This document shows positions 1 to 64,000 of a DNA stretch of 64,000 bases, piece after piece. The notes beneath the pieces were generated by a model, which ran no database searches, was not told the DNA's origin, and saw nothing but the letters and a program-made list of their open reading frames with translations. Position 1 is the stretch's first letter. Each line of letters opens with the position of its first letter. A program made the position numbers and the translations under genes. The stretch is from Cephalotus follicularis (taxonomy: Eukaryota > Streptophyta > Magnoliopsida > Oxalidales > Cephalotaceae): NCBI GenBank assembly GCA_001972305.1, contig BDDD01005219.1:95096-159095 (forward strand), read 5' to 3'.

Positions 1-418
1 ATCGGTTGACAAGAATAATTCCAATTTTATTCCTATTGCACAGTGTGAGACTTGTAGGAAGTGGCATCCTGTTGGAACGTGTTATAGATCTATGGGATCT
101 TGTTTCAAATGTGGTCAGATGGGTCATGTATTTAAGGATTGTTCGAATCCTTGTTCTAAGAATAAAAAAGGAAACGGTAGAGATGCTAAGCAGCGGAGTC
201 AAGGAGGCAATGTGTTTGCGACTCATCAGATTGCAGATGCTCCAGGTATTGTTTCGTTCTTTCTTGCTTTCGGTAACCGTAGGGAGTTTTCTTTGTATTT
301 TTATGGGCCAACTCTTTCCATGAGGCTGAGTCTTTCCTTTGGAATTTTGAGGTGCCTTCTTAGTTGTTCGTTTCGAGTTGGGAGATGTTTTAGATTTCGT
401 GACGAAATCTTCGTTTAA
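1..418 (+). pseudogene. gag: Partial gag remnant of C, left interior copy (zinc knuckle and 3' tail)
   Basis: The frame is open from base 2 to a TAA at 416-418 and runs off the left edge. It encodes two adjacent zinc knuckles: a CX2CX3HX4C form (CETCRKWHPVGTC) followed by a canonical CX2CX4HX4C (CFKCGQMGHVFKDC), then a basic KNKKGN stretch. CCHC knuckles in Gag bind the genomic RNA during packaging. No protease, RT or integrase follows: within 300 bases the frame reaches the RDEIF-type end seen at the 3' end of gypsy pol, then the polypurine tract and LTR. The interior is therefore a deletion derivative that keeps only part of gag and the end of pol. The same layout at 35760-36522 is a second copy, where the second knuckle has lost its His. 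Here the knuckle is intact, so this copy looks slightly better preserved. Confidence 0.8.
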
Positions 419-430
419 GGGTGGTGGAAA
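417..430 (+). other. Polypurine tract of C, left copy
   Basis: Purine-rich AAGGGTGGTGGAAA lies directly before the TG that opens the LTR at 431. In LTR retrotransposons this tract primes plus-strand DNA synthesis. The matching site at 36509-36522 is AAGGGGGGTGGAAA. Confidence 0.7.
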
Positions 431-1346
431 TGTAATACCCATTTTTTCGTATAAATTTATTTTATTGGGACCCCTTCTAATTTTAATTTTTAGTGGACTG
501 CCTATTTGTTTTAGATATGAATTACCCAAAATTTTGGTTTGTTTGGGCTAAGTTAATTTTGAATTTTGACCAATAAACATCTTTTGTAAGTGGTTAAAGA
601 AAATATTTTTATTTTAAAGCCATTTATCATTTTCTCTTTTACAAAACAGAAATATCAATTTAAAAAGGGAATTGTTACTTTTGTTTTAAAAACCAAATTA
701 TGCAGAAAATAAATTTAAAAAAGGAAAGTTTATTCCTTTGTTATTTTTTTCTCCTTTTATGCCACCACCCTCTCTCCCTCAATCTCCTCCTTCCCAAAAT
801 GGTTTCTCTCCCAATCTCTCACCCACTCTCTCCTGTATGAACACTCTCTCTTTACCTCTCTCACCCGCGTTTTGCCCTCTCACTTATGCACTCTGCCGAA
901 AATCTCTCCGATGCATTACTCTCTTTTACTTTTTTTTTTGCCCCTTCACGCTTTTTTTACCTTATATTTTGGCCACCTTCTTTCTTTTTTTTCATCTCCT
1001 TCATTCGTCTCTCTCTCACCCGCTGGATAGCTCTCCCTCTCTCTCCCTTGGAAGCGCCATTGTTGCAGCTTAGAGGAAAGCTTCTTGCTCTGCCGCCCAC
1101 ATTCCTACATCACTTAAGGTTCAATCTATTGCTTCATTGTCGTGATCCGATTCGTTTGATTTATACTGTAAATATATGCATGTGTTAATCTCTCTTTGTC
1201 TCCCCTGTTTCGTCTCTCTCTCTCTCTCTCTCTTGCTTGGAGCCGACCAGTAACTGCAAGTCTCGAAATCCTTTGCATTTCTCCTTCGGTTAGGCTTCAT
1301 CCAGGTTCGTTCTTTGTCCTGCTTTGATATGGAACTTTGAACCATC
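431..1346 (+). mobile_element. C-family LTR, first segment (split by A)
   Basis: It starts TGTAATACCC and aligns base for base with 36523-37485, including the pyrimidine-rich CTCTCTCC region, until just after GAACTTTGAACC. There the other LTR continues into GTCACTTTCC, while this one is interrupted by the TGACACGCCCC end of A. The alignment resumes at 32608. The two pieces add up to about 3,902 bp with the duplication counted once, against 3,915 bp for the right-hand LTR. This proves a single LTR split by insertion. The last five bases, CCATC (1342-1346), are one copy of the target duplication of A. Confidence 0.9.
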
Positions 1347-4300
1347 TGACACGCCCCGTTCCCGAGCACGCCCGCCCGAGGACGGCCGTGCCAGGTGGAA
1401 GGATCGCTCACCTGGATCCCAACTACAACAAAGGCTAACGCTAAGGCCAGGGCAGGGGTTAAAAACACGCTGCCGAGGAGAGCCGCGCTCCCCAGGCCAA
1501 ATTCTCCCAGGGCATAAAAGAAGGAATGCTCGAGCAGGGAGGAGGAATTTCCCATCTCCTCAAAGCCAAAAACACCCTGCATGCCAGAAGAAACAAACGG
1601 CAAAGAAGGGACAAAGAAGGAAGGGCAAAACTGTAAAGTAACCCTTACTTAAAACCATTCCCACAACTCACCGTTTAACTAAAGGAAACGTGCACCACAC
1701 CCGCTGCCCAAACGCACTGTTCCACGAAAGGGAACATGCAAGGGGAGGGAGCCAGGGCAAAGAACGCAACAATACGTCTTGCCTGGGGTCCTGGGCAGGG
1801 GATGTCAACACAACATGATGTACCGCAAACCGTTCCTGTGCCCCATCCTAAGACATGCCTTCCCAGGGCGAACCATCCTCGGGCATGTCCTCATTGGACG
1901 ACCTCCCTGGGGCATGACCCATACAAACAAGGTTATGCCTAGGCACCAGAAAATGACTACGCTTAACAAAAGGCTAAGCCTAGGATCAATACAGGGGTCT
2001 AGGGACAAACGCTAAGCACATGGGATAACCACCTGAGGTCCCACCAACACTCGAACCACACTATGGAGATAAAATCTCACCCCGGCCAGGTGCCCAGGGG
2101 ATCCACCAGGGCTCACCCACCAAAACATCTGCAGGGACCGAGCTGGTCCGAGGTCGGGCAAAACTACAGAAAACTGCTAACTCCCACATAACGCCTACGG
2201 CATGCCTGAGCACAACACCCGGGGACGCCACCGGACTCCAGCTTAGGGTTAACCAACTCGAGCTGCGAAGTCAACCTATGGTTTGACCAACCATGAACAA
2301 AGCCACCCCTGCCCTGGCATCTCAGCAGAGGTGCAATGTGCAAAGGGCCCAGGGAGAAACACTAAAGTTTCACCAATGCCAGGGTTGCGGAGACCTTCTC
2401 CTCTGCCCAGGGTCAAACAACCCCCAAACTCATACGTCGTCCCTGCACACCCAAACACTTGCAAAAAGCGCCAGGGCTGGGAAAACGGCACCAACAAAAA
2501 GTATATAAAACAAGAGAATTATATACACGGTCCTGGGAAAAATGCCAAGGACGCCAAACATCCAAGAGTTATACACATGTTTACAAGGAGAAGGTTTTAC
2601 AAGGCATAGATATAACAAAATCCATACAAAAACCCCAAGAATGTCCCCAAATGCATGAAGGTGCTCGTGGCCTAGGAGCAATCCTAAGATGCTTCGTCTA
2701 GCGTCTACCACTCCCGACAAGTTGTCCTTAGTGGATCTCAAGAACACTGCTGTCCCGCTCCCTCTGCACACAAAACTGAGAGGGGATTAGTCTGACTGAC
2801 TAGTGAGTAAGAGCAAGGAATATCCTGGGCGATCCACTTCCACTGGGGTGCCAAGAGTCAACGTGACCGTGCCTTGCCCCAACTGGTCCGGGGACAACCC
2901 ATATCCACTGCTCAACAAAAGAAGGTAGGGGTGAAAATATACAATGATATCAATGAACAGGAGAGCCCGTGGAGACGTCAGAGGTACCAACTCAATGACT
3001 GACCTCAAGGAAAGAAGTTAAACAACAGTTTATATGTCAGAACATGCCAGGTATCCAAGGATATACAAAAGATCAATTCTAAGGATCAACAAATATCAAG
3101 GGGACTACTGGTACGGTATCAATCACAACCACATTCCACACACGTACATGCACACATCATTCTCACGCACTTCCATAGCCGGAACCACCTCGGCCGCATA
3201 ACTAACAACTCTGTTAACGTTTTATCAACGCCGTCATGGGCTACAGGACTGAACACATCCCTCATATACTCATATAGATACCCACTTCCAGACCACCGTA
3301 TGAACATCGGTAGAAGGGCTACGCAAGCTCTCCTTCCCTGGCAAATCACACGTTGGCGTACCTCACTACATGAACCTCGATCGAGGGGCAACGCAAGCCT
3401 ACCCCCGTCGGTAATCACGAACTCAGTACTACCCCAAGTGAACCTCGATCGAGAAGCTACCTCGTCGGCAATCGCATAGTGTTAGTATCGTCCAAGGGGC
3501 CTGCAAATCATTGCTCAGCTCCCCCCTTGACGAGATAACAGAGGAGAACCTCGGCTTAGAGGTAAGTGTATCACCATTTAGACCATCTCGTGCCGGCAGT
3601 CTCATACATAACCAAGTAACCAGCACCCAATAACAAGTACTCGAGGACAACAACACATGATATCAAATAAAGCATGAATACTTAAACAGAAAGGGGAAAC
3701 AACAAGTTCGACCCAGGCATTGTGCCTCAGCTCGAAACAAAGTACTCACATGCAATATCAACAAGATGATAGGAGAAGAAGTCCTAGTCAAAAATAATAT
3801 CATGGAAGGGTATATAAACAATAAACTCTCAGTTATCAATTGATAGAAAGAAGAACATTCCACTCACTAGTATCAACAGCTTCCTCAGCTAGCTTCCTTG
3901 TTGCGCGAGCACCGTGCCTAGATCTTCCTCTGCAAGAGCAACACACAACAACGCCTAGCTACCATGAACAACATCTCTGAAGCTATGCATGAACCACAAA
4001 CATCCATGAAAACCAAGGCGAAGCTCTTCCTCGACCTCAAAGATTGTGCCTGCACCAACCATGCGATGCACCAAAACGTACTGAGGAGGACACTCACCTG
4101 CTAGACGCGTAGAGAGGTGAAAGAAAGTCCCAACCTCAAACCGCTATCAAAGCTTCAGTAGAAAGATGAAGAAGAAAGATGAAAGATGAAAGCTCACTCT
4201 CCCAAATGCTTCTTCAGTCATGGTAAGATGGATATGATATCTGCCGAAGTCAACTATCAAGCTTCCTAAGCAAGCTTTGCACATATCCCAACACCATCTA

Positions 4301-4474
4301 AACAACTCTTATCTCTTAACCACATACAAACATTGGGCCTCCACCAAGCCCAAACCAAAGTAACACTTACCCAAGGAAAGAGTAGCCCAAACCAACCTCA
4401 ACCAATGAGAAAAGAAAAAAAATTTCCCCCAAGCCCATACATCAATTTACCCAAAATTAATGCGGGTCGTTACA
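1347..4474 (-). mobile_element. 3' LTR of A
   Basis: This 3,128 bp block runs from TGACACGCCCC to GGGTCGTTACA. It aligns along its length with 19215-21881 plus 32167-32607, the other LTR of A. The outer part (about 1440-2480) is GC-rich and repeatedly contains CCCGGGC, CCAGGGC or CCTGGGC words. Some differences between the LTR copies are CpG transitions, for example CCTGGGC here against CCCGGGC near 19665. Several open frames shared by the two LTRs reflect common descent of the copies and show no recognisable domain. Confidence 0.9.
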
Positions 4475-4491
4475 TCCTATCCCCCTTAAGG
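4475..4491 (-). other. Polypurine tract of A
   Basis: The plus strand reads TCCTATCCCCCTTAAGG directly after the LTR end. On the minus strand this is a purine run (AAGGGGGATAGGA) abutting the 3' LTR, the normal plus-strand primer position. It fixes the minus orientation of A. Confidence 0.75.
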
Positions 4492-4501
4492 AATTTTTTC
4501 C

Positions 4502-4872
4502 TCAAAATTCCAGCTTTGGTCTAGGGAACAAGAAAGGAAAAAATTCCCTCATATGGTCCTCACATTCCCAGGTAGCCTCTTCTGCTACATGGTTTTTCCA
4601 CAAAATCTTCACCAAATGTATGGTCTTGTTCCTCAAAACCTGGTCTCGATGGTCTAAGATCTGTTCTGGGGCTTCATGATAAGCCAACACTGGTAAATCC
4701 TCCCCGGTCAACACCACTGGCTCGGTCATTACATGGGAAGGATCAGCAACGTATTTCCTCAGCACAGATACATGGAACACGTCATGCACCCTGGCCATTC
4801 CCTCAGGCAATGCCAGACGATAATCCACTGGACCAATCCTTTGCACAACCTCAAAGGGACCTATGTACCTTG
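4502..4872 (-). pseudogene. pol: A pol C-terminus: end of integrase and chromodomain
   Basis: The reading frame 4846-4502 encodes the integrase tail (DYRLALP, VHDVFHVSVLRKYV) followed by a chromodomain-like end (LRNKTIHLVKILW, EEATWECED, MREFFPFLF). In chromoviruses this C-terminal module steers integration toward particular chromatin. The rest of integrase lies 9.3 kb away at 14154-15232, because B is inserted inside the KLSPRYIGPF-type segment that normally joins the two halves. The flanks of B rejoin in the same frame around that conserved motif. Apart from the insertion this segment has no stop, so it was probably intact when B arrived. Confidence 0.85.
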
Positions 4873-6213
4873 GGCAATGTCACACCCCGCCTTACCATAT
4901 CCAATTAGGGCACAAGCAAATATGGTGATATCAAAATTAAACATAATATTCCAGCATTCCATTCAATAATTCATAAATCATATGCGGAAGCATTCAATAA
5001 GCCAGAACATAAATACAAGTCATCCGCACGCAGCCCCATACTACGTGCAGGTACAAGTCAAATAAAATATCCTTACATAAGGAAGTACAACGGTAACGGG
5101 GTATGAACCGTTAGTTACAATACAATGCATCATAAAATTAAATAACAACCTTAAATGAAAGTAGAATCTCTCCAAGCTTCAGCAGCAATCTCCAACGTCT
5201 TACCTAATCTGAAATTGTAGGGGTTAGCCGTTGTCCTCACCTGGCTAAGTAGGAAGATAATGCATGCTAAGGAATATATGAATGCAACATGTATGACGGT
5301 TTATTTTTAAAATAACATTTAAATGTGCCAAAATATAAGCAATCATGCCAAGGGGCCATAGACAATACATATGCAAGAATACCGCACAAGGGTATAATCA
5401 ATTCATCCTGGTTTGGGTGTCACATGTCGCTACCTCCTAGCTCAGACTGCGCACCACCTATCCATCACCCTACGCTCCGAAGATGATAGATCAGGTAACA
5501 TTTACTGCCGACGTTAGCGGGCAGTTTAACAAATAAGATCAGCAATGCAGATAAGTTTGGGTGATACTCTGGCCAACTCCTGGCACCCAGGATCCCCACC
5601 GTAGTCGGTGACCACAACCATCACTCGACTACCGGCAATAAGCATAGACAAACAATTCAATCAATTCAAAGGTAATATTACATATATCAATAATATGTGA
5701 TATGAGGTTGTTTTCTTTAGAAACATATAACAATTCATTTATCGTACATCTCATAGGAGGGAAACGATATCAATACCATAATGGTTCTCGATTTGGAGAA
5801 CAAAACAGGTGGTACCTCTCATAGGAGGAAAATCGATAATTTCTTTAAACAATAGGTTTTCATTTGTAAATGATAGTTGATATCATAATTTGGGTACATA
5901 GCCCATAGTTGGTTTCAATCATTGAAATATAAGTGGAAGTGGTGTTGAATAGCACCAAAAAAGTATATACTAATATAAGGTAGCATATACAGTAACAACA
6001 TTATAAGACAGTAGCAATTCAAGGATTCACAAGGAATAGCATTTCATAGTCATTCATATGCAACTATCACAAGGAGTGCGTACGTTGTTTAATTTTGGGA
6101 TGAAATTGTATATAAGGCCAGGATTGATTGTTCTAATCATCCGTATGGAGGCCAAGTTAATTGCATTCAAAATTGAGGCCCAACAGAACCTATATCAGCA
6201 TTTTTACCCAGGA

Positions 6214-6327
6214 CAGTCGGCTGTTCTCAAGAGCAGTCGGCTGTTTTGGTTGAGCAGTCGACTGTTTTGTCTTAACAGTCGACTGGATAGGGTTAAGCAG
6301 TCGACTGCCATGAAGAACAGTCAACTG
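6214..6327. repeat. Array of CAGTCGACTG palindromes, B 3' LTR, cluster 1
   Basis: Six units (CAGTCGGCTG twice, CAGTCGACTG three times, CAGTCAACTG once) start at 6214, 6234, 6255, 6276, 6298 and 6318. The spacings are 20, 21, 21, 22 and 20 bp. The spacer sequences differ, so only the palindrome and its phase are conserved. Confidence 0.9.
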
Positions 6328-7386
6328 CTTCTGCCCAGAAAATGCAGGCAGCAGCAGTTTTTATGCATTTCAATGTTCAATTTCTAACCAATTCCACACA
6401 TGCAATCATACAGAAAATAACATACATGATATGCATAATATATCTTCCATAAACATGTCATTACCCCTACCTCTATTGCTATCCCAAGATCAACTGTAAT
6501 TGATCTTTCTCTTTGAGTTTCCAAAGCCTTTTCACCAATAATCCTTCAATTCCAGCAAGATAAATCTATATCATGCATGCATGTGGTTCAGTCATTAACT
6601 AGAAGGTTTGACTAATTATCAGCTACCATTACTACTTCAACAGTAGCCTATTATCAATTCCTTAAGTCTTAGATTCTCATTTACAACTTCCTCTTGAACT
6701 CCTGGCCAATATATTTTTCACTTCCAGATTCCTTGTTCCTAATGGGTGAACAGAAGGTGTATATAGATACTTAAGGGAAAGCTTATATCATGACAACTAA
6801 CCACAACAATAATCCAAATTAGAGGCTACAATCTCCATTTATACTTGAACCATTTATCACCTTCTATTTCAATTTTAGAAGTTGTTAATTCTTAACCATG
6901 TTAACAGAAGACATTAACATCCTCCTAGGTACAGTATCATCACCTTAACAGTGAGTTCGGATTGAGAACTTACCAAGAAAAACCACAGCTTTAATTCCCT
7001 CTTTGAGCTCTATTTCATCAACATGTAAGCTCCATTAACTTGTTAACATTTCTCCAGCAACTCCCTTTTCTCTCAGTGTTTTTCTAACACACACGCACAG
7101 CTCTAACAGCTGATATAAAGGTCTAGGAACCTCTGAATTCTCCAGGTTCTCACAACTCAGCTTCTCTCATTCCTTCTCTCATTCACATGCATTTCTCTTT
7201 CTCTCTTCTTTCTATCTCTTTCTCACCTTTCTCTTCTTTCCATTCTGGTTGCAGGTTTAAGAGAACATGCAAGCACTCTATTTTGCATGCCCTGGCAGCT
7301 ACTATCACGCATGACACCTGCCCCTCATGCAATGCCCCTTGGATTCAGTCTCACAAGCATGCACAGACACCTGTTCTGTACCGATC

Positions 7387-7465
7387 CAGTCGACTGTCTT
7401 TAGCAGGCTGTCGACTGTGCACACACGCATCAGATAGTCGACTGTTCCCCTGTGACAGTCGGCTG
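7387..7465. repeat. Array of CAGTCGACTG palindromes, B 3' LTR, cluster 2
   Basis: Four units start at 7387, 7408, 7435 and 7456 (spacings 21, 27 and 21 bp). They are CAGTCGACTG, CTGTCGACTG, TAGTCGACTG and CAGTCGGCTG. The corresponding cluster in the other LTR is at 13899-13977. Confidence 0.88.
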
Positions 7466-7636
7466 TCGATGGTTGCTTTTAGTTATCTTAAGTTTGATTT
7501 TCACCAATTGTTCCTCCATTCATCCCAAGCATTTACCAAACACAGAAATCATAATAATTGGACATTAAATTCAAGTGAGTGTACATTTTATTAATCAACA
7601 TTACAATGTACATGAATTGAATTTGCGGTTATTACA

Positions 7637-7654
7637 TTCCCCCCTCCTTAAAGG
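7637..7654 (-). other. Polypurine tract of B
   Basis: The plus strand reads TTCCCCCCTCCTTAAAGG right after the LTR. On the minus strand it is a purine run abutting the 3' LTR. Confidence 0.75.
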
Positions 7655-7681
7655 AAATTCGTCCTCGAATTTAGCCCTTCA

Positions 7682-8403
7682 TCACATTCCGAAGAAGTGG
7701 GGAAATGTCTCCCTCATTTCGTCCTCACGCTCCCACGTAGCTTCCTCCGCTCCGTGAAAACGCCATAGCACTTTTACCATAGGAATGGTCTTGTTCCTTA
7801 GAACCTTTTCCATTCGATCCACTATCCTTGTCGGCCTTTCCTCATATGTCAATCTAGGACTAATGAATCCAGGGTCATAGCTTAAAATGTGAGATGGGTC
7901 AGGAACGTATTTCCGTAGCATGGAGACATGAAATACGTTATGCACGTCCGACAACTAGGCGGTAGAGCAATCTGATATGCTACCTCCCTCACTCTCTCCA
8001 GTATCGCGTATGGTCCAATATACCTTGGAGCCAACTTCCCTTTGAGGACAGAACGTTGTATCCCTTTCGAAGGTGAGATCTTCAGGAAAACATGATCTCC
8101 CTTCTCAAACTCTAGCTTCCTCCTCTTGATATCGGCGTAACTCTTCTGCCGACTTTGTGCAGCTAGTAGTCTCTTCTTGATCATTTCCACTTTATCAATG
8201 GTCTCTTGTACCAAGTCCGGTCCAAGCACTTGTCTCTCACCTTCCTCGTCCCAGCAAATAGGTGATCTGCACTTTCTCCCGTACAAAGCTTCATAAGGAG
8301 CCATTCCAATGCTGGTATGGAAACTGTTGTTGTAGGAGAACTCAATCAGTGCCAGATGATCCTCCCAACTCCCAGCAAAATCAATCATACAAGCCCGTAG
8401 CAT
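7682..8403 (-). pseudogene. pol: B pol: integrase C-terminal half and chromodomain
   Basis: Two overlapping minus frames make up this segment. 8403-7882 carries the end of the integrase core and C-terminal domain (SYNNSFHTSIGMAPYEALYG, GDHVFLKISP, KGKLAPRYIGPY). 7954-7682 carries the continuation (VHNVFHVSMLRKYVPDPSH) and the chromodomain-like tail (VLWRFHGAEEATWERED, MRETFPHFF). A small indel near 7950 shifts between the frames. The segment immediately upstream, with the catalytic Glu region (8404-8560), is closed by stops. The tail has the same layout as in A and D, which supports one chromovirus lineage for all three. Confidence 0.85.
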
Positions 8404-9304
8404 GTCTTCCAGAGTCTGAATAGTACCCTCGGATTGTCCGTCAGTCTATGGGTGGAATGCAGTACTAAAGTTCAAGGTTGTTCCCATTGCTGTTTGGAAT
8501 TTCTTCCAGAACCTTGAAGTAAATCTAGCATCTCGGTCACAAACAATACTGACCGGCACCTCATGCAATCTCACTATCTCCCGGATATACAATCGAGCAA
8601 GTTTCTCGATAGAATACGATGTTCATCGGAAGAAATAGAGTAGACTTAGTGAGTCTGTCCACTACTACCCATACTGCTTCTTGCTGATTTCGTGACCTCG
8701 GCAATCCTGACACGAAGTCCATGGTCACATGCTCCCATTTCCATTCAACCACTGGTAATGATTGTAGCAGTCCCGCAGGTTTCTGATGTTCAGCCTTCAC
8801 TCTCTAGCAGGTTAAACATCTCGCTACATATTCAACAATCTCTCTTTTCATACGACTCCACCGGTAGTTCTTTTTCAGATCGTGCCACATCTTGGAACTT
8901 CCTGGGTGAATACTTTATTTCGATTTGTAAGCTTGTTGCAGTAATTAATTCTTGATGCTCTCGTCATTCGGAACACATATCCTCCCTCGGAACCTCAGTA
9001 TGCCATCAGTATGAATGGAGAACTCAGAATCAGTGTCTAGGTTCTCACGAATACTCCATAGTTCAGAATCACTATACTGAGCAATTAGAATACGTTCTAG
9101 AAGTTCTTGTTGTGCTCTCAGACTTGCACCTAAAACTCCTCGGGAAACCATGAACGGATTCCATCTCTGAAATTCCTCCAATAGCTTCCACTGTGAAACC
9201 ATTGCTCCAGCAATCATTGCCTTGTGACTCAGCGCATCAGCCACTACATTCGCCTTTCCCGGGTGGTATTGAATATTACAGTTGTAGTCATTAAAGAATT
9301 CCAC
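8404..9304 (-). pseudogene. pol: B pol: integrase N-terminal part, broken
   Basis: Frame 9304-8945 covers the RNase H to integrase linker ([14 protein letters not shown]) and the stretch before the zinc-binding domain (GRICVPNDESIKN). Frame 8800-8561 covers the start of the catalytic core ([47 protein letters not shown]), including the first catalytic Asp in TMDF. Between them (8801-8944) the HHCC zinc finger is shifted and interrupted. After 8561 the frame is lost before the second Asp motif. A stop just upstream of 9304 separates this from the RNase H frame; in the same conserved position A also has TAG. Confidence 0.8.
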
Positions 9305-9313
9305 CCATCGCCT

Positions 9314-10348
9314 CTATCTCATGTTGAGCTCCTTCTGGAAAAAAAAATACTTCAAACTCTTATGGTTAGTAAAGATCTCAAATTGAGCACCATAGAGGTA
9401 GTCCCTCCATTTCTGCAAAGCAAACACTATGGCTGCCAACTCAAGATCGTGTACGGGATAATTTTCCTCGTACGGCTTTAACTTCCTTGATGTGTATGCA
9501 ATCACCCTGCCATGTTGCATAAGTACGCATCCCAATCCTTTCCCAGAAGCATTTGTGTAGACAATAAAACCATCATTACCCTCCAGTAAAGCCAACACTG
9601 GAGCCGAAATCAATCGACTCTTCAACTCTTGGAAACTTGCCTCACAAGAATCATCCCATACAAAACTGGACTTCTTCTGAGTCAACTGTGTTAGTGGTGT
9701 AGCAAGCTTCGAAAATCCCTCGATGAATCTCCGGTAATAGCCAGCCAATCGCAAGAAGCTACGAACCTCCGTAACGTTCCTCGATTGGGGCCAATCCACA
9801 ATACTCTCAATCTTCGAAGGATCCACTGACAATCCTTCACTCGACACAATGTGACCTAGGAAAGTCGCATGATCCTGCAAAAATTCGCACTTGCTGAACT
9901 TGGCGTATAACTGTTCCTTCCATAGTGTCTGCAATACAATTTTCAAGTGCTGCATGTGTTCCTCAATGCTCTTTGAGTAGATCAGGATGCCATCTAGAAA
10001 TATAATAACAAACTGGTCCAGGTAAGGTTGGAACACTCTATTCATCAGACACATGATGCCTACAGGGGCATTTGTCAAACCAAATGGCAGTATCAGAAAT
10101 TCGTAATGCCCATATCTGCTTCTGAATGCGGTTTTCTCCACATCACCCTCTTGGATCCTCAACTGATGATAACCTGTTCTTAGGTCAAGTATGGAGAATA
10201 GAGTTGAGCCTTGAAATTGGTCGAACAACTCCTCAATATGTGGCAAAGGATACTTGTTCTTCACAGTTACCTGATTTAACAGCCTGTAGTCGATACATAG
10301 CCGCATCGATCCATCCTTCTTCATCACAAACAGGACCGGTGCTCCCAC
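9314..10348 (-). pseudogene. pol: B pol: reverse transcriptase and RNase H, catalytic sites altered
   Basis: An open frame of 344 codons encodes most of RT ([67 protein letters not shown]) and RNase H ([42 protein letters not shown]). The polymerase motif, normally F(I/L)DD, reads FLDG, so one catalytic Asp is lost. In RNase H, VYTNAS and FTNHKSL replace the usual VYSDAS and FTDHKSL, two Asp to Asn changes consistent with G to A transitions. A conserved frame with lost catalytic residues suggests point decay of a formerly functional enzyme. The frame breaks at 10348, where one base is missing in the SPWGAP motif. Confidence 0.9.
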
Positions 10349-10762
10349 GGTGATACACTCGGTCTGATAAAGTCCTTGTCGAGGTAATCTTGTAATTGAA
10401 CCTTCAACTTCTTCGGTTCAGCAGGAGCCATTCGGACGGTGCTTTTGATATAGGAGCAGTCCCAGGCCATCGTTCGATACTGAACTCCCACTATCGAGAT
10501 CGTATTATTATCTATTATCGCATCGGTCAGCAAGCAATCACTAGTTGGAGCATTCGCCTCCAAATACATGTGTACACAAACAGTAATGTAATGCCAGTCG
10601 TACAGAACATGATGCAATTAATGAGTATGTGGCTAAAGGGTCAATCGATATACGAGCAACTATAACTTCATTTTTAGATGAGTATAACTTTACCTTGCAT
10701 GATTCTTTTGCCGGTATCTCCTCGCAGTTGAGTAGCCGCGCCACTTCCATCAGCTCCATCAT
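10349..10762 (-). pseudogene. pol: B protease remnant joined to the start of RT
   Basis: Minus frames here contain a protease-like remnant ([13 protein letters not shown], comparable with the [10 protein letters not shown] active-site loop of D) and, from about 10440 down, the RT entry region ([30 protein letters not shown]). The stretch normally lying between protease and RT (the [17 protein letters not shown] segment) is absent, so several hundred bases have been deleted. The identification of the protease piece rests on one short motif and is tentative; the RT piece is clear. Confidence 0.65.
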
Positions 10763-11309
10763 TACTCGGTTGAGTTTTCATAAGGGGACACTCATTCACG
10801 CGATGATCATATGATCCACATCTCAGGCACTTTCCTGCCTTCTTCCAGCACTTGGTTTCCTCATGATTTGAAAGACCACAAAAATTACATCCTCCAAAAT
10901 CCGTGTGACCACTTCGGATAGGAGTCCTTGAACGAGTAGTACCTCGAGTAGCAGTCTATCGAGGCTATCTGGAAGCTCGCCTAGACCGTCCAGAAGGTTG
11001 TCTAACCTGTTGTGCTGGAACGTACAATCGCTGCATTTCCTCCATGTGAGCTGCGATGGAAATCATCTGCTGTCAAATAAAATCGGTTATTCGTTCCACA
11101 TTCGCCGCATTGGCTTCAATCTGCTTTTGAAGAAGGCCAGCCATGCGGTTAAAGTTACTCCTCTCATCATGCGCTGGAGGAACATTCACTCCTTTATTCA
11201 CTGCCGGGTCATTCTCAGGTACCGACGGTGCGTTGACACCTTCATCGGCTCTACGCCTTCCCCTTCTTCCTCTTCGTAGATCCATTTGGTTTCCTATATG
11301 GAATGACAT
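10763..11309 (-). pseudogene. gag: B gag remnant: N-terminus fused to zinc knuckles, core deleted
   Basis: Frame 11309-11073 encodes the basic N-terminus (RRGRRGRRRADEG) and the HDERSNFNRM motif, matching the start of gag in D. After a stop, minus-strand translation of 10930-10800 gives two zinc knuckles, CNFCGLSNHEETKC and CLRCGSYDHRVNEC. The roughly 200-residue capsid core that D has between these parts (PPTFLG to RILEADANE) is missing. This protein could not form a capsid, so B was either mobilised by another element's Gag or lost its core after insertion. Confidence 0.75.
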
Positions 11310-11373
11310 AATTATTAGGAAACAATTCCCTTAATTTTCGAGAAACTTACCCCAGCTAGCATATATGGAATAT

Positions 11374-11385
11374 GCTCTGATACCA
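11374..11385 (-). other. Primer binding site of B (iMet-type)
   Basis: The plus strand reads GCTCTGATACCA, reverse complement TGGTATCAGAGC, which pairs with the 3' end of plant initiator tRNA-Met. It lies 4 bases from the LTR boundary at 11390 and confirms minus orientation. Confidence 0.9.
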
Positions 11386-12724
11386 TGCTTGTCACACCCC
11401 GCCTTACCATATCCAATTAGGACACAAGCATATATGGTGATATCAGAATTAAACATAATATTCCAGCATTCCATTCAATAGTTCATAAATCATATACGGA
11501 AGCATTCAATAAGTCGGAACATAAATACAAGTCATCCGCACGCAGCCCATACTACGTGCAGGTACAAGTCAAATAAAATATCCTTACATAAGGAAGTACA
11601 ACGGTAACGGGGTATGAACCGTTCGTTACAATACAATACATCATAAAAGGAAATAACAACCTTAAACGAAAGTAGAAGCTCGCCAAGCTTCAGCAGCAAT
11701 CTCCAACGTCTTACCTAATCTGAAATTGTAGGGGTTAGCCGTTGTCCTCACTTGGCTAAGTAGGAAGATAATGCATGCTAAGGAATATATGAATGCAACA
11801 TGTATGATAGTCTATTTTGAAAATAACATTTAAATGTGCCAAAATATAAGCAATCATGCCAAGTGTCCATAGACAATACATATGCAAGAATACCGCAGAA
11901 GGGTACAATCAATTCATCCTGGTTTGGGTGTCACATGTCGCTACCTCCTAGCTCCGATTGCGCACCACCTATCCATCACCCTACGCTCCGAAGATGATAG
12001 ATCAGGTAACATTTACTACCGGCGTTAGCGGGAAGTTTAACAAATAAGATCTGCAATGCAGATAAGTTTGGGTGATACTCTGGCCAACTCCTGGCACCCA
12101 GGATCCCCACCATAGTCGGTGACCACAACCATCACTCGACTATCGGCAATAAGCATAGACAAACAATTCAATCAATTCAAAGGTAATATTACATATATCA
12201 ATAATATGTGATATGAGGTTGTTTTCTTTAGAAACATATAACAATTCATTTATCCTACATCTCATAGGAGGGAAACGATATCAATACCATAATGGTTCTC
12301 GATTTGGAGAACAAAATAGGTGGTACCTCTCATAGAAGGAAAATCGATAATTTCTTTAAACAATAGGTTTTCATTTGTAAATGATAGTTGATATCATAAT
12401 TTGGGTACATAGCCCATAGTTGGTTTCAATCATTGAAATATAAGTGGTTGTGGTGTTGAATAGCACCAAAATAGTATATACTAATATAAGGTAGCATATA
12501 CAGTAACAACATTATAAGACAGTAGCAATTCAAGGATTCACAAGGAATAGCATTTCATAGTCATTCATATGCAACTCTCACAAGGAGTGCGTACGTTGTT
12601 TAATTTTGGGATGTAATTGTATATAAGGCCAGGATTGATTGTTCTAATCATCCGTATGGAGGCCAAGTTAATTGCATTCAAAATTGAGGCCCAACAGAAC
12701 CTATATCAGCATTTTTACCCAGGA

Positions 12725-12838
12725 CAGTCGGCTGTTCTAAAGACCAGTCGGCTGTTTTGGTTGAGCAGTCGAATGTTTTGTCTTAACAGTCGACTGGATA
12801 GGGTTAAGCAGTCGACTGACATGAAGAACAGTCAACTG
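12725..12838. repeat. Array of CAGTCGACTG palindromes, B 5' LTR, cluster 1
   Basis: Units start at 12725, 12745, 12766, 12787, 12809 and 12829 (spacings 20, 21, 21, 22 and 20 bp), identical phasing to the other LTR. One unit has decayed to CAGTCGAATG. Confidence 0.9.
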
Positions 12839-13898
12839 CTTCTGCCCAGAAAATGCAGGCAGAAGCAGTTTATATGCATTTCAATGTTCAATTTATAACC
12901 AATTCCACACATGCAATCATACAGAAAATAACATACATGATATGCATAATATATCTTCCATAAACATGTCATTACCCCTACCTCTATTGCTATCCCAAGA
13001 TCAATTGTAATTGATCTTTCTCTTTGTGTTTCCAAAGCCTTTTCACCAACAATCCTTCAATTCCAGCAAGATAAATCTATATCATGCATGCATGTGGTTC
13101 AGTCATTAACTAGAAGGTTTGACTAATTATCAGCTACCATTACTACTTCAACATTAGCCTTATTATCAATTCCTTAAGTCTTAGATTCTCATTTACAACT
13201 TCCTCTTGAACTCTTGGCCAATATATTTTTCAATTCCAGATTCCTTGTTCCTAATGAGTGAACAGAAGGTGTATATAGATACTTAAGGGAAAGCTTATAT
13301 CATGACAACTGACCATAACAATAATCCAAATTAGAGGCTACAATCTCCATTTATACTTGAACCATTTATCACCTTCTATTTCAATTCTAGAAGTTGTTAA
13401 TTCTTAACCTTGTTAACAGAAGACATTAACATCCTCCTAGTTATAGTATCATCACATTAACAGTGAGTTCGGATTGAGAACTTACCAAGAAAAACCATAG
13501 CTTTAATTCCCTCTTTGAGCTCTATTTCATCAACATGTAAGCTCCATTAACTTGTTAACAATTCTCCAGCAACTCCCTTTTCTCTCAGTGTTTTTCTAAC
13601 ACACACGCACAGCTCTAACAGCTGATATAAAGGTCTAGGAACCTCTGAATTCGCCAGGTTCTCACAACTCAGCTTCTCTCATTCCTTCTCTCATTCACAT
13701 GCAATTCTCTTCCTCTCTTCTTTCTATCTCCTTCGCACCTTTCTCTTCTTTCCATTCTGGTTGCAGGCTGCAGAGAACATGCAAGCACTCTATTTTTCAT
13801 GCCCTGGCAGCTACTGTCACGCATGATACCTGCCCCTCATGCAATGCCCCTTGGATTCAGTCTCACAGGCATGCACAGACACCTGTTCTGTACCGATC

Positions 13899-13977
13899 CA
13901 GTCGACTGTCTTTAGCAGGCAGTCGACTGTCCACACATGCATCAGACAGTCGACTGTTCCCCTGTGACAGTCGGCTG
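13899..13977. repeat. Array of CAGTCGACTG palindromes, B 5' LTR, cluster 2
   Basis: Units start at 13899, 13920, 13947 and 13968 (spacings 21, 27 and 21 bp). The first three are perfect CAGTCGACTG, better preserved than their partners at 7387-7465. Confidence 0.88.
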
Positions 13978-14153
13978 TCGATGGTTGCTTTTAGTTATCT
14001 TAAGTTTGATTTTCACCAATGGTTCCTCCACTCATCCCAAGCATTTACCAAACACAGAAATCATAATAATTGGGCATTAAATTCAAGTGAGTGTACATTT
14101 TATCAATCAACATTACAATGTACACAAATTGAATTTGCGGTTATTACAGGCTA

Positions 14154-15232
14154 AGCTTCCCACCCTTGCCAAAACGAACAATCCCCGTGTAAGGTGACAC
14201 CCTGAGGAAAACCTTGTCATCTACAGAGATCTCCAAGTCCTTTCGGTGCTTGTATGCGTAACTCTTTTGCCTACTTTGGGCCGCACGCAAACGGTCTTGG
14301 ATCACCTTCACCTTTTCTGTGGCGTCTTGTACCAACTATGGTCCCAACAACTGGCGTTCTCCCTCCTCATTCCAACACAAAGGAGTTTGACAATGTCTGC
14401 CATACAATGCCTCATAAGGAGCCACACTAATGCTTGCCTGGTAGCTGTTGTTGTAGTCGAACTCGATCAAAGTCAAATGGTCATCCCAACTTCCTCGGAA
14501 ATCCATGACACAAGCATTCAATATGTTCTCAAGAATCTGGATAGCACGCTCAGACTGCCCATCGGTCTGAGGATGGTACGCCGTACTGAGTCGCAACTCC
14601 GCACCCAACGTCCCCTGTATGCTCCGCCAGAATCCTGATGTGAACCTCGGGTCTCTATCCGAAACAATGCTGCTGGGGATCCCATGTAACCTGATCACAC
14701 CATCCACATACAACCGAGCTAACTTGTCCAAACTGAAGGCCTTTCTTATAGGTATGAAGTGACCAGACTTGGTCAGGAGATCAACAATCATCCAGATTGC
14801 ATCATGCTTACTCCTCGTCTGAGGAAAACCAGTGACAAAGTCCATCGATATGTTGTCCCATTTCCACACTGGAATAGGAAGCAGTTGAAGAAGACCTGAA
14901 GGCTTCTGTCGCCCAACCTTCACCTGCTGGCATGTCAAGCATCTTGCCACAAACCTGGCAATATCACGCTTCATGCCCCGCCACCAAAAAGACTGCCTTA
15001 GGTCACGATACATCTTTGTACCCCCAGGATGCATTGACCAAGGAGAACGATGAGCTTCTTCTAGGATCTCCTGCTTGATCGTCTCAACATGTGGCACACA
15101 TATCCCTTCTCCAAACATCAGAGCACCGTCACCCCTGATGTGGAAGTCAGTCCGAGAACCCTCTCTGACTTGTTTCATCAACTTGGCCAACCGCCATCCT
15201 TCTCTTACAATCCCCGGATCTGCTCTTCCCAA
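14154..15232 (-). pseudogene. pol: A pol: integrase
   Basis: Two frames (15232-14336 and 14335-14154), separated only by one stop, encode a nearly complete integrase. The zinc finger is visible (EEAHRSPWSMHPGGTKMY, CLTCQQVK). The DDE core residues are present: Asp in SMDFVTGF, Asp in IVSDRDPRFTSGFW and Glu in GQSERAIQILE. Then come the NNSYQASI and YEALYG motifs and the C-terminal DKVFLRVSP stretch. The protein stops where B is inserted and resumes at 4872 in the chromodomain part. With intact catalytic residues and only one stop, this is the best preserved domain of A, unlike its RT. Confidence 0.88.
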
Positions 15233-15863
15233 ACAGACCTCACTTGCAGAGAAGCCAACACAGCTCCACTGTCCCCGGCAGACAGCGCTACCCTCAAAGA
15301 CCTCAACTATTCCAACATTGGCAAGTAAACCAATCGTACATGAGCCAGGGAAGCGGAGGACTTCCTGCTCAACGCATCAGCAACCACGTTGGCCTTACCA
15401 GGATGATACTCAATGGTACAGTCATAATCCTTGATGAGCTCGATCCATCTCCTCTACCTTATGTTCAAATGTGGTTGAGAAGACAAGTACTTTGAACTCT
15501 GGTGGTCTGTAAAGATCTGGCAGACCTCACCATACAGATAGTGACGCCATATCTTCAAAGCAAACACCACCTCAGCCAACCCAAGTCATGTGTAGGGTAA
15601 TTGAGCTCATGAACCTTCAACTGCCAAGAAGCATAGGCAATAACCTTACCTTCTAGCATCAACATACAACCAAGGCCGCGTAAAGAAGCATCATTGTACA
15701 AAACAAAACCATCCCCCGAAGAAGGAAGGGTCAACACAGGAGCTGACATCAACCTATCCTTCAACGTCTGGAAGCTTTTCTCGTAGTCCTCTGACCAAAC
15801 AAACTTAACATTCTTCATTGTCAACTTCGACAGAGGAGCCGCTATTGCCGAGAATCCCTCCAT
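15233..15863 (-). pseudogene. pol: A pol: RNase H and linker to integrase
   Basis: Frame 15863-15555 covers the RT connection and RNase H start ([44 protein letters not shown]). It shifts near 15590, after NYPTHDL, where an ELAAVVF-type motif is expected. Translation of 15555-15400 in another minus frame gives [10 protein letters not shown], then LNIR-stop-RRWIEL and [14 protein letters not shown]. The TAG sits where D has a His codon and B also has TAG. The first RNase H Asp (YNDAS) is kept. A further TGA lies at the RT junction near 15867. Confidence 0.78.
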
Positions 15864-15869
15864 GAACCT

Positions 15870-16311
15870 TCAGTAATAGCCAGCAAGTCCAAGGAAACTG
15901 CGCACTTCAGGTACGCTATTGGGTCTTTCCCAGGCCAACACGGCTTCAACCTTTCTCAGGTCCACCTCAACACCCTGGCCCGAGATCACATGGCCGAAAA
16001 ACACAACCTTGTGCAACCAAAACTCACACTTACTGAGCTTAGCATACAACTCATGGTTTCTCAAGGTCTGCAGAACAATCCTCAGGTGTTCCTCGTGCTC
16101 AGCCATAATCCGTGAGTATACCATCACGTCGTTTATGAACACCACCACAAAGGTGTCCAAGAAGGGTTGGAACACACGATTCATCAAATCCATGAAAGCG
16201 GCCGGTGCATTGCTTAAACCCAATGGCATAACTGAGAACTCATAGAGACCATAGCGAGATCTGAAGGCTGTCTTCGGAACATCCTCTTCATTCACCTTCA
16301 ACCGGTGATAT
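15870..16311 (-). pseudogene. pol: A pol: C-terminal half of reverse transcriptase
   Basis: Frame 16301-15870 encodes the palm and thumb: [68 protein letters not shown] and [13 protein letters not shown]. The catalytic motif reads FINDV where D has FIDDV: the first metal-binding Asp is now Asn (GAC to AAC). That alone should abolish polymerase activity. The N-terminal half lies beyond E at 16861-17721; the target duplication CTAGA (16312-16316) marks the break. Confidence 0.88.
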
Positions 16312-16316
16312 CTAGA

Positions 16317-16855
16317 TGTTCACGTAAAAAGAATGTTTTAAAATTTATAGCCGCAAGTGCACGGATCATGCAGTAACGGGTCGAACGCAGGGAAAGGTAA
16401 ACTAGTTGTAATTTATCCAACCTAGGCGAAGTATACCAAATTTGAGATAAACTATTTTGTTCTAACCCAAAACCTTGAGAAACTAGCTACAAAACATAAT
16501 AAAACTAAACTAAGGAGGGAGGTGGCTACTTCCACAGACTCTTTCTGATCTAATCTACTGTTTTTGGCCGAATATAACATACTTATAGACTACTAAGTTG
16601 ATCAAAAACGGAATAAAAGCAATCCTAGTTACAAAATATGGCAAAAATCTAAACTTTCTATTTCTGCTGAATTTGGCATTTCTTCAATCTTTACTCTTTT
16701 AAGCTCCAATTTGCACACTTTTGGGTAGTATTTTTGCACTTTGGTGATTTAACACTTGTACCTGAAAATCAATATAACACAACCAAAGTAGTCTATTCAA
16801 AGCATAAAAATATCACAAATAATGTATTAAAAACAACACATTTTTATGCTAAACA
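16317..16855 (-). mobile_element. Insertion E: short LTR-like element inside A RT (relative of M)
   Basis: A 539 bp insertion runs from TGTTCACGTAAAA to TATGCTAAACA and is flanked by a perfect duplication CTAGA (16312-16316 and 16856-16860). Removing it restores the RT frame. Its two ends match those of M at 50014-51445, which has TSD GTCGA. It has no coding capacity. The TG...CA ends with short inverted repeat TGTT/AACA and the 5-bp TSDs fit a solo LTR or a minimal non-autonomous LTR element. Strand is uncertain because both ends fit the TG/CA rule. Relative to M it lacks two blocks, the larger interior block and the GTCGAT array. Confidence 0.85.
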
Positions 16856-16860
16856 CTAGA

Positions 16861-17721
16861 CCGAAGATCTATCTTAGAGAACACACAAGGGTCTCGTAAC
16901 TGATCAAACAAGTCGTCTATCCTTGGCAACAGATACTTGTTACGCACAGTGACCTTGTTAAGTTGCCTGTGGTCGATACACAAGCGTATAGCTCCATCCT
17001 TCTTCTTTACAAACAGGATCGGAGCACCCCATGGAGAACCACTAGGTCGGATAAATCCTTTATCCAACAAATCTTCCAACTGTACCTTCATCTCTTTCAA
17101 CTCTATAGGTGCCATACGGTAAGGAGCAAGGGATATAGGAGCCGCACCTGGCATCAACTCGATCTCAAAGTCGATTTCCCTGTCTGGAGGAAGACCTGGT
17201 AACTCATCAGGGAAGACATCGGGAAACTCACAAACCACGGGTATGTCCCCTACCTCGAGCTTAGTCATCCGAGTATCCACCACATGAGCTAGGAATCCTT
17301 GCGCACCTTTACCCAAACCCTTACGTGTAGCCGTAGCTGAGATCAACTTCAGGGGTGCCGAGCGCTGGTCGCAAACTAGCTCCATGCCTGACTCGTCCGG
17401 CAAGCCAAAGGAAACAACCTTAAGCGAACAATCGACCACTGCTAGATTCCTTACCAACATATCTGTGCCCATGATAGCATCAAAGTCCTCAATCTTGAAA
17501 GGAATAAGGTCGGCTACTAAACTCTGTCCTTTGATCACAACATCACAACCCCTATAGACTCGTTCTACACGGTAACTCTGGCCCGTAGGAACAGATACAA
17601 TGATCTCTTCATCCAAGGAGCTCAACACTCCACATGCATGGGCAACAAAGGATAAAGAGGCTCCCGTGTCAAACAAAACCGTGGCTTCTCTGACAAAGAT
17701 AAGGGCCTTACCTATAGCCAC
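16861..17721 (-). pseudogene. pol: A pol: protease and N-terminal half of RT
   Basis: The open frame begins in the retropepsin-like protease, whose active site [14 protein letters not shown] is intact. It continues through [11 protein letters not shown] and the protease-RT linker ([24 protein letters not shown]). It then enters [59 protein letters not shown] and KNKY-like [15 protein letters not shown]. The frame ends at the E insertion in the KIDLRS motif. There is no internal stop. The protease cleaves the polyprotein; RT copies the RNA. It is useless here because the second RT half is displaced and mutated. Confidence 0.88.
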
Positions 17722-19095
17722 GTCCGCGGATCCAGGAGCATCTGCTCTATTCAGAGCATAGACTCTAGCTGTTGCTGCTGGTCTACCCTGTTGATGACTT
17801 CCACCAGCCCTAGATTATCCCGCTTGCGAAGCCGTTGATCCACCTCTGGCTCCCACAGGTTTTCTATTAGAAGCAGCTGATCCAGGTGTCGTTGTGGTCT
17901 ACTGGACATGGGGACAGTTCCTGTTGAAGTGCCCAACCTGGACACACTGGAAACATTCACGGGTATCTCTCTTGCAGTTGCTAAAGTGGAAGCGACCACA
18001 GTTTTGGCACTTAGGAGGCTATTGAGAAACTGAAGGGCTCTGATGCCTGCTCTGCTGCACACCACTGGCTATAAGAGGACTCGTCTGCTGCGAAGAAAAC
18101 ATCCCCTGGCCATCAGACCTAGCCTGTCCCCGGTTTCCACCATCAGTTTGCTGATTGGAGTACCGTTTCCTTCGTTTCCCTTGTCCTCGGGAGGAACCCT
18201 CCCCTTGAGCAGATTGCTGTCCATCTATCTTCTGTCCCATTTCCTGGCGGTTCCTCTGTTTCATGATACTCTGCTCAACCCTCTTGGCAGATTCCACCAT
18301 ATCTCCAAAGACAGTCCAGTTGGTTGCTGCCACAGTATGTCTCACCTCGGGATTCAACCCATCCAAGAATTTCTCACGCCTCTCCTCTTGGTCTGCAACA
18401 AAAACCAGAGCAAAATGAGACAACTCCATAAAGCGGTATTCATACTGGGTCATGGTCATACTCGCTTGACTCAAATGTGGAAACTCTCCCCTCTTCCCCT
18501 TCAGGAAAGGTAGCAGGGAAGAAGTACTAACTAAACTCCCGTTTGAAGACATCCCAAGTGATCATAGCAGCATCAGTATGTCTAGCTTGGAGAGCTTCCC
18601 ACCAACGAAGAGCATTCTTCCTTACCAAGAAGATGGCAAGTCCACCGCGCGAGTCTTCGGAAACTCCCATCTGTACAAAGAGCATCTCGAGATGATTCAA
18701 CCATGCCTCTGCATCTGCTGGATCATCCGTTCCCTCAAAGGTTACAGCACCTAAACGTTACAGACGTTCAACTGGTAAAGCTTGAGGTCGAGAACCACTC
18801 AAAGCTTGTGCTATCATCGTAGCAAACTGCATCCACTCTACTTGACCACCTGTACCAATCAGAGGAGCTACCTGCGCTGGTGACTGCGCTGTCGGGACCT
18901 TAGCTGCCACAGCTGGTCAGTCTCTTATTCTACCATCCCAGGGTTAACCTGCACACAAGGTCCTACAGGAGGCAGTTCTTGATTCACATCTTGTAAGGAG
19001 GTCTCTCTTCCTCTACCCTGACCACGTCCTCTAGCTGGGGAGACCCCTCATCCCCTACCCATACCACTTCCTCGAGTTTGACGCAGAGGCACCAT
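17722..19095 (-). pseudogene. gag: A gag, near full length but interrupted by stops
   Basis: Minus-strand translation from an ATG at 19093-19095 gives a basic Gly/Arg-rich N-terminus. It continues with a capsid-type core (WMQFATMIAQALSGSRPQA, GAVTFEGTDDPADAEAWLNH, NALRWWEALQARH, ITWDVFKREF), then KGKRGEFPHLSQASMT, YRFMELSHFA and FLDGLNPEVR. Zinc knuckles follow at 18013-17900: a shortened CQNCGRFHFSNC and a canonical CFQCVQVGHFNRNC. I see in-frame stops near 19050, 18935, 18760, 18540 and after the knuckles. Order and length match the retrotransposon Gag of D. Upstream, 19096-19190 is leader without features. Confidence 0.8.
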
Positions 19096-19194
19096 CTACC
19101 TTCACATGCAAGGTTAGGACATCACTAACATGTGTACTACATGAAATGCAATGCATGCATAGTCTCCAAAGAAAACACAAGGAAACCAAACAGG

Positions 19195-19211
19195 TCTCTC
19201 TGATACAAAAA
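19195..19211 (-). other. Probable primer binding site of A
   Basis: The plus strand TCTCTCTGATACAAAAA lies just before the LTR at 19215. Its reverse complement contains TGTATCAGAGAG, close to the iMet site TGGTATCAGAGC of B, C and D but with mismatches, so primer identity is inferred from position. Confidence 0.5.
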
Positions 19212-19214
19212 AGC

Positions 19215-21881
19215 TGACACGCCCCGTTCCTGAGCACCCCTGCCCGAGGATGGCCGTGCCAGGCAGAAGGATCCCTCACATGGATCCCAACAACAGCAAA
19301 GGCTAACGCTAAGGCCAGGGCAGGCGTTAAAAACACCCTGTCGAGGAGAGTCTGGCTCCCCAAGCCAAATGCTCCCAGGGCATAAAACAAGGAATGCCCA
19401 AGCAGGGAGGAGGAATTTCCCATCTCCTCAAAGCCAAAAACGCCCCGCACGCCAGAAGAAACACACGGCAAAGAAGGGACAAAGAAGGAAGCGTAAAACT
19501 GTGAACTAACCCTTACTTAAAACCATTCCCACAAGACACCGTTTAACTAAAGGAAACGCGGATCACACCCACTGCCAAAACGCACCGTTCCACTAAAGGA
19601 AAAAGCCAGGGGAGGGAGCCAGGGCAAAGAACTCAACAATACGTCTTGCCTGGGGTCCCGGGCAGGGGATGTAAACACAACATGATGTACCAGAAACCAG
19701 GCATGCGCCCCATCCTAAGACATGCCTTCCCAGGGTGAACCATCCTCAGGCATGTCCTCATTGGACGACCTCCCCGGGGCATGACCCATACAAACAAGGT
19801 TATGCCCGAGCGCTAGAAAACGACTACGCTTAACAAAAGGCTAAGCCTTGGATCAACACAAGGGCCCGGGGACAAACGCCAAGCACATGCGATAACCATC
19901 CGAGGTCCCACCAACACTCGAACTACACTATGGAGATAAAATCTCACCCCGGCCAGGTGCCCAAGGGATCCACCCGGGCTCATCCACAAAAACATCTTCA
20001 GGGACCGAGCTGGTCCGAGGTTGGGAGGTCGGGAAAAATTAAAGAAAACTGCTAACTCCCACATAACGCCTACAACATGCCCGGGCACAATACCCAGGGA
20101 CGCCACCAGACTCCAACTTAGGGTTAACCAACCCGAGCTGCAAAGTCAACCTACAGTTTTACCAACTATGAACAAAGCCACCCCTCCCTCGGCATCTCAG
20201 CAAATGTGCCATGCGCAAAGGGCCCGCAGAGAAACACTGAAGTTTCACCAAGGCCAGGGCTTGGGAGACCTGCTCCACTGCCTAGGGTCAAACAACGTCC
20301 GAACTCATACGTCGTCCCTGCACACCCAAACACTTGCAAAATAGCGCCAGAGCTGGGAAAACAGAACCAACAACAAGTATATAAAACAAGAGAATTATAT
20401 ACACGATCCCGGGCAAAATTCCCATGACGCCAAACATCCAAGAGTTATACACATGTTTACAAGGAGAAGGCTTTACAAGGCATAGATATAACAAAATCTA
20501 TACAAAAACTCCCAAGAATGTCCCCAAATGCATGAAGGTACTCGTGGCCTATGAGGCATCCTAAGATGCTACATCCGGCGTCTACCTCTCTCGACAAGCT
20601 GTTCTTAGTGGATATCAAGAACACTGCTGCCCCGCTCCCTCTGCACACAAAACTGAGAGGGGATTAGTCCAACTGACTAGTGAGTAAGAGCAAGGAATAT
20701 CTTGGGAGACCCACTTCCACCGGGGTGCCAAGAGTCAAGGTGAACGTGCCCTACCCCAACTGGGTCGGGGACAACCCATACCCACTGCTAAAAAAAACAA
20801 GGCAGGGGTGAAAATATACAATGATATCAATGAACAGGAGAGCCCGAGGAGACGTCAGAGCTACCAACTCAATGACTGACCTCAAGGAAAGAACATAAAC
20901 AACAGTTTATATGTCAGAACATGCCAGGGAACCAAGGATCAACAAATATCAAGGGGACTACTGGTACTGTATCAATCACAAGCACATTCCACACACGCAC
21001 ATGCACACATCAAACTCACACACTTCCATAGCCGGAACCACCTCGGCAGGATAAATAACAACTCCGTTCATGTTCTATCAATGCGGTCTTGGGCTACAGG
21101 ACTGAACACATCCCTCATATACTCATATAGATACCCACTTCCAGAGCACCATATGAACATCGGTAGAAGGGCTACGCAAGCTCTCCTTCCTCGGCAAATC
21201 ACACGTTGGCGCACCTCACTACATGAAAGTCGATTGAGGGGCTATGCAAGCCCACCCCCATCAGCAATCACGAGCTCAGCACTACACCAGGTGAACCTCG
21301 ATCGAGAAGCTACCTCGTCGGTAATCACTTAGTGTTAGTATCATCCAAGGGGCCCGCAAATCACCTCTCAACTCTTCCCTTGATGAGATAACAGAGGAGA
21401 ACCTCGGCTCCGAGGTAAGTGTACCACCACTTAGAGCATCTCGTGCCGCCAGTTTCATACATAACCAAGTAACCAGTACCCAGTGACAAGTACTCGAGGA
21501 CAACAACACATGATATCAAATAAAGCATGAATACTTAAACAGAAAGGGGAAACAATAAGCTCAACCCAGGCATTGAGCCTTCAACTCGAAACAAAGTATT
21601 CATATGCAATATCAACAAGATGATAGGAGAAGAAGTCCTAGTCAAAAATAATATCATGGAAGGTTATATATACAATAAACTCTCTGTTATCAATTGATAG
21701 AAAGAAGAACATCCCACTCACTAGTATCAACAGCTTCCTCAGCTAGCTTCCTTGTTGCGCAGGCTCCGTGCCAAGATCTTCCTCTGCAAGACCAACACAC
21801 AACAATGCTAAGCTACCATGAAAAAAAATCTCTGAAGCTATGCATGAACCACAAACAACCATGAAAACCAAGGTGAAGCTC
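19215..21881 (-). mobile_element. 5' LTR of A, inner segment (split by D)
   Basis: Begins TGACACGCCCCGTTCC and aligns with 1347-4018 of the other LTR. The break is at the AAGCTC before TGTCACACCCC, and the LTR resumes at 32162. AGCTC (21877-21881) is the duplication left by D. The GC-rich part (19230-20350) again holds many CCCGGGC/CCAGGGC words. Confidence 0.9.
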
Positions 21882-22568
21882 TGTCACACCCCGTTTCCAA
21901 CTTAAGACAACATATAGAGTGGTAAGGCAACCACCATAAAATAATCTAGCTCATGTGAAAATACCAATAATTTAAAACCTTCGATAGCGGAAGCAACAAC
22001 AACATAAATGACCCGAATATAAAAACACATCACGCATCCCATACTACGTGATGCCCGACAATCCAAACATAACTGTTGATCGCCCAAAATGGAGTGTGAG
22101 ATAATAATACAATACAAGATAACAAAATATCCAACGTTACAAAATCCGAGTAACATGATAAATGTTCAATAACCAAAATACATAAATAAGAGAAATAACA
22201 AGTCTTCTCTTTAAATCTCCGTGCATGCTCCATGTCAAGATCACTTCATCAATCTGTTACAGTAGGGGTTAGCCTTTGTCCTCACTCGGCTAAGTGAATA
22301 AACCCATAAATACAGTTCAGGTCATAAGATAATGAGTATCATGAATGAATGCATAATGATGCAGTATGACATGAAATTTCCAAGTAAATATACTTTCATA
22401 TATAAAAATATATGTATGATCATAGTACAAGTATAACTCATAGGTTATATCAACAGAAGCAAGAAATATTTTCCAAAAAAGGAACCAGACAAGCCAAACG
22501 TCATGACCGTCGCCACCTCCTGGCCCCAACGTCATGCACTCTTACTCCACCCCCGGGAGCAAGTCCAA

Positions 22569-22684
22569 TAAGTTGTGCTAAACCAACAGCAAGTTACTTG
22601 CACAGTGGCTAAGTAATCAACAAGTTATTAGCACGGTGGCTAATAATTAAAAAGTTATTAGCACGGCGGCTAATAATCAACAAG
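22569..22684. repeat. Tandem hairpin array, D 3' LTR
   Basis: Units starting AAGTT lie at 22591, 22622 and 22652 (31 and 30 bp apart). A partial unit before them has lost one arm by an 11-bp deletion relative to the other LTR. Full units have arms TTATTAGC and GCTAATAA around ACGGTG or ACGGCG. The unit at 22591 has TTACTTGC and GCTAAGTAA around ACAGTG. Confidence 0.85.
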
Positions 22685-23165
22685 CACAAGCAATTCAAGT
22701 ACAAGTCAGTCAATTACATATAATTACTTGATCAAAACATATTTGTTTAAAATATATTATTCCGTTCACAAGTTGTAATAAGTTATAAACTTAAAGCAAT
22801 ACATTTTTCTGTCGTTGGAAATACTTCCCCATTCATTTCGAAAATATATACATTCATAAATTATACATTTTCGCAAATTGCATTTGGTTTCATAATCAAC
22901 CCCTTAAAACATGTCATTGGAAATACTTCCCCATTTACCTCGAAAATATATAATTTCATATGTTGACAAATATACATTTTCGTACACAAATGATCATAAT
23001 AATCATGCAAGCTTTTCAAAATGGTTAACACTTTCAAGTAAGCAACCATAATGCAATTCATAGTAACAATGCAAACATATGCTCAGAATGCATCTAGGTT
23101 CGTTTCTAGAGTCATTTCGGGTCTAACGGGCCCCATTCGAGCAAAACTCCACTGTCCAGGAGGAA

Positions 23166-23290
23166 AGGCGTCGACGTCATTCCTTAAGGCGTCGATGTCT
23201 TTTAGCCTAAAGCGTCAATCCTAAGTACAAATACTTCCAGGCGTATTCGAACCAAAGACGTCGATGTCTTTACAAAGACGTCGATGTCTT
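23166..23290. repeat. GTCGAT/GTCGAC palindrome array, D 3' LTR, cluster 1
   Basis: Cores start at 23170, 23191, 23214, 23260 and 23280 (spacings 21, 23, 46 and 20 bp). The best unit reads AAAGACGTCGATGTCTTT: arms AAAGAC and GTCTTT around GTCGAT. Confidence 0.85.
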
Positions 23291-23510
23291 TTTCATACCA
23301 GAGAGCATCAGCTCGCGAGTCTTGATTCTAGAGGGTAGAATCCAACCTTTTAATCCCTCATATAAACGAATCCCACTTCCTAACGTATAAGGTATGCTAC
23401 TGGTGAATAGGAACACAACCAGAACATCAATTCGAATTTAAACAGGCGATTCCATGTGGCTAAATAGCCATCCGAAATGAACATCACAGTTCTATAATTT
23501 CCCAGAAAAG

Positions 23511-23592
23511 GAGTCGATGTCTTTATAAAAGCATCGATACCCTTCATGTTTTCACACGAAGACGTCGACGTCTTCACATAGACGTCGATGTT
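23511..23592. repeat. GTCGAT/GTCGAC palindrome array, D 3' LTR, cluster 2
   Basis: Cores start at 23513, 23533 (ATCGAT), 23564 and 23584, giving two pairs 20 bp apart separated by 31 bp. The third unit is a perfect palindrome, GAAGACGTCGACGTCTTC. Confidence 0.85.
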
Positions 23593-24333
23593 TTTACAAC
23601 CCAGAACGTGTTTTCTACGAATTTAACATACCAAGCCATTATCAAATCCATCCTTTACACAATCAATTCACATATTCATGTAATCATACATGCAAAATAA
23701 ACTCAGTGTATCACAGTAACACTACAACAAGTCCAGAATCACAATCCAGTCGTTAACATGCAATTCACCATGCTATTCATTAACTTAGAACTCAAAATGC
23801 ATATATAAATCCATCACTTTCCCCTACCTTATTGTTCCAAGTTAGGAACTGGAAAGTCCACCTCTTTAAGTCTCCAAGTTCTGGCTACCAGCAGCTCCAA
23901 GGTTCCTCAGCAACTGCCACCCACGAGCTCCAATCTTCCAGCTTATTCCAAGCTCAACAATGGCACACACACACACTGTTTTATTCCCTCTCTTTCTTCT
24001 GGTGTTATAAAACGAGAGAGACAAGTGGGGAGGGATATTCTTATGCAGATGGCTTCCCCAACCAGCTTTCTGCTGACATATAACAGGCCACCCCCGAGAT
24101 CTCTCCCACTTTCCAGGCTTCTGCACTTTCTTTCTATTTTCTATTCATCCCTTTTTGCAGGTTGCATGTTAGGCTGCATATTCCTTGCATGTTCCAGGTG
24201 ATGGGCATGTTTTAGTATTCCTGACAATGCTTAACATGTCATAATGCACTTGTAAAGGCATTAGGTAAAGCCCCAAAAGAATCTCCTTGCATGTTACTCT
24301 GCCGACGAAGAACGTGATAGCCATTCTTTACAA

Positions 24334-24486
24334 AGGCGTCGACGTCTTTCCTTAGACGTCGATGTCATTTCTCTTTTCGTAAGAAGGTGTCGATGCCTTC
24401 TCTCAAGGTCGACGTGTATGCTCGTGCATTCACGTGTATTTCAATCGTTAAAGGAGTCGACGTCTTTCCAAAGACGTCGATGTCTT
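24334..24486. repeat. GTCGAC/GTCGAT palindrome array, D 3' LTR, cluster 3
   Basis: Cores start at 24338, 24358, 24389, 24408, 24455 and 24475: three pairs with internal spacings of 20, 19 and 20 bp. Confidence 0.85.
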
Positions 24487-24656
24487 TATCCCAGAACAAC
24501 GTCGTTTCAAGCTTTTAACACACATTCCATCTCCAGAGCCATAAGTAGGGTTTGTAAGCATCTTTTGAGTTCAAAAATTCAATATTCTCATAGATCCAAG
24601 TTTAAGATTACATCATAAATTGAAATATTACACTCAGGAAAATACCGGGCGTTACA

Positions 24657-24672
24657 TCCACCCCTCCTTCAA
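24657..24672 (-). other. Polypurine tract of D
   Basis: The plus strand reads TCCACCCCTCCTTCAA right after the LTR; the minus strand is TTGAAGGAGGGGTGGA abutting the 3' LTR. Confidence 0.8.
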
Positions 24673-24701
24673 GAAATTTCGTCCTCGAAATTTACACAAT
24701 A

Positions 24702-25499
24702 CTAGAACAAGTGTGGGTAACGTTCTCGGATGTCATCCTCACGATCCCAAGTCGCCTCACCAGGTTTGTGAAACTACCATTGAACCTTGACCATGGAAAT
24801 GGTTCGGTTCCTCAAAGTCTGCGTCTTCCGATCGAGAATCCGTACAGGTAACTCCTCACAAGATAGATAATCCTGTACAGGAACAATATCATAATCCAGG
24901 ACATGTGTCGGGTCCGGGATATACCTCCTCAGCATAGATATGTGAAAGACGTCGTGCACGTTTGACAGTGCAGGAGGTAGGGCAAGCTGATAGGCTACCT
25001 CCTTGACTCTCTCTAGAATCTCGAAAGGACCAATGTAGCGAGGAGCTAATTTGCCCTTTTTCCTGAATCTTTGCACACCCTTCCATGGTGATACTTTCAA
25101 GAACACGTGATCACCCACGCTAAAGATCAGAGGTCTCCTCTTCACATTGTCGACATAGCTCTTCTGCTGACTTTGCGCTACTAGCAACTTCTCTTTGATG
25201 AACTTGACTTTCTTCGAAGTCTCCTCCACCAAATCTGACCCAAGCAACGGTCGATCCCCAACCTCATCCCAACAGACAGGCGACCTACACTTTCTCCCAT
25301 ACAATGCCTCGTAGGGAGCCATACCAATACTCGAGTGATAGCTATTGTTGTAAGAAAACTCTATCAGAGGAATATGGTCCTCCCAGGTTCCACCAAAATC
25401 AATTACACAAGCCCGAAGCATATCCTCCAAGGTTTGGATGGTACGCTCCGACTGTCCGTCTGTCTGAGGGTGGAAAGCAGTACTGAGATTCAATCTCAT
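24702..25499 (-). pseudogene. pol: D pol: integrase C-terminal half and chromodomain
   Basis: Frame 25499-24774 starts just before STAFHPQTDGQSERTIQTLE, holding the catalytic Glu. It runs through YNNSYHSSIGMAPYEALYG, VGDHVFLKVSPW, KGKLAPRYIGPFEILERV and VHDVFHISMLRRYIPDPTH to LRNRTISMVKVQW. A stop at 24774-24776 interrupts the chromodomain, which continues in frame (GEATWDREDD, RYPHLF) to the natural end at 24702. Upstream, one TAG at 25512-25514 separates it from the rest of integrase in the same frame. The two stops are the only faults in this half. Confidence 0.88.
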
Positions 25500-25511
25500 C
25501 CCGAAAGCTGT

Positions 25512-26237
25512 CTAAAATCTCTTCGAGAAGTTGGAAGTGAAGATCGAATCCCTATCACAAACAATGCTCACCGGAACACCGTGTAATCTCACAATCTCCT
25601 TTACATATAACCGAGCCAACTTGCTCGCAGAATCAGTGACATGTGTGGGCAAGAAGTGTGCTGATTTGGTGAGTCTATCAACAATAACCCACACGGCATT
25701 ATGTCGATGCCTAGTCAGTGGAAACCCAGAAACACAGTCCATCGTGATATGTTCCCATTTCCACTCTGCCACTGGTAAAGACTGTAACAGTCCCGCAGGT
25801 CTCTGGTGCTCGGCCTTGACCCTTTGGCAAGTTAAACACTTTGTAACATATTCTGCAATCTCGCGTTTCATGCCGGGCCACCAGTAAATCTTCTTCATAT
25901 CTTGGTACATCTTAGTGCTACAAGGATGGATACTGTACAGGGATTTATGAGCCCCGCAGAGTAGTTCATCTTTCACTCTTGGATCATTCGGAAGACATAC
26001 ACGTCCCCGATATCTCATAATACCATCATCATGTACTCTAAAGTCAGACTCCGAATTCAGATTCTCTCGAATCCTCTGTAATTCAGGATCATGCGGTTGT
26101 GCATCTTTGATGCGATGCAACAACACTGGTTCTACCCGTATGCGAGCCAAAAAGATCCCCGATGACTGATTGAATGGAGACCATTCCCGGAAGTCTTCCA
26201 ACATTTTCCATTGCGACACCATTGTAGTAGCAACCAT
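25512..26237 (-). pseudogene. pol: D pol: integrase N-terminal half
   Basis: The frame encodes the pre-integrase stretch, the HHCC zinc finger ([25 protein letters not shown]) and the catalytic core up to the second Asp. Asp 1 is in [10 protein letters not shown] and Asp 2 in [14 protein letters not shown]. Then comes a TAG at 25512-25514, in frame with the C-terminal half. In the place of the stop the sequence is one C to T change from CAG. The frame is joined to RNase H by a 1-bp deletion near 26240, in the DALSRK motif. Confidence 0.88.
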
Positions 26238-28273
26238 AGCTTACGGCTCAAGGCATCAGCGACCACATTCGCTTTCCCCAGGTGGTACTGGATACTGCAG
26301 TCATAATCATTAAAGAACTCTACCCACCTACGATGTCTCATGTTCAGCGTGTCCTGGCAAAAAAGGTACCTCAGACTCTTATGATCGGTGAAGATCTCAA
26401 ACTGCGCCCCGTAAAGATAGTGTCTCCGCTTCTGAAGGGCAAAGATAATAGCTGCAAGCTCAAGGTCATGGGTCAGGTAGTTTTCTTCATACGGCTTCAG
26501 CTTCCTAGAAGCATAAGCAATCACCTTCCCTCGCTGCATTAGCACGCAGCCCAAGCCTTTACCTGATGCATCACTATAGACTGCAAAGCCCTCATTACCC
26601 TCGGGTAATGCCAAGATAGGAGCGGAAACCAACCGATCCTTCAGTTCACGGAAACTAGCTTCGCAATCATCGCCCCAGACAAACAAAGTTTTCTTCTGGG
26701 TCAGTCTCGTCAAAGGTACAGCTATTCTCGAGAAGTTCTGGATAAACCTTCTGTAATATCTCGCCAAGCCGAGAAAACTACGTACCTCCGTTACATTCCT
26801 CGGTTGTGGCCAATCTCGTACCACCTCTGTCTTGGACGGATCCACCGCCAAACCTTCTTTAGACACAATGTGACCAAGAAAGATCACATGGTCAAGCGAA
26901 AATTCACACTTACTGAATTTGGCATACAGCTGGTGCTCTTGGAGAATCTGTAAAGCCAACCTCAGGTGGGAAGCATGCTCTTCCTCACTTTTCGAGTATA
27001 CAAGTACGTCGTCAATGAACACAACGACGAACTGGTCCAAGTATGGTCGGAACACATCGTTCATCAGTGACATGAACGCAACCGGTGCATTGGTAACACC
27101 AAAAGGCATCACCAGGAATTCATAGTGACCGTATCTTGTCCGGAAGGCAGTTTTCTCAATATCTCCTTCCCTTACTCGCAACTGGTGGTAACCCGTTCTC
27201 AAATCGAGCTTAGAAAACACCCTCGATCCCTGAAACTGATCAAATAAATCCTCAATGTGGGGTAAAGGATATTTATTTTTGATAGTTGCTTTGTTCAACA
27301 TTCGGTAATCGATACAGAGTCTCATCGACCCATCCTTCTTCTTGACGAACAGTACCGGTGCACCCCATGGAGAAACACTGGGTCTTACAAAACCTTTATC
27401 AATCAGGTCTTGTAACTGCAGCTTCAGCTCTCGCAACTCAGTCGGAGCCATCCGATAGGGTGATTTAGAGATAGGAGCCGTTCCAGGAACAAGGTCGATA
27501 ACGAACTCCATACTCGTCTTGGGTGGTAAGGACCCCAAGTCATCAGGAAATACATCTGGAAATTCACACACTACTGGGATCTCCTCTAGGCTCAAACCTT
27601 TCTCCTTCCTTCGATCAATCACATAAGCAAGATACCCTTCACATCCTTTCTCGAGATACCTCGACACACGGATGAAGGATATAATTGGTGTTGAAAATCC
27701 CTTGTCTCCCTTGAACTGAAAGGTCGTTCCGTCTGGCAGACAGAAATCCACAGTCTTGTGGTAACAATCCATACGATCACGATGCGCGGATAGCCAATCC
27801 ATCCCCAATATCACATCAAAGTCACGGATAGGTAGTACAATCAGGTCTGCATATAAAGGAATGCCTGCCATAGACATCTCACAATCCCTATATACAGTGT
27901 CTATGTACATGGAAACTCCCACAGGTGGGCTCACATCCAAAGTATATGGCATGCAGTCAGGTGTTACATCTAAGCATGATGCAAAATGTGATGAAATGAA
28001 AGAATGTGATGCTCCAGGGTCCATCAATACTCTAGCAGCAAAACCATAAATATACAATGTACCTCCAACTACCGAGGTAGACTCCGGAACCTCTGTCTGT
28101 AAAAGTGCAAAAACTCTACCTTTTGCAATGCCCTTGCCGGTGTCCCTTCGCTGTGAAGTTCCCGCCGCGGCACCGCTGCTGCTAGCTGGTCCGGTAGGTG
28201 CTGTAACCTGATTTTTCGGGCAATCTTTCATCAAATGGCCAGCTGTCCCACACCTCAAGCATAACCCGTTCAT
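26132..28273 (-). pseudogene. pol: D pol: second zinc knuckle, protease, RT and RNase H
   Basis: A 713-codon open frame. It starts with a knuckle ([14 protein letters not shown], residues 5-18), then the protease (active loop [13 protein letters not shown], about residue 85) and [11 protein letters not shown]. The linker [13 protein letters not shown] is followed by RT ([62 protein letters not shown], and the FIDDVLVYS catalytic motif intact). RNase H follows ([38 protein letters not shown]) with its Asp residues kept. The last ~35 residues are out of frame because of a missing base near 26240. It is in the same frame as gag, separated by one TAG at 28289-28291, so gag-pol was one ORF. Annotated as pseudogene because of the surrounding breaks; the enzyme domains themselves look intact. 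Confidence 0.9.
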
Positions 28274-28288
28274 CCTCCAACAATCCTT

Positions 28289-29270
28289 CTACAAGTGGCC
28301 CTTCCGACCACAGTGATAACAGGCTCCGGTCTCCGCATTACTCCCCTTACTAGGAGTCCTCAGTGTGGCAGTCTGCCCAAATCTGTTCTTCATTGACTTA
28401 TTTGGATAACCACTGCTTTGCCATTTTGAAGAAGCTGGTCTCGTCGGGTTCTGTGCTGGTCTCGATTGAGTACGAGACTGTTCTATCCTTCTCTCATTTG
28501 CATCTGCTTCCAGAATCCTAGCTCTCTCAGCAATATCTACAAAAGACGTTAGCTGCAAAAGTAATAACTTAGATCGGATATCTGGACGAAGGCCTTTCAG
28601 GAACCTCCGGATCTTTCGGGACTCACCCTCTACGAGATAGGGCTTGTGTCGAGCTAATTCTGCAAAACGGGTCTGGTACTGAGCCACTGTCATATCACCT
28701 TGATGTAGCTCCATCAATTCTGTCTCTCTCCTGTCTCGCTCCATCTGTGGAACATAAGCTGTAGAGAATTCCGACTGAAATCGGTCCCAAGTTCTGTCCA
28801 GATTTTGAGATTCCCACTTTGCTTCAACCATTTCCCACCAATGAGTAGCTTCACCCCATAGGCGGTACACAACAAAGATGATTTTCTGCTCATCGGTACA
28901 CCTCAAGGCGTCAAATATCCTCTCTATATCTCTCATCCATTGCTCTGCTACATTGGCATCCAACTCTCCCAGGAATGTAGGAGGATTCTTCCTCATGAAC
29001 CGCTCCAGGTCTTTGCCAAAATCGCCAACATGGTTGACTTCTGGAACACACTGTCGGGCTTGAGTAGCCTCATACATCTGTCTCATCTGTTCCATGTGTA
29101 CAGCATTGGCTTGGATCTGCTATTGGAAGATATCTGCCATGCGCTCGAAGTTACTCCTCTCATCATGTACTGGAGGGACATTCACTTCTGGGGCATTCTC
29201 GTGAACAGGCGGGGCATCGTTTACCTCGTCAGCTCTACGCCTTCCACGTCTGCCTCCCCTTCGATCCATT
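28289..29270 (-). pseudogene. gag: D gag with frameshift and two stops
   Basis: The original start is likely the ATG at 29268-29270, giving a basic N-terminus (MDRRGGRRGRRRADEV). One extra A in the AAAA run near 29220 shifts the frame. A TAG at 29120-29122 follows in the correct frame. From 29095 the frame is open and encodes the capsid core: KNPPTFLGELDANVAEQWM, IFDALRCTDEQKI, WGEATHWWEMVEAKW, SEFSTAYVPQMERDRRE, FLKGLRPDIRSKL and RILEADANERRI. It ends in a first zinc knuckle (CYHCGRKGHL) cut by a TAG at 28289-28291. The next knuckle begins the pol frame without a frame change. Both stops are one C to T step from CAG. Confidence 0.88.
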
Positions 29271-29358
29271 CTGTTTCCTATATGGAATGACAAAATCATT
29301 AGGAAACAATTTACTTAATTTCCGATAAACTTATCCCAGCTTAGCATATATGGAATAT

Positions 29359-29370
29359 GCTCTGATACCA
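29359..29370 (-). other. Primer binding site of D (iMet-type)
   Basis: The plus strand GCTCTGATACCA is the complement of TGGTATCAGAGC and lies three bases before the LTR at 29374. Confidence 0.9.
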
Positions 29371-30061
29371 CGTTGTCACACCCCGTTTCCAACTTAAGAC
29401 AACATATAAAGTGGTAAGGCAATCAACATAAAATAATCCAGCTCATGTGAAAATAGCAATAATTTAAAACCTTCGATAGCGGAAGCAACAACAACATAAA
29501 TGAGCCGAATATAAAAACACATCACGCATCCCATACTACGTGATGCCCGATAATCCAAACATAACTGTTGATCGCCCAAAACGGAGCGTGAGATAATAAT
29601 ACAATACAAGATAAACAAAATATCCAACGTTACAAAATTTGAGTAACATGATAAATGTTCAATAACCAAAATACATAAATAAGAGAAATAACAAGTCTTC
29701 TCTTTAAATCTCCGTGCATGCTCCATGTCAAGATCACTTCATCAATCTGTTACAGTAGGGGTTAGCCTTTGTCCTCACTCGGCTAAGTGAATAAACCCAT
29801 AAATACAGTTCAGGTCATAAGATAATGAGTATCATGAATGAATGCATAATGATGCAGTATGACATGAAATTTCCAAGTAAATATACTTTCATATATAAAA
29901 ATATATGTATGATCACAGTACAAGTATAACTCATAGGTTATATCAACACAAGCAAGAAATATGTTCCCCAAAAGGAACCAGACAAGCCAAACGTCATGAC
30001 CGTCGCCACCTCCTGGCCCCAACGTCATGCACTCTTACTCCACCCCCGGGAGCAAGTCCAA

Positions 30062-30187
30062 TAAGTTGTTTAGCACGGCGGCTAAACCAACAGCAAGTTA
30101 CTTGCACAGTGGCTAAGTAATCAACAAGTTATTAGCACGGTGGCTAATAATCAACAAGTTATTATCACGACGGCTAATAATCAACAA
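30062..30187. repeat. Tandem hairpin array, D 5' LTR
   Basis: Four units begin with AAGTT at 30063, 30095, 30126 and 30156 (spacings 32, 31 and 30 bp). Arms are GTTTAGC/GCTAAAC in unit 1, TTACTTGC/GCTAAGTAA in unit 2 and TTATTAGC/GCTAATAA in unit 3, with unit 4 a mutated version. Each surrounds a loop close to ACGGYG. Arms change together, keeping complementarity. Confidence 0.87.
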
Positions 30188-30667
30188 GCACAAGAAATTC
30201 AAGTACAAGTCAAGCAATTACATATAATTACTTGATCAAAACATATTTGTTTAAAATATATTATTCCGTTCACAAGTTGTAATAAGTTATAAACTTAAAC
30301 CAATACATTTTTCTGTCGTTGGAAATACTTCCCTATTCATTTCGAAAATATATACATTCATAAATTATACATTTTCGCAAATTTCATTTGGTTTCATAAT
30401 CAAACCCTTAAAACATGTCATTGGAAATACTTCCCCATTTACCTCGAAAATATATAATTTCATATGTTGACAAATATACATTTTCGTACACAAATGATCA
30501 TAATGATCATGCAAGCTTTTCAAAATGGTTAACACTTTCAAGTAAGCAACCATAATGCAATTCACAGTAACAATGCAAACATATGCTCAGAATGCATCTA
30601 GGTTCGTTTCTAGAGTCGTTTCGGGTCTAACGGGCCCCATTCGAGCAAAACTCCACTGTCCAGGAGG

Positions 30668-30794
30668 AAAGGCGTCGACGTCATTCCTTAAGACGTCGAT
30701 GTCTTTTAGCCTAAAGCGTCAATCCTAAGTACAAATATTTCCAGGCGTATTCGAACCAAAGACGTCGATGTCTTTACAATGACGTAGATGTCTT
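30668..30794. repeat. GTCGAT/GTCGAC palindrome array, D 5' LTR, cluster 1
   Basis: Counterpart of 23166-23290 with the same order of units. One unit has decayed to GACGTAGATG. Confidence 0.85.
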
Positions 30795-31013
30795 TTTCAT
30801 ACCAGAGAGCATCAGCTCGCGAGTCTTGATTCTAGAGGGTAGAATCCAACCTTTTAATCGCTCATATAAACGAATCCCACTTCCTAACGTATAAGGTATG
30901 CTACTGGTTAATAGGAACACAACCAGAACATCAATTCGAATTTAAACAGGCGATTCCATGTGGCTAAATAGCCATCCGAAATGAACATCACAGTTCTATA
31001 ATTTCCCAGAAAA

Positions 31014-31097
31014 GGAGTCGATGTCTTTATAAAAGCATCGATACCCTTCATGTTTTCACACGAAGACGTCGACGTCTTCACATAGACGTCGATGTTT
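31014..31097. repeat. GTCGAT/GTCGAC palindrome array, D 5' LTR, cluster 2
   Basis: Counterpart of 23511-23592: two pairs of palindromes, the third unit again a perfect GAAGACGTCGACGTCTTC. Confidence 0.85.
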
Positions 31098-31836
31098 TTA
31101 CAACCCAGAACGTGTTTTCTACGAATTTAACATACCAAGCCATTATCAAATCCATCCTTTACACAACCAACTCACATATTCATGTAATCATACATACAAA
31201 ATCAACTCAGTGTATCACAGTAACACTACAACAAGTCCAGAATCACAATCCAGTCGTTAACATGCAATTCACCATGCTATTCATTAACTTAGAACTCAAA
31301 ATGCATATATAAATCCATCACTTTCCCCTACCTTATTGTTCCAAGTTAGGAACTGGAAAGTCCACCTCTTTAAGTCTCCAAGTTCTGGCTACCAGCAGCT
31401 CCAAGGTTCCTCAACAACTGCCACCCACGAGCTCCAATCTTCCAGCTTATTCCAAGCTCAACAATGGCACACACACACACACTGTTTTATTCCCTCTCTT
31501 TCTTCTGGTGTTATAAAATGAGAGAGACAAGTGGGGAGGGATATTCTTATGCAGATGGCTTCCCCAACCAGCTTTCTGCTGACATATAACAGGCCACCCC
31601 CAAGATCTCTCCCACTTTCCAGGCTTCTACACTTTCTTTCTATTTTCTATTCATCCCTTTTTGCAGGTTGCATGTTAGGCTGCATATTCCTTGCATGTTC
31701 CAGGTGATGGGCATGTTTTAGTATTCCTGACAATGCTCAACATGTCATAATGCACTTGTAAAGGCATTAGGTAAAGCCCCAAAAGAATCTCCTTGCATGT
31801 TACTCTGCCGACGAAGAACGTGATAGCCATTCTTTA

Positions 31837-31993
31837 CAAAGGCGTCGACGTCTTTCCTTAGTCGTCGATGTCTTTTCTCTTTTCGTAAGAAGGTGTCGAT
31901 GCCTTCTCTCAAGGTCCACGTGTATGCTCGTGCATTCACGTGTATTTCAATCCTCAAAGGAGTCGACGTCTTTCCAAAGACGTCAATGTCTTT
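31837..31993. repeat. GTCGAC/GTCGAT palindrome array, D 5' LTR, cluster 3
   Basis: Counterpart of 24334-24486 with three pairs; several CpG sites in the units have changed (GTCAAT, GTCCAC). Confidence 0.83.
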
Positions 31994-32161
31994 ATCCCAG
32001 AACAACGTCGTTTCAAGCTTTTAACACACATTCCATCTCCAGAGCCATAAGCAGGGTTTGTAACATCTTTTGAGTTTAAAATTTCAATATTCTCATAGAT
32101 CCAAGTTTAAGATTACATCATAAATCGAAATATTACACTCAGGAAAATACTGGGTGTTACA

Positions 32162-32607
32162 AGCTCTTCCTTGGCCTCAAAGATCGTGCCTGCCCCAACA
32201 TGAAACACACCAAAACATACTGAGGAGGACACTCACCTGCTAGACGCGTAGACGGGTGAAAGAAAGTCCCAACCTCAAACTGCTATCAAAGCTTCAGGAG
32301 AAAGATGTAGAAGAAAGATGAAAGCTCACTCTCCCAAATGCTTCTTCATGCATGATAAGATGGATATGATATCTGCCAAAGTCAACTATCAAGTTTCCTA
32401 AGCAATCTTTGCACATATCCCAACACCATCTAAACAACTCTTATCTCTTACCCACATACAAACATTGGGCCGCCACCAAGCCCAAACCAAAGTAACACTT
32501 ACCCGAGGAAAGAGTAACCCAAACCAACCTCAACCAAGGAGAAAAGAAAAAAAAAATTCCCTCAAGCCCAAACATCAATTTACCCAAAATTAATATGGGT
32601 CGTTACA
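32162..32607 (-). mobile_element. 5' LTR of A, outer segment
   Basis: Resumes with AGCTCTTCCT after D and aligns with 4014-4474 of the other A LTR, ending GGGTCGTTACA. Immediately after it the C LTR continues with CTGTC. Confidence 0.9.
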
Positions 32608-35598
32608 CTGTCACTTTCCTTAAGCCACCGTTTGCATATGCCTGCATGTTCTCCCCTGTTTTTCTGTATTTCTTGTTATTTCCATCGGCAATATGTAAGG
32701 GTTGGGTTGCTGGTTGTGTTGACATCATTGTTGCCATAAATTTATCACCTGGGTTCATGCTCGGCACTAGGATCATCGTGCATGTGCGTGTGTGTTGGTT
32801 GTGTGTATGTGCTGTGAAAACAGAGTATATGTTGTGCATGTGTTGTGTGCATGTTGGGTGTGTTTTGCATGTTGTATGTGCTGTGTATGTGGACAGTGTG
32901 TGTCGTGTGGGTGTGTATATTGTGTAGGCAGAGTATTTGCATGTAATATGAGTATGTGTGCTATGTGTGTGTTGCATGTTGTATGTGTATGTGTGCAATG
33001 TATGTTTTGCATGTAATATTCGTATGTGTGCGTGAATGTGGTGGAGGCAGAGTAAATGTTATTTTTTGTGTGTGCAGTACGGTTATGTGCAACCTTTGTG
33101 TGAGCGTTTGCATGTGGTGTATGTTGTAGTGAATGAACCGTGTGTGTTATGAAGGAATTGTACGTATTAAGCAAGTGTGCTGTGTGTGTGAGTTAAGTGT
33201 AGACAGTGTGTGTGTGTGTGTGTTGTGCATGCCATGGGTGCTGGGTTAGAGTTGTGCGTATAGCATTCTGTTATGGGCTGTTAAACCAGACTCTTCTTCA
33301 AAATACATGTAAAGCGCCGACTCTCTTCCCCTTTGTTTCATCAAAGCATGGACGCCTTCCCTTAATTGTGCATAATCCTGTTTTGTTTATGTAAAGCGTT
33401 GACGCCATCCTGCTTTGTTTCTGTAAAGCGTCGACGCTCTGTCCTCAAAGTTTGAGTTTTTTTAAAATGTTTAAACGTCGCATGTGTCCTGATAAACGTT
33501 GACGCTTATGCTAGAAAGAGTCGACGCTTTCGGCCTTGTTCTAGATAAAGCGTTGACGCTTTTGCAAGGATTTTGTAATTTCTTATTTTGAATTGTTGTT
33601 TTTATATCTTTTAGATAACTGTACCAACGGAAGTGCTATGTAGGGTTTTTAATTTTCTCTCGAGGATAATTTTTGTGTTTACGTAAGGCACGGATTCTAT
33701 CGTTCTTTGGCTATCTGATTTTATTGAAACAATCCAGTTTCACTTTTATGATTAATGTACGGATTATTCTTTCGTTCTTGGATACTCCCTTCGATTTTAT
33801 TTGAATAGAATCAATTTTACTGTTTAATGATTATGTACGGATAACTCTTTCTTCGATACCCTCCCTTGTTGGTTTTATTAAAATGAGGGTTACTTTGCTT
33901 TAAATAATAAAGTACAGATGTTCTTCTTCCCTTGGCTACCTTAATCTGGTTTTTGATTGAGACAATCCAATTTCACCTTTATGATATTCGAACTCTATTA
34001 TGTTTTGGATTTTGATATGTTTTGCAATAAAGTCACTGTGATATTTTATGAGATAAATATTTCTGACTTTTCAGCTATGATTTGTTTACGAAATGTTATG
34101 TTATTATCTCTTTTATTGTGAAAAAGAAAATGAGTTAATTTCTAACTGTGAAAATGTCCGGATTTCTTCGTTTTTGGGTTTTACCCCTCGTCTCTATCGA
34201 AATGAATTTTTGTATGTTTATATATGGGTTCTTCGTTTTGTCTTTTATGATTCGATATGTTTAAATAAAATCCGTTCTATTACTTTTTGGTGTAAAATTA
34301 AATATTACTGATTTTATAGATTGAGCATGATTTTCACCTATGAAAGCATGCTAAATTTTTATGATACAGATTTTGTTAAAAGCATGAAATTCAATTACGA
34401 AAGTATGCAAATTTTTAAGATATGATTTGGTTTTGTAAGTAAACCAATAATTGGAAATGATTTTTGATAAAATCATTATTTTTGCAATACTGAGAATATA
34501 TTGTTTCCTACCTATGGAGGTACCATAGGCATGTCGTAGGCCTGGCACGGGGACATGACACTTCCGTAGTAGTGTGACTAGTCTACGGTGTTTCTCAATG
34601 TTATGAATAAATCCCATGAGGTGGATTTATGGATCCGTTATGTATGATAGAGGCGTATGAGTCGAGTCTAGTTATATGTTATGTGATATGTTATGGATTG
34701 TGGGAATTGATTGTGTAGTGTCGTACACGTCATTCTGTTTGGCGAGTGGATTCTGTAGGATCCCTTTCATATATTAATTTATTTAATTCGATATTGCATC
34801 TCTCAGTACAAGACATGGATTTAAGAAAAGTTTTGGAAACTGATATTCTTTGATATATATCTTTCACTTAATGCGGAATTGTGAATATATATATATATAT
34901 ATGACATAAGCATCTTTTGATTTGCATAAACCGGTTTACTTATGAATTGTTCTGTTTTTGAAAAGATTTGTATTGTTCCATTTCGTAAACTATTTCGTAA
35001 ATTTTTTTGTTTCGTAAAATGTTTTATTTCGTATTATGAAGTTTTGAAAACTGTTTTGTATCGGACACTATTTTGTTTCGTATTTGTTTTGATTCGCAAT
35101 CATTTTATTTGGTTTCGTCTCGTAACTGTTATGATTTTGGGAATTGATCTATTGCGTAATCTGTTTTGTTTCGTACTATTTTATGTTTCTATCTCCGTAC
35201 TAAGGTTTGCTCAGCTGCGTTGTTGTTTCCATGCGGCAGGTTATCCGGAGCTTTGGGGGCAAGTGTGATAAGAGAGCAACCTTTGACTTGAGGATTTTAT
35301 TGAATTAAATTCTTTTAGTAATGCTATGTTTTTTTCAGGACTATGATTTCTAGTTCTAGTTCTGTTATCAAATTATGTTTAGACCACCGCGTGTTAATTT
35401 GGAGACCAATTTGTTTATGAGCAAAATTTAAGTTTTGAATCTGACACTCTTTGTTTTATCAGTTCAATTGGAGACTTTATTACTGTTTAATGACATAGAT
35501 TTAGGATTTTCTGATATGTTTCGATTAGTTCGGTTTAGCGTGACATTTCCGGTTCTGAATCGGGGGTGACATCCTGATTCTGAACCGGTGGTGTCACA
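32608..35598 (+). mobile_element. C-family LTR, second segment
   Basis: It aligns with 37481-40437 from GTCACTTTCC to the end GGTGTCACA. It contains a TG-rich low-complexity stretch (about 32780-33240, repeated GCATGTAATATGCGTATGTG-like words), the GCGTCGACGC palindrome array (33310-33565) and an AT-rich 3' half. Near its end lie two blocks shared with J: CCTATGGAGG with GTCGTAGGCCTGGCACGG, and GGTTTGCTCAG with CATGCGGCAGGTTA. A primer binding site follows at 35603. Confidence 0.92.
33310..33565. repeat. GCGTCGACGC palindrome array, C left LTR
   Basis: Cores at 33316 (GCCGAC), 33398 (GTTGAC), 33430 (GTCGAC), 33498 (GTTGAC), 33520 (GTCGAC) and 33552 (GTTGAC). Key spacings are 32, 22 and 32 bp. 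Consensus arms are AAAGC and GCTTT or GCTCT around GTCGAC. Several cores show CpG to TpG change. Confidence 0.85.
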
Positions 35599-35602
35599 GT
35601 TA

Positions 35603-35614
35603 TGGTATCAGAGC
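35603..35614 (+). other. Primer binding site of C (iMet-type)
   Basis: TGGTATCAGAGC lies 4 bases after the LTR end at 35598. It is a perfect complement to the 3' end of initiator tRNA-Met and shows C still carries replication signals. Confidence 0.92.
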
Positions 35615-35759
35615 ATAGGTTTCGTTTCTTAGAAAGCCTATCTAGGTTTGACCTGTGAGATGGGTAAAGATTGGGTTGGGGTTATTCCTTAGTTGTCGTT
35701 TTGGTTTACCCTTGACCAATTTGTTGTTTTTTTCGTTATATTCCGGTTCTTGTCCGTAG

Positions 35760-36455
35760 ATGGCATGAAGAGGTGGACGATCAAGGAACGTTAACCGGAA
35801 AGCTGGGCCATCTATTGCATAAGAAGGTGTACGGAATGAGCTGACTTTGGAGGAGTTAGTATGGCGAGTGATTGCACAAGTTGTTTCCCAAGTGGTAACC
35901 CACGTGTTTCGCGCAATGCAACAGCAAAAGTTGGATCATGAGCAACAAAGGAATGTGGACAATACAGCCAAAAATATCGAAGCGGAAAGGTTGGTTTTTC
36001 AGGAGGATAGACAGAAAAGAGGAAGGAAATGGACTAGGGATGCTTGTCAGGATCAGAATTTGGGACATCAAGATAGGGGCCATGGTGGAGGATCGGTTGA
36101 TGGGAATAATTCCAATTGTATTCCTATTGCACAGTGTGAGACTTGTAGGAAGTGGCATCCTGTAGGAACATGTTATAGAGCTATGGGAGCTTGTTTCAAA
36201 TGTAGTCAGATGGGTAATATCCTTAAGGATTGTTCGAATCCTTGTTCTAACAATAAAAAAGGAAATGGTAGAGATGCTAAGCAGCGGAGTGAAGAAGGCA
36301 ATGTGCTTGTGACTCATCGGATTGCAGATGCTCCAGGTATTGTTTCATTCTTTCTTGCTTTTGGTAACCGTAGGGAGTTTTCTTTGTATGTTTATGGGCC
36401 AACTCTTTCCGTGAGAGCTGAGTCTTTCCTTTGGCATTTTGAGGTGCCTTCTTAG
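35760..36455 (+). pseudogene. gag: C interior: truncated gag-like frame (right copy)
   Basis: From an ATG at 35760 the frame shows early stops. It is then open from 35847 (MEELVWRVIAQVVSQVV) for 202 codons: a helical, Gln/Glu-rich segment (QQQKLDHEQQRNVDN, ERLVFQEDRQKRGR), then CETCRKWHPVGTC and CFKCSQMGNILKDC knuckles. The second knuckle has Asn in place of the metal-binding His. After a basic stretch the frame passes without RT or integrase to FGNRREFSLYVYGP and stops at 36453-36455, 70 bases before the LTR. The capsid core is missing. The whole interior (35599-36522) is 924 bp, so this family needed proteins from another element to move. Confidence 0.8.
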
Positions 36456-36508
36456 TTTTTCGTTTCGGGTTGGGAGATGTTTTAGATTTCGGGACGAAAT
36501 CTTCTTTT

Positions 36509-36522
36509 AAGGGGGGTGGAAA
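36509..36522 (+). other. Polypurine tract of C, right copy
   Basis: AAGGGGGGTGGAAA immediately precedes the TG of the right LTR at 36523. Confidence 0.75.
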
Positions 36523-39500
36523 TGTAATACCCATTTTTCCATATTAAATTTATTTTATTTGGACCCCTTCTAATTTTATTTTTTAGTGGACCGCCTATTT
36601 GTTTTAGATATGAATTACCCAAAATTTTGGTTTGTTTGGGCTAATTTAATTTTGAATTTTGACCAATAAACATATTTTGTAAGTGGTTAAAGAAAATATT
36701 TTTATTTCAAAGCCATTTATCATTTTCTCTTTTGAAAACTAAAATATCAATTTAAAAAGGGAATTGTTGCTTTTGTTTTAAAAACCAAATTATGCAGAAA
36801 ATCAATTTAAAAAGGAAAGTTTATTCCTTTGTTATTTTTTTCCCCTTTTATGCCGCCACCCTCTCTCCCTCAATCTCCTCCTTCCCAAAATGGTTTCTCT
36901 CCCAATCTCTCACTCACTCTCTCCCGCATCAACACTCTCTCTTTACCTCTCTGCACCGCGTTTTGCCCTCTCACTTATGCACTTTGCCGAAAATATCTCC
37001 TATGCATTACTCTCTTTTACATTTTTTGTGCTCCTTCACGCGTTTTTGCCTTATATTTTGGCCACCTTCTTTCTTTCTTTTTTTCATCTCCTTCATTCGT
37101 TTCTCTCTCACCCTCTGGAGAGCTCTCCCCCCCTCTCTCTCTTGGAAGCGCCATTGTTGCAGCTCAGAGGAAAGCTTCTTGCTCTGCCGCCCACAATCCT
37201 ACATCACTTTAGGTTCAATCTATTGCTTCATTGTGGTGATCCGATTCTTTTGATTTATACTGTAAATATATGTGTTAATCTCTCTTTGTCTCCCCTATTT
37301 CGACTCTCTCTCTCTCTCTCTCTCTCTCACTCACTCTCTCTCTCTCTCTCGCTCTCTCTCTCTCTTTTTCTTGGAGCCGACCAGTCACTGCAAGTCTCAG
37401 AATCCTCTGCGTTTCTCCTTCGGTTTGGCTTCATCCAGGTTCGTTCTTTATCCTGCTTTGATATGGAACTTTGAACCGTCACTTTCCTTAAGCCACCGTT
37501 TGCATATGCCTGCATGTTCCCCCCTGTTTTTCTGTATTTCTTGTTATTTCCATCGGCATCATGTAAGGGTTGGATTGTTGGTTGTGTTGACACCGTTGTT
37601 GCCATAAATTTATCACCTGAGTTCATGCTCGGCACTAGGATCATCCCGCATGTGCGTGTGTGTTGGTTGTGTGTATGTGCTATGAAAACAGAGTATATGT
37701 TGTGCATGTGTTGTGTGTGTTTTGCATGTTGTAGGTGTTGTGTATGTGAACAGTGTGTGTCGTGCGGGTGTGTGTGTTGTGTAGGCAGAGTATTTGCATG
37801 TAATATGCGTATGTGTGCTGTGTGTGTGTTGCATGTAGTATGTGTATGTGTGCAGTGTGTGTTTTGCATGTAATATGCATATGTGTGCGTGTATGTGGTG
37901 AAGGCAGAGTAAATGTTATTTTTTTGTGCGTGCAGTGCGGTTGTGTGCAACCGTTGTGTGACCGTTTGCATGTGGTGTGTGTGCAGTGAATGAGCCGTGT
38001 CTGTTGTGAAGGCAGTGTACGTATTAAGCAAGTGTGCTGTGTGTGTGAGTTAAGTGTAGACTGTGTGTGTGTGTGTGTGTTGTGCATGCCGTGGGTGCTG
38101 GGTTAGAGTTGTGCGTATAGCATTGTGTTATGGGTTGTCAAACCAGACTTCTTCTTCAAAATACATGGAAAGCGCCGACACTCTTCCCCTTTGTTTCATC
38201 AAACCGTGGACGTCTTCCCTCAGTTGTGCATAATCTTGTTTTGTTTGTGTAAAGCGTGGACGCCATCCTGCTTTGTTTCTGTAAAGCGTCGACGCTCTGT
38301 GCTCAAAGTTTGTGTTTTTTTTAAAATGTTTAAACGTCTCCTGTGTCCTGATAAACGTTGACGCTTATGGTAGAAAGAGTCGACGCTTTCGGCTTTGTTC
38401 TAGATAAAGCGCTGACGCTTTTGCAAGGTTTTTTAATTTCTTATTTTGAATTGTTGTTTTTATATCTTTTAGATAACTGTACCAACGGAAGTGCTGCGTA
38501 GGGTTGTTTGATTTTCTCTTGAGGATAATTTTAGTGTTTAATAAGGCACGGATTCTATCGTTCTTTGGCTATCTGATTGTATTGAAACAATCCAGTTTCA
38601 CTTTTATGATTAATGTACGGGTTATTCTTTTGCTCTTGGATACCCCATTCGATTTTATTTGAATAAAGTCAATTTTACTGTTTAATGATTATGTACAGAT
38701 AACTCTTTCTTCCATACCCTCCCTTGTTGGTTTTATTAAAATGAGGGTTACTTTGCTTTAAAGAATAAAGTACGAATGTTTTTCTTTCCTTGGCTATCTT
38801 AATCAGGTTTTTGATTGAGACAATCCAATTTCACCATTATGATATTCGACCTCTCTTATGTTTTGGATTTTGATATGTTTTGGAAATAAAGTCACTGTGA
38901 TATTTTATGAGATAAATATTTCTGACTTTTCAGCTTTGATTTGTTTACGAAATGTTATGTTATTATCTCTTTTATTGTGAAAAGTAAATGAGTTAATTTC
39001 TAATTGTGAAAATGTCCAGATTTCTTCGTTTTTGGGTTTTACCCCTCGTGTCTATCGAAATTAATTTTGGTATGTTTATGTATGGGTTCTTCGTTTTGTC
39101 TTTTATGATTTGACATGTTTATATAAAATCCGTTCTATTACTTTTTGGTGTAAAATTAAATATTTCTGATTTTATAGATTGAGCATGATTTTCACATATG
39201 AAAGCATGCTAAATTTTTATGATACAAATTTTGTTATGAGCATGATTTTCGATTACGAAATTATGCAAATTTTTGAGATATGATTTGGTTTTGTGAGTAA
39301 ACCAATAATTCGAAATGATTTTTTATGAAATCATTATTTTTGCAATATTGAGAATATATTGTTTCCTACCTATGGAGGTACCATAGGCATATCGTAGGCC
39401 TGACATGCGGACATGACACTTCTGTAGCAGTGTGATTAGTCTACGGCGTCTCTCAATGTTGTGAATAAATCCCATGAGGTGGATTTATGAATCCGTTATG

Positions 39501-40437
39501 TATGATAAAGGCGTATGGCTCGACTCTAGTTATATGTTATGTGATATGTTATGGATTGTGGGAATTGATTGTGTAGTGCCGTACGCGTCATTCCGGTTGG
39601 TAAGTGGATTCTGTAGGATCCCTTGCATATATGTACGTATCTAATTCGATATTGCATCTCTCAAAATAAGACATGGATTGACAAAAAGGTTTGGAAACTG
39701 ATATACTTTGATATATATCTTTCACTTTATGCGGAATTGTGAATCTATATATATATATGATTTGACATTAGCATCTTTTGAATTGCATAAACAGGTTTAG
39801 TTATGAATTGTTCTATTTTTGAAAAGATTTGTATTGTTCCATTTCGTAAACTGTTTCATAATTTGTTTTGTTTCGTAAAATGATTTATTTTGTATTATGA
39901 AGTTTTGAATACTGTTTTGTATCGGACACTGTTCTTTTTCGTATTTGTTTTGATTCGCAACTGTTTTATTTGGTTTCGTCTCATAACTGTTATGATTTTA
40001 GGAATTGATCTATTGCGTAATCTGTTTTGTTTCGTACTGTTTTATGTTTCAATATCCGTACTGAGGTTTGCTCAGCCGCGTTTTTGTTTTTATGCGGCAG
40101 GTTATCTGGAGCTTTGGGGGTAAGTGTGATAAGAGAGAAACCTATGACTTGAGGATTTTATTGAGTTAAATTCTTTTAGTAATGCTATGTTTTTTTTTCA
40201 GGAGTATGATTTCCAGTTCTAGTTGTGTTATCAGATTATGTTTAGACCACCACATGTTAATTTGGAGACCAATTTGTTTATGAGCAGAATTTAAGTTTTG
40301 AATCTGACACTCTTTCTTTTATCAGTTTAATTGGAGACTTTATTATTGTTTTTAATGACATAGATTTAAGATATGCAGATATGTTTCGATTAGTTCAGTT
40401 TAGTGTGACATCCTGATTCCGAATCGGGGGTGTTACA
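36523..40437 (+). mobile_element. C-family LTR, right copy, uninterrupted
   Basis: A 3,915 bp LTR running from TGTAATACCC to GGGGGTGTTACA. It supplies the uninterrupted reference for the site where A entered the left LTR (GAACCGTCACTTTCC at 37473-37487). It contains a CT microsatellite (about 37302-37370), the TG-rich stretch (37650-38085), the GCGTCGACGC array and short TA runs near 39748. Open frames in the TG region are low-complexity translations only. Confidence 0.92.
38170..38420. repeat. GCGTCGACGC palindrome array, C right LTR
   Basis: Cores at 38174, 38256, 38288, 38357, 38379 and 38411, with spacings 82, 32, 69, 22 and 32 bp, the same layout as the left LTR. Confidence 0.85.
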
Positions 40438-41281
40438 GCAACACACTGTCGTCACCGGAGCTCCGGCCAGATTCCGACGAACACTTCAAAACTCCGGCCA
40501 CACCATAAACAGGCCCCAAATTGTCCAAACTATGTAATTCTGCCAAAGAACCACCATGACTCACTGTGGAATTGCACAGTCACAGCTGGCAGTGAGTCTG
40601 ACTCACTAAGTTGACTCACCGGACATCCACAATTCTGACCACTTCACAAAAGTGTGACAAAACAGTCGGCTTAAGGCGTCTCCACCCGTAACTCGCCAAG
40701 TCTCAGCGCGGTTTCAGTTCGTGGAAGCTCTGACCAGTTGGTCTAGCTCTGATCACACCACATCTAGCCTCCAAAACTTCTGATCAACCTACTGGTGACC
40801 GTAACTCGCCGTGACTCGGTGCCAAACGCCGTGTCACAGGCGACAACAAGCTAGAACTACTGAGTTGACTCACTCAACTAACTCCCGTCGATTCTGGCCA
40901 AACAACGCCTTGACCGACACCAAAATGGGCGTAGCTGGTCCTCGGGATGAAAACCAACTCCTCTCGCGACGCTATCGGTGGCAGGAAACGGCTGACAGTG
41001 GCAAGGCTTCGAGCGACAGAGAAAAGAAAACAAAAGAGAAGAAGAGGGGAAGGAGGTTACCGGCGGCTGGAGGACCTGCGCGCGCCATCTCCTTGTCTGG
41101 TGTCTTCTTCCAGCGTCGTCTTCTCCCAGCGCTCTCTCTGCCACTCTCTCTCTCTCTCGCGCTCTCTCCCATTCTCACTCTCTTGTCTCTCTTTTCTTCT
41201 TCATACGGGCGTTTTATGCGCCCGTGTGTTTTCTTTTCTTTTTTTTGTACATATATATATATATATATCCGGGGCATTACA
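40438..41281 (-). mobile_element. Fragment of an F-family LTR (first ~844 bp in sense)
   Basis: On the minus strand it starts TGTAATGCCCCGG and resembles 52808-53800 in order: the ACGGGCGCAT motif, a GA-rich stretch, repeated GTGAGTCAACTC-type motifs and the AATCTGGCCGG block. The outer end ATTACA at 41281 is followed by GCGTC. Its inner end abuts the C LTR at 40437, so C probably inserted into this LTR and the remainder lies left of the window. Confidence 0.75.
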
Positions 41282-41899
41282 GCGTCGCCGCTTTCAATGT
41301 GACAGGTACAGAATTTTAAAATCTTGGTATGTAATATTAGTGGTACTAGATTTTCATTGATTTAGTAGGAGTTATACGGAGAAATGCCACATTTGGTTCG
41401 ATTAGCCATCGAAAATTAGAATTGTTAAGTTTTTCCATTCAATTTTATATTAGATTTTATTTTGGATGTGATATGCATGATGGAAGGCTATGGTACTTGA
41501 CCTAGATTTTTGTTTCTTTCGTGGATGTTTAATTTGATTTATTATTTTATTAGGTTTGTAATTTGGTGGTCTGCGAGCACCTTAATTTCTTGTTTTTGAT
41601 TCCTCTCTAGGATATATTCTTTTCTTTAAAATTTAAATGTAAATTTTATTATAAAGCTTTGTAAGCAAAAGGAGGAGAATCGATGGAGAGGAAGACAAAG
41701 AAAGTTGCAAGACCAAGATGAAGGCCATGGATGCATGGTATTCTTTGTAATAAAGTAGAATTAAATGGTTCACCTAGGAGACCTGGTGATCACATTGGCT
41801 CGTGTGAATCACTATAGAACTGTCCGTAGCCTAACCATGTTTTATGTTGTACTTCGGATGCATGTGTTGGACAATTGGTCCAATATTGTCATTGCATGT
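41282..41899. other. Unassigned AT-rich sequence between LTRs
   Basis: I see no conserved coding frame. The first bases, GCGTCGCCGCTTT, look like one palindrome unit of the GCGTCGACGC type that the F fragment interrupted. The rest is AT-rich and probably remains of an older retroelement. It ends with CATGT (41895-41899), also present after the N LTR. Confidence 0.5.
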
Positions 41900-43066
41900 T
41901 GTTGGAGTAGGGGTGTCCCTGCATGCCACGATGTGGTATTCAGCCTGTACAAACACTTTCTATTTATATGATCTGTATTCACTTTATGTTTATGTGCATA
42001 TTTAATTTACCAATGGCAAACCATACTATATGCATTATCCCAAACCATCTTAAATGGATCGGATGATCACCATGTCATTCGAGTACACATATAGTGCCAT
42101 GTCGCAAAAGGGTTGGATCTCATGCCTGAGAGGTTATGAGAATGAGATCCTTACTCCCTTCTGACAAAACATTCCAAGTCATAGGTTCACTTTTTGGGCA
42201 ATAGATGAACTGTAAAGACTTGTCGTATTATGCTTGCTCCCGGGTTTAGTGGAGGATGGATCATCTCGTTGCCATTTGGGTTTACCCTAAAGCTGATGCG
42301 GGGAGCATGCAAGGAGCATGTCACTTAACAGACCCACCATAGGAAACCTATTTGGAAAGTCTTACCTATGTCAATAGGATTCCTATAGTATCGGTAGTGT
42401 ATAGTTTATGGTGAGTAGTAGACCATTCGTGGAGCTACATTTTGTCCTTAGACCTGAGCGATTGGCATGCATTGTGTTGCAACTGCTTGACTTTGATTTC
42501 TGTCTTCCCCAGCACTAGCCACGTGCTGGCAAAAGGGTTGTCTTTGGGTCTTGTGAAAACTTCATTGAGATGTATGGGCGAGTTCGCAATAAGGAATCAT
42601 CACACCCGTAAGAGGGTGATCGGCTCTATATTATTTATGTCCGTTGTAGACTTCAAATTCCTGGCCAGGTATAGGCAGACTGGAATAGGGTTTTCCGGGT
42701 TAGTCTGCCGATAGTCTCAGTGCATACATGAATTTATAGTTATCGCGGCTTTACCTGGGGGTGACATTATTCAAAACCCTAGGTCGCGGTCGGAGCTAAG
42801 TATGACGTAGGATATATGAAACATATGCCATTGACTGGATAAAGTACTGGTTTACCGCATAATGACTTATAGACATGGGTGATACCATGGATCAGAGGGG
42901 TGGGGACTATTACAGTGGTCGTACCAGAACTCCGGGATGTTCTGGGAAACTTATAGTCGTACCGGGGTCCAACCGGGCTTTCGAGTCCGTACTGTTGTTG
43001 GATCATGTTGACATGTGTGGGGCACATGTCATTGAGTAAGAGGATAGAAACCAGGAGGTGCTACTT

Positions 43067-45197
43067 CGTAACGCCCCCGACCCGAGCCCACCAATAGCTC
43101 AAAGCGAACCTCGAGGATCGGTCGCATTACGTTGGGTATGAAACGTTACAACCTTTGGTACTCTTCTCTAACAGTACATTACATCATAAATTTCATGTCT
43201 TGCAACATAATACATAATCTTAAATTCATACTTTACACATAATCATCTTATATAAAGATGTCATAACCATATCGTTGGTCTACATATACACAAGATCATC
43301 CTTCTACATAAACATATAATACAGCGGAAAAACTTTGTTCTTATTACATATCAAAACATTTATGCAACATCATTGCATAGCCTTTCTGTCACAAAAAATC
43401 CTTCTTAAGAGCTTCCTCTAATATCTTAATCTCCATTCATTCATTTCCTGAAAACATTTTATTTGAAAACAACATTGAAAGGAGTGAGCTCAAAATAGCC
43501 CAGTAACGTGCTTTTATAGTAAACACATTTCATCATAACATTTTTCTAGTCAAAACAAATAACTAGAACATTTCGTAAAACATATCACTTTTCTAATTAC
43601 AAGCTCGTAACTAGCACATTTCATAAACATAGAAGTCATGAAAACCTTAATGAACCCATTACACCGCTTCACCGGGGCATTGTGCACTCCCCGACTACTA
43701 TCCTCACATCACATGCATGTCCGTGAGCATCTCGCTCCATTAACATAGAGCATCTCGCTCCATTCCCCTTGGATCGCAATCCAAGGGTGGTTCATTCATC
43801 ATTTACTTCTAGTGATCAGCTAAAAGCATTCATAAAAATCATTTCAGATCATTTCTTTCACAATTCATAAACCTTTTCTCCTCATTTGAGTAATTGATTC
43901 AAACGAGTTCATAAAAACAGTTTTGCATAGCTTTGCTAAAACTAATAATTCATATAGAAATAAGCATTTTTAGATAAAACTTAAAACATAAACATTAAAG
44001 TAGACTTCTTTAAGAATTCATAAAGCTCAAGATCATGACAATTGGTTGAGAATTGAACCCGTTATGAATTTTTTAAAGTGGCTGGTTCCATATGAAAATA
44101 GGGCATGAGCAGTAAAATGAAACATCAATTCTCATCAAGAATTCGATAGAATTCCAAGATACATAAAACATAAAAGTTAAGGAGGACATATTAAGGTTTT
44201 CAAAACATCCAACCATTTAATTTTTCACCAAGAAAGGAGCAAGATATGATTTAAAGAAGTTGCTACATAATCCAGGAATAAAATAGTACCCAAAGAGCAA
44301 TTTAAAACATTGATTTTCATCAAGAAATCGATAGAATATTAAAACATCCAAAGCCTAAAATTTAAATAGGACATCCTAAAGTTTTCAGAACATTCAACCA
44401 TTCAAAAATTCATCAAGAATTGAGCAAGATATGAATAAAACAATCTACTGTAAAATTGGAAGCAAAAAAGATGATACTTTGTAGAAAATGGGTATAGAAT
44501 TTCCTTACATTGCTTTAAAATTTCTTTCTCTTTTGTCCTCCCACGAATTCTCCACTTCACTCTTAGTACGAGCACTTTCTTTCTCAACCAAAATGACTGA
44601 GTTCAACCCTCTTTGCCATTAAATAGAAGGATTACTTGGGAGGCAAGTCTTCTCCCCCTCTCACATGACTCAACTCCCTTTCTTGGCAGTCCATGTGCTC
44701 AAATTCAACCAATCCAAGTGATTACACCTGTTAGATCACCTGATAACATCTCATATCATCCTCCCCTGGCCTGCCACGTGTCCAAAATTAAAGATTGTTA
44801 CTCACAAAATGCCAAAAAGTCAGATTTTGCATTTTGTCGGTAGCTCAAAGCGTCGACGTTTTCTCCCTAAGCGTCGCCGGTCACGGGCTTGACCTGAGTT
44901 CTCCACTTCTATCCTAACTAAAGCGCTGACGTTTTCTTACAAAGCATCGTTGCTTTAAGTCTTCGTCCAGGTCAACTGACACACTTGACTTTAACGCGTC
45001 GACGTTTTCAATTAGAGCGTCGTCCGTTGCCCAAAGCGTCGACTCTCTTAATAAAATCGTCGGCGCTTTAGACATCTTTGTCAACTCTTAACCCTTTAGA
45101 TTGACGCTTTCAACATGACATTCATCCAATTGCCAATTTACACAATAGCAATCATTTTCCATAATTAATATCTTACATGGAAATTTGGGTCATTACA
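43067..45197 (-). mobile_element. Solo LTR G (F-related)
   Basis: A 2,131 bp LTR starts CGTAACGCCCCCGACCC (first T apparently mutated) and ends GGGTCATTACA. It is flanked by a perfect TACTT duplication (43062-43066 and 45198-45202). No interior or second LTR is present, so it is a solo LTR left by LTR-LTR recombination. In sense it contains TTGGATTGCGATCCAAGG and the GGGGAGTGCACAATGCCCCG block, both also in F (54790-54905), which shows the two LTRs are related. Confidence 0.88.
44845..45072. repeat. GCGTCGACG palindrome array, G solo LTR
   Basis: Cores at 44852, 44873, 44925, 44946, 44998, 45019, 45038 and 45059. They form pairs with spacings of 21, 21, 21, 19 and 21 bp, the pairs themselves being 52 bp apart. 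Arms are AAAGC on the left and GTTTT or GCTTT on the right. Confidence 0.85.
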
Positions 45198-46447
45198 TAC
45201 TTGGCCCTATGAATATTTATTTTGCTAGACTTTATTCATTTCTAAGGAAGTGAAATCGAGCTACACCATAAATAGGTCATTCCGGGCCGAGGGGTATTTT
45301 GGTCATTTGTGAAAATTGACTTTTCATGGAGATGGAGACCAATTGGGCTGAACCCTAGCTTTGTGATGCTAGGGTATGGCCGGCGCAATTGGAGGCTTAG
45401 TCATATTAGTGTGACTAACTAGTTACTTTAATGTAACTAAGTTAACTTGGTTGATTTTCATGGTTGACTTGGTCAAAGTCTTGCACATGAAACCAAGCCA
45501 TTCCGTGGCTTAGAATCAACCTCATGGCCTGCCATAGGGTGGAGAGTAAGTCTTGGTGTGTGTTGTCATGTTCTAAGTGGATTAGAACTCATGTATGTGA
45601 AGATATTTCTTGCACACTACAAGTTGCACACGACAACACATGTTAAAAAAAAAAGACTAAGCGCACTTTATCTCTTTGGTTCTCTCTTGCACTCTCTCCT
45701 GTTGGTATCTCCCTCTCTTCTTCTCTTCGTCTTCTCTACTGTGTTAAAGAAGAAAGCACCACCATGGATGCTAAAAACTTCATTGTTCAATAAGATAAAA
45801 GCTTAAATACCTTCCTCTTACCATACCATAGCAATTGTAGGTGGAGATTTGCATAAAAACTCTTCCTCCAATTGTGTAGTTTTTATAGAAACTTGGAACC
45901 TGCAAAAGTAGCTTCACAATACTTCTTTGTCGTGCTAAGGGGAGCAACAAATGTGAAGGAGAAAGTCTTGGAGCTCAAGGAAAGGAATTCACATTTTTGA
46001 AGGAGTAAAAACTTGAGGTATTTTCTTACTTCCTTCTTCTTTACATCCTATATAGATGTGGTTGTGAGTTGTTCATAGAGCTTTGCCAAGCTCTAGATGA
46101 TTTGTTTTTATACAGGTTGTGTGTTCTTGCTAGGGTTATGCCGAACCCTAGCTCTCCTTTACGGTGAGACATTGGTTAGGAATGGTTTAGGGTATGGTGT
46201 CCATTACCCTATCCATTCACCATGTTGGCCGTTTTTGGGGTTGGAAAACCCTAGGCCAACCGAACCCTCACATGCTTGGTTCGGCCATATGGTTTTTCTA
46301 ATGACCAATTAGTCATCCTAGGGCCAACTTGGGACATTTCTTGGAAATGGTTATGGGTGGCCTTATGACGGGAAAAGATTTTTAAAATTATACACTACCC
46401 TAGTTGCCGGAAACTTTTTTCTTCCTCTGCGTTCCCAGGTTCCAACA

Positions 46448-47141
46448 CATGTAAGATGTAAATAATTGGATTTGGCTATGATAACCAATGAATTAATTAA
46501 TTTATCAGCTTAATTAAAATGTGAGACCTAAAATCCCTCCAAGGATGAAATAATAAGTCTTAACGCCATGGACACTAAGAGTGACCCGACGTGGCCTTCC
46601 ATAGTTCTCGTTGAGTGGAATTGACAGGTTGTGGGTGGTTAGCTAAAGCTAAGGTCCGCGATCTGTTTAGTGTCATGTCAACATCAGTATTAGATACTGC
46701 AAGGAAATCACAATGTTTTTCACTTGGACACGTAAACGTGTGTGTATCAAAACATGTGTATTACTTTGAGGATTGTGGGTGTAGACTTATACTAGCTCTA
46801 ATGGTTTGTCATGCTAATGCTGAGACCATAGTGAGCTGGTACGCCGAATCTATGATTGGATATTACACAAGCATGCGTAAATTGGCAGGTGATCCTACCT
46901 ATCTTGGGTGTTATGGTTTGTCATGCTAAAGCTGAGGCCATAATATGCTGAGGTGGATTCTAGTCCCCACTAGGAGATTAGATCTCCCTAATTCGACATG
47001 GAGGTGTGGGATACGATTAGAATAGTGGGAGGAACCATAAGCACTAAAGACCAAGTGTTATGGTAGCAACATGGAAAATGGAAAATAGAGTATTATCTAA
47101 TAATCTCTATTATTTCTAGGTTATATATACTTTGCTAGAAA
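46448..47141 (+). other. Untranslated leader of copia H
   Basis: About 690 bases before the H start codon show no conserved coding frame. A motif ATGGTTTGTCATGCTAA with GCTGAG.CCATA downstream occurs twice (46800 and 46912), a short imperfect direct repeat. I cannot identify a clear primer binding site; the bases after the N LTR (CATGTAAGATG) only vaguely resemble one. Confidence 0.45.
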
Positions 47142-48095
47142 ATGTCTGTCAGCGCTGCAATTGCCAGAATCTTAGAGACTAATAAGTTGGATGGGCCAAA
47201 TTTCCTTGATTGGCAGCGCAACTTGCTCTTGGTTCTGAAATCATTGAAGTTGTCTCATGTGATGACGGAATCACCTCCCATACTTGGTGACGATCAATCT
47301 TTTGACACTCAGGCCACTGTTGCTAAGTGGCTTGATGATGACGAGCAGGCTCAGTGCCTCCCTATATCTTGCATGGTGTCGGAGCTACAGCGATAGCATG
47401 AGCATATGGAGAGCCTTGGTGCTATACTTCTATGTCTCAAGGAGTTGTATGGCGCGCGGTCTAGGACTTCTAGGTTCAACCTCTCTCACTTGCTTTTCAG
47501 TACAAAGATGGTGGAGGGAACTTCGGTCCATGAAAAAGGATTGAAGATAATAGATCTGATTGAGCAGTTGGCTCAATTGGATTTGACTATGGATAACGAT
47601 TTCTACATAGATCTCATTTTGTCATCCCTCCCTCGATCATTTTCGTAGTTTATATTGAACTTCCACATGAACAAGGTGGACTGTTCTTTGCCTGAGCTGG
47701 TTGGTATGCTCAGGACTGCAGAGGCGGATCTTGACATTGGTAAGTCAAAATCTGTCATTATGTTTCTTCCTTCTTCAAAGATTGCCCAGAATAAGGGTGG
47801 CTCTAAAAGGAAACGCCAGGCCAAGAAGAAGAAGAATAACATAAAGAAGGAAAATCCACAAGGAATGGTTGGGGGTATAATCAATGCTAAGCTCAAACAA
47901 CTTATGGATGAAAAGCTTGTTTCCATTATGGGAAACAAGGACATTCGAAAAAGGATTGCAAGGAATTTCTTTGCTTCCACTGCTGGTGCCTCAGGTTTAG
48001 GTACTTACATGATTGAGCTTCATGTAGCTTATAATATTAGTTCTACTTGGGTGTTAGACACTGGTTATGGTACTAATATTTGCAATTCTTGGTAG
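47142..48095 (+). pseudogene. gag-pol: H gag and protease (Ty1/copia), decayed
   Basis: The start MSVSAAIARILETNKLDGPNF is the typical opening of copia Gag, the UBN2-type domain that forms the particle. The frame continues through two TAG stops (47394-47396 and 47646-47648) with IIDLIEQLAQLDLTMDND, LILSSLPRSFS and MNKVDCSLPELVGML. Around 47915 a small indel moves the zinc knuckle to another frame, where it reads CFHYGKQGHSKKDC: the second Cys is Tyr. The frame returns for the protease active site WVLDTGYGTNIC and meets TAG at 48093-48095. Three of the stops are one C to T step from a Gln codon. The protein cannot be made. Confidence 0.82.
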
Positions 48096-49340
48096 GGTCT
48101 AAGAAAAGCAAGACAGCTTAGCGCTGAAGAAGCAGTGGACCTACGACTGGGTGATGGATCAAGGATCATTACTAGAGTTGTAGGAATTTATGATATACAT
48201 TTGTCAAATGGTTTTGTAATAAATTTGAATCCATGTTATTTGGTTGAGAACTTAATACGGACATTGTGAGTGTTTCCTACCTTTATAAATTGGTCTTGGA
48301 ACTTAATTTTAATGCCTATGGTTGTTCTCTTTTGTCTAGTGACAAAAATGTCATATGTGAGGACCACATTGATATTGGGATTTATATTTTAAATACTGAT
48401 TACAAAACGACATTGTCAATCGAGCAAGGAATTAAAAGACAAAGAGAGAATAATGAAATTAATCAATCCTATACTTGGCACTGTAGATTGGGTCATCTTA
48501 GTAAGGCAAGGATGTCAAAGTTGGTTAAGGATGGTCTTTTGTACATCCAGGACTTAGAGTCCTTTCGAACTTGTGAATCTTGCCTGCTTGGAAAAATGAC
48601 CAAATCTCCCTTCTCCGGTCAAGGAGAGAGGGTGGTGGATTTACTGGGTTTAATCCACACCGACGTCTGTGGACCTATGTTGGTCAGTGCATGAGGAGGA
48701 TATCTTTACTTCATTACTTTTACAGATGATTTGTCACGGTATGGGTATGTGTTTCTGATGAGACACAAATCAGATTCCTTTGACAGGTTCAAGGAATTTA
48801 GAAATGAAGTAGAGAAGCAAATAGGTAAGCCCATTAAAACACTTTGATCAGATCAAGGGGGCGAGTACCTATCTGTTGAGTTCCAGGATTATCTTAGAGA
48901 TAATGGGATTCTCTCAAGTGGACCCCTCCAGGAACACCACAGCATAATTGTCTGTCCAAACGGAGGAATCGGACCTTGATGAATATGGTCCGGTCCATGA
49001 TGTCTTTTACATACCTCCCTTCCTCATTTTGGGGTTATGCACTGGAAATAGCTGCATATGTCATTAAACGGATTCCTTCGAAATCCGTTCCCTCCACTCC
49101 ATACGAGGTATGGACAGGGAGGAAACCCGGCCTAAAACATTTGAGAGTTTGGTGCTGTCCAGTTACGTTAGAAGGTTGGAACCTAGTAGGCTGGAGGCAC
49201 CATCACATCAGTGCTGGTTTGTGGGGTATCCCAAAGAAACAATGGGATATTATTTCTACTATCCCAGTGAACAAAAGTTTTTTGTTTCGCATACACAGTT
49301 TTCCTGGAGAATGAATACCTACTCGTAGGAAGCAGTGGGA
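48096..49340 (+). pseudogene. pol: H integrase, decayed
   Basis: Frame 48266-48694 encodes the zinc-binding domain (YTWHCRLGHLSKARMSKL, TCESCLLGKM) and the first catalytic Asp (IHTDVCGPM). After a TGA at 48692 the frame continues with YFITFTDDLSRYGYV. A second TGA precedes SDQGGEYLS, which holds the second Asp. A frameshift near 48930 leads to PPGTPQHN and KRRNRTLMNMVRSMM; the catalytic Glu position has become Lys. The frame 48976-49340 continues with the SFWGYALEIAAYVI and TPYEVWTGRKPGLKHLRVW motifs. Both TGA codons are one C to T step from CGA. Integrase is therefore non-functional. Confidence 0.82.
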
Positions 49341-50409
49341 GCAAAATGGAACTCGAGGAGTTGCCATCGGGAGAAACACCACATAATGGAAAGGAATTAG
49401 AGGCTAGTACCTCTAGAGACACAACTAGAATTAGATCCCAGTATGAGATTAGATCTCATATAGGCACTCCACAAAGGAGGAGATTAGGCAGGGTTTCAAC
49501 AGTGCCAGAGAGATATGGTTTTCTCATTGAAGGCACTGATGAACCCAACATCATCGAGGATGATGAGCCTACAAGCTATCAGCAAGAGTGCAAGGCACTA
49601 ATTCCGTTGCATGGTTAGATGCCACGAAATCGAAGATGGATTCCATGTGCGCCAACCGAGTTCTGAACTTGGTCGAAGCTCTCGAGGGCGTAGTGCCTAT
49701 TGGTTGTAAGTGGATCTTCAAGAAGAAGATTGGCACAGATGGAATGATTGAGACATACAAAGTGCGATTGGTGGCGAAACGGTATAGATAGCGACATGGG
49801 GTCGATTATACCCAAACTTTCTCACCAGTTGCGATGCTCAAATCTATTAGGATTTTTCTTCCTATGCCACTCATTATGATTATGAGATATGGGAAATGGA
49901 TATCGAGACTACGTTCTTAAATGGACATCTTGAAGAGGACATTTATATGTCGCAACCCGAGGGGTTTACATCCACAGAATCTTCTTACATGGTGTGAAAG
50001 CTTCAAAGGTCGATGTTCACTGTAAAAAACAATGTTTTGAAATTTATAGCCGCAAGTGCACGGATCATGCAGTAACGGGTCGAATGCAGGGAAACGTTAA
50101 ACTAGTTATAATTTATCCAACCTAGGCGAAGTATACCAAATTTGAAATAAACTATCAAAAACAACTCCTGATTATGCCAAATAAAATAAATAATCAAAAC
50201 AAGAAATTAAGAGTTCGATAATTAAAAACACTGAATTCGAAATACCAAGAAATAAAGCATGCAATTTTAAAACTAATCAAAACAACTAATAAAAGTGAAG
50301 AAAATATGTAATCAAGAAACGATTTTAGGGTATAGAAACTCACCGTAGATTGTATTGAACAATTCCATTTAATTGAACGATCATACCTTGATAAACAACG
50401 GCAGCTAGG

Positions 50410-50560
50410 TCGATACGGAGCGCGGTGGTGATGACAAGACGTATGAGTAGACATGCTAGGTCTATACGAAGTACGGCAACGGTGGAAAGACGTATGAGTA
50501 GACATGCTAGGTCTATACGAAGTGTGTTCGTTGCGACAAATCGTATGAGTAGACTCCGTT
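50410..50560. repeat. Short tandem repeat inside M
   Basis: About three imperfect copies of a ~60-bp unit, recognisable by CGTATGAGTAGAC (50439, 50490 and 50541) and GGTCGATACG or GGTCTATACG. It is absent from E. Confidence 0.7.
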
Positions 50561-50935
50561 GATTGAATTAAGCACCATTTATTCGCCAACTTTCAGCTTC
50601 ACCGACAAGATGTTTGTGGATTTTAATCAGACGGACAAAGTGTGTGTGAAGGCAGAAATATTGAAGAACAAATCAAATATTCAAGGATTTTTATTGATGG
50701 AATTGAAACAATAACAATCTAGGCTTTGTTCTTCCCCAAAACCTTGAAAAGTTTAGCTACTAAACATTGTGAAACAAAACTAAACTGATAAAAGAAATTA
50801 GGGTTTCTACCAGCCTCTCCATATTCTCTGGCCGGCCATGTATTGTTTTTATACTACAAAATTGATCAAAAACGGAAATAAATCAATCCTTGTTACAAAA
50901 TCTGGCAAAAAGTCTAACTTTCTATTTCTGCTGCA

Positions 50936-51243
50936 AAAGAAGACGTCGATCCATAACAAAAGACGTCGATGTCTTTTGCTAAAAATTACATTTTGCTGAG
51001 ATGCGCGTGAAAGACATCGATCCCTATGATAAAAGGCGTCGATGCATTTTGGTCCAAAAGTTACAGGTCGATTTCGCACACAGCCGTCGATCCCTTTGAT
51101 GAAAGACGTCGATCCCTTTCTCATAGCTCTTGAAGGTAAGTTGCAATTCCCAGAAAAGACGTCGATCCTTAGCCAAAGACGTCGACGCGTTTACTGTAAA
51201 CCCAGAAAAGACGTCAATCCGTATCAACGACGTCAATGCTTTT
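50936..51243. repeat. GACGTCGAT palindrome array in M, absent from E
   Basis: Cores at 50945, 50965, 51016, 51038, 51086, 51108, 51161, 51181, 51213 and 51232, forming five pairs with internal spacings of 20, 22, 22, 20 and 19 bp. In E the flanks TCTATTTCTGCTG and ATTTCTTCAATCTTTAC-like sequence are joined with no array between them. Confidence 0.87.
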
Positions 51244-51883
51244 TACTCTGTTTCTGCCCAATTTGTCAATTCTTCAATCTTTACACTTTCAAGCTCTAAT
51301 TGGCACAACTTTGGATAGTATTCTTGCACTTTGGTCATTTTACACTTGTACCTGAAAATCAATATAACACAACCATAGTAGTCCATTCCAAGCATAAAAA
51401 TATCACAAATAACTCATTAAAAATAACACATTTTTATGCTAAACAGTCGATTTATGGCCTAAAACAAGCATCTAGGAGATGGAACATACGTTTTCATGAG
51501 GCTATCGAGTCTTTTACTTTATTAAAAATGTAGACGAGCCTTGTGTCTACCGGAAACAGGAAAACTCAGGAATCACTTTCTTGGTGCTATACGTGGATGA
51601 CAATCTGATAATTGGGAATGATGTAGGGATGTTGCAATCCATGAAAGTATGGCGAGCAAAGAACTTCTCCATGAAGGATTTAGGAGAAGCCTCATACATA
51701 CTTGGTATAAAGATCTGTAGAGACAGATCTAGTAGGTTTCTTGGGCTTTCCCAAAGCCAGTACATCAGCAAAGTGCTGAAACGATTCAGTACGGAGAATT
51801 CAAAATAGGGCTTATTGCCAATAGGCCGTGGAATTCAACTTTCCAAGAAGATGTCCCCGCAGACATCTTAGGAAAGTACAATC

Positions 51884-52560
51884 ATGAGTTGGATGCCCTA
51901 TACTTCGGCTGTGGGATCGAACATGTATGCCTTGCTGTGTACTAGGCCTGATGTCGAACATGCCTTGGGAATGGAATGTCGATTTCAGTCCAATCCCGGT
52001 TTGAAACACTGGCGAGTAGTCAAGGGGATCCTCAAGTACCTTAGGAGGACTCAAGATGCCTTCTTGATCTACGGTGGAGATAGTGAGTTGAAATTGGGGG
52101 GATATACTGACTCCAGTTTCAATAGTGATCTGGATAATCACAAATCAGTGTCGGGATATGTCTATATCCTGAACGGCGATGCTGTGAGTTGCAGAAGCTC
52201 AAAACAAGAAACTACGACAAACTCAACTACATAAGAAGAGTTTATAGTAGCCTCAGGTGCTGCAAAGGAAGGTGTTTGGATGCGTAAGTTCATAGCTGAA
52301 CTTGCAGTGATTCCAACCATTAGTCGTCCTGTAGTCCTCTACTGTGACAATAATGAGGTTGTTGCACAAGCCAAGGAGCCCAAGTCATACAAACGGTCCA
52401 AGCATATCCAGCACCGTTATCACTTGATCTGAGAGATCATTTACAGAGTAAACGCTGTATTAGAGAGGGTTGCCTCAGAGGCAAATTGAGCACACCCACT
52501 TACTAAAGCTCTTAGCAGTAATGTTTTTGAGCGTCATCGGAGTGTGATGGGTTTGAACTA
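51884..52560 (+). pseudogene. pol: H RNase H and C-terminus
   Basis: The frame has the RT end (PYTSAVGSNMYALLCTRPDV) and RNase H motifs: GYTDSSFNSDLDNHKSVSGY, where the usual Asp after S is Ser, SSKQETT, EEFIVASGAAKEGVWMRKF and VLYCDNNEVV. It continues past stops at 52232-52234, 52430 and 52487 (KRSKHIQHRYHL, THPLTKAL-like). The natural end is the HRSVMGLNY region before the polypurine tract. These domains degrade the RNA strand during reverse transcription. Confidence 0.82.
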
Positions 52561-52583
52561 TAGGGCTTCCTGGCTTGAAGGCC

Positions 52584-52593
52584 AAGTGGGAGA
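52584..52593 (+). other. Polypurine tract of H
   Basis: AAGTGGGAGA directly precedes the TTGTTAGAG start of the 3' LTR, as in most plant copia elements. Confidence 0.75.
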
Positions 52594-52594
52594 T

Positions 52595-52807
52595 TGTTAG
52601 AGAGTGCGTGACCCGTCAAGCCACTAGCTGGTTAGATGTACTTGTACTCTGCTCATATTATATACAGTCTTGTTCTATTCATGTTACATTGTGCAAATTG
52701 TATTTATTATTGGCATAATTGTATATGTTTTATCACATAATCGAAGCATGACACTGCTTACATATATGGTGCCCTATCACATCAAAGGATTGGTGTCGAG
52801 CCAAGGG
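52595..52807 (+). mobile_element. 3' LTR of H, first 213 bp
   Basis: Starts TGTTAGAGAGTGCGTGACCC after the polypurine tract. It is cut at 52807 by the F LTR; the remainder is not visible in the window. It is alignable with the start of N (41900-42120). Confidence 0.8.
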
Positions 52808-55585
52808 TGTAATGCCCCAGAATTTCATAAATAATTATCATGAAATTGGTGAGTGTATGGTCGTAATAAAGCCGATAGAGGCCCGGAGCAATAAAAGGCA
52901 TTGCGCATTGAATCCGTAATTATGAGGCCCAAAATGGCTAATAAAGCCTATTTTTAATGAGCGCTTGTAAGGCCCATCATTCGCATTATTATTACGATTA
53001 TTTTAGTGGCGGCTGGAGTAATTAATATCGTAATTCGTGGAAATATCAGGACCCAGGCCTTGATATTGTAAAATGCCAAGAAGAAAAAGGGGGAAACAAA
53101 TTAAAGAAAGAAAATAAAGAGACACGGGCGCATGATGCGCACGTGCAAAGAGAGGAGACGGAGAAAGAGGCAAGAGAGAGCGGGAGAGCACGCGGGAGAA
53201 AGAAAGAGAGAGGGCATCGGAGACGACGCTGGAGCCAGCAACCGGACCAGGAGAGGACGTCGAGCAACCCAGACCCTCAATCTGTCAGTAAGCTCTTCCC
53301 TTTTCTACTCTTTTCTCTTCCTTTCCTTCTTTGCTCCCCGTCATTGTGTGCCTCTGCCGTCTGTTTTCCAATGCCATTAGCATCATAGATGGAGAACGGT
53401 CTTCATCTAGGAGGCCAGCTCTGCCCGTTTTGACCATCATTGTGGTGTTTCTTAGTCAGAATCAGCCAAAATTAGTTGACGGGGTCAACTCAGTGATTTG
53501 ACTCACTGGCACCTGAGATCGTGCATTTGGCACCGAGTCTCGACGAGTCTTGGACAATAGTGGGTGGAACTGATGCTTGTGTGGCATTTTTTGGTGGTGG
53601 CCGAAGTGGTGTAAGTCGGCCGAGTTGATTCAGTGAGTTGCAACTCGCTGCCATTGGTGACACGACGTTCGACGCCAATTCACGGTGAGTCTTGAGCGGT
53701 TTTGAGTAGATCGCTCAATGTGGAATCTGTTTATGGGTGTAGCATAAGCTGGGTTAGTTGGCCGGAATCTGGCCGGTGCTCCGGTGATGGCAATGTTGAT
53801 TTATGTGCGTTGATCATAATGGAAATGTATTGTATGTGCAGTGAGCGTGTTGGTAATTTTGTTCGACAGTGAAGGGAAGTGATAATTGACAGTTTGTAGC
53901 AACTTGTAAATGTTCGGCAGTTGAACCTACAACTCAACTGTATTGTTGCTATTGTTAACAGGTTGGGTGTATGACATGTTTATGAACATATAGCATGCAT
54001 ATTGTGTTTGATAAATGCTATGCATGTATGTTTTGTACTGAATCGCATGTATTGTTGTGTTAGTTTTACTGCTGGATGTGGCTTCGATGAAGGAACCATG
54101 TTTTGGTTTCATACACGTCAACGCCATTCGTAAGCGTCGATGCCCAAACCAGCAGACATGCACAACAGTTAGTTTACAATGCATATGGAGACTTCGTTTT
54201 TAATTAATGGACACATGTCAAGCTAGGGAGTGAGGACTTAAGATATTTTGAGGTTGCAATGGACAAGTGTCAGGTAGAGAATTGAGCACATGGGCAACTA
54301 GGGAGGCAAACTCACATGGGTGATGTCATTTAGGGGCAAGGTGGCATGGTAACTCATTATGCATGACTACTCTCCAAGTCTCTCTCTTTCCTATACATAT
54401 GTGCCTGGTTTCGGCCGAGAAGGGGTTAGTTTCTGCTGAGTTTTGGCTCTGATGAATCATGGGAGAGAAGGAGATTAAAACAAGGTAAGGATTCTTACTC
54501 ATTTCTAAAGCATGAAATGTCCTGTTTTGTTCTGATAATTTACAGCAGCTTCTTTTATACATAAGGATTCTGCTCTTTTCCTAAAGTGTCAAATATTCTG
54601 TTTTATTCTGATATTTTGCAGCAGGTTGTAAAACTGTTATGTTTTGTATGTTTCAAAATTCTGTCAACTTGTTGACGAAAAAGTATGTTGTTTTATGAAT
54701 GCTTTGAGCTGATCACTCAAAATATTAAGAAATGTTTTATGAAATGATTTTATGAGATGGAAAAAGGTAATGAACTGAGATGAACAACTCTTGGATTGCG
54801 ATCCAAGGAGGATTAATCCAAGAAGGATTAAGGTTATGGAGTGAGATGCTCACGGACATGCATGTGATGTAAGGATAGTAATCGGGGAGTGCACAATGCC
54901 CCGGTGAAGAATGGTTCAATTGGGTTCTTTATGTTTTATAACCACTCAGTTATGTATGAAATGTTCTGATTCATGAGATATGATCAGAAAAAGGAAAGGA
55001 ATGTGAAATGTTCTGATTCATGAGATATGATCAGAAAAAAAAGGAATGTGAAATGTTCTGGTTTTAAAAAATATACCAGATAATGATTTTACTGATGTTT
55101 TCAAGTATGGCTGTGATATATGCCAGAAGAATATATGATTTAGAAAACGTTTTTGATTGTTTTCAAGTATGGCGGTGTTATACACTGAAAAATGTATGAT
55201 TTTGGAAATGTTGTAATTTTATGAAAACTATCAAAAACGATGGATTTCGATAACGTTTTATGGCTATGATTCTTACTGGGATATTTCAGCTCACTCCTTT
55301 CATTGTCTTATTTTCAAATAAATTTTCCAGGAAACGGTTGAACGTGAAAGTGCGAGCTTTAGAGGAAGTTCGCAAAAGAAGTGTTGGAAAGGAAGTATGT
55401 TATGCAATAATGTTTTGTACAACTGCTTTTAGGTAATGAGTTAAGGTTTTTCGTGGTGTAAGGTATTATGACAGACGATGTATAGATGTTAGTGTATGGA
55501 AATGAATGATATAGTTTATGATGTTTTCAAGTAAGATGATGATGTCAAAAGTTATAGAACATACTTGAGAGTGTGAGAAGTTAAT
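52808..55585 (+). mobile_element. F LTR, truncated at its 3' end by J
   Basis: Starts TGTAATGCCCCAG after AAGGG (52803-52807). It carries the ACGGGCGCAT and GA-rich segments shared with 40438-41281. Farther on it has the TTGGATTGCGATCCAAGG and GGGGAGTGCACAATGCCCCG blocks shared with G. By alignment to G roughly 200 bp of the 3' end are missing where J begins. No primer binding site or coding frame follows, so full element or solo LTR cannot be decided. Palindrome content is low: one GTCAAC/GTCGAT pair at 54114-54146. Confidence 0.75.
54114..54146. repeat. Single GTCGA palindrome pair in F LTR
   Basis: ACGTCAACG (core 54117) and GCGTCGATG (core 54136), 19 bp apart, the same pair unit seen in G, D and M. 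Confidence 0.65.
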
Positions 55586-58310
55586 TGTAATACCCTACTC
55601 GTTCGTAAATATATTTTACGGATTTTATGTGTGTTGTCGGGCTTATAAATGTGTTTAATTTTAAAAGTCCAGTTGCCCTTTGTTTTGGGCTTATTTGATT
55701 TGGGCTAACTGATACCAGTCCAATTTTGGATACGTAATGTTATGTTGGGTTTGGATTTATTTTATCAAAATTTTATTTGATTAAAACAATTTATCTTTAT
55801 TTTTTTAAAAATCCTCTTTAATCCATTTTAACTTATTTATTTTATTTATTTTCTTATTTCCTTTTATTTTTCTTTTCCTTTTTCCTTTTCTTTCTTTTTC
55901 TTCTTTCTTTCCTATTCCTTCTTCCTCCTTCCACCCGAATTCTCCCACCTCTCATTACTATCACACGTTTTCTATATCTTCCTTCCATTCTTGTTTCCCA
56001 CAAATCCTCCTTTCTTCCTTTTCTAGCCGATTTTTGTCCCCTTTTCTCTTTGAAGAATGACATTGCCATTTATATGTTACCTCCTCTTCTTTGTTATGTC
56101 ACTGCCGATTCTGCCTTGTTATTGTGTGATCATCTGCTGTGTAATTCGTTCTTCAAAATTCGAAGAGGTAATCTCGATCCTTAGTTGTTTCTTTTGAGTT
56201 GAATTCATTGAGTTTGCTAAGCTTCTCTTTGTTTTGGTTTCCCTTGGTTCCTTTGGTCTCTGTTTTGTCACAGCAGATTGTGTGTATGTGTTAGTGTTCC
56301 TCCTGCTATTTTTCTGTGTCCTTAACATCACTACAGGTCAGTTAATTCGTCCCTTTTGTAATAGTTTTGTTGCAATGTTGTGAAAATTGAGTTATATGCT
56401 CTTTATGTCCTTTGAGTCTTGATTTCTGCTTAAACATGTTGTCATTGTGTTAATATGATTGTCAACATGTTTTGTACTCATAGATGTGTCATAAACTTGT
56501 TTTACAACATCTGTAATCGATTAGAAACAGAATCTGGACATATACATCCATTGTCTTCTTGCTTCCTTTTGTAAGTTAGATCACTGTCCAATTGTTTATA
56601 TGTCCTTTCTGTGTTTTTATGTCACCTACAAGTCATATATGATCATATGTTTAGGTCCATATGTCTCTAGTTTAATGTAGAAACCATTTGAACCGTTTTC
56701 AGTGGTGAATTTGTCGATATCCAACTGTTCTATCGCCCAAAACAGTCGGCTGTCTCTGTGGACAGTCGGCTGGAATGGTTGAGTAGCCGACTGCCACATG
56801 AATGCAGTCGACTGCTTTAGGTTGTGTAGTCGACTGGAGGGATGAACACAGTCAACTGTCTGCACTTTTAATTGAGTAGTTGACTGGACCTTTTGAATAG
56901 TCGACTGTCTTGCTTCCCCAGTCGGCTGGAGCCCTGTTTTAGTCGACTGTTTTGCCCTGGAATGTACTGTTTTCAACTGTTTTGATTCGTTTGATCCCCG
57001 AATCGATCCGAATCTTTTCCAAACACTGTCAAGAGTCTGTTTAATGCTTCTAATGTGTTTTAGACTCTTATACGTATGTTTCTGAATGCCTTTTAGATTG
57101 TTGTGCTTCAAGTGGATTCCATTTAAATTGTTTATTCGTAAGTACTTTGTGAGTGCGTAAGGTACGGATTTTCTGTTCCTTGGCTATCTGATATTCGAAC
57201 TGAAAACTGTTTTGCTAAACATCTTCGTTTATGAAATCAACGATGTTTTATGACTTTGACATGTTTTGAATTTAAAGTTGGTTTATGATTCCGACTTTAT
57301 TCATACGATATGAAATGATACGTTATGTTATGATACGATATGTTATGATACCATTGTAAGGGGTTTCCGAATATGTTGAGTGAAAACATATGTTATGTGA
57401 TTTTGAATTGATTTTGATAAATCAATATTTTTAAAATAAATACTGAGTATTGTACCCACCTATGGGGCGTATCCATAGGCACGTCGTAGGCCTGGCACGG
57501 GGACGTGACACTTCCGTAGCGGTGTGATTAGACTACGACATCTCTGAGTGTATGAACAAATCCCATGAGGTGGATTTGTGGATCTGCTATGTATGATAGA
57601 GGCGTATGAATCGATTCTAGTTTATGAGATCTTAGGTGAATTTAGATATATGGTCCGAGGTGTGATCGGATATGTGTATGTGAGAATTGACTTGTGTAGT
57701 GCCGTACACTTCAATTCTAGTGGGCATGTGGAATTAGTGCCTCCCTTGCCAAAATTTATGTTATGTGATATGTATATGGCTCAGTATGTTTTACGAACTG
57801 TGTTTTATGCACTATGATGTTTTATGTTTTAAAATGTTCCGTATTATTTCGAAAGATATGCAATTGTTATATGATTAAACTGTTTTAACTATTAAGATTT
57901 TCTGTGACGTTATTATTGATTTATTAATGTTTTTGAATTACCGTTTACTGTTTTATTTCCCTTATCCGTACTGAGGTTTGCTCATCCGCGTTTTTGTTTC
58001 CATGCGGCAGGTTTTCAGGAGCAGCGGGGGAAAGTATGATTGAGTGATGACCACTATATGTGTTGGATCCTTAGGAGAGTGATCCTTATTTTAAGCTTAG
58101 TGGTCAGAAACATGGATTATTATGTTTTATGTTTTTAAATTGGAACTGAATTATGTTTTAAGTTTTTCGCAACTACTTCATATGCTAAATGGTTAAGTTT
58201 TAATGTTTTGATAAGACTGCCACGTTTTGGCTGTTATTGGCTAATAAAGCAAACTTATGATTCGTTAAAAAAAATGTTTATGTTCAGATAAGTTAATGTT
58301 ATGCTATGAT
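55586..58310 (+). mobile_element. J LTR, diverged relative of the C LTR
   Basis: Starts TGTAATACCCTACTCG after TTAAT. It follows the C LTR in order: pyrimidine-rich zone (55850-55950), palindrome array, GGTACGGATT...TTGGCTATCTGAT, CCTATGGGG with GTCGTAGGCCTGGCACGG (57478), AATCCCATGAGGTGGATTTGTG, and GGTTTGCTCATC with CATGCGGCAGGTTT (57975). It is 1.2 kb shorter. The end is lost near 58310, where B-like sequence begins, so the right boundary is approximate. Its array has CAGTCGACTG units, unlike the GCGTCGACGC units of C. Confidence 0.75.
56743..56949. repeat. Array of CAGTCGACTG palindromes, J LTR
   Basis: Ten units start at 56743, 56763, 56784, 56805, 56827, 56849, 56877, 56898, 56919 and 56940. 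Spacings are 20, 21, 21, 22, 22, 28, 21, 21 and 21 bp. Units vary between CAGTCGGCTG, TAGCCGACTG, CAGTCGACTG, TAGTCGACTG and TAGTTGACTG. Confidence 0.9.
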
Positions 58311-60340
58311 ATGACCCTGTGATGAGAATGATTAAATATCTTTTGTTAATGGATTAGAATTAACAACCTTTGAATTCAAATGGGAAGTAGTGATTCAATT
58401 AAGTGAAATTGGTGACTATAACCTCTAAAATGGATTATAGATGTTGATAATGTTAGGATATATACTTAATGGTTCCTGAGTATGTATACATCTTCTGTCA
58501 ACACACTTAAGATCAATGAATCCTAGATTGAGTGGTACTTGACATGGAATTCAAAAGGGGAAATTGGAAAAGGAAAGTTTAAGACTTAAATGGAATAATG
58601 ATTAAACCACTGTTAGAGTTATTGAAACTTACTGGTACTGATGCATGTGTTCATAAACAAACATGCATAGATTGATTCTGCTGGAAATTGAAAGAGTGAT
58701 TGGTGAAACTGACTTGGAACTCAAAGAGAAAGATCAAACTCAATTGATCTTGGGATAGCGATTTGAGGTAGGTGTAATGATATGTTATGGAAGATATAGT
58801 ATGCATATAGTGTATGTCTATTTTCTGCATGATTACATGTGTTGAATTGATTGGAAATTGAATTGAAAGTGCATGGCTTGCTACTGCCTACATTTTTTGG
58901 GCAGAGGCAGTCGACTGCCACCCTTGACAATCGACTACTCAACCTATCCAGTCGACTGCCAAGGCAAAGCAGTCGACTACACAACCAAAGCAGTCGGCTA
59001 ATCTTGAGGGCAGCCGACTGTTCTGAGTAAATTTTCTGGTATAAGTCCTATTAAGGCCCAATTTTGAATGTAATGAACCTGGCCTCAATCCGGATGACTA
59101 GAACAGTTAATCCTGGCCTCATATACCATTACATTCCAAACTAAACAATGTACGCACTCCTTGTGAGAGTTGCATGTGAATTGACCATGTAGTGCCATTA
59201 TTGTGAATCCTTGCATTGCTACTAAATTGTGCTATTGTTAATGAATATACTACTGTCATGTTAGTATATACTGTTTTTGGTGCTATTGACACCACTACCA
59301 CTTGTATTCAATGATTGAAACCAATCATGGGCTATGTACCCAAATCATGATATTAACTATCATTTTCAAGTGAATAATTATTGCCAAATGAATTACTGAT
59401 TTTCCTCCTATATGAGAGCTACCTACTGTTTTGTTTCCCAAATTGGAAACCACTATTGAAATGAGATCGTTTTCCTCCGAAGAGATGTACGATAAGTGAC
59501 TTGTTATAGTTTCTAAAGAAAACTACTTTTATATTGCATATTATTGATATATGTGATATTATTATTGAAATGCTTGAATTGATTGTCTATGCTATTGCCG
59601 TGGTTGAGTGACGGAGGATGTCACTGACTACGGAATGTGATTCTGGGTGCCAGGAGTTGGCCAGAGTATCACCCAAGTGTTCTGCAACGCAGAAAGTGAT
59701 TGTTAAACTATCCGCCAACGCCGGTAGTAAGTGTTACCTTATCTATCATCTTTGGAGCGTAGGGTGATAGATAGGTGGTGCACAGTTGGTGCTAGGAGTT
59801 AGCGACAGGTGACACCCAAGTGAGTGTTGAATTGATTGTATCCTTGTGCGGTATTCTTGCATATGGATTGTTTATGGCCACTTGGCATGATTGCTTATAT
59901 ATTGGCTCATTTAAATGTTATTTTGATATAAACTGTCATACCTGTTGCATTCATATATTCTTTATCATACATTATCATTCTACTTAGCCAAGTGAGGACA
60001 ACGGCTAACCCCTACAATTACAGATTAAGCGAAGACTCGGAAGATTGCCGCTGAAGCTTGGAGAGCTTCTATTGTTATTTAAGGTTGTTATTTCATTAAG
60101 ATATATCGTATTGTATTGAACGGATCACATCCCGTATTGTGTTGTATTTTTCCTTTTATTTAAGGATATTGTTGGTTTTTCCCGCACGTTGTATGGGATG
60201 CGTGCGGATGACTTGTAATATATATTCCGGCTTATCGAATGCTTCCGCAAATTTGTTTATAAATTGTGCTGGAATATTATTTATGATATCACCACATATG
60301 CTTGTCCATTTTACGTGAATGGAAACAGCGGGGTGTGACA
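58311..60340 (+). mobile_element. K LTR, 5'-truncated relative of the B LTR
   Basis: From about 58318 the sequence follows the reverse complement of the B LTR: AGAATTAACAACCTTTGAATT, AACTCAAAGAGAAAGATCAA, GATCTTGGGATAGCGAT, the palindrome array, GTACGCACTCCTTGTGAGAG, CCAGGAGTTGGCCAGAGTATC, ACAACGGCTAACCCCTACAAT. It ends GGGGTGTGACA at 60340. The first ~700 bp of the B LTR equivalent are absent. Sense is plus. It is followed by copia L coding sequence, not by a primer binding site, so it is a 3' or solo LTR. Confidence 0.8.
58908..59020. repeat. Array of CAGTCGACTG palindromes, K LTR
   Basis: Six units start at 58908, 58928, 58949, 58970, 58991 and 59011 (20, 21, 21, 21 and 20 bp). It is the counterpart of B cluster 1, in opposite orientation. 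Confidence 0.9.
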
Positions 60341-61284
60341 GATTGTCCTCAATTGAAGAAGAAGAAGCTATTCAAGTAGAAAGCCCTCAAAGCATGGCAC
60401 CTTAGTGATGACGAATCCTCCGATGATGAAGTCACTGAGCAAGTGGTAAACCTTTGCTTCATGGCATTGAGTGATGATGAGGATAGCGAAAATGAGGTGG
60501 AACAATGCTTGCGGGCAAACCACAGCGAGGAACAACCATGGTATGTGGATAGCGGGTGCTCGAAGCACATGACGGGTGACAAAAGCCTCTTCATTGATCT
60601 TAAAGAAGTTGATGGAGGAAAGGTCACCTTTGGAGACAACAACAAAGCCAAAATTGTTGGTATTGGCTCAATAGGTAACACATTCTCTACTTTAATTGAA
60701 AATGTATCTTATGTTGTAGGCCTTAAGCATAAATTACTTAGTGTTAGACAAATATGTGAAAAAGGATATAAAATTAATTTTGAATCCACAAATTGTCACA
60801 TAATTGATAAAAGCACCAATGTAGTAAAGTTTGTTGGTCATAGACAAGGCAATGTGTATGTTGTTTATCTAAAAGAAATGTTTTCAAAAGATGTTTGTTT
60901 TAATGCAAACACAAATGACAAATGGCTTTGGCATAGAAGATTAGGCCATGCAAGCATGGATGTTCTTGCCAAACTTTCAAGAAAAGATTTAGTAATTGGT
61001 TTGCCAAAAATGAAATTTGAAAATGATAAATTGTGTGATGCTTGTGCACAAGGCAAACAAACAAGAACATCTTTTAAGGCTAAAAATGTTGTTTCTACTA
61101 CTCGTATTTTACAATTATTACATATTGATTTGTTTGGACCAACTAGAACTTTAAGTCTTGGTGGTAAACAATATGGCTTAGTTATTGTTGATGACTATTC
61201 TAGGTTTAGTTGGGTTATTTTCTTGGCTTTAAAGAGTGATGCCTTAGATTCTTTATTAAATTTGGTAGACGAATTCAAAATGAA
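60341..61284 (+). pseudogene. gag-pol: L gag end, protease and integrase start (Sirevirus-like copia)
   Basis: The frame opens inside a zinc knuckle (DCPQLKKKK), so most of gag is missing at the junction with K. One TAG at 60377-60379 follows. Then come the acidic SDDESSDDE stretch, the protease (PWYVDSGCSKHMTGDKSLF, with D-S-G) and GNVYVVYL. The integrase zinc domain follows (WLWHRRLGHASMDVLAKLS, LCDACAQGKQTRTSFKAK), with the first catalytic Asp in LLHIDLFGPTRT and YGLVIVDDYSRFSWVIF. These motifs and the LCFMAL block are typical of the SIRE branch of Ty1/copia; that assignment is from family knowledge. The frame shifts at 61283-61286, one A missing from a run. Confidence 0.87.
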
Positions 61285-63102
61285 AAGAGTCTATCTATTG
61301 TTAGCATACGTAGTGATCACGACAAAGAATTTGAAAATCTTGGTTTTGAAAACTTTTGTGATGAACTAGGTATTCACCATAACTTCTCGGCTCCTAGAAC
61401 TCCTCAACAAAATGGTGTTGTTGAGAGGAGGAATAGAACCCTAGAAGAAATGGGGAGAACCATGTTGTGCGAAAATAATTTGCCAAAATATCTTTGGGCG
61501 GAAGCCGTAAACACCGCATGCTACATAATAAATAGAGTCATGATTAGATCTATTTTAAAGAAAACCCCATATGAACTTTTCAATGATAGAAAACCAAGTG
61601 TTAGTCACTTGAGACCTTTTGGATGCAAAGTTTTCATTTTAAACAATGGGAAAGATAATCTTGGAAAATTTGATGCCAAGAGTGATGAAGGAATCATTCT
61701 AGGATACTCTTTAAATTCTAAGGCATATAGGGTGTTTAATAAAAGAACCTTAATTATTGAAGAGTCTATTCATGTATTGTTTGAAGAGTCTAATAGTGCT
61801 CCGAGAAAGGTAGATGTTGATGATGATGTAGGTATATTGGAGCAAATAAAAAGCTTGGACATCAACAAAGAAGATGGTGAAGTTGACAACGTTGAAGAAG
61901 AAGGAGAACATGAAGAAGAAATTCAACAAGTTCAAGTCACCAAGGAGCCAATAGCTAGAAGAGAAAGAGAGTACGTAAAAGACAACGAGGTAATCGGTAA
62001 TCCTACCGAGGGGGTAAGAACTCGTTCCGCTCTTAGGGAGTATTGTGATAATGTAGCTTTTATTTCCAATATCGAACCCAAAAATATTTTAGATGCTTTA
62101 AATGATGATTGTTGGATTGTGGCTATGCAAGAGGAACTAAACCAATTTGACAAAAGTAATGTTTGGTCATTAGTTCCTAGGCCTAAAAATCAATCCATCA
62201 TAGGAACAAAATGGATTTTTAGAAATAAAATGGATGAAAATGGGTTGGTTATTAGAAATAAAGCTAGATTAGTTGCACAAGGTTATAGTCAAGAAGAAGG
62301 CATTGACTATGATGAAACCTTTGCTCCGGTAGCTAGATTAGAAGCAATTAGATTGTTAATGGCCTTTGCTTGTTTTAAAGGTTTTAAATTGCATAAAATG
62401 GATGTCAAAAGTGCATTATTAAATGGCATTATAAATGAGGAAGTTTATGTAAAACAACCTCCGGGATTTGAAAATATGCATTTTCCCGATCATGTTTTTA
62501 AACTATCTAAAGCACTTTATGGTTTAAAGCATGCACCAAGAGCTTGGTATGAAAGGATTTCAAAATTTCTCTTGGAAAATGATTTCAAAAGAGGTTTAGT
62601 TGATAAAACACTTTTTGTTAAAACCAAACTTGATGATATCCTTATTGTACAAATTTATGTAGATGACATTATATTTGGTTCTACTAACGATTCTCTTTGT
62701 GTTGAGTTTGCTAACACTATGCAAGGTGAATTCAAGATGAGTTTGGTGGGAGAACTCAAGTATTTCCTTGGATTTCAAATCCAACAAGGAAATGAAGGCA
62801 CTTTCATCAACCAATCCAAATACACCAAGGACCTACTCAAAAGATTTGGAATGGAACACTCAAAGCCTTGCAAGACTCCAATGAGCATTACAACCAAATT
62901 TGACAAGGATGAGAATGGTAAAGAGGTAGATCAAAAATTATATAGAAGCATGATAGGATCACTCCTTTACCTTACCTCTAGTAGACCGAACATAATGTTT
63001 AGTTTATGTCTTTGTGCTAGGTATCAATCATCACCTAAAGAATCTCACTTAATTACGGTGAAGCGAATCTTTACCCTTATTAGGATTGTTTTATTCGAAT
63101 GA
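61285..63102 (+). pseudogene. pol: L integrase end and reverse transcriptase (Sirevirus-like copia)
   Basis: After the 1-bp shift the frame holds the second and third integrase catalytic residues (IRSDHDKEFEN; RTPQQNGVVERRNRTLEEM), then LWAEAVNTACYIINR and FGCKVFILN. An acidic linker follows (NVEEEGEHEEEIQQ). RT comes next: WIVAMQEELNQFDKSNVWS, GTKWIFRNKMDENG, RLVAQGYSQEEGIDYDETFA, MDVKSALLNGIINEEVYV, ALYGLKHAPRAWYERIS, and the catalytic IYVDDIIFGSTN with both Asp present. It runs through KYTKDLLKRFGMEHSKPCKT and IGSLLYLTSSRPNIMF to VKRIF, then shifts near 63070. 550 codons are open without a stop, so L is fairly recent. Confidence 0.9.
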
Positions 63103-63583
63103 TTCATTGTTTAATTTGCATGCCTATTCCGATGCCGATTATGGTGGTTGCAAGCTACATAGAAAGAGCACTAGTGGCACTTGCCAATTTCTAGTAAATT
63201 CTTTAGTGTCTTGGTTTTCCAAGAAACAAAATAGTGTAGCTCTTTCTACCACCGAAGCCGAATATGTAGGGGCTGAAAGTTGTTGTGCACAAGTCTTGTG
63301 GCTAAAGCAACAACTTTGTGACTTCGAAATTAGCATTAGCAATGTATGCATAAAATGTGATAATACTAGTGCTATCAACTTGAGTAGAAATCTCGTTCAA
63401 CACTCTAAGTCTAAGCATATTGGAATTAGACATCATTTTCTTAGAGACCATGTTGAAAAGGGTGACATTTTCCTTGAATATATTGACACTTTGAACCAAG
63501 TTGCAGATATATTCACGAAGCCGCTAGACAATGAAAGATTCTGCACAATGCGAAGCGAGCTAGGTATGCAAAATCCCTCCTAA
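63086..63583 (+). pseudogene. pol: L RNase H and pol C-terminus
   Basis: The frame starts (from a TTG, after a small indel) with LHAYSDADYGGCKLHRKSTS, the RNase H Asp motif. It continues with ALSTTEAEYVGAESCCAQVL, IKCDNTSAINLSRN, SKSKHIGIRHHFLRDH and VADIFTKPLDNERFCTMRSE, stopping at 63581-63583. This is the standard end of a copia polyprotein, and the catalytic residues are kept. Because of the shift near 63070 it would not be translated with RT from this copy. Confidence 0.88.
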
Positions 63584-63985
63584 ATCATTATATGTGTTAT
63601 TGTGATGCTTTATAATTTTTGATTGAATTGATTGAAAAATGTTTTGAAAATTCATCATGCATTTAAACATTGAGTATTTAACTCAATGACACAAATTAGC
63701 TCATGTACCTAGGTTGCTATTAGTCCATAAAAGTTAACCAAAGGTTTGCAAATCAAATTGGATTGGCATTGTCTGCATTTCCAAATTCTGTAGAAAACAG
63801 CCGACTAGACAATTTGTCCAGTCGACTGCCTGCCATCCAGTCGACTGGCATTAAAAGCCCAGTCGACTGGAAGTGCGGGAATCAGGGTTTTAAAACCCGA
63901 ATTCCCTTCTGATTTCTCACTTCTCTCCCAAATTAAAAAACGCCCAAAACCTAAACTCTCTCAATTCAAACCTGCATTCAACCTC
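63584..63985 (+). other. L spacer between pol and a downstream ORF
   Basis: About 400 bp without a coding frame. AT-rich at first, it then holds a CAGTCGACTG array (63798-63869), a TTCTCACTTCTCTCCC pyrimidine stretch and CTAAACTCTCTCAATTC. The latter look like the leader of a transcript for the downstream ORF (inference). Confidence 0.55.
63798..63869. repeat. Array of CAGTCGACTG palindromes in the interior of copia L
   Basis: Four units start at 63798 (CAGCCGACTA), 63819, 63838 and 63860 (all CAGTCGACTG), spacings 21, 19 and 22 bp. They are outside any LTR seen in the window. Confidence 0.87.
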
Positions 63986-64000
63986 ATGGCACCAAAGAAA
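63986..64000 (+). CDS. Possible start of an extra downstream ORF of L (cut by the window edge)
   Basis: An ATG at 63986 begins MAPKK and runs off the window. Sireviruses often carry an additional ORF, sometimes called env-like, downstream of pol. Position after RNase H and a pyrimidine-rich leader fit, but five codons prove nothing about the product. Confidence 0.35.

What the first reader, a model, noticed from the sequence alone, without database searches (positions are those of the whole stretch)
6214..63869. Phased GTCGA-centred palindrome arrays in nearly every retroelement family of the window
Seen directly: clusters of short palindromes with core GTCGAC or GTCGAT occur in B (6214-6327, 7387-7465 and the other LTR), C (33310-33565, 38170-38420), D (three clusters per LTR), G (44845-45072), M (50936-51243), F (one pair), J (56743-56949), K (58908-59020) and L (63798-63869). 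Unit starts measured by hand are mostly 19-22 bp apart, most often 20 or 21; larger gaps are often near 31-32 bp. Spacer sequence is not conserved, only palindrome and phase. 21 and 31.5 bp are two and three turns of B-DNA, so all units would face the same side of the helix. Inference: binding sites for a dimeric host protein used as enhancer or silencing platform, or RNA hairpins in the LTR transcript. I know of no described element of this kind, but cannot search.
Basis: partly seen in the sequence, partly recalled or inferred. Interest (0 to 1): 0.88.

Follow-up and report, generated by a model that had tools for sequence, protein, structure and literature searches.

The report
Phased enhancer-site arrays in plant retrotransposons
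Many different jumping genes in this plant genome carry rows of the same short DNA word, repeated about every 21 letters, mostly pointing toward their own promoters and apparently kept by selection, which looks like a shared on-switch read by a protein that is still unknown.

Summary
GTCGAC pairs with starts 16-26 bp apart number 178,594 in the 1.58-Gb assembly, against 2,533 for the reversed pattern. The first 100 listed (one contig) all lie 19-23 bp apart, 59 at exactly 21. In 22 blindly chosen 10-kb stretches, 132 of 271 sites are in phase; random placement gives 4.3.

The units are constrained between lineages: 85% identical between related LTR families, against 59% for spacers and 66% for flanks. 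Among 20 copies of one family all three classes are 92%.

(1) Units are polar: variants reduce mainly to RYCGAC, read in the element's sense strand 47 times to 3. (2) In the two elements with clear boundaries the array is in U3, its last unit 45 and 98 bp before a TATA box. (3) A companion motif, CCCAGAA, sits at fixed offsets at some array edges.

Best explanation: homotypic enhancer arrays in the U3 promoters of copia and gypsy elements, bound by a host factor. RYCGAC is the catalogued barley CBF/CRT core, but ACCGAC never occurs in phase, so the binder stays open. A new variant of a known kind.

The parts
4878..7636 (-). LTR of element B (element reads on the minus strand); partner LTR 11390-14148
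   Evidence: Self-BLAST 96.9%; PBS-like TGGTATCAGA on minus strand at 11385
6214..6327 (-). Array of 6 units in B (spacing 20,21,21,22,20; the sixth is decayed, GTCAAC)
6108..6116 (-). TATA-like CTTATATAC 98 bp downstream of the array in sense; candidate only
   Evidence: similar in K (CTCATATAC), not in E
6334..6340 (+). Companion motif CCCAGAA at array edge
7387..7465 (-). Second array in B LTR (21,27,21)
12725..12838 (-). B array, other LTR
13899..13977 (-). B second array, other LTR
21882..24656 (-). LTR of element D; partner 29374-32161
   Evidence: PBS-like minus at 29370
23168..23288 (-). D array 3, type GACRTCGAC
23511..23591 (-). D array 2 (20,31,20), bracketed by CCCAGAA at 23501 and 23600
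24336..24483 (-). D array 1 (20,31,19,48,20), CCCAGAA at 24490
30672..30771 (-). D array 3, other LTR
31015..31095 (-). D array 2, other LTR, CCCAGAA at 31005 and 31104
31842..31969 (-). D array 1, other LTR
33316..33557 (.). Sparse decayed array, type AAAGCGTCGACGCTTT, in element C
38174..38384 (.). Same in the other C LTR
44852..45064 (.). Sparse decayed array G
50943..51237 (.). Array M, GACGTCGATCC type, with CCCAGAA at 51149 and 51201 inside it
56743..56949 (.). Array J, 10 units (20,21,21,22,22,28,21,21,21)
58908..59020 (+). Array K, 6 units, in an LTR-like stretch related to B's LTR (77.7%) in the opposite orientation
63798..63869 (+). Array L, 4 units, about 117 bp upstream of an ATG at 63986; its copy in L022 precedes an ORF with a weak Transposase_32 match

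Best explanation
The arrays are homotypic enhancer arrays in the U3 promoter of LTR retrotransposons of both superfamilies. Each unit is a near-palindrome whose essential part is mainly RYCGAC read in the direction of transcription, with one of two main flank sets: CAG[T/C]CGACT[G/A], or AAAGAC[A/G]TCGAC[G/C][T/C]CTTT. Successive units are about two helical turns apart, so a host DNA-binding factor could bind side by side on one face and drive a TATA promoter some 45-100 bp beyond the last unit. Shown by computation: the arrays, their spacing, their polarity, constraint between lineages with none among copies of one family, and position upstream of TATA in the clearest elements. Inferred: binding, activation, and that one factor or a few related ones serve all families. 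A CBF/DREB-type AP2 protein is the best single candidate but only about 20% likely.
For: Genome excess 178,594 vs 2,533; 100 of the first 100 listed pairs at 19-23 bp. Between families, K, E, N vs B pooled: units 0.853, spacers 0.592, flanks 0.664 (Fisher P 2.5e-7 for units vs spacers, 1.5e-6 vs flanks, positions pooled and not independent). 20 family copies: 0.919, 0.921, 0.919. LTR pairs of one insertion: B 0.969/0.966/0.970; D 0.958/0.983/0.980. Central CpG unchanged in 5 of 6 between-family comparisons of array units (the sixth, K/N, 8 of 10 positions), other LTR CpGs 0.64-0.83. In-phase variants: GTCGAC 118, ATCGAC/GTCGAT 64, GCCGAC/GTCGGC 44, the CpG-decay form GTTGAC/GTCAAC only 15. Polarity 47:3 in 17 oriented arrays, LTR duplicates included; 4 of 5 further arrays with an outward TATAAAW agree, L025 does not. 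L003: units 4554-4893, CTATAAAAGG 4938, PBS 5471, copia gag ATG 5524. L009: units to 8706, CTATAAAAGG 8804, PBS 9343, copia gag 9399. [CG]TATAAAW[AG] pointing away from arrays in 5 of 39, toward in 0 of 39, random mean 1.17, P 0.004. L003 and L012 share R-U5 at 82-84% but have different U3 arrays.
Against: No expression, binding or methylation data. The looser TATAAAW test is not significant: 8 of 39 vs 5.7 expected, 6 of 39 toward; the stricter test was chosen after it. B and D each have further arrays far from the candidate promoter, and D has no good TATA close by. M vs M2 shows no unit excess (0.75, 0.763, 0.842). With B's decayed sixth unit included, central CG identity for K, E, N is 0.853 (34 positions), and in the 20 copies 0.883 against 0.95 for 40 flank CpG positions. 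Array indels are not significantly rarer than elsewhere (P 0.23-0.42), so the phase itself is not proven selected. 27-29 bp spacing breaks whole-turn phasing. ACCGAC, the standard DREB core, occurs 0 times in phase. ATCGAT, not RYCGAC, occurs 12 times in phase vs 0.9. Polarity could partly be inherited within lineages.
Confidence: 0.7

Rival explanations
1. Anti-silencing arrays: sites for a sequence-specific protein that removes DNA methylation or blocks silencing, as VANC proteins do on VANDAL transposons.
For: VANC targets form short motif tandem repeats in non-coding parts of transposons and turn over quickly (PMC5735166, passages). Here a central CpG is kept between families in 5 of 6 comparisons.
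Against: No candidate binder was found, but only 28 ORFs were scanned with Pfam. Sites are shared by copia and gypsy elements, unlike the element-specific VANC system. Position upstream of TATA is equally explained by an enhancer.
Confidence: 0.12
2. RNA structure: units pair with one another in element RNA and act in packaging, dimerisation or processing.
For: RNA of 10 arrays folds better than 60 shuffles each, z -2.0 to -8.9.
Against: That follows from any repeated palindrome. Arrays are upstream of TATA in L003 and L009, so absent from the 5' leader, though U3 is still in the 3' end of the RNA. Complementarity stops near 6 pairs. Sense-strand GCCGAC gives A-C mismatches between units where the antisense form would give G-U. 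RNA does not explain a 21-bp spacing.
Confidence: 0.07
3. Neutral remnants of a simple tandem repeat (about 21-bp minisatellite) whose spacers have decayed.
For: Spacer words recur in related families; N has 4 units where B has 6; polarity could be inherited by unit duplication; M/M2 shows no unit excess.
Against: In the B-K-E-N group units are far more conserved than spacers, and spacers diverge more than the rest of the LTR. Units contain a CpG, normally a fast-decaying site, yet mostly keep it between families. Three flank types share the core.
Confidence: 0.06
4. Host silencing platform: a host repressor recognises the arrays.
For: Arrays are common: 14 of 22 blindly chosen stretches have one. 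Tandem repeats often attract silencing (passage in PMC5735166).
Against: An element gains by losing such sites, yet they are kept between lineages and show no constraint among copies of one family.
Confidence: 0.05

Closest known systems
Tnt1 BII boxes and Tto1 13-bp element (tobacco copia U3 cis-elements)
   Same: Short cis-elements in the LTR promoter that bind host factors or give stress response; U3 evolves as an exchangeable module (PMC3316501, PMC1838419, passages; the Tto1 element seen only as a reference title in PMC10794571).
   Different: Those are single families; here one core with one main spacing occurs in copia and gypsy elements, with up to 16 units per array, genome-wide.
CBF/DREB (CRT/DRE) sites in plant transposons
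   Same: RYCGAC is catalogued as CBFHV, 'CRT found in barley' (PMC4482647, one passage). DREB1D sites are associated with plant LTRs (PMC11656987), A/GCCGACNT was found in most stress-associated maize TEs (PMC4287451), and Rider has a CBF site in U3 (PMC6762207). All seen as passages.
   Different: ACCGAC is absent in phase; fixed palindromic flanks; phased arrays. Rider did not respond to cold.
VANDAL/VANC motif arrays
   Same: Short motifs in tandem arrays in non-coding transposon DNA, fast turnover (PMC5735166, passages).
   Different: DNA transposons with a self-encoded binder; no such protein seen among the 28 ORFs scanned here.

Membership tests
CBF/DREB (CRT/DRE) regulatory sites | Core RYCGAC/RCCGAC | tested here: inconclusive
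   79 of 96 sense-oriented units (collected with a pattern of RYCGRY plus a few decayed forms) are GTCGAC, ATCGAC or GCCGAC, but ACCGAC is 0 in phase vs 1.84 expected
CBF/DREB (CRT/DRE) regulatory sites | Bound by a CBF/DREB protein | not testable with these tools
   no binding data
CBF/DREB (CRT/DRE) regulatory sites | Cold or drought induction | not testable with these tools
   no expression data
U3 enhancer repeats of LTR retrotransposons | Repeated short sites inside the LTR upstream of the core promoter | tested here: met
   L003 and L009 anatomy; B and D arrays inside LTRs. Start sites themselves not mapped; many of the 39 arrays not assigned to an LTR
U3 enhancer repeats of LTR retrotransposons | Sites kept by selection in active lineages | tested here: met
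   for the B-K-E-N group; exception M/M2
U3 enhancer repeats of LTR retrotransposons | Raise transcription in reporter tests | not testable with these tools
   needs bench work
VANC-type anti-silencing arrays | Element-encoded binder | tested here: inconclusive
   Pfam on 28 ORFs gave retroelement domains, weak Transposase_32, other sub-cutoff matches, or nothing; not exhaustive
Simple tandem repeat | Spacers conserved with the units | tested here: not met
   spacer identity within arrays 0.33 (125 pairs) vs 0.28 for random pairs

The most novel reading that the evidence does not exclude
One host transcription factor, or a small family, has become the shared master activator of a large part of the LTR retrotransposons in this genome: copia and gypsy lineages have independently built or exchanged U3 modules made of the same oriented, about 21-bp-phased RYCGAC code, in alternative flank types, some bracketed by a second motif, CCCAGAA.
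Probability: 0.35. Interest if true: 0.85.

Novelty: new variant of a known kind. Interest (0 to 1): 0.68.

Why it matters
Retroelement promoters are known to diversify quickly in U3. Here different elements appear to have settled on one oriented, phased binding-site code found over a hundred thousand times in a large plant genome. If one factor reads it, the activity of much of the genome's retroelement load could be tested by changing one host gene, and each new insertion would place a ready enhancer near genes. The contrast between units constrained in evolving lineages and neutral decay among family copies also gives a clean way to find functional sites in LTRs.

Tried and rejected
DREB/CBF as a firm identification: weakened by the absence of ACCGAC in phase. 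Strict dimer palindrome: weakened by polarity. RNA hairpin: see rivals. Loose TATAAAW enrichment: not significant. Indel scarcity in arrays: not significant. Coding origin: spacings of 20, 22 and 28 shift the frame; an ORF across array J found no protein relatives (11 candidates, none at E <= 0.01). Viral contigs with two array patterns: no match. Literature, listings only: no paper held LTR retrotransposon, palindromic and GTCGAC together; none held all five terms; CAGTCGACTG is in 29 papers, and the 20 listed show no plant retroelement title; RYCGAC with retrotransposon and long terminal repeat is in one, on WRKY genes; one search gave two papers not on plant retroelements; one search matched 59 papers (20 listed) and 27 (8 listed), from which I looked up six papers by passages. 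These searches cover an open-licence library only. The orientation of CCCAGAA relative to sense differs between elements, so I could not settle whether it is a second factor's site or an ancestral spacer.
Full report
Setting. The window is a stretch of nested LTR retrotransposons in a 1.58-Gb assembly of 9,746 contigs. It is a plant by inference from the element types and genome; the species is not identified. Self-comparison gives LTR pairs B (4878-7636 / 11390-14148, 96.9%), D (21882-24656 / 29374-32161, 97.4%) and C (about 32590-35568 / 37458-40432, 92%), plus a family A without arrays. B and D read on the minus strand, with gypsy-type domains (RVT_1 in both; RVP_2 and Retrotrans_gag in D) and a PBS-like word beside one LTR each; a sub-cutoff chromo match lies at 4505-4879. 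A copia pol lies at 60380-63099 plus.

Is it there, and beyond chance? Yes. GTCGAC occurs 39 times in the window (5.9 expected) and GTCGAT 38 (9.1), but ATCGAC only 4 (8.9), a first sign of orientation. Genome-wide, GTCGAC pairs with starts 16-26 bp apart number 178,594 vs 2,533 for the reversed pattern, and 27-37 bp apart 35,522 vs 643. The first 100 listed pairs of the first search, all on contig C1, lie at 19-23 bp, 59 of them at 21; of the first 51 plus-strand rows of the second, 34 lie at 27-29. Of 23 fetched 10-kb stretches away from the window (216 kb), 15 hold an array of at least 3 units, and 161 of 305 sites are in phase against 5.8 for random placement. One of them, L003, lies where one search had already shown hits; without it the figures are 14 of 22, and 132 of 271 against 4.3.

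What the unit is. Around any unit, the hexamers enriched at 19-22 bp are GTCGAC (118), ATCGAC/GTCGAT (64) and GCCGAC/GTCGGC (44). The product of CpG decay, GTTGAC/GTCAAC, is seen 15 times and other one-base variants at most 6 times. With a wider anchor set and identical contexts removed: GTCGAC 106, ATCGAC/GTCGAT 56, GCCGAC/GTCGGC 54, GTTGAC/GTCAAC 16, ATCGAT 12, ACCGAC 0. Oriented by PBS, coding sequence, TATA or homology, 17 arrays (LTR duplicates included) read RYCGAC in the sense strand 47 times and antisense 3 times. Of five further arrays with an outward TATAAAW, four agree and L025 does not (my comparison). Base counts of 96 sense-oriented units give two flank types, CAG[T/C]CGACT[G/A] and AAAGAC[A/G]TCGAC[G/C][T/C]CTTT; C and G show a third, AAAGCGTCGACGCTTT. 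Most arrays are of one type by a simple flank rule, with a mixed one in L003 7492-7672 that keeps the spacing apart from one gap of 51.

Selection. Across the two LTRs of one insertion, units, spacers and the rest are alike (B 0.969, 0.966, 0.970; D 0.958, 0.983, 0.980), and so they are across 20 family copies (0.919, 0.921, 0.919). Between related families the picture changes: K, E and N against B give units 0.853, spacers 0.592, flanks 0.664 (P 2.5e-7 and 1.5e-6 on pooled positions). Pairwise values are: units 0.76-0.97, spacers 0.52-0.69, rest 0.67-0.79 for the five comparisons within the B-K-E-N group. M vs M2 is an exception for the whole unit (0.75, 0.763, 0.842), though its central CpG never changes. 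So, at least in the B-K-E-N group, the units are held between lineages and decay like other sequence in individual copies. That the spacing itself is selected is suggested by its sharpness but not proven: indels in arrays are not significantly rare.

Where it lies. The clearest element, L003, has an LTR starting at 4376, units from 4554 to 4893, CTATAAAAGG at 4938 (45 bp after the last unit), PBS at 5471 and a copia gag from 5524. L009 has type-B units to 8706, CTATAAAAGG at 8804 (98 bp), PBS at 9343 and a copia gag from 9399. L012, reversed, has CTATAAATAG about 98 bp from its array. L003 and L012 are 82-84% alike in R-U5 but BLAST finds no match between their U3 arrays, which differ in type, so U3 modules turn over as a block. 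A gypsy gag lies 748 bp after the L025 array. Arrays also precede ORFs with weak Transposase_32 matches, below Pfam's cut-off (L003 7791, L022), and L lies about 117 bp before an ATG. A strict TATA word points away from arrays in 5 of 39 and toward them in 0 (random 1.17, P 0.004); a looser word shows nothing. Many of the 39 arrays were not assigned to an LTR.

Companion motif. CCCAGAA occurs 21 times near arrays vs 0.9 expected, at 16 of 48 clusters (two or more in-phase units; window and 20 stretches). Of 14 cases with a unit to its right, the nearest starts 9 bp on in 4 (type A) and 12 bp on in 7 (type B; two of these are the two LTRs of D); of 21 with a unit to its left, 11 lie 13-16 bp after it. 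In L004, L017, N (L022) and D it brackets both ends of the array in the same orientation. 13 + 9 = 22 is one period, so it may be an old spacer or a second factor's site.

Reading. The evidence fits homotypic enhancer arrays in U3. RYCGAC is listed as CBFHV (PMC4482647, one passage), and CBF/DREB sites are known in plant LTRs, but the missing ACCGAC and the fixed palindromic flanks leave the binder open. RNA folding is strong (z -2.0 to -8.9) yet follows from the palindromes themselves.

Novelty. Repeated cis-elements in U3 and motif arrays in transposons are known; a single oriented, about 21-bp-phased code across copia and gypsy elements on this scale did not turn up in the listings, which cover an open-licence library only.

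Noticed in passing
window 6334, 23501, 23600, 24490, 51149, 51201; L004 9500/9719; L017 1846/2065; L022 9657/9741: CCCAGAA lies at fixed offsets beside arrays and, in four elements, at both ends in the same orientation; neither the cause nor the function is known.
   Followed up: partly
L003 4376-5470 and L012 (reverse strand, array side near 2916): Two LTRs with homologous R-U5 (82-84%) but unrelated U3 arrays of different type: modular U3 exchange.
   Followed up: partly
window 6171 (query position 272): Eight of the 46 listed matches to the B array region start at the same point, 43 bp before the array; five of them continue beyond it only as a weaker separate piece, as if LTRs recombine there.
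   Followed up: no
L003 7492-7882, window 63798-63986, L022 1535-2219: Arrays directly upstream of ORFs with weak Transposase_32 matches (below Pfam cut-off; the window copy itself not scanned), with a pyrimidine-rich leader.
   Followed up: partly
window 35568-37458: Element C has an internal region of only about 1.9 kb; two ORFs (210 and 230 aa) there have no Pfam match.
   Followed up: no
27-29 bp gaps in type-A arrays (B 7410-7437, J 56851-56879, rows): The longer gap often carries similar words (such as CACGCATCAG, or TGCATGCTGGTTTGAG), perhaps another site.
   Followed up: no
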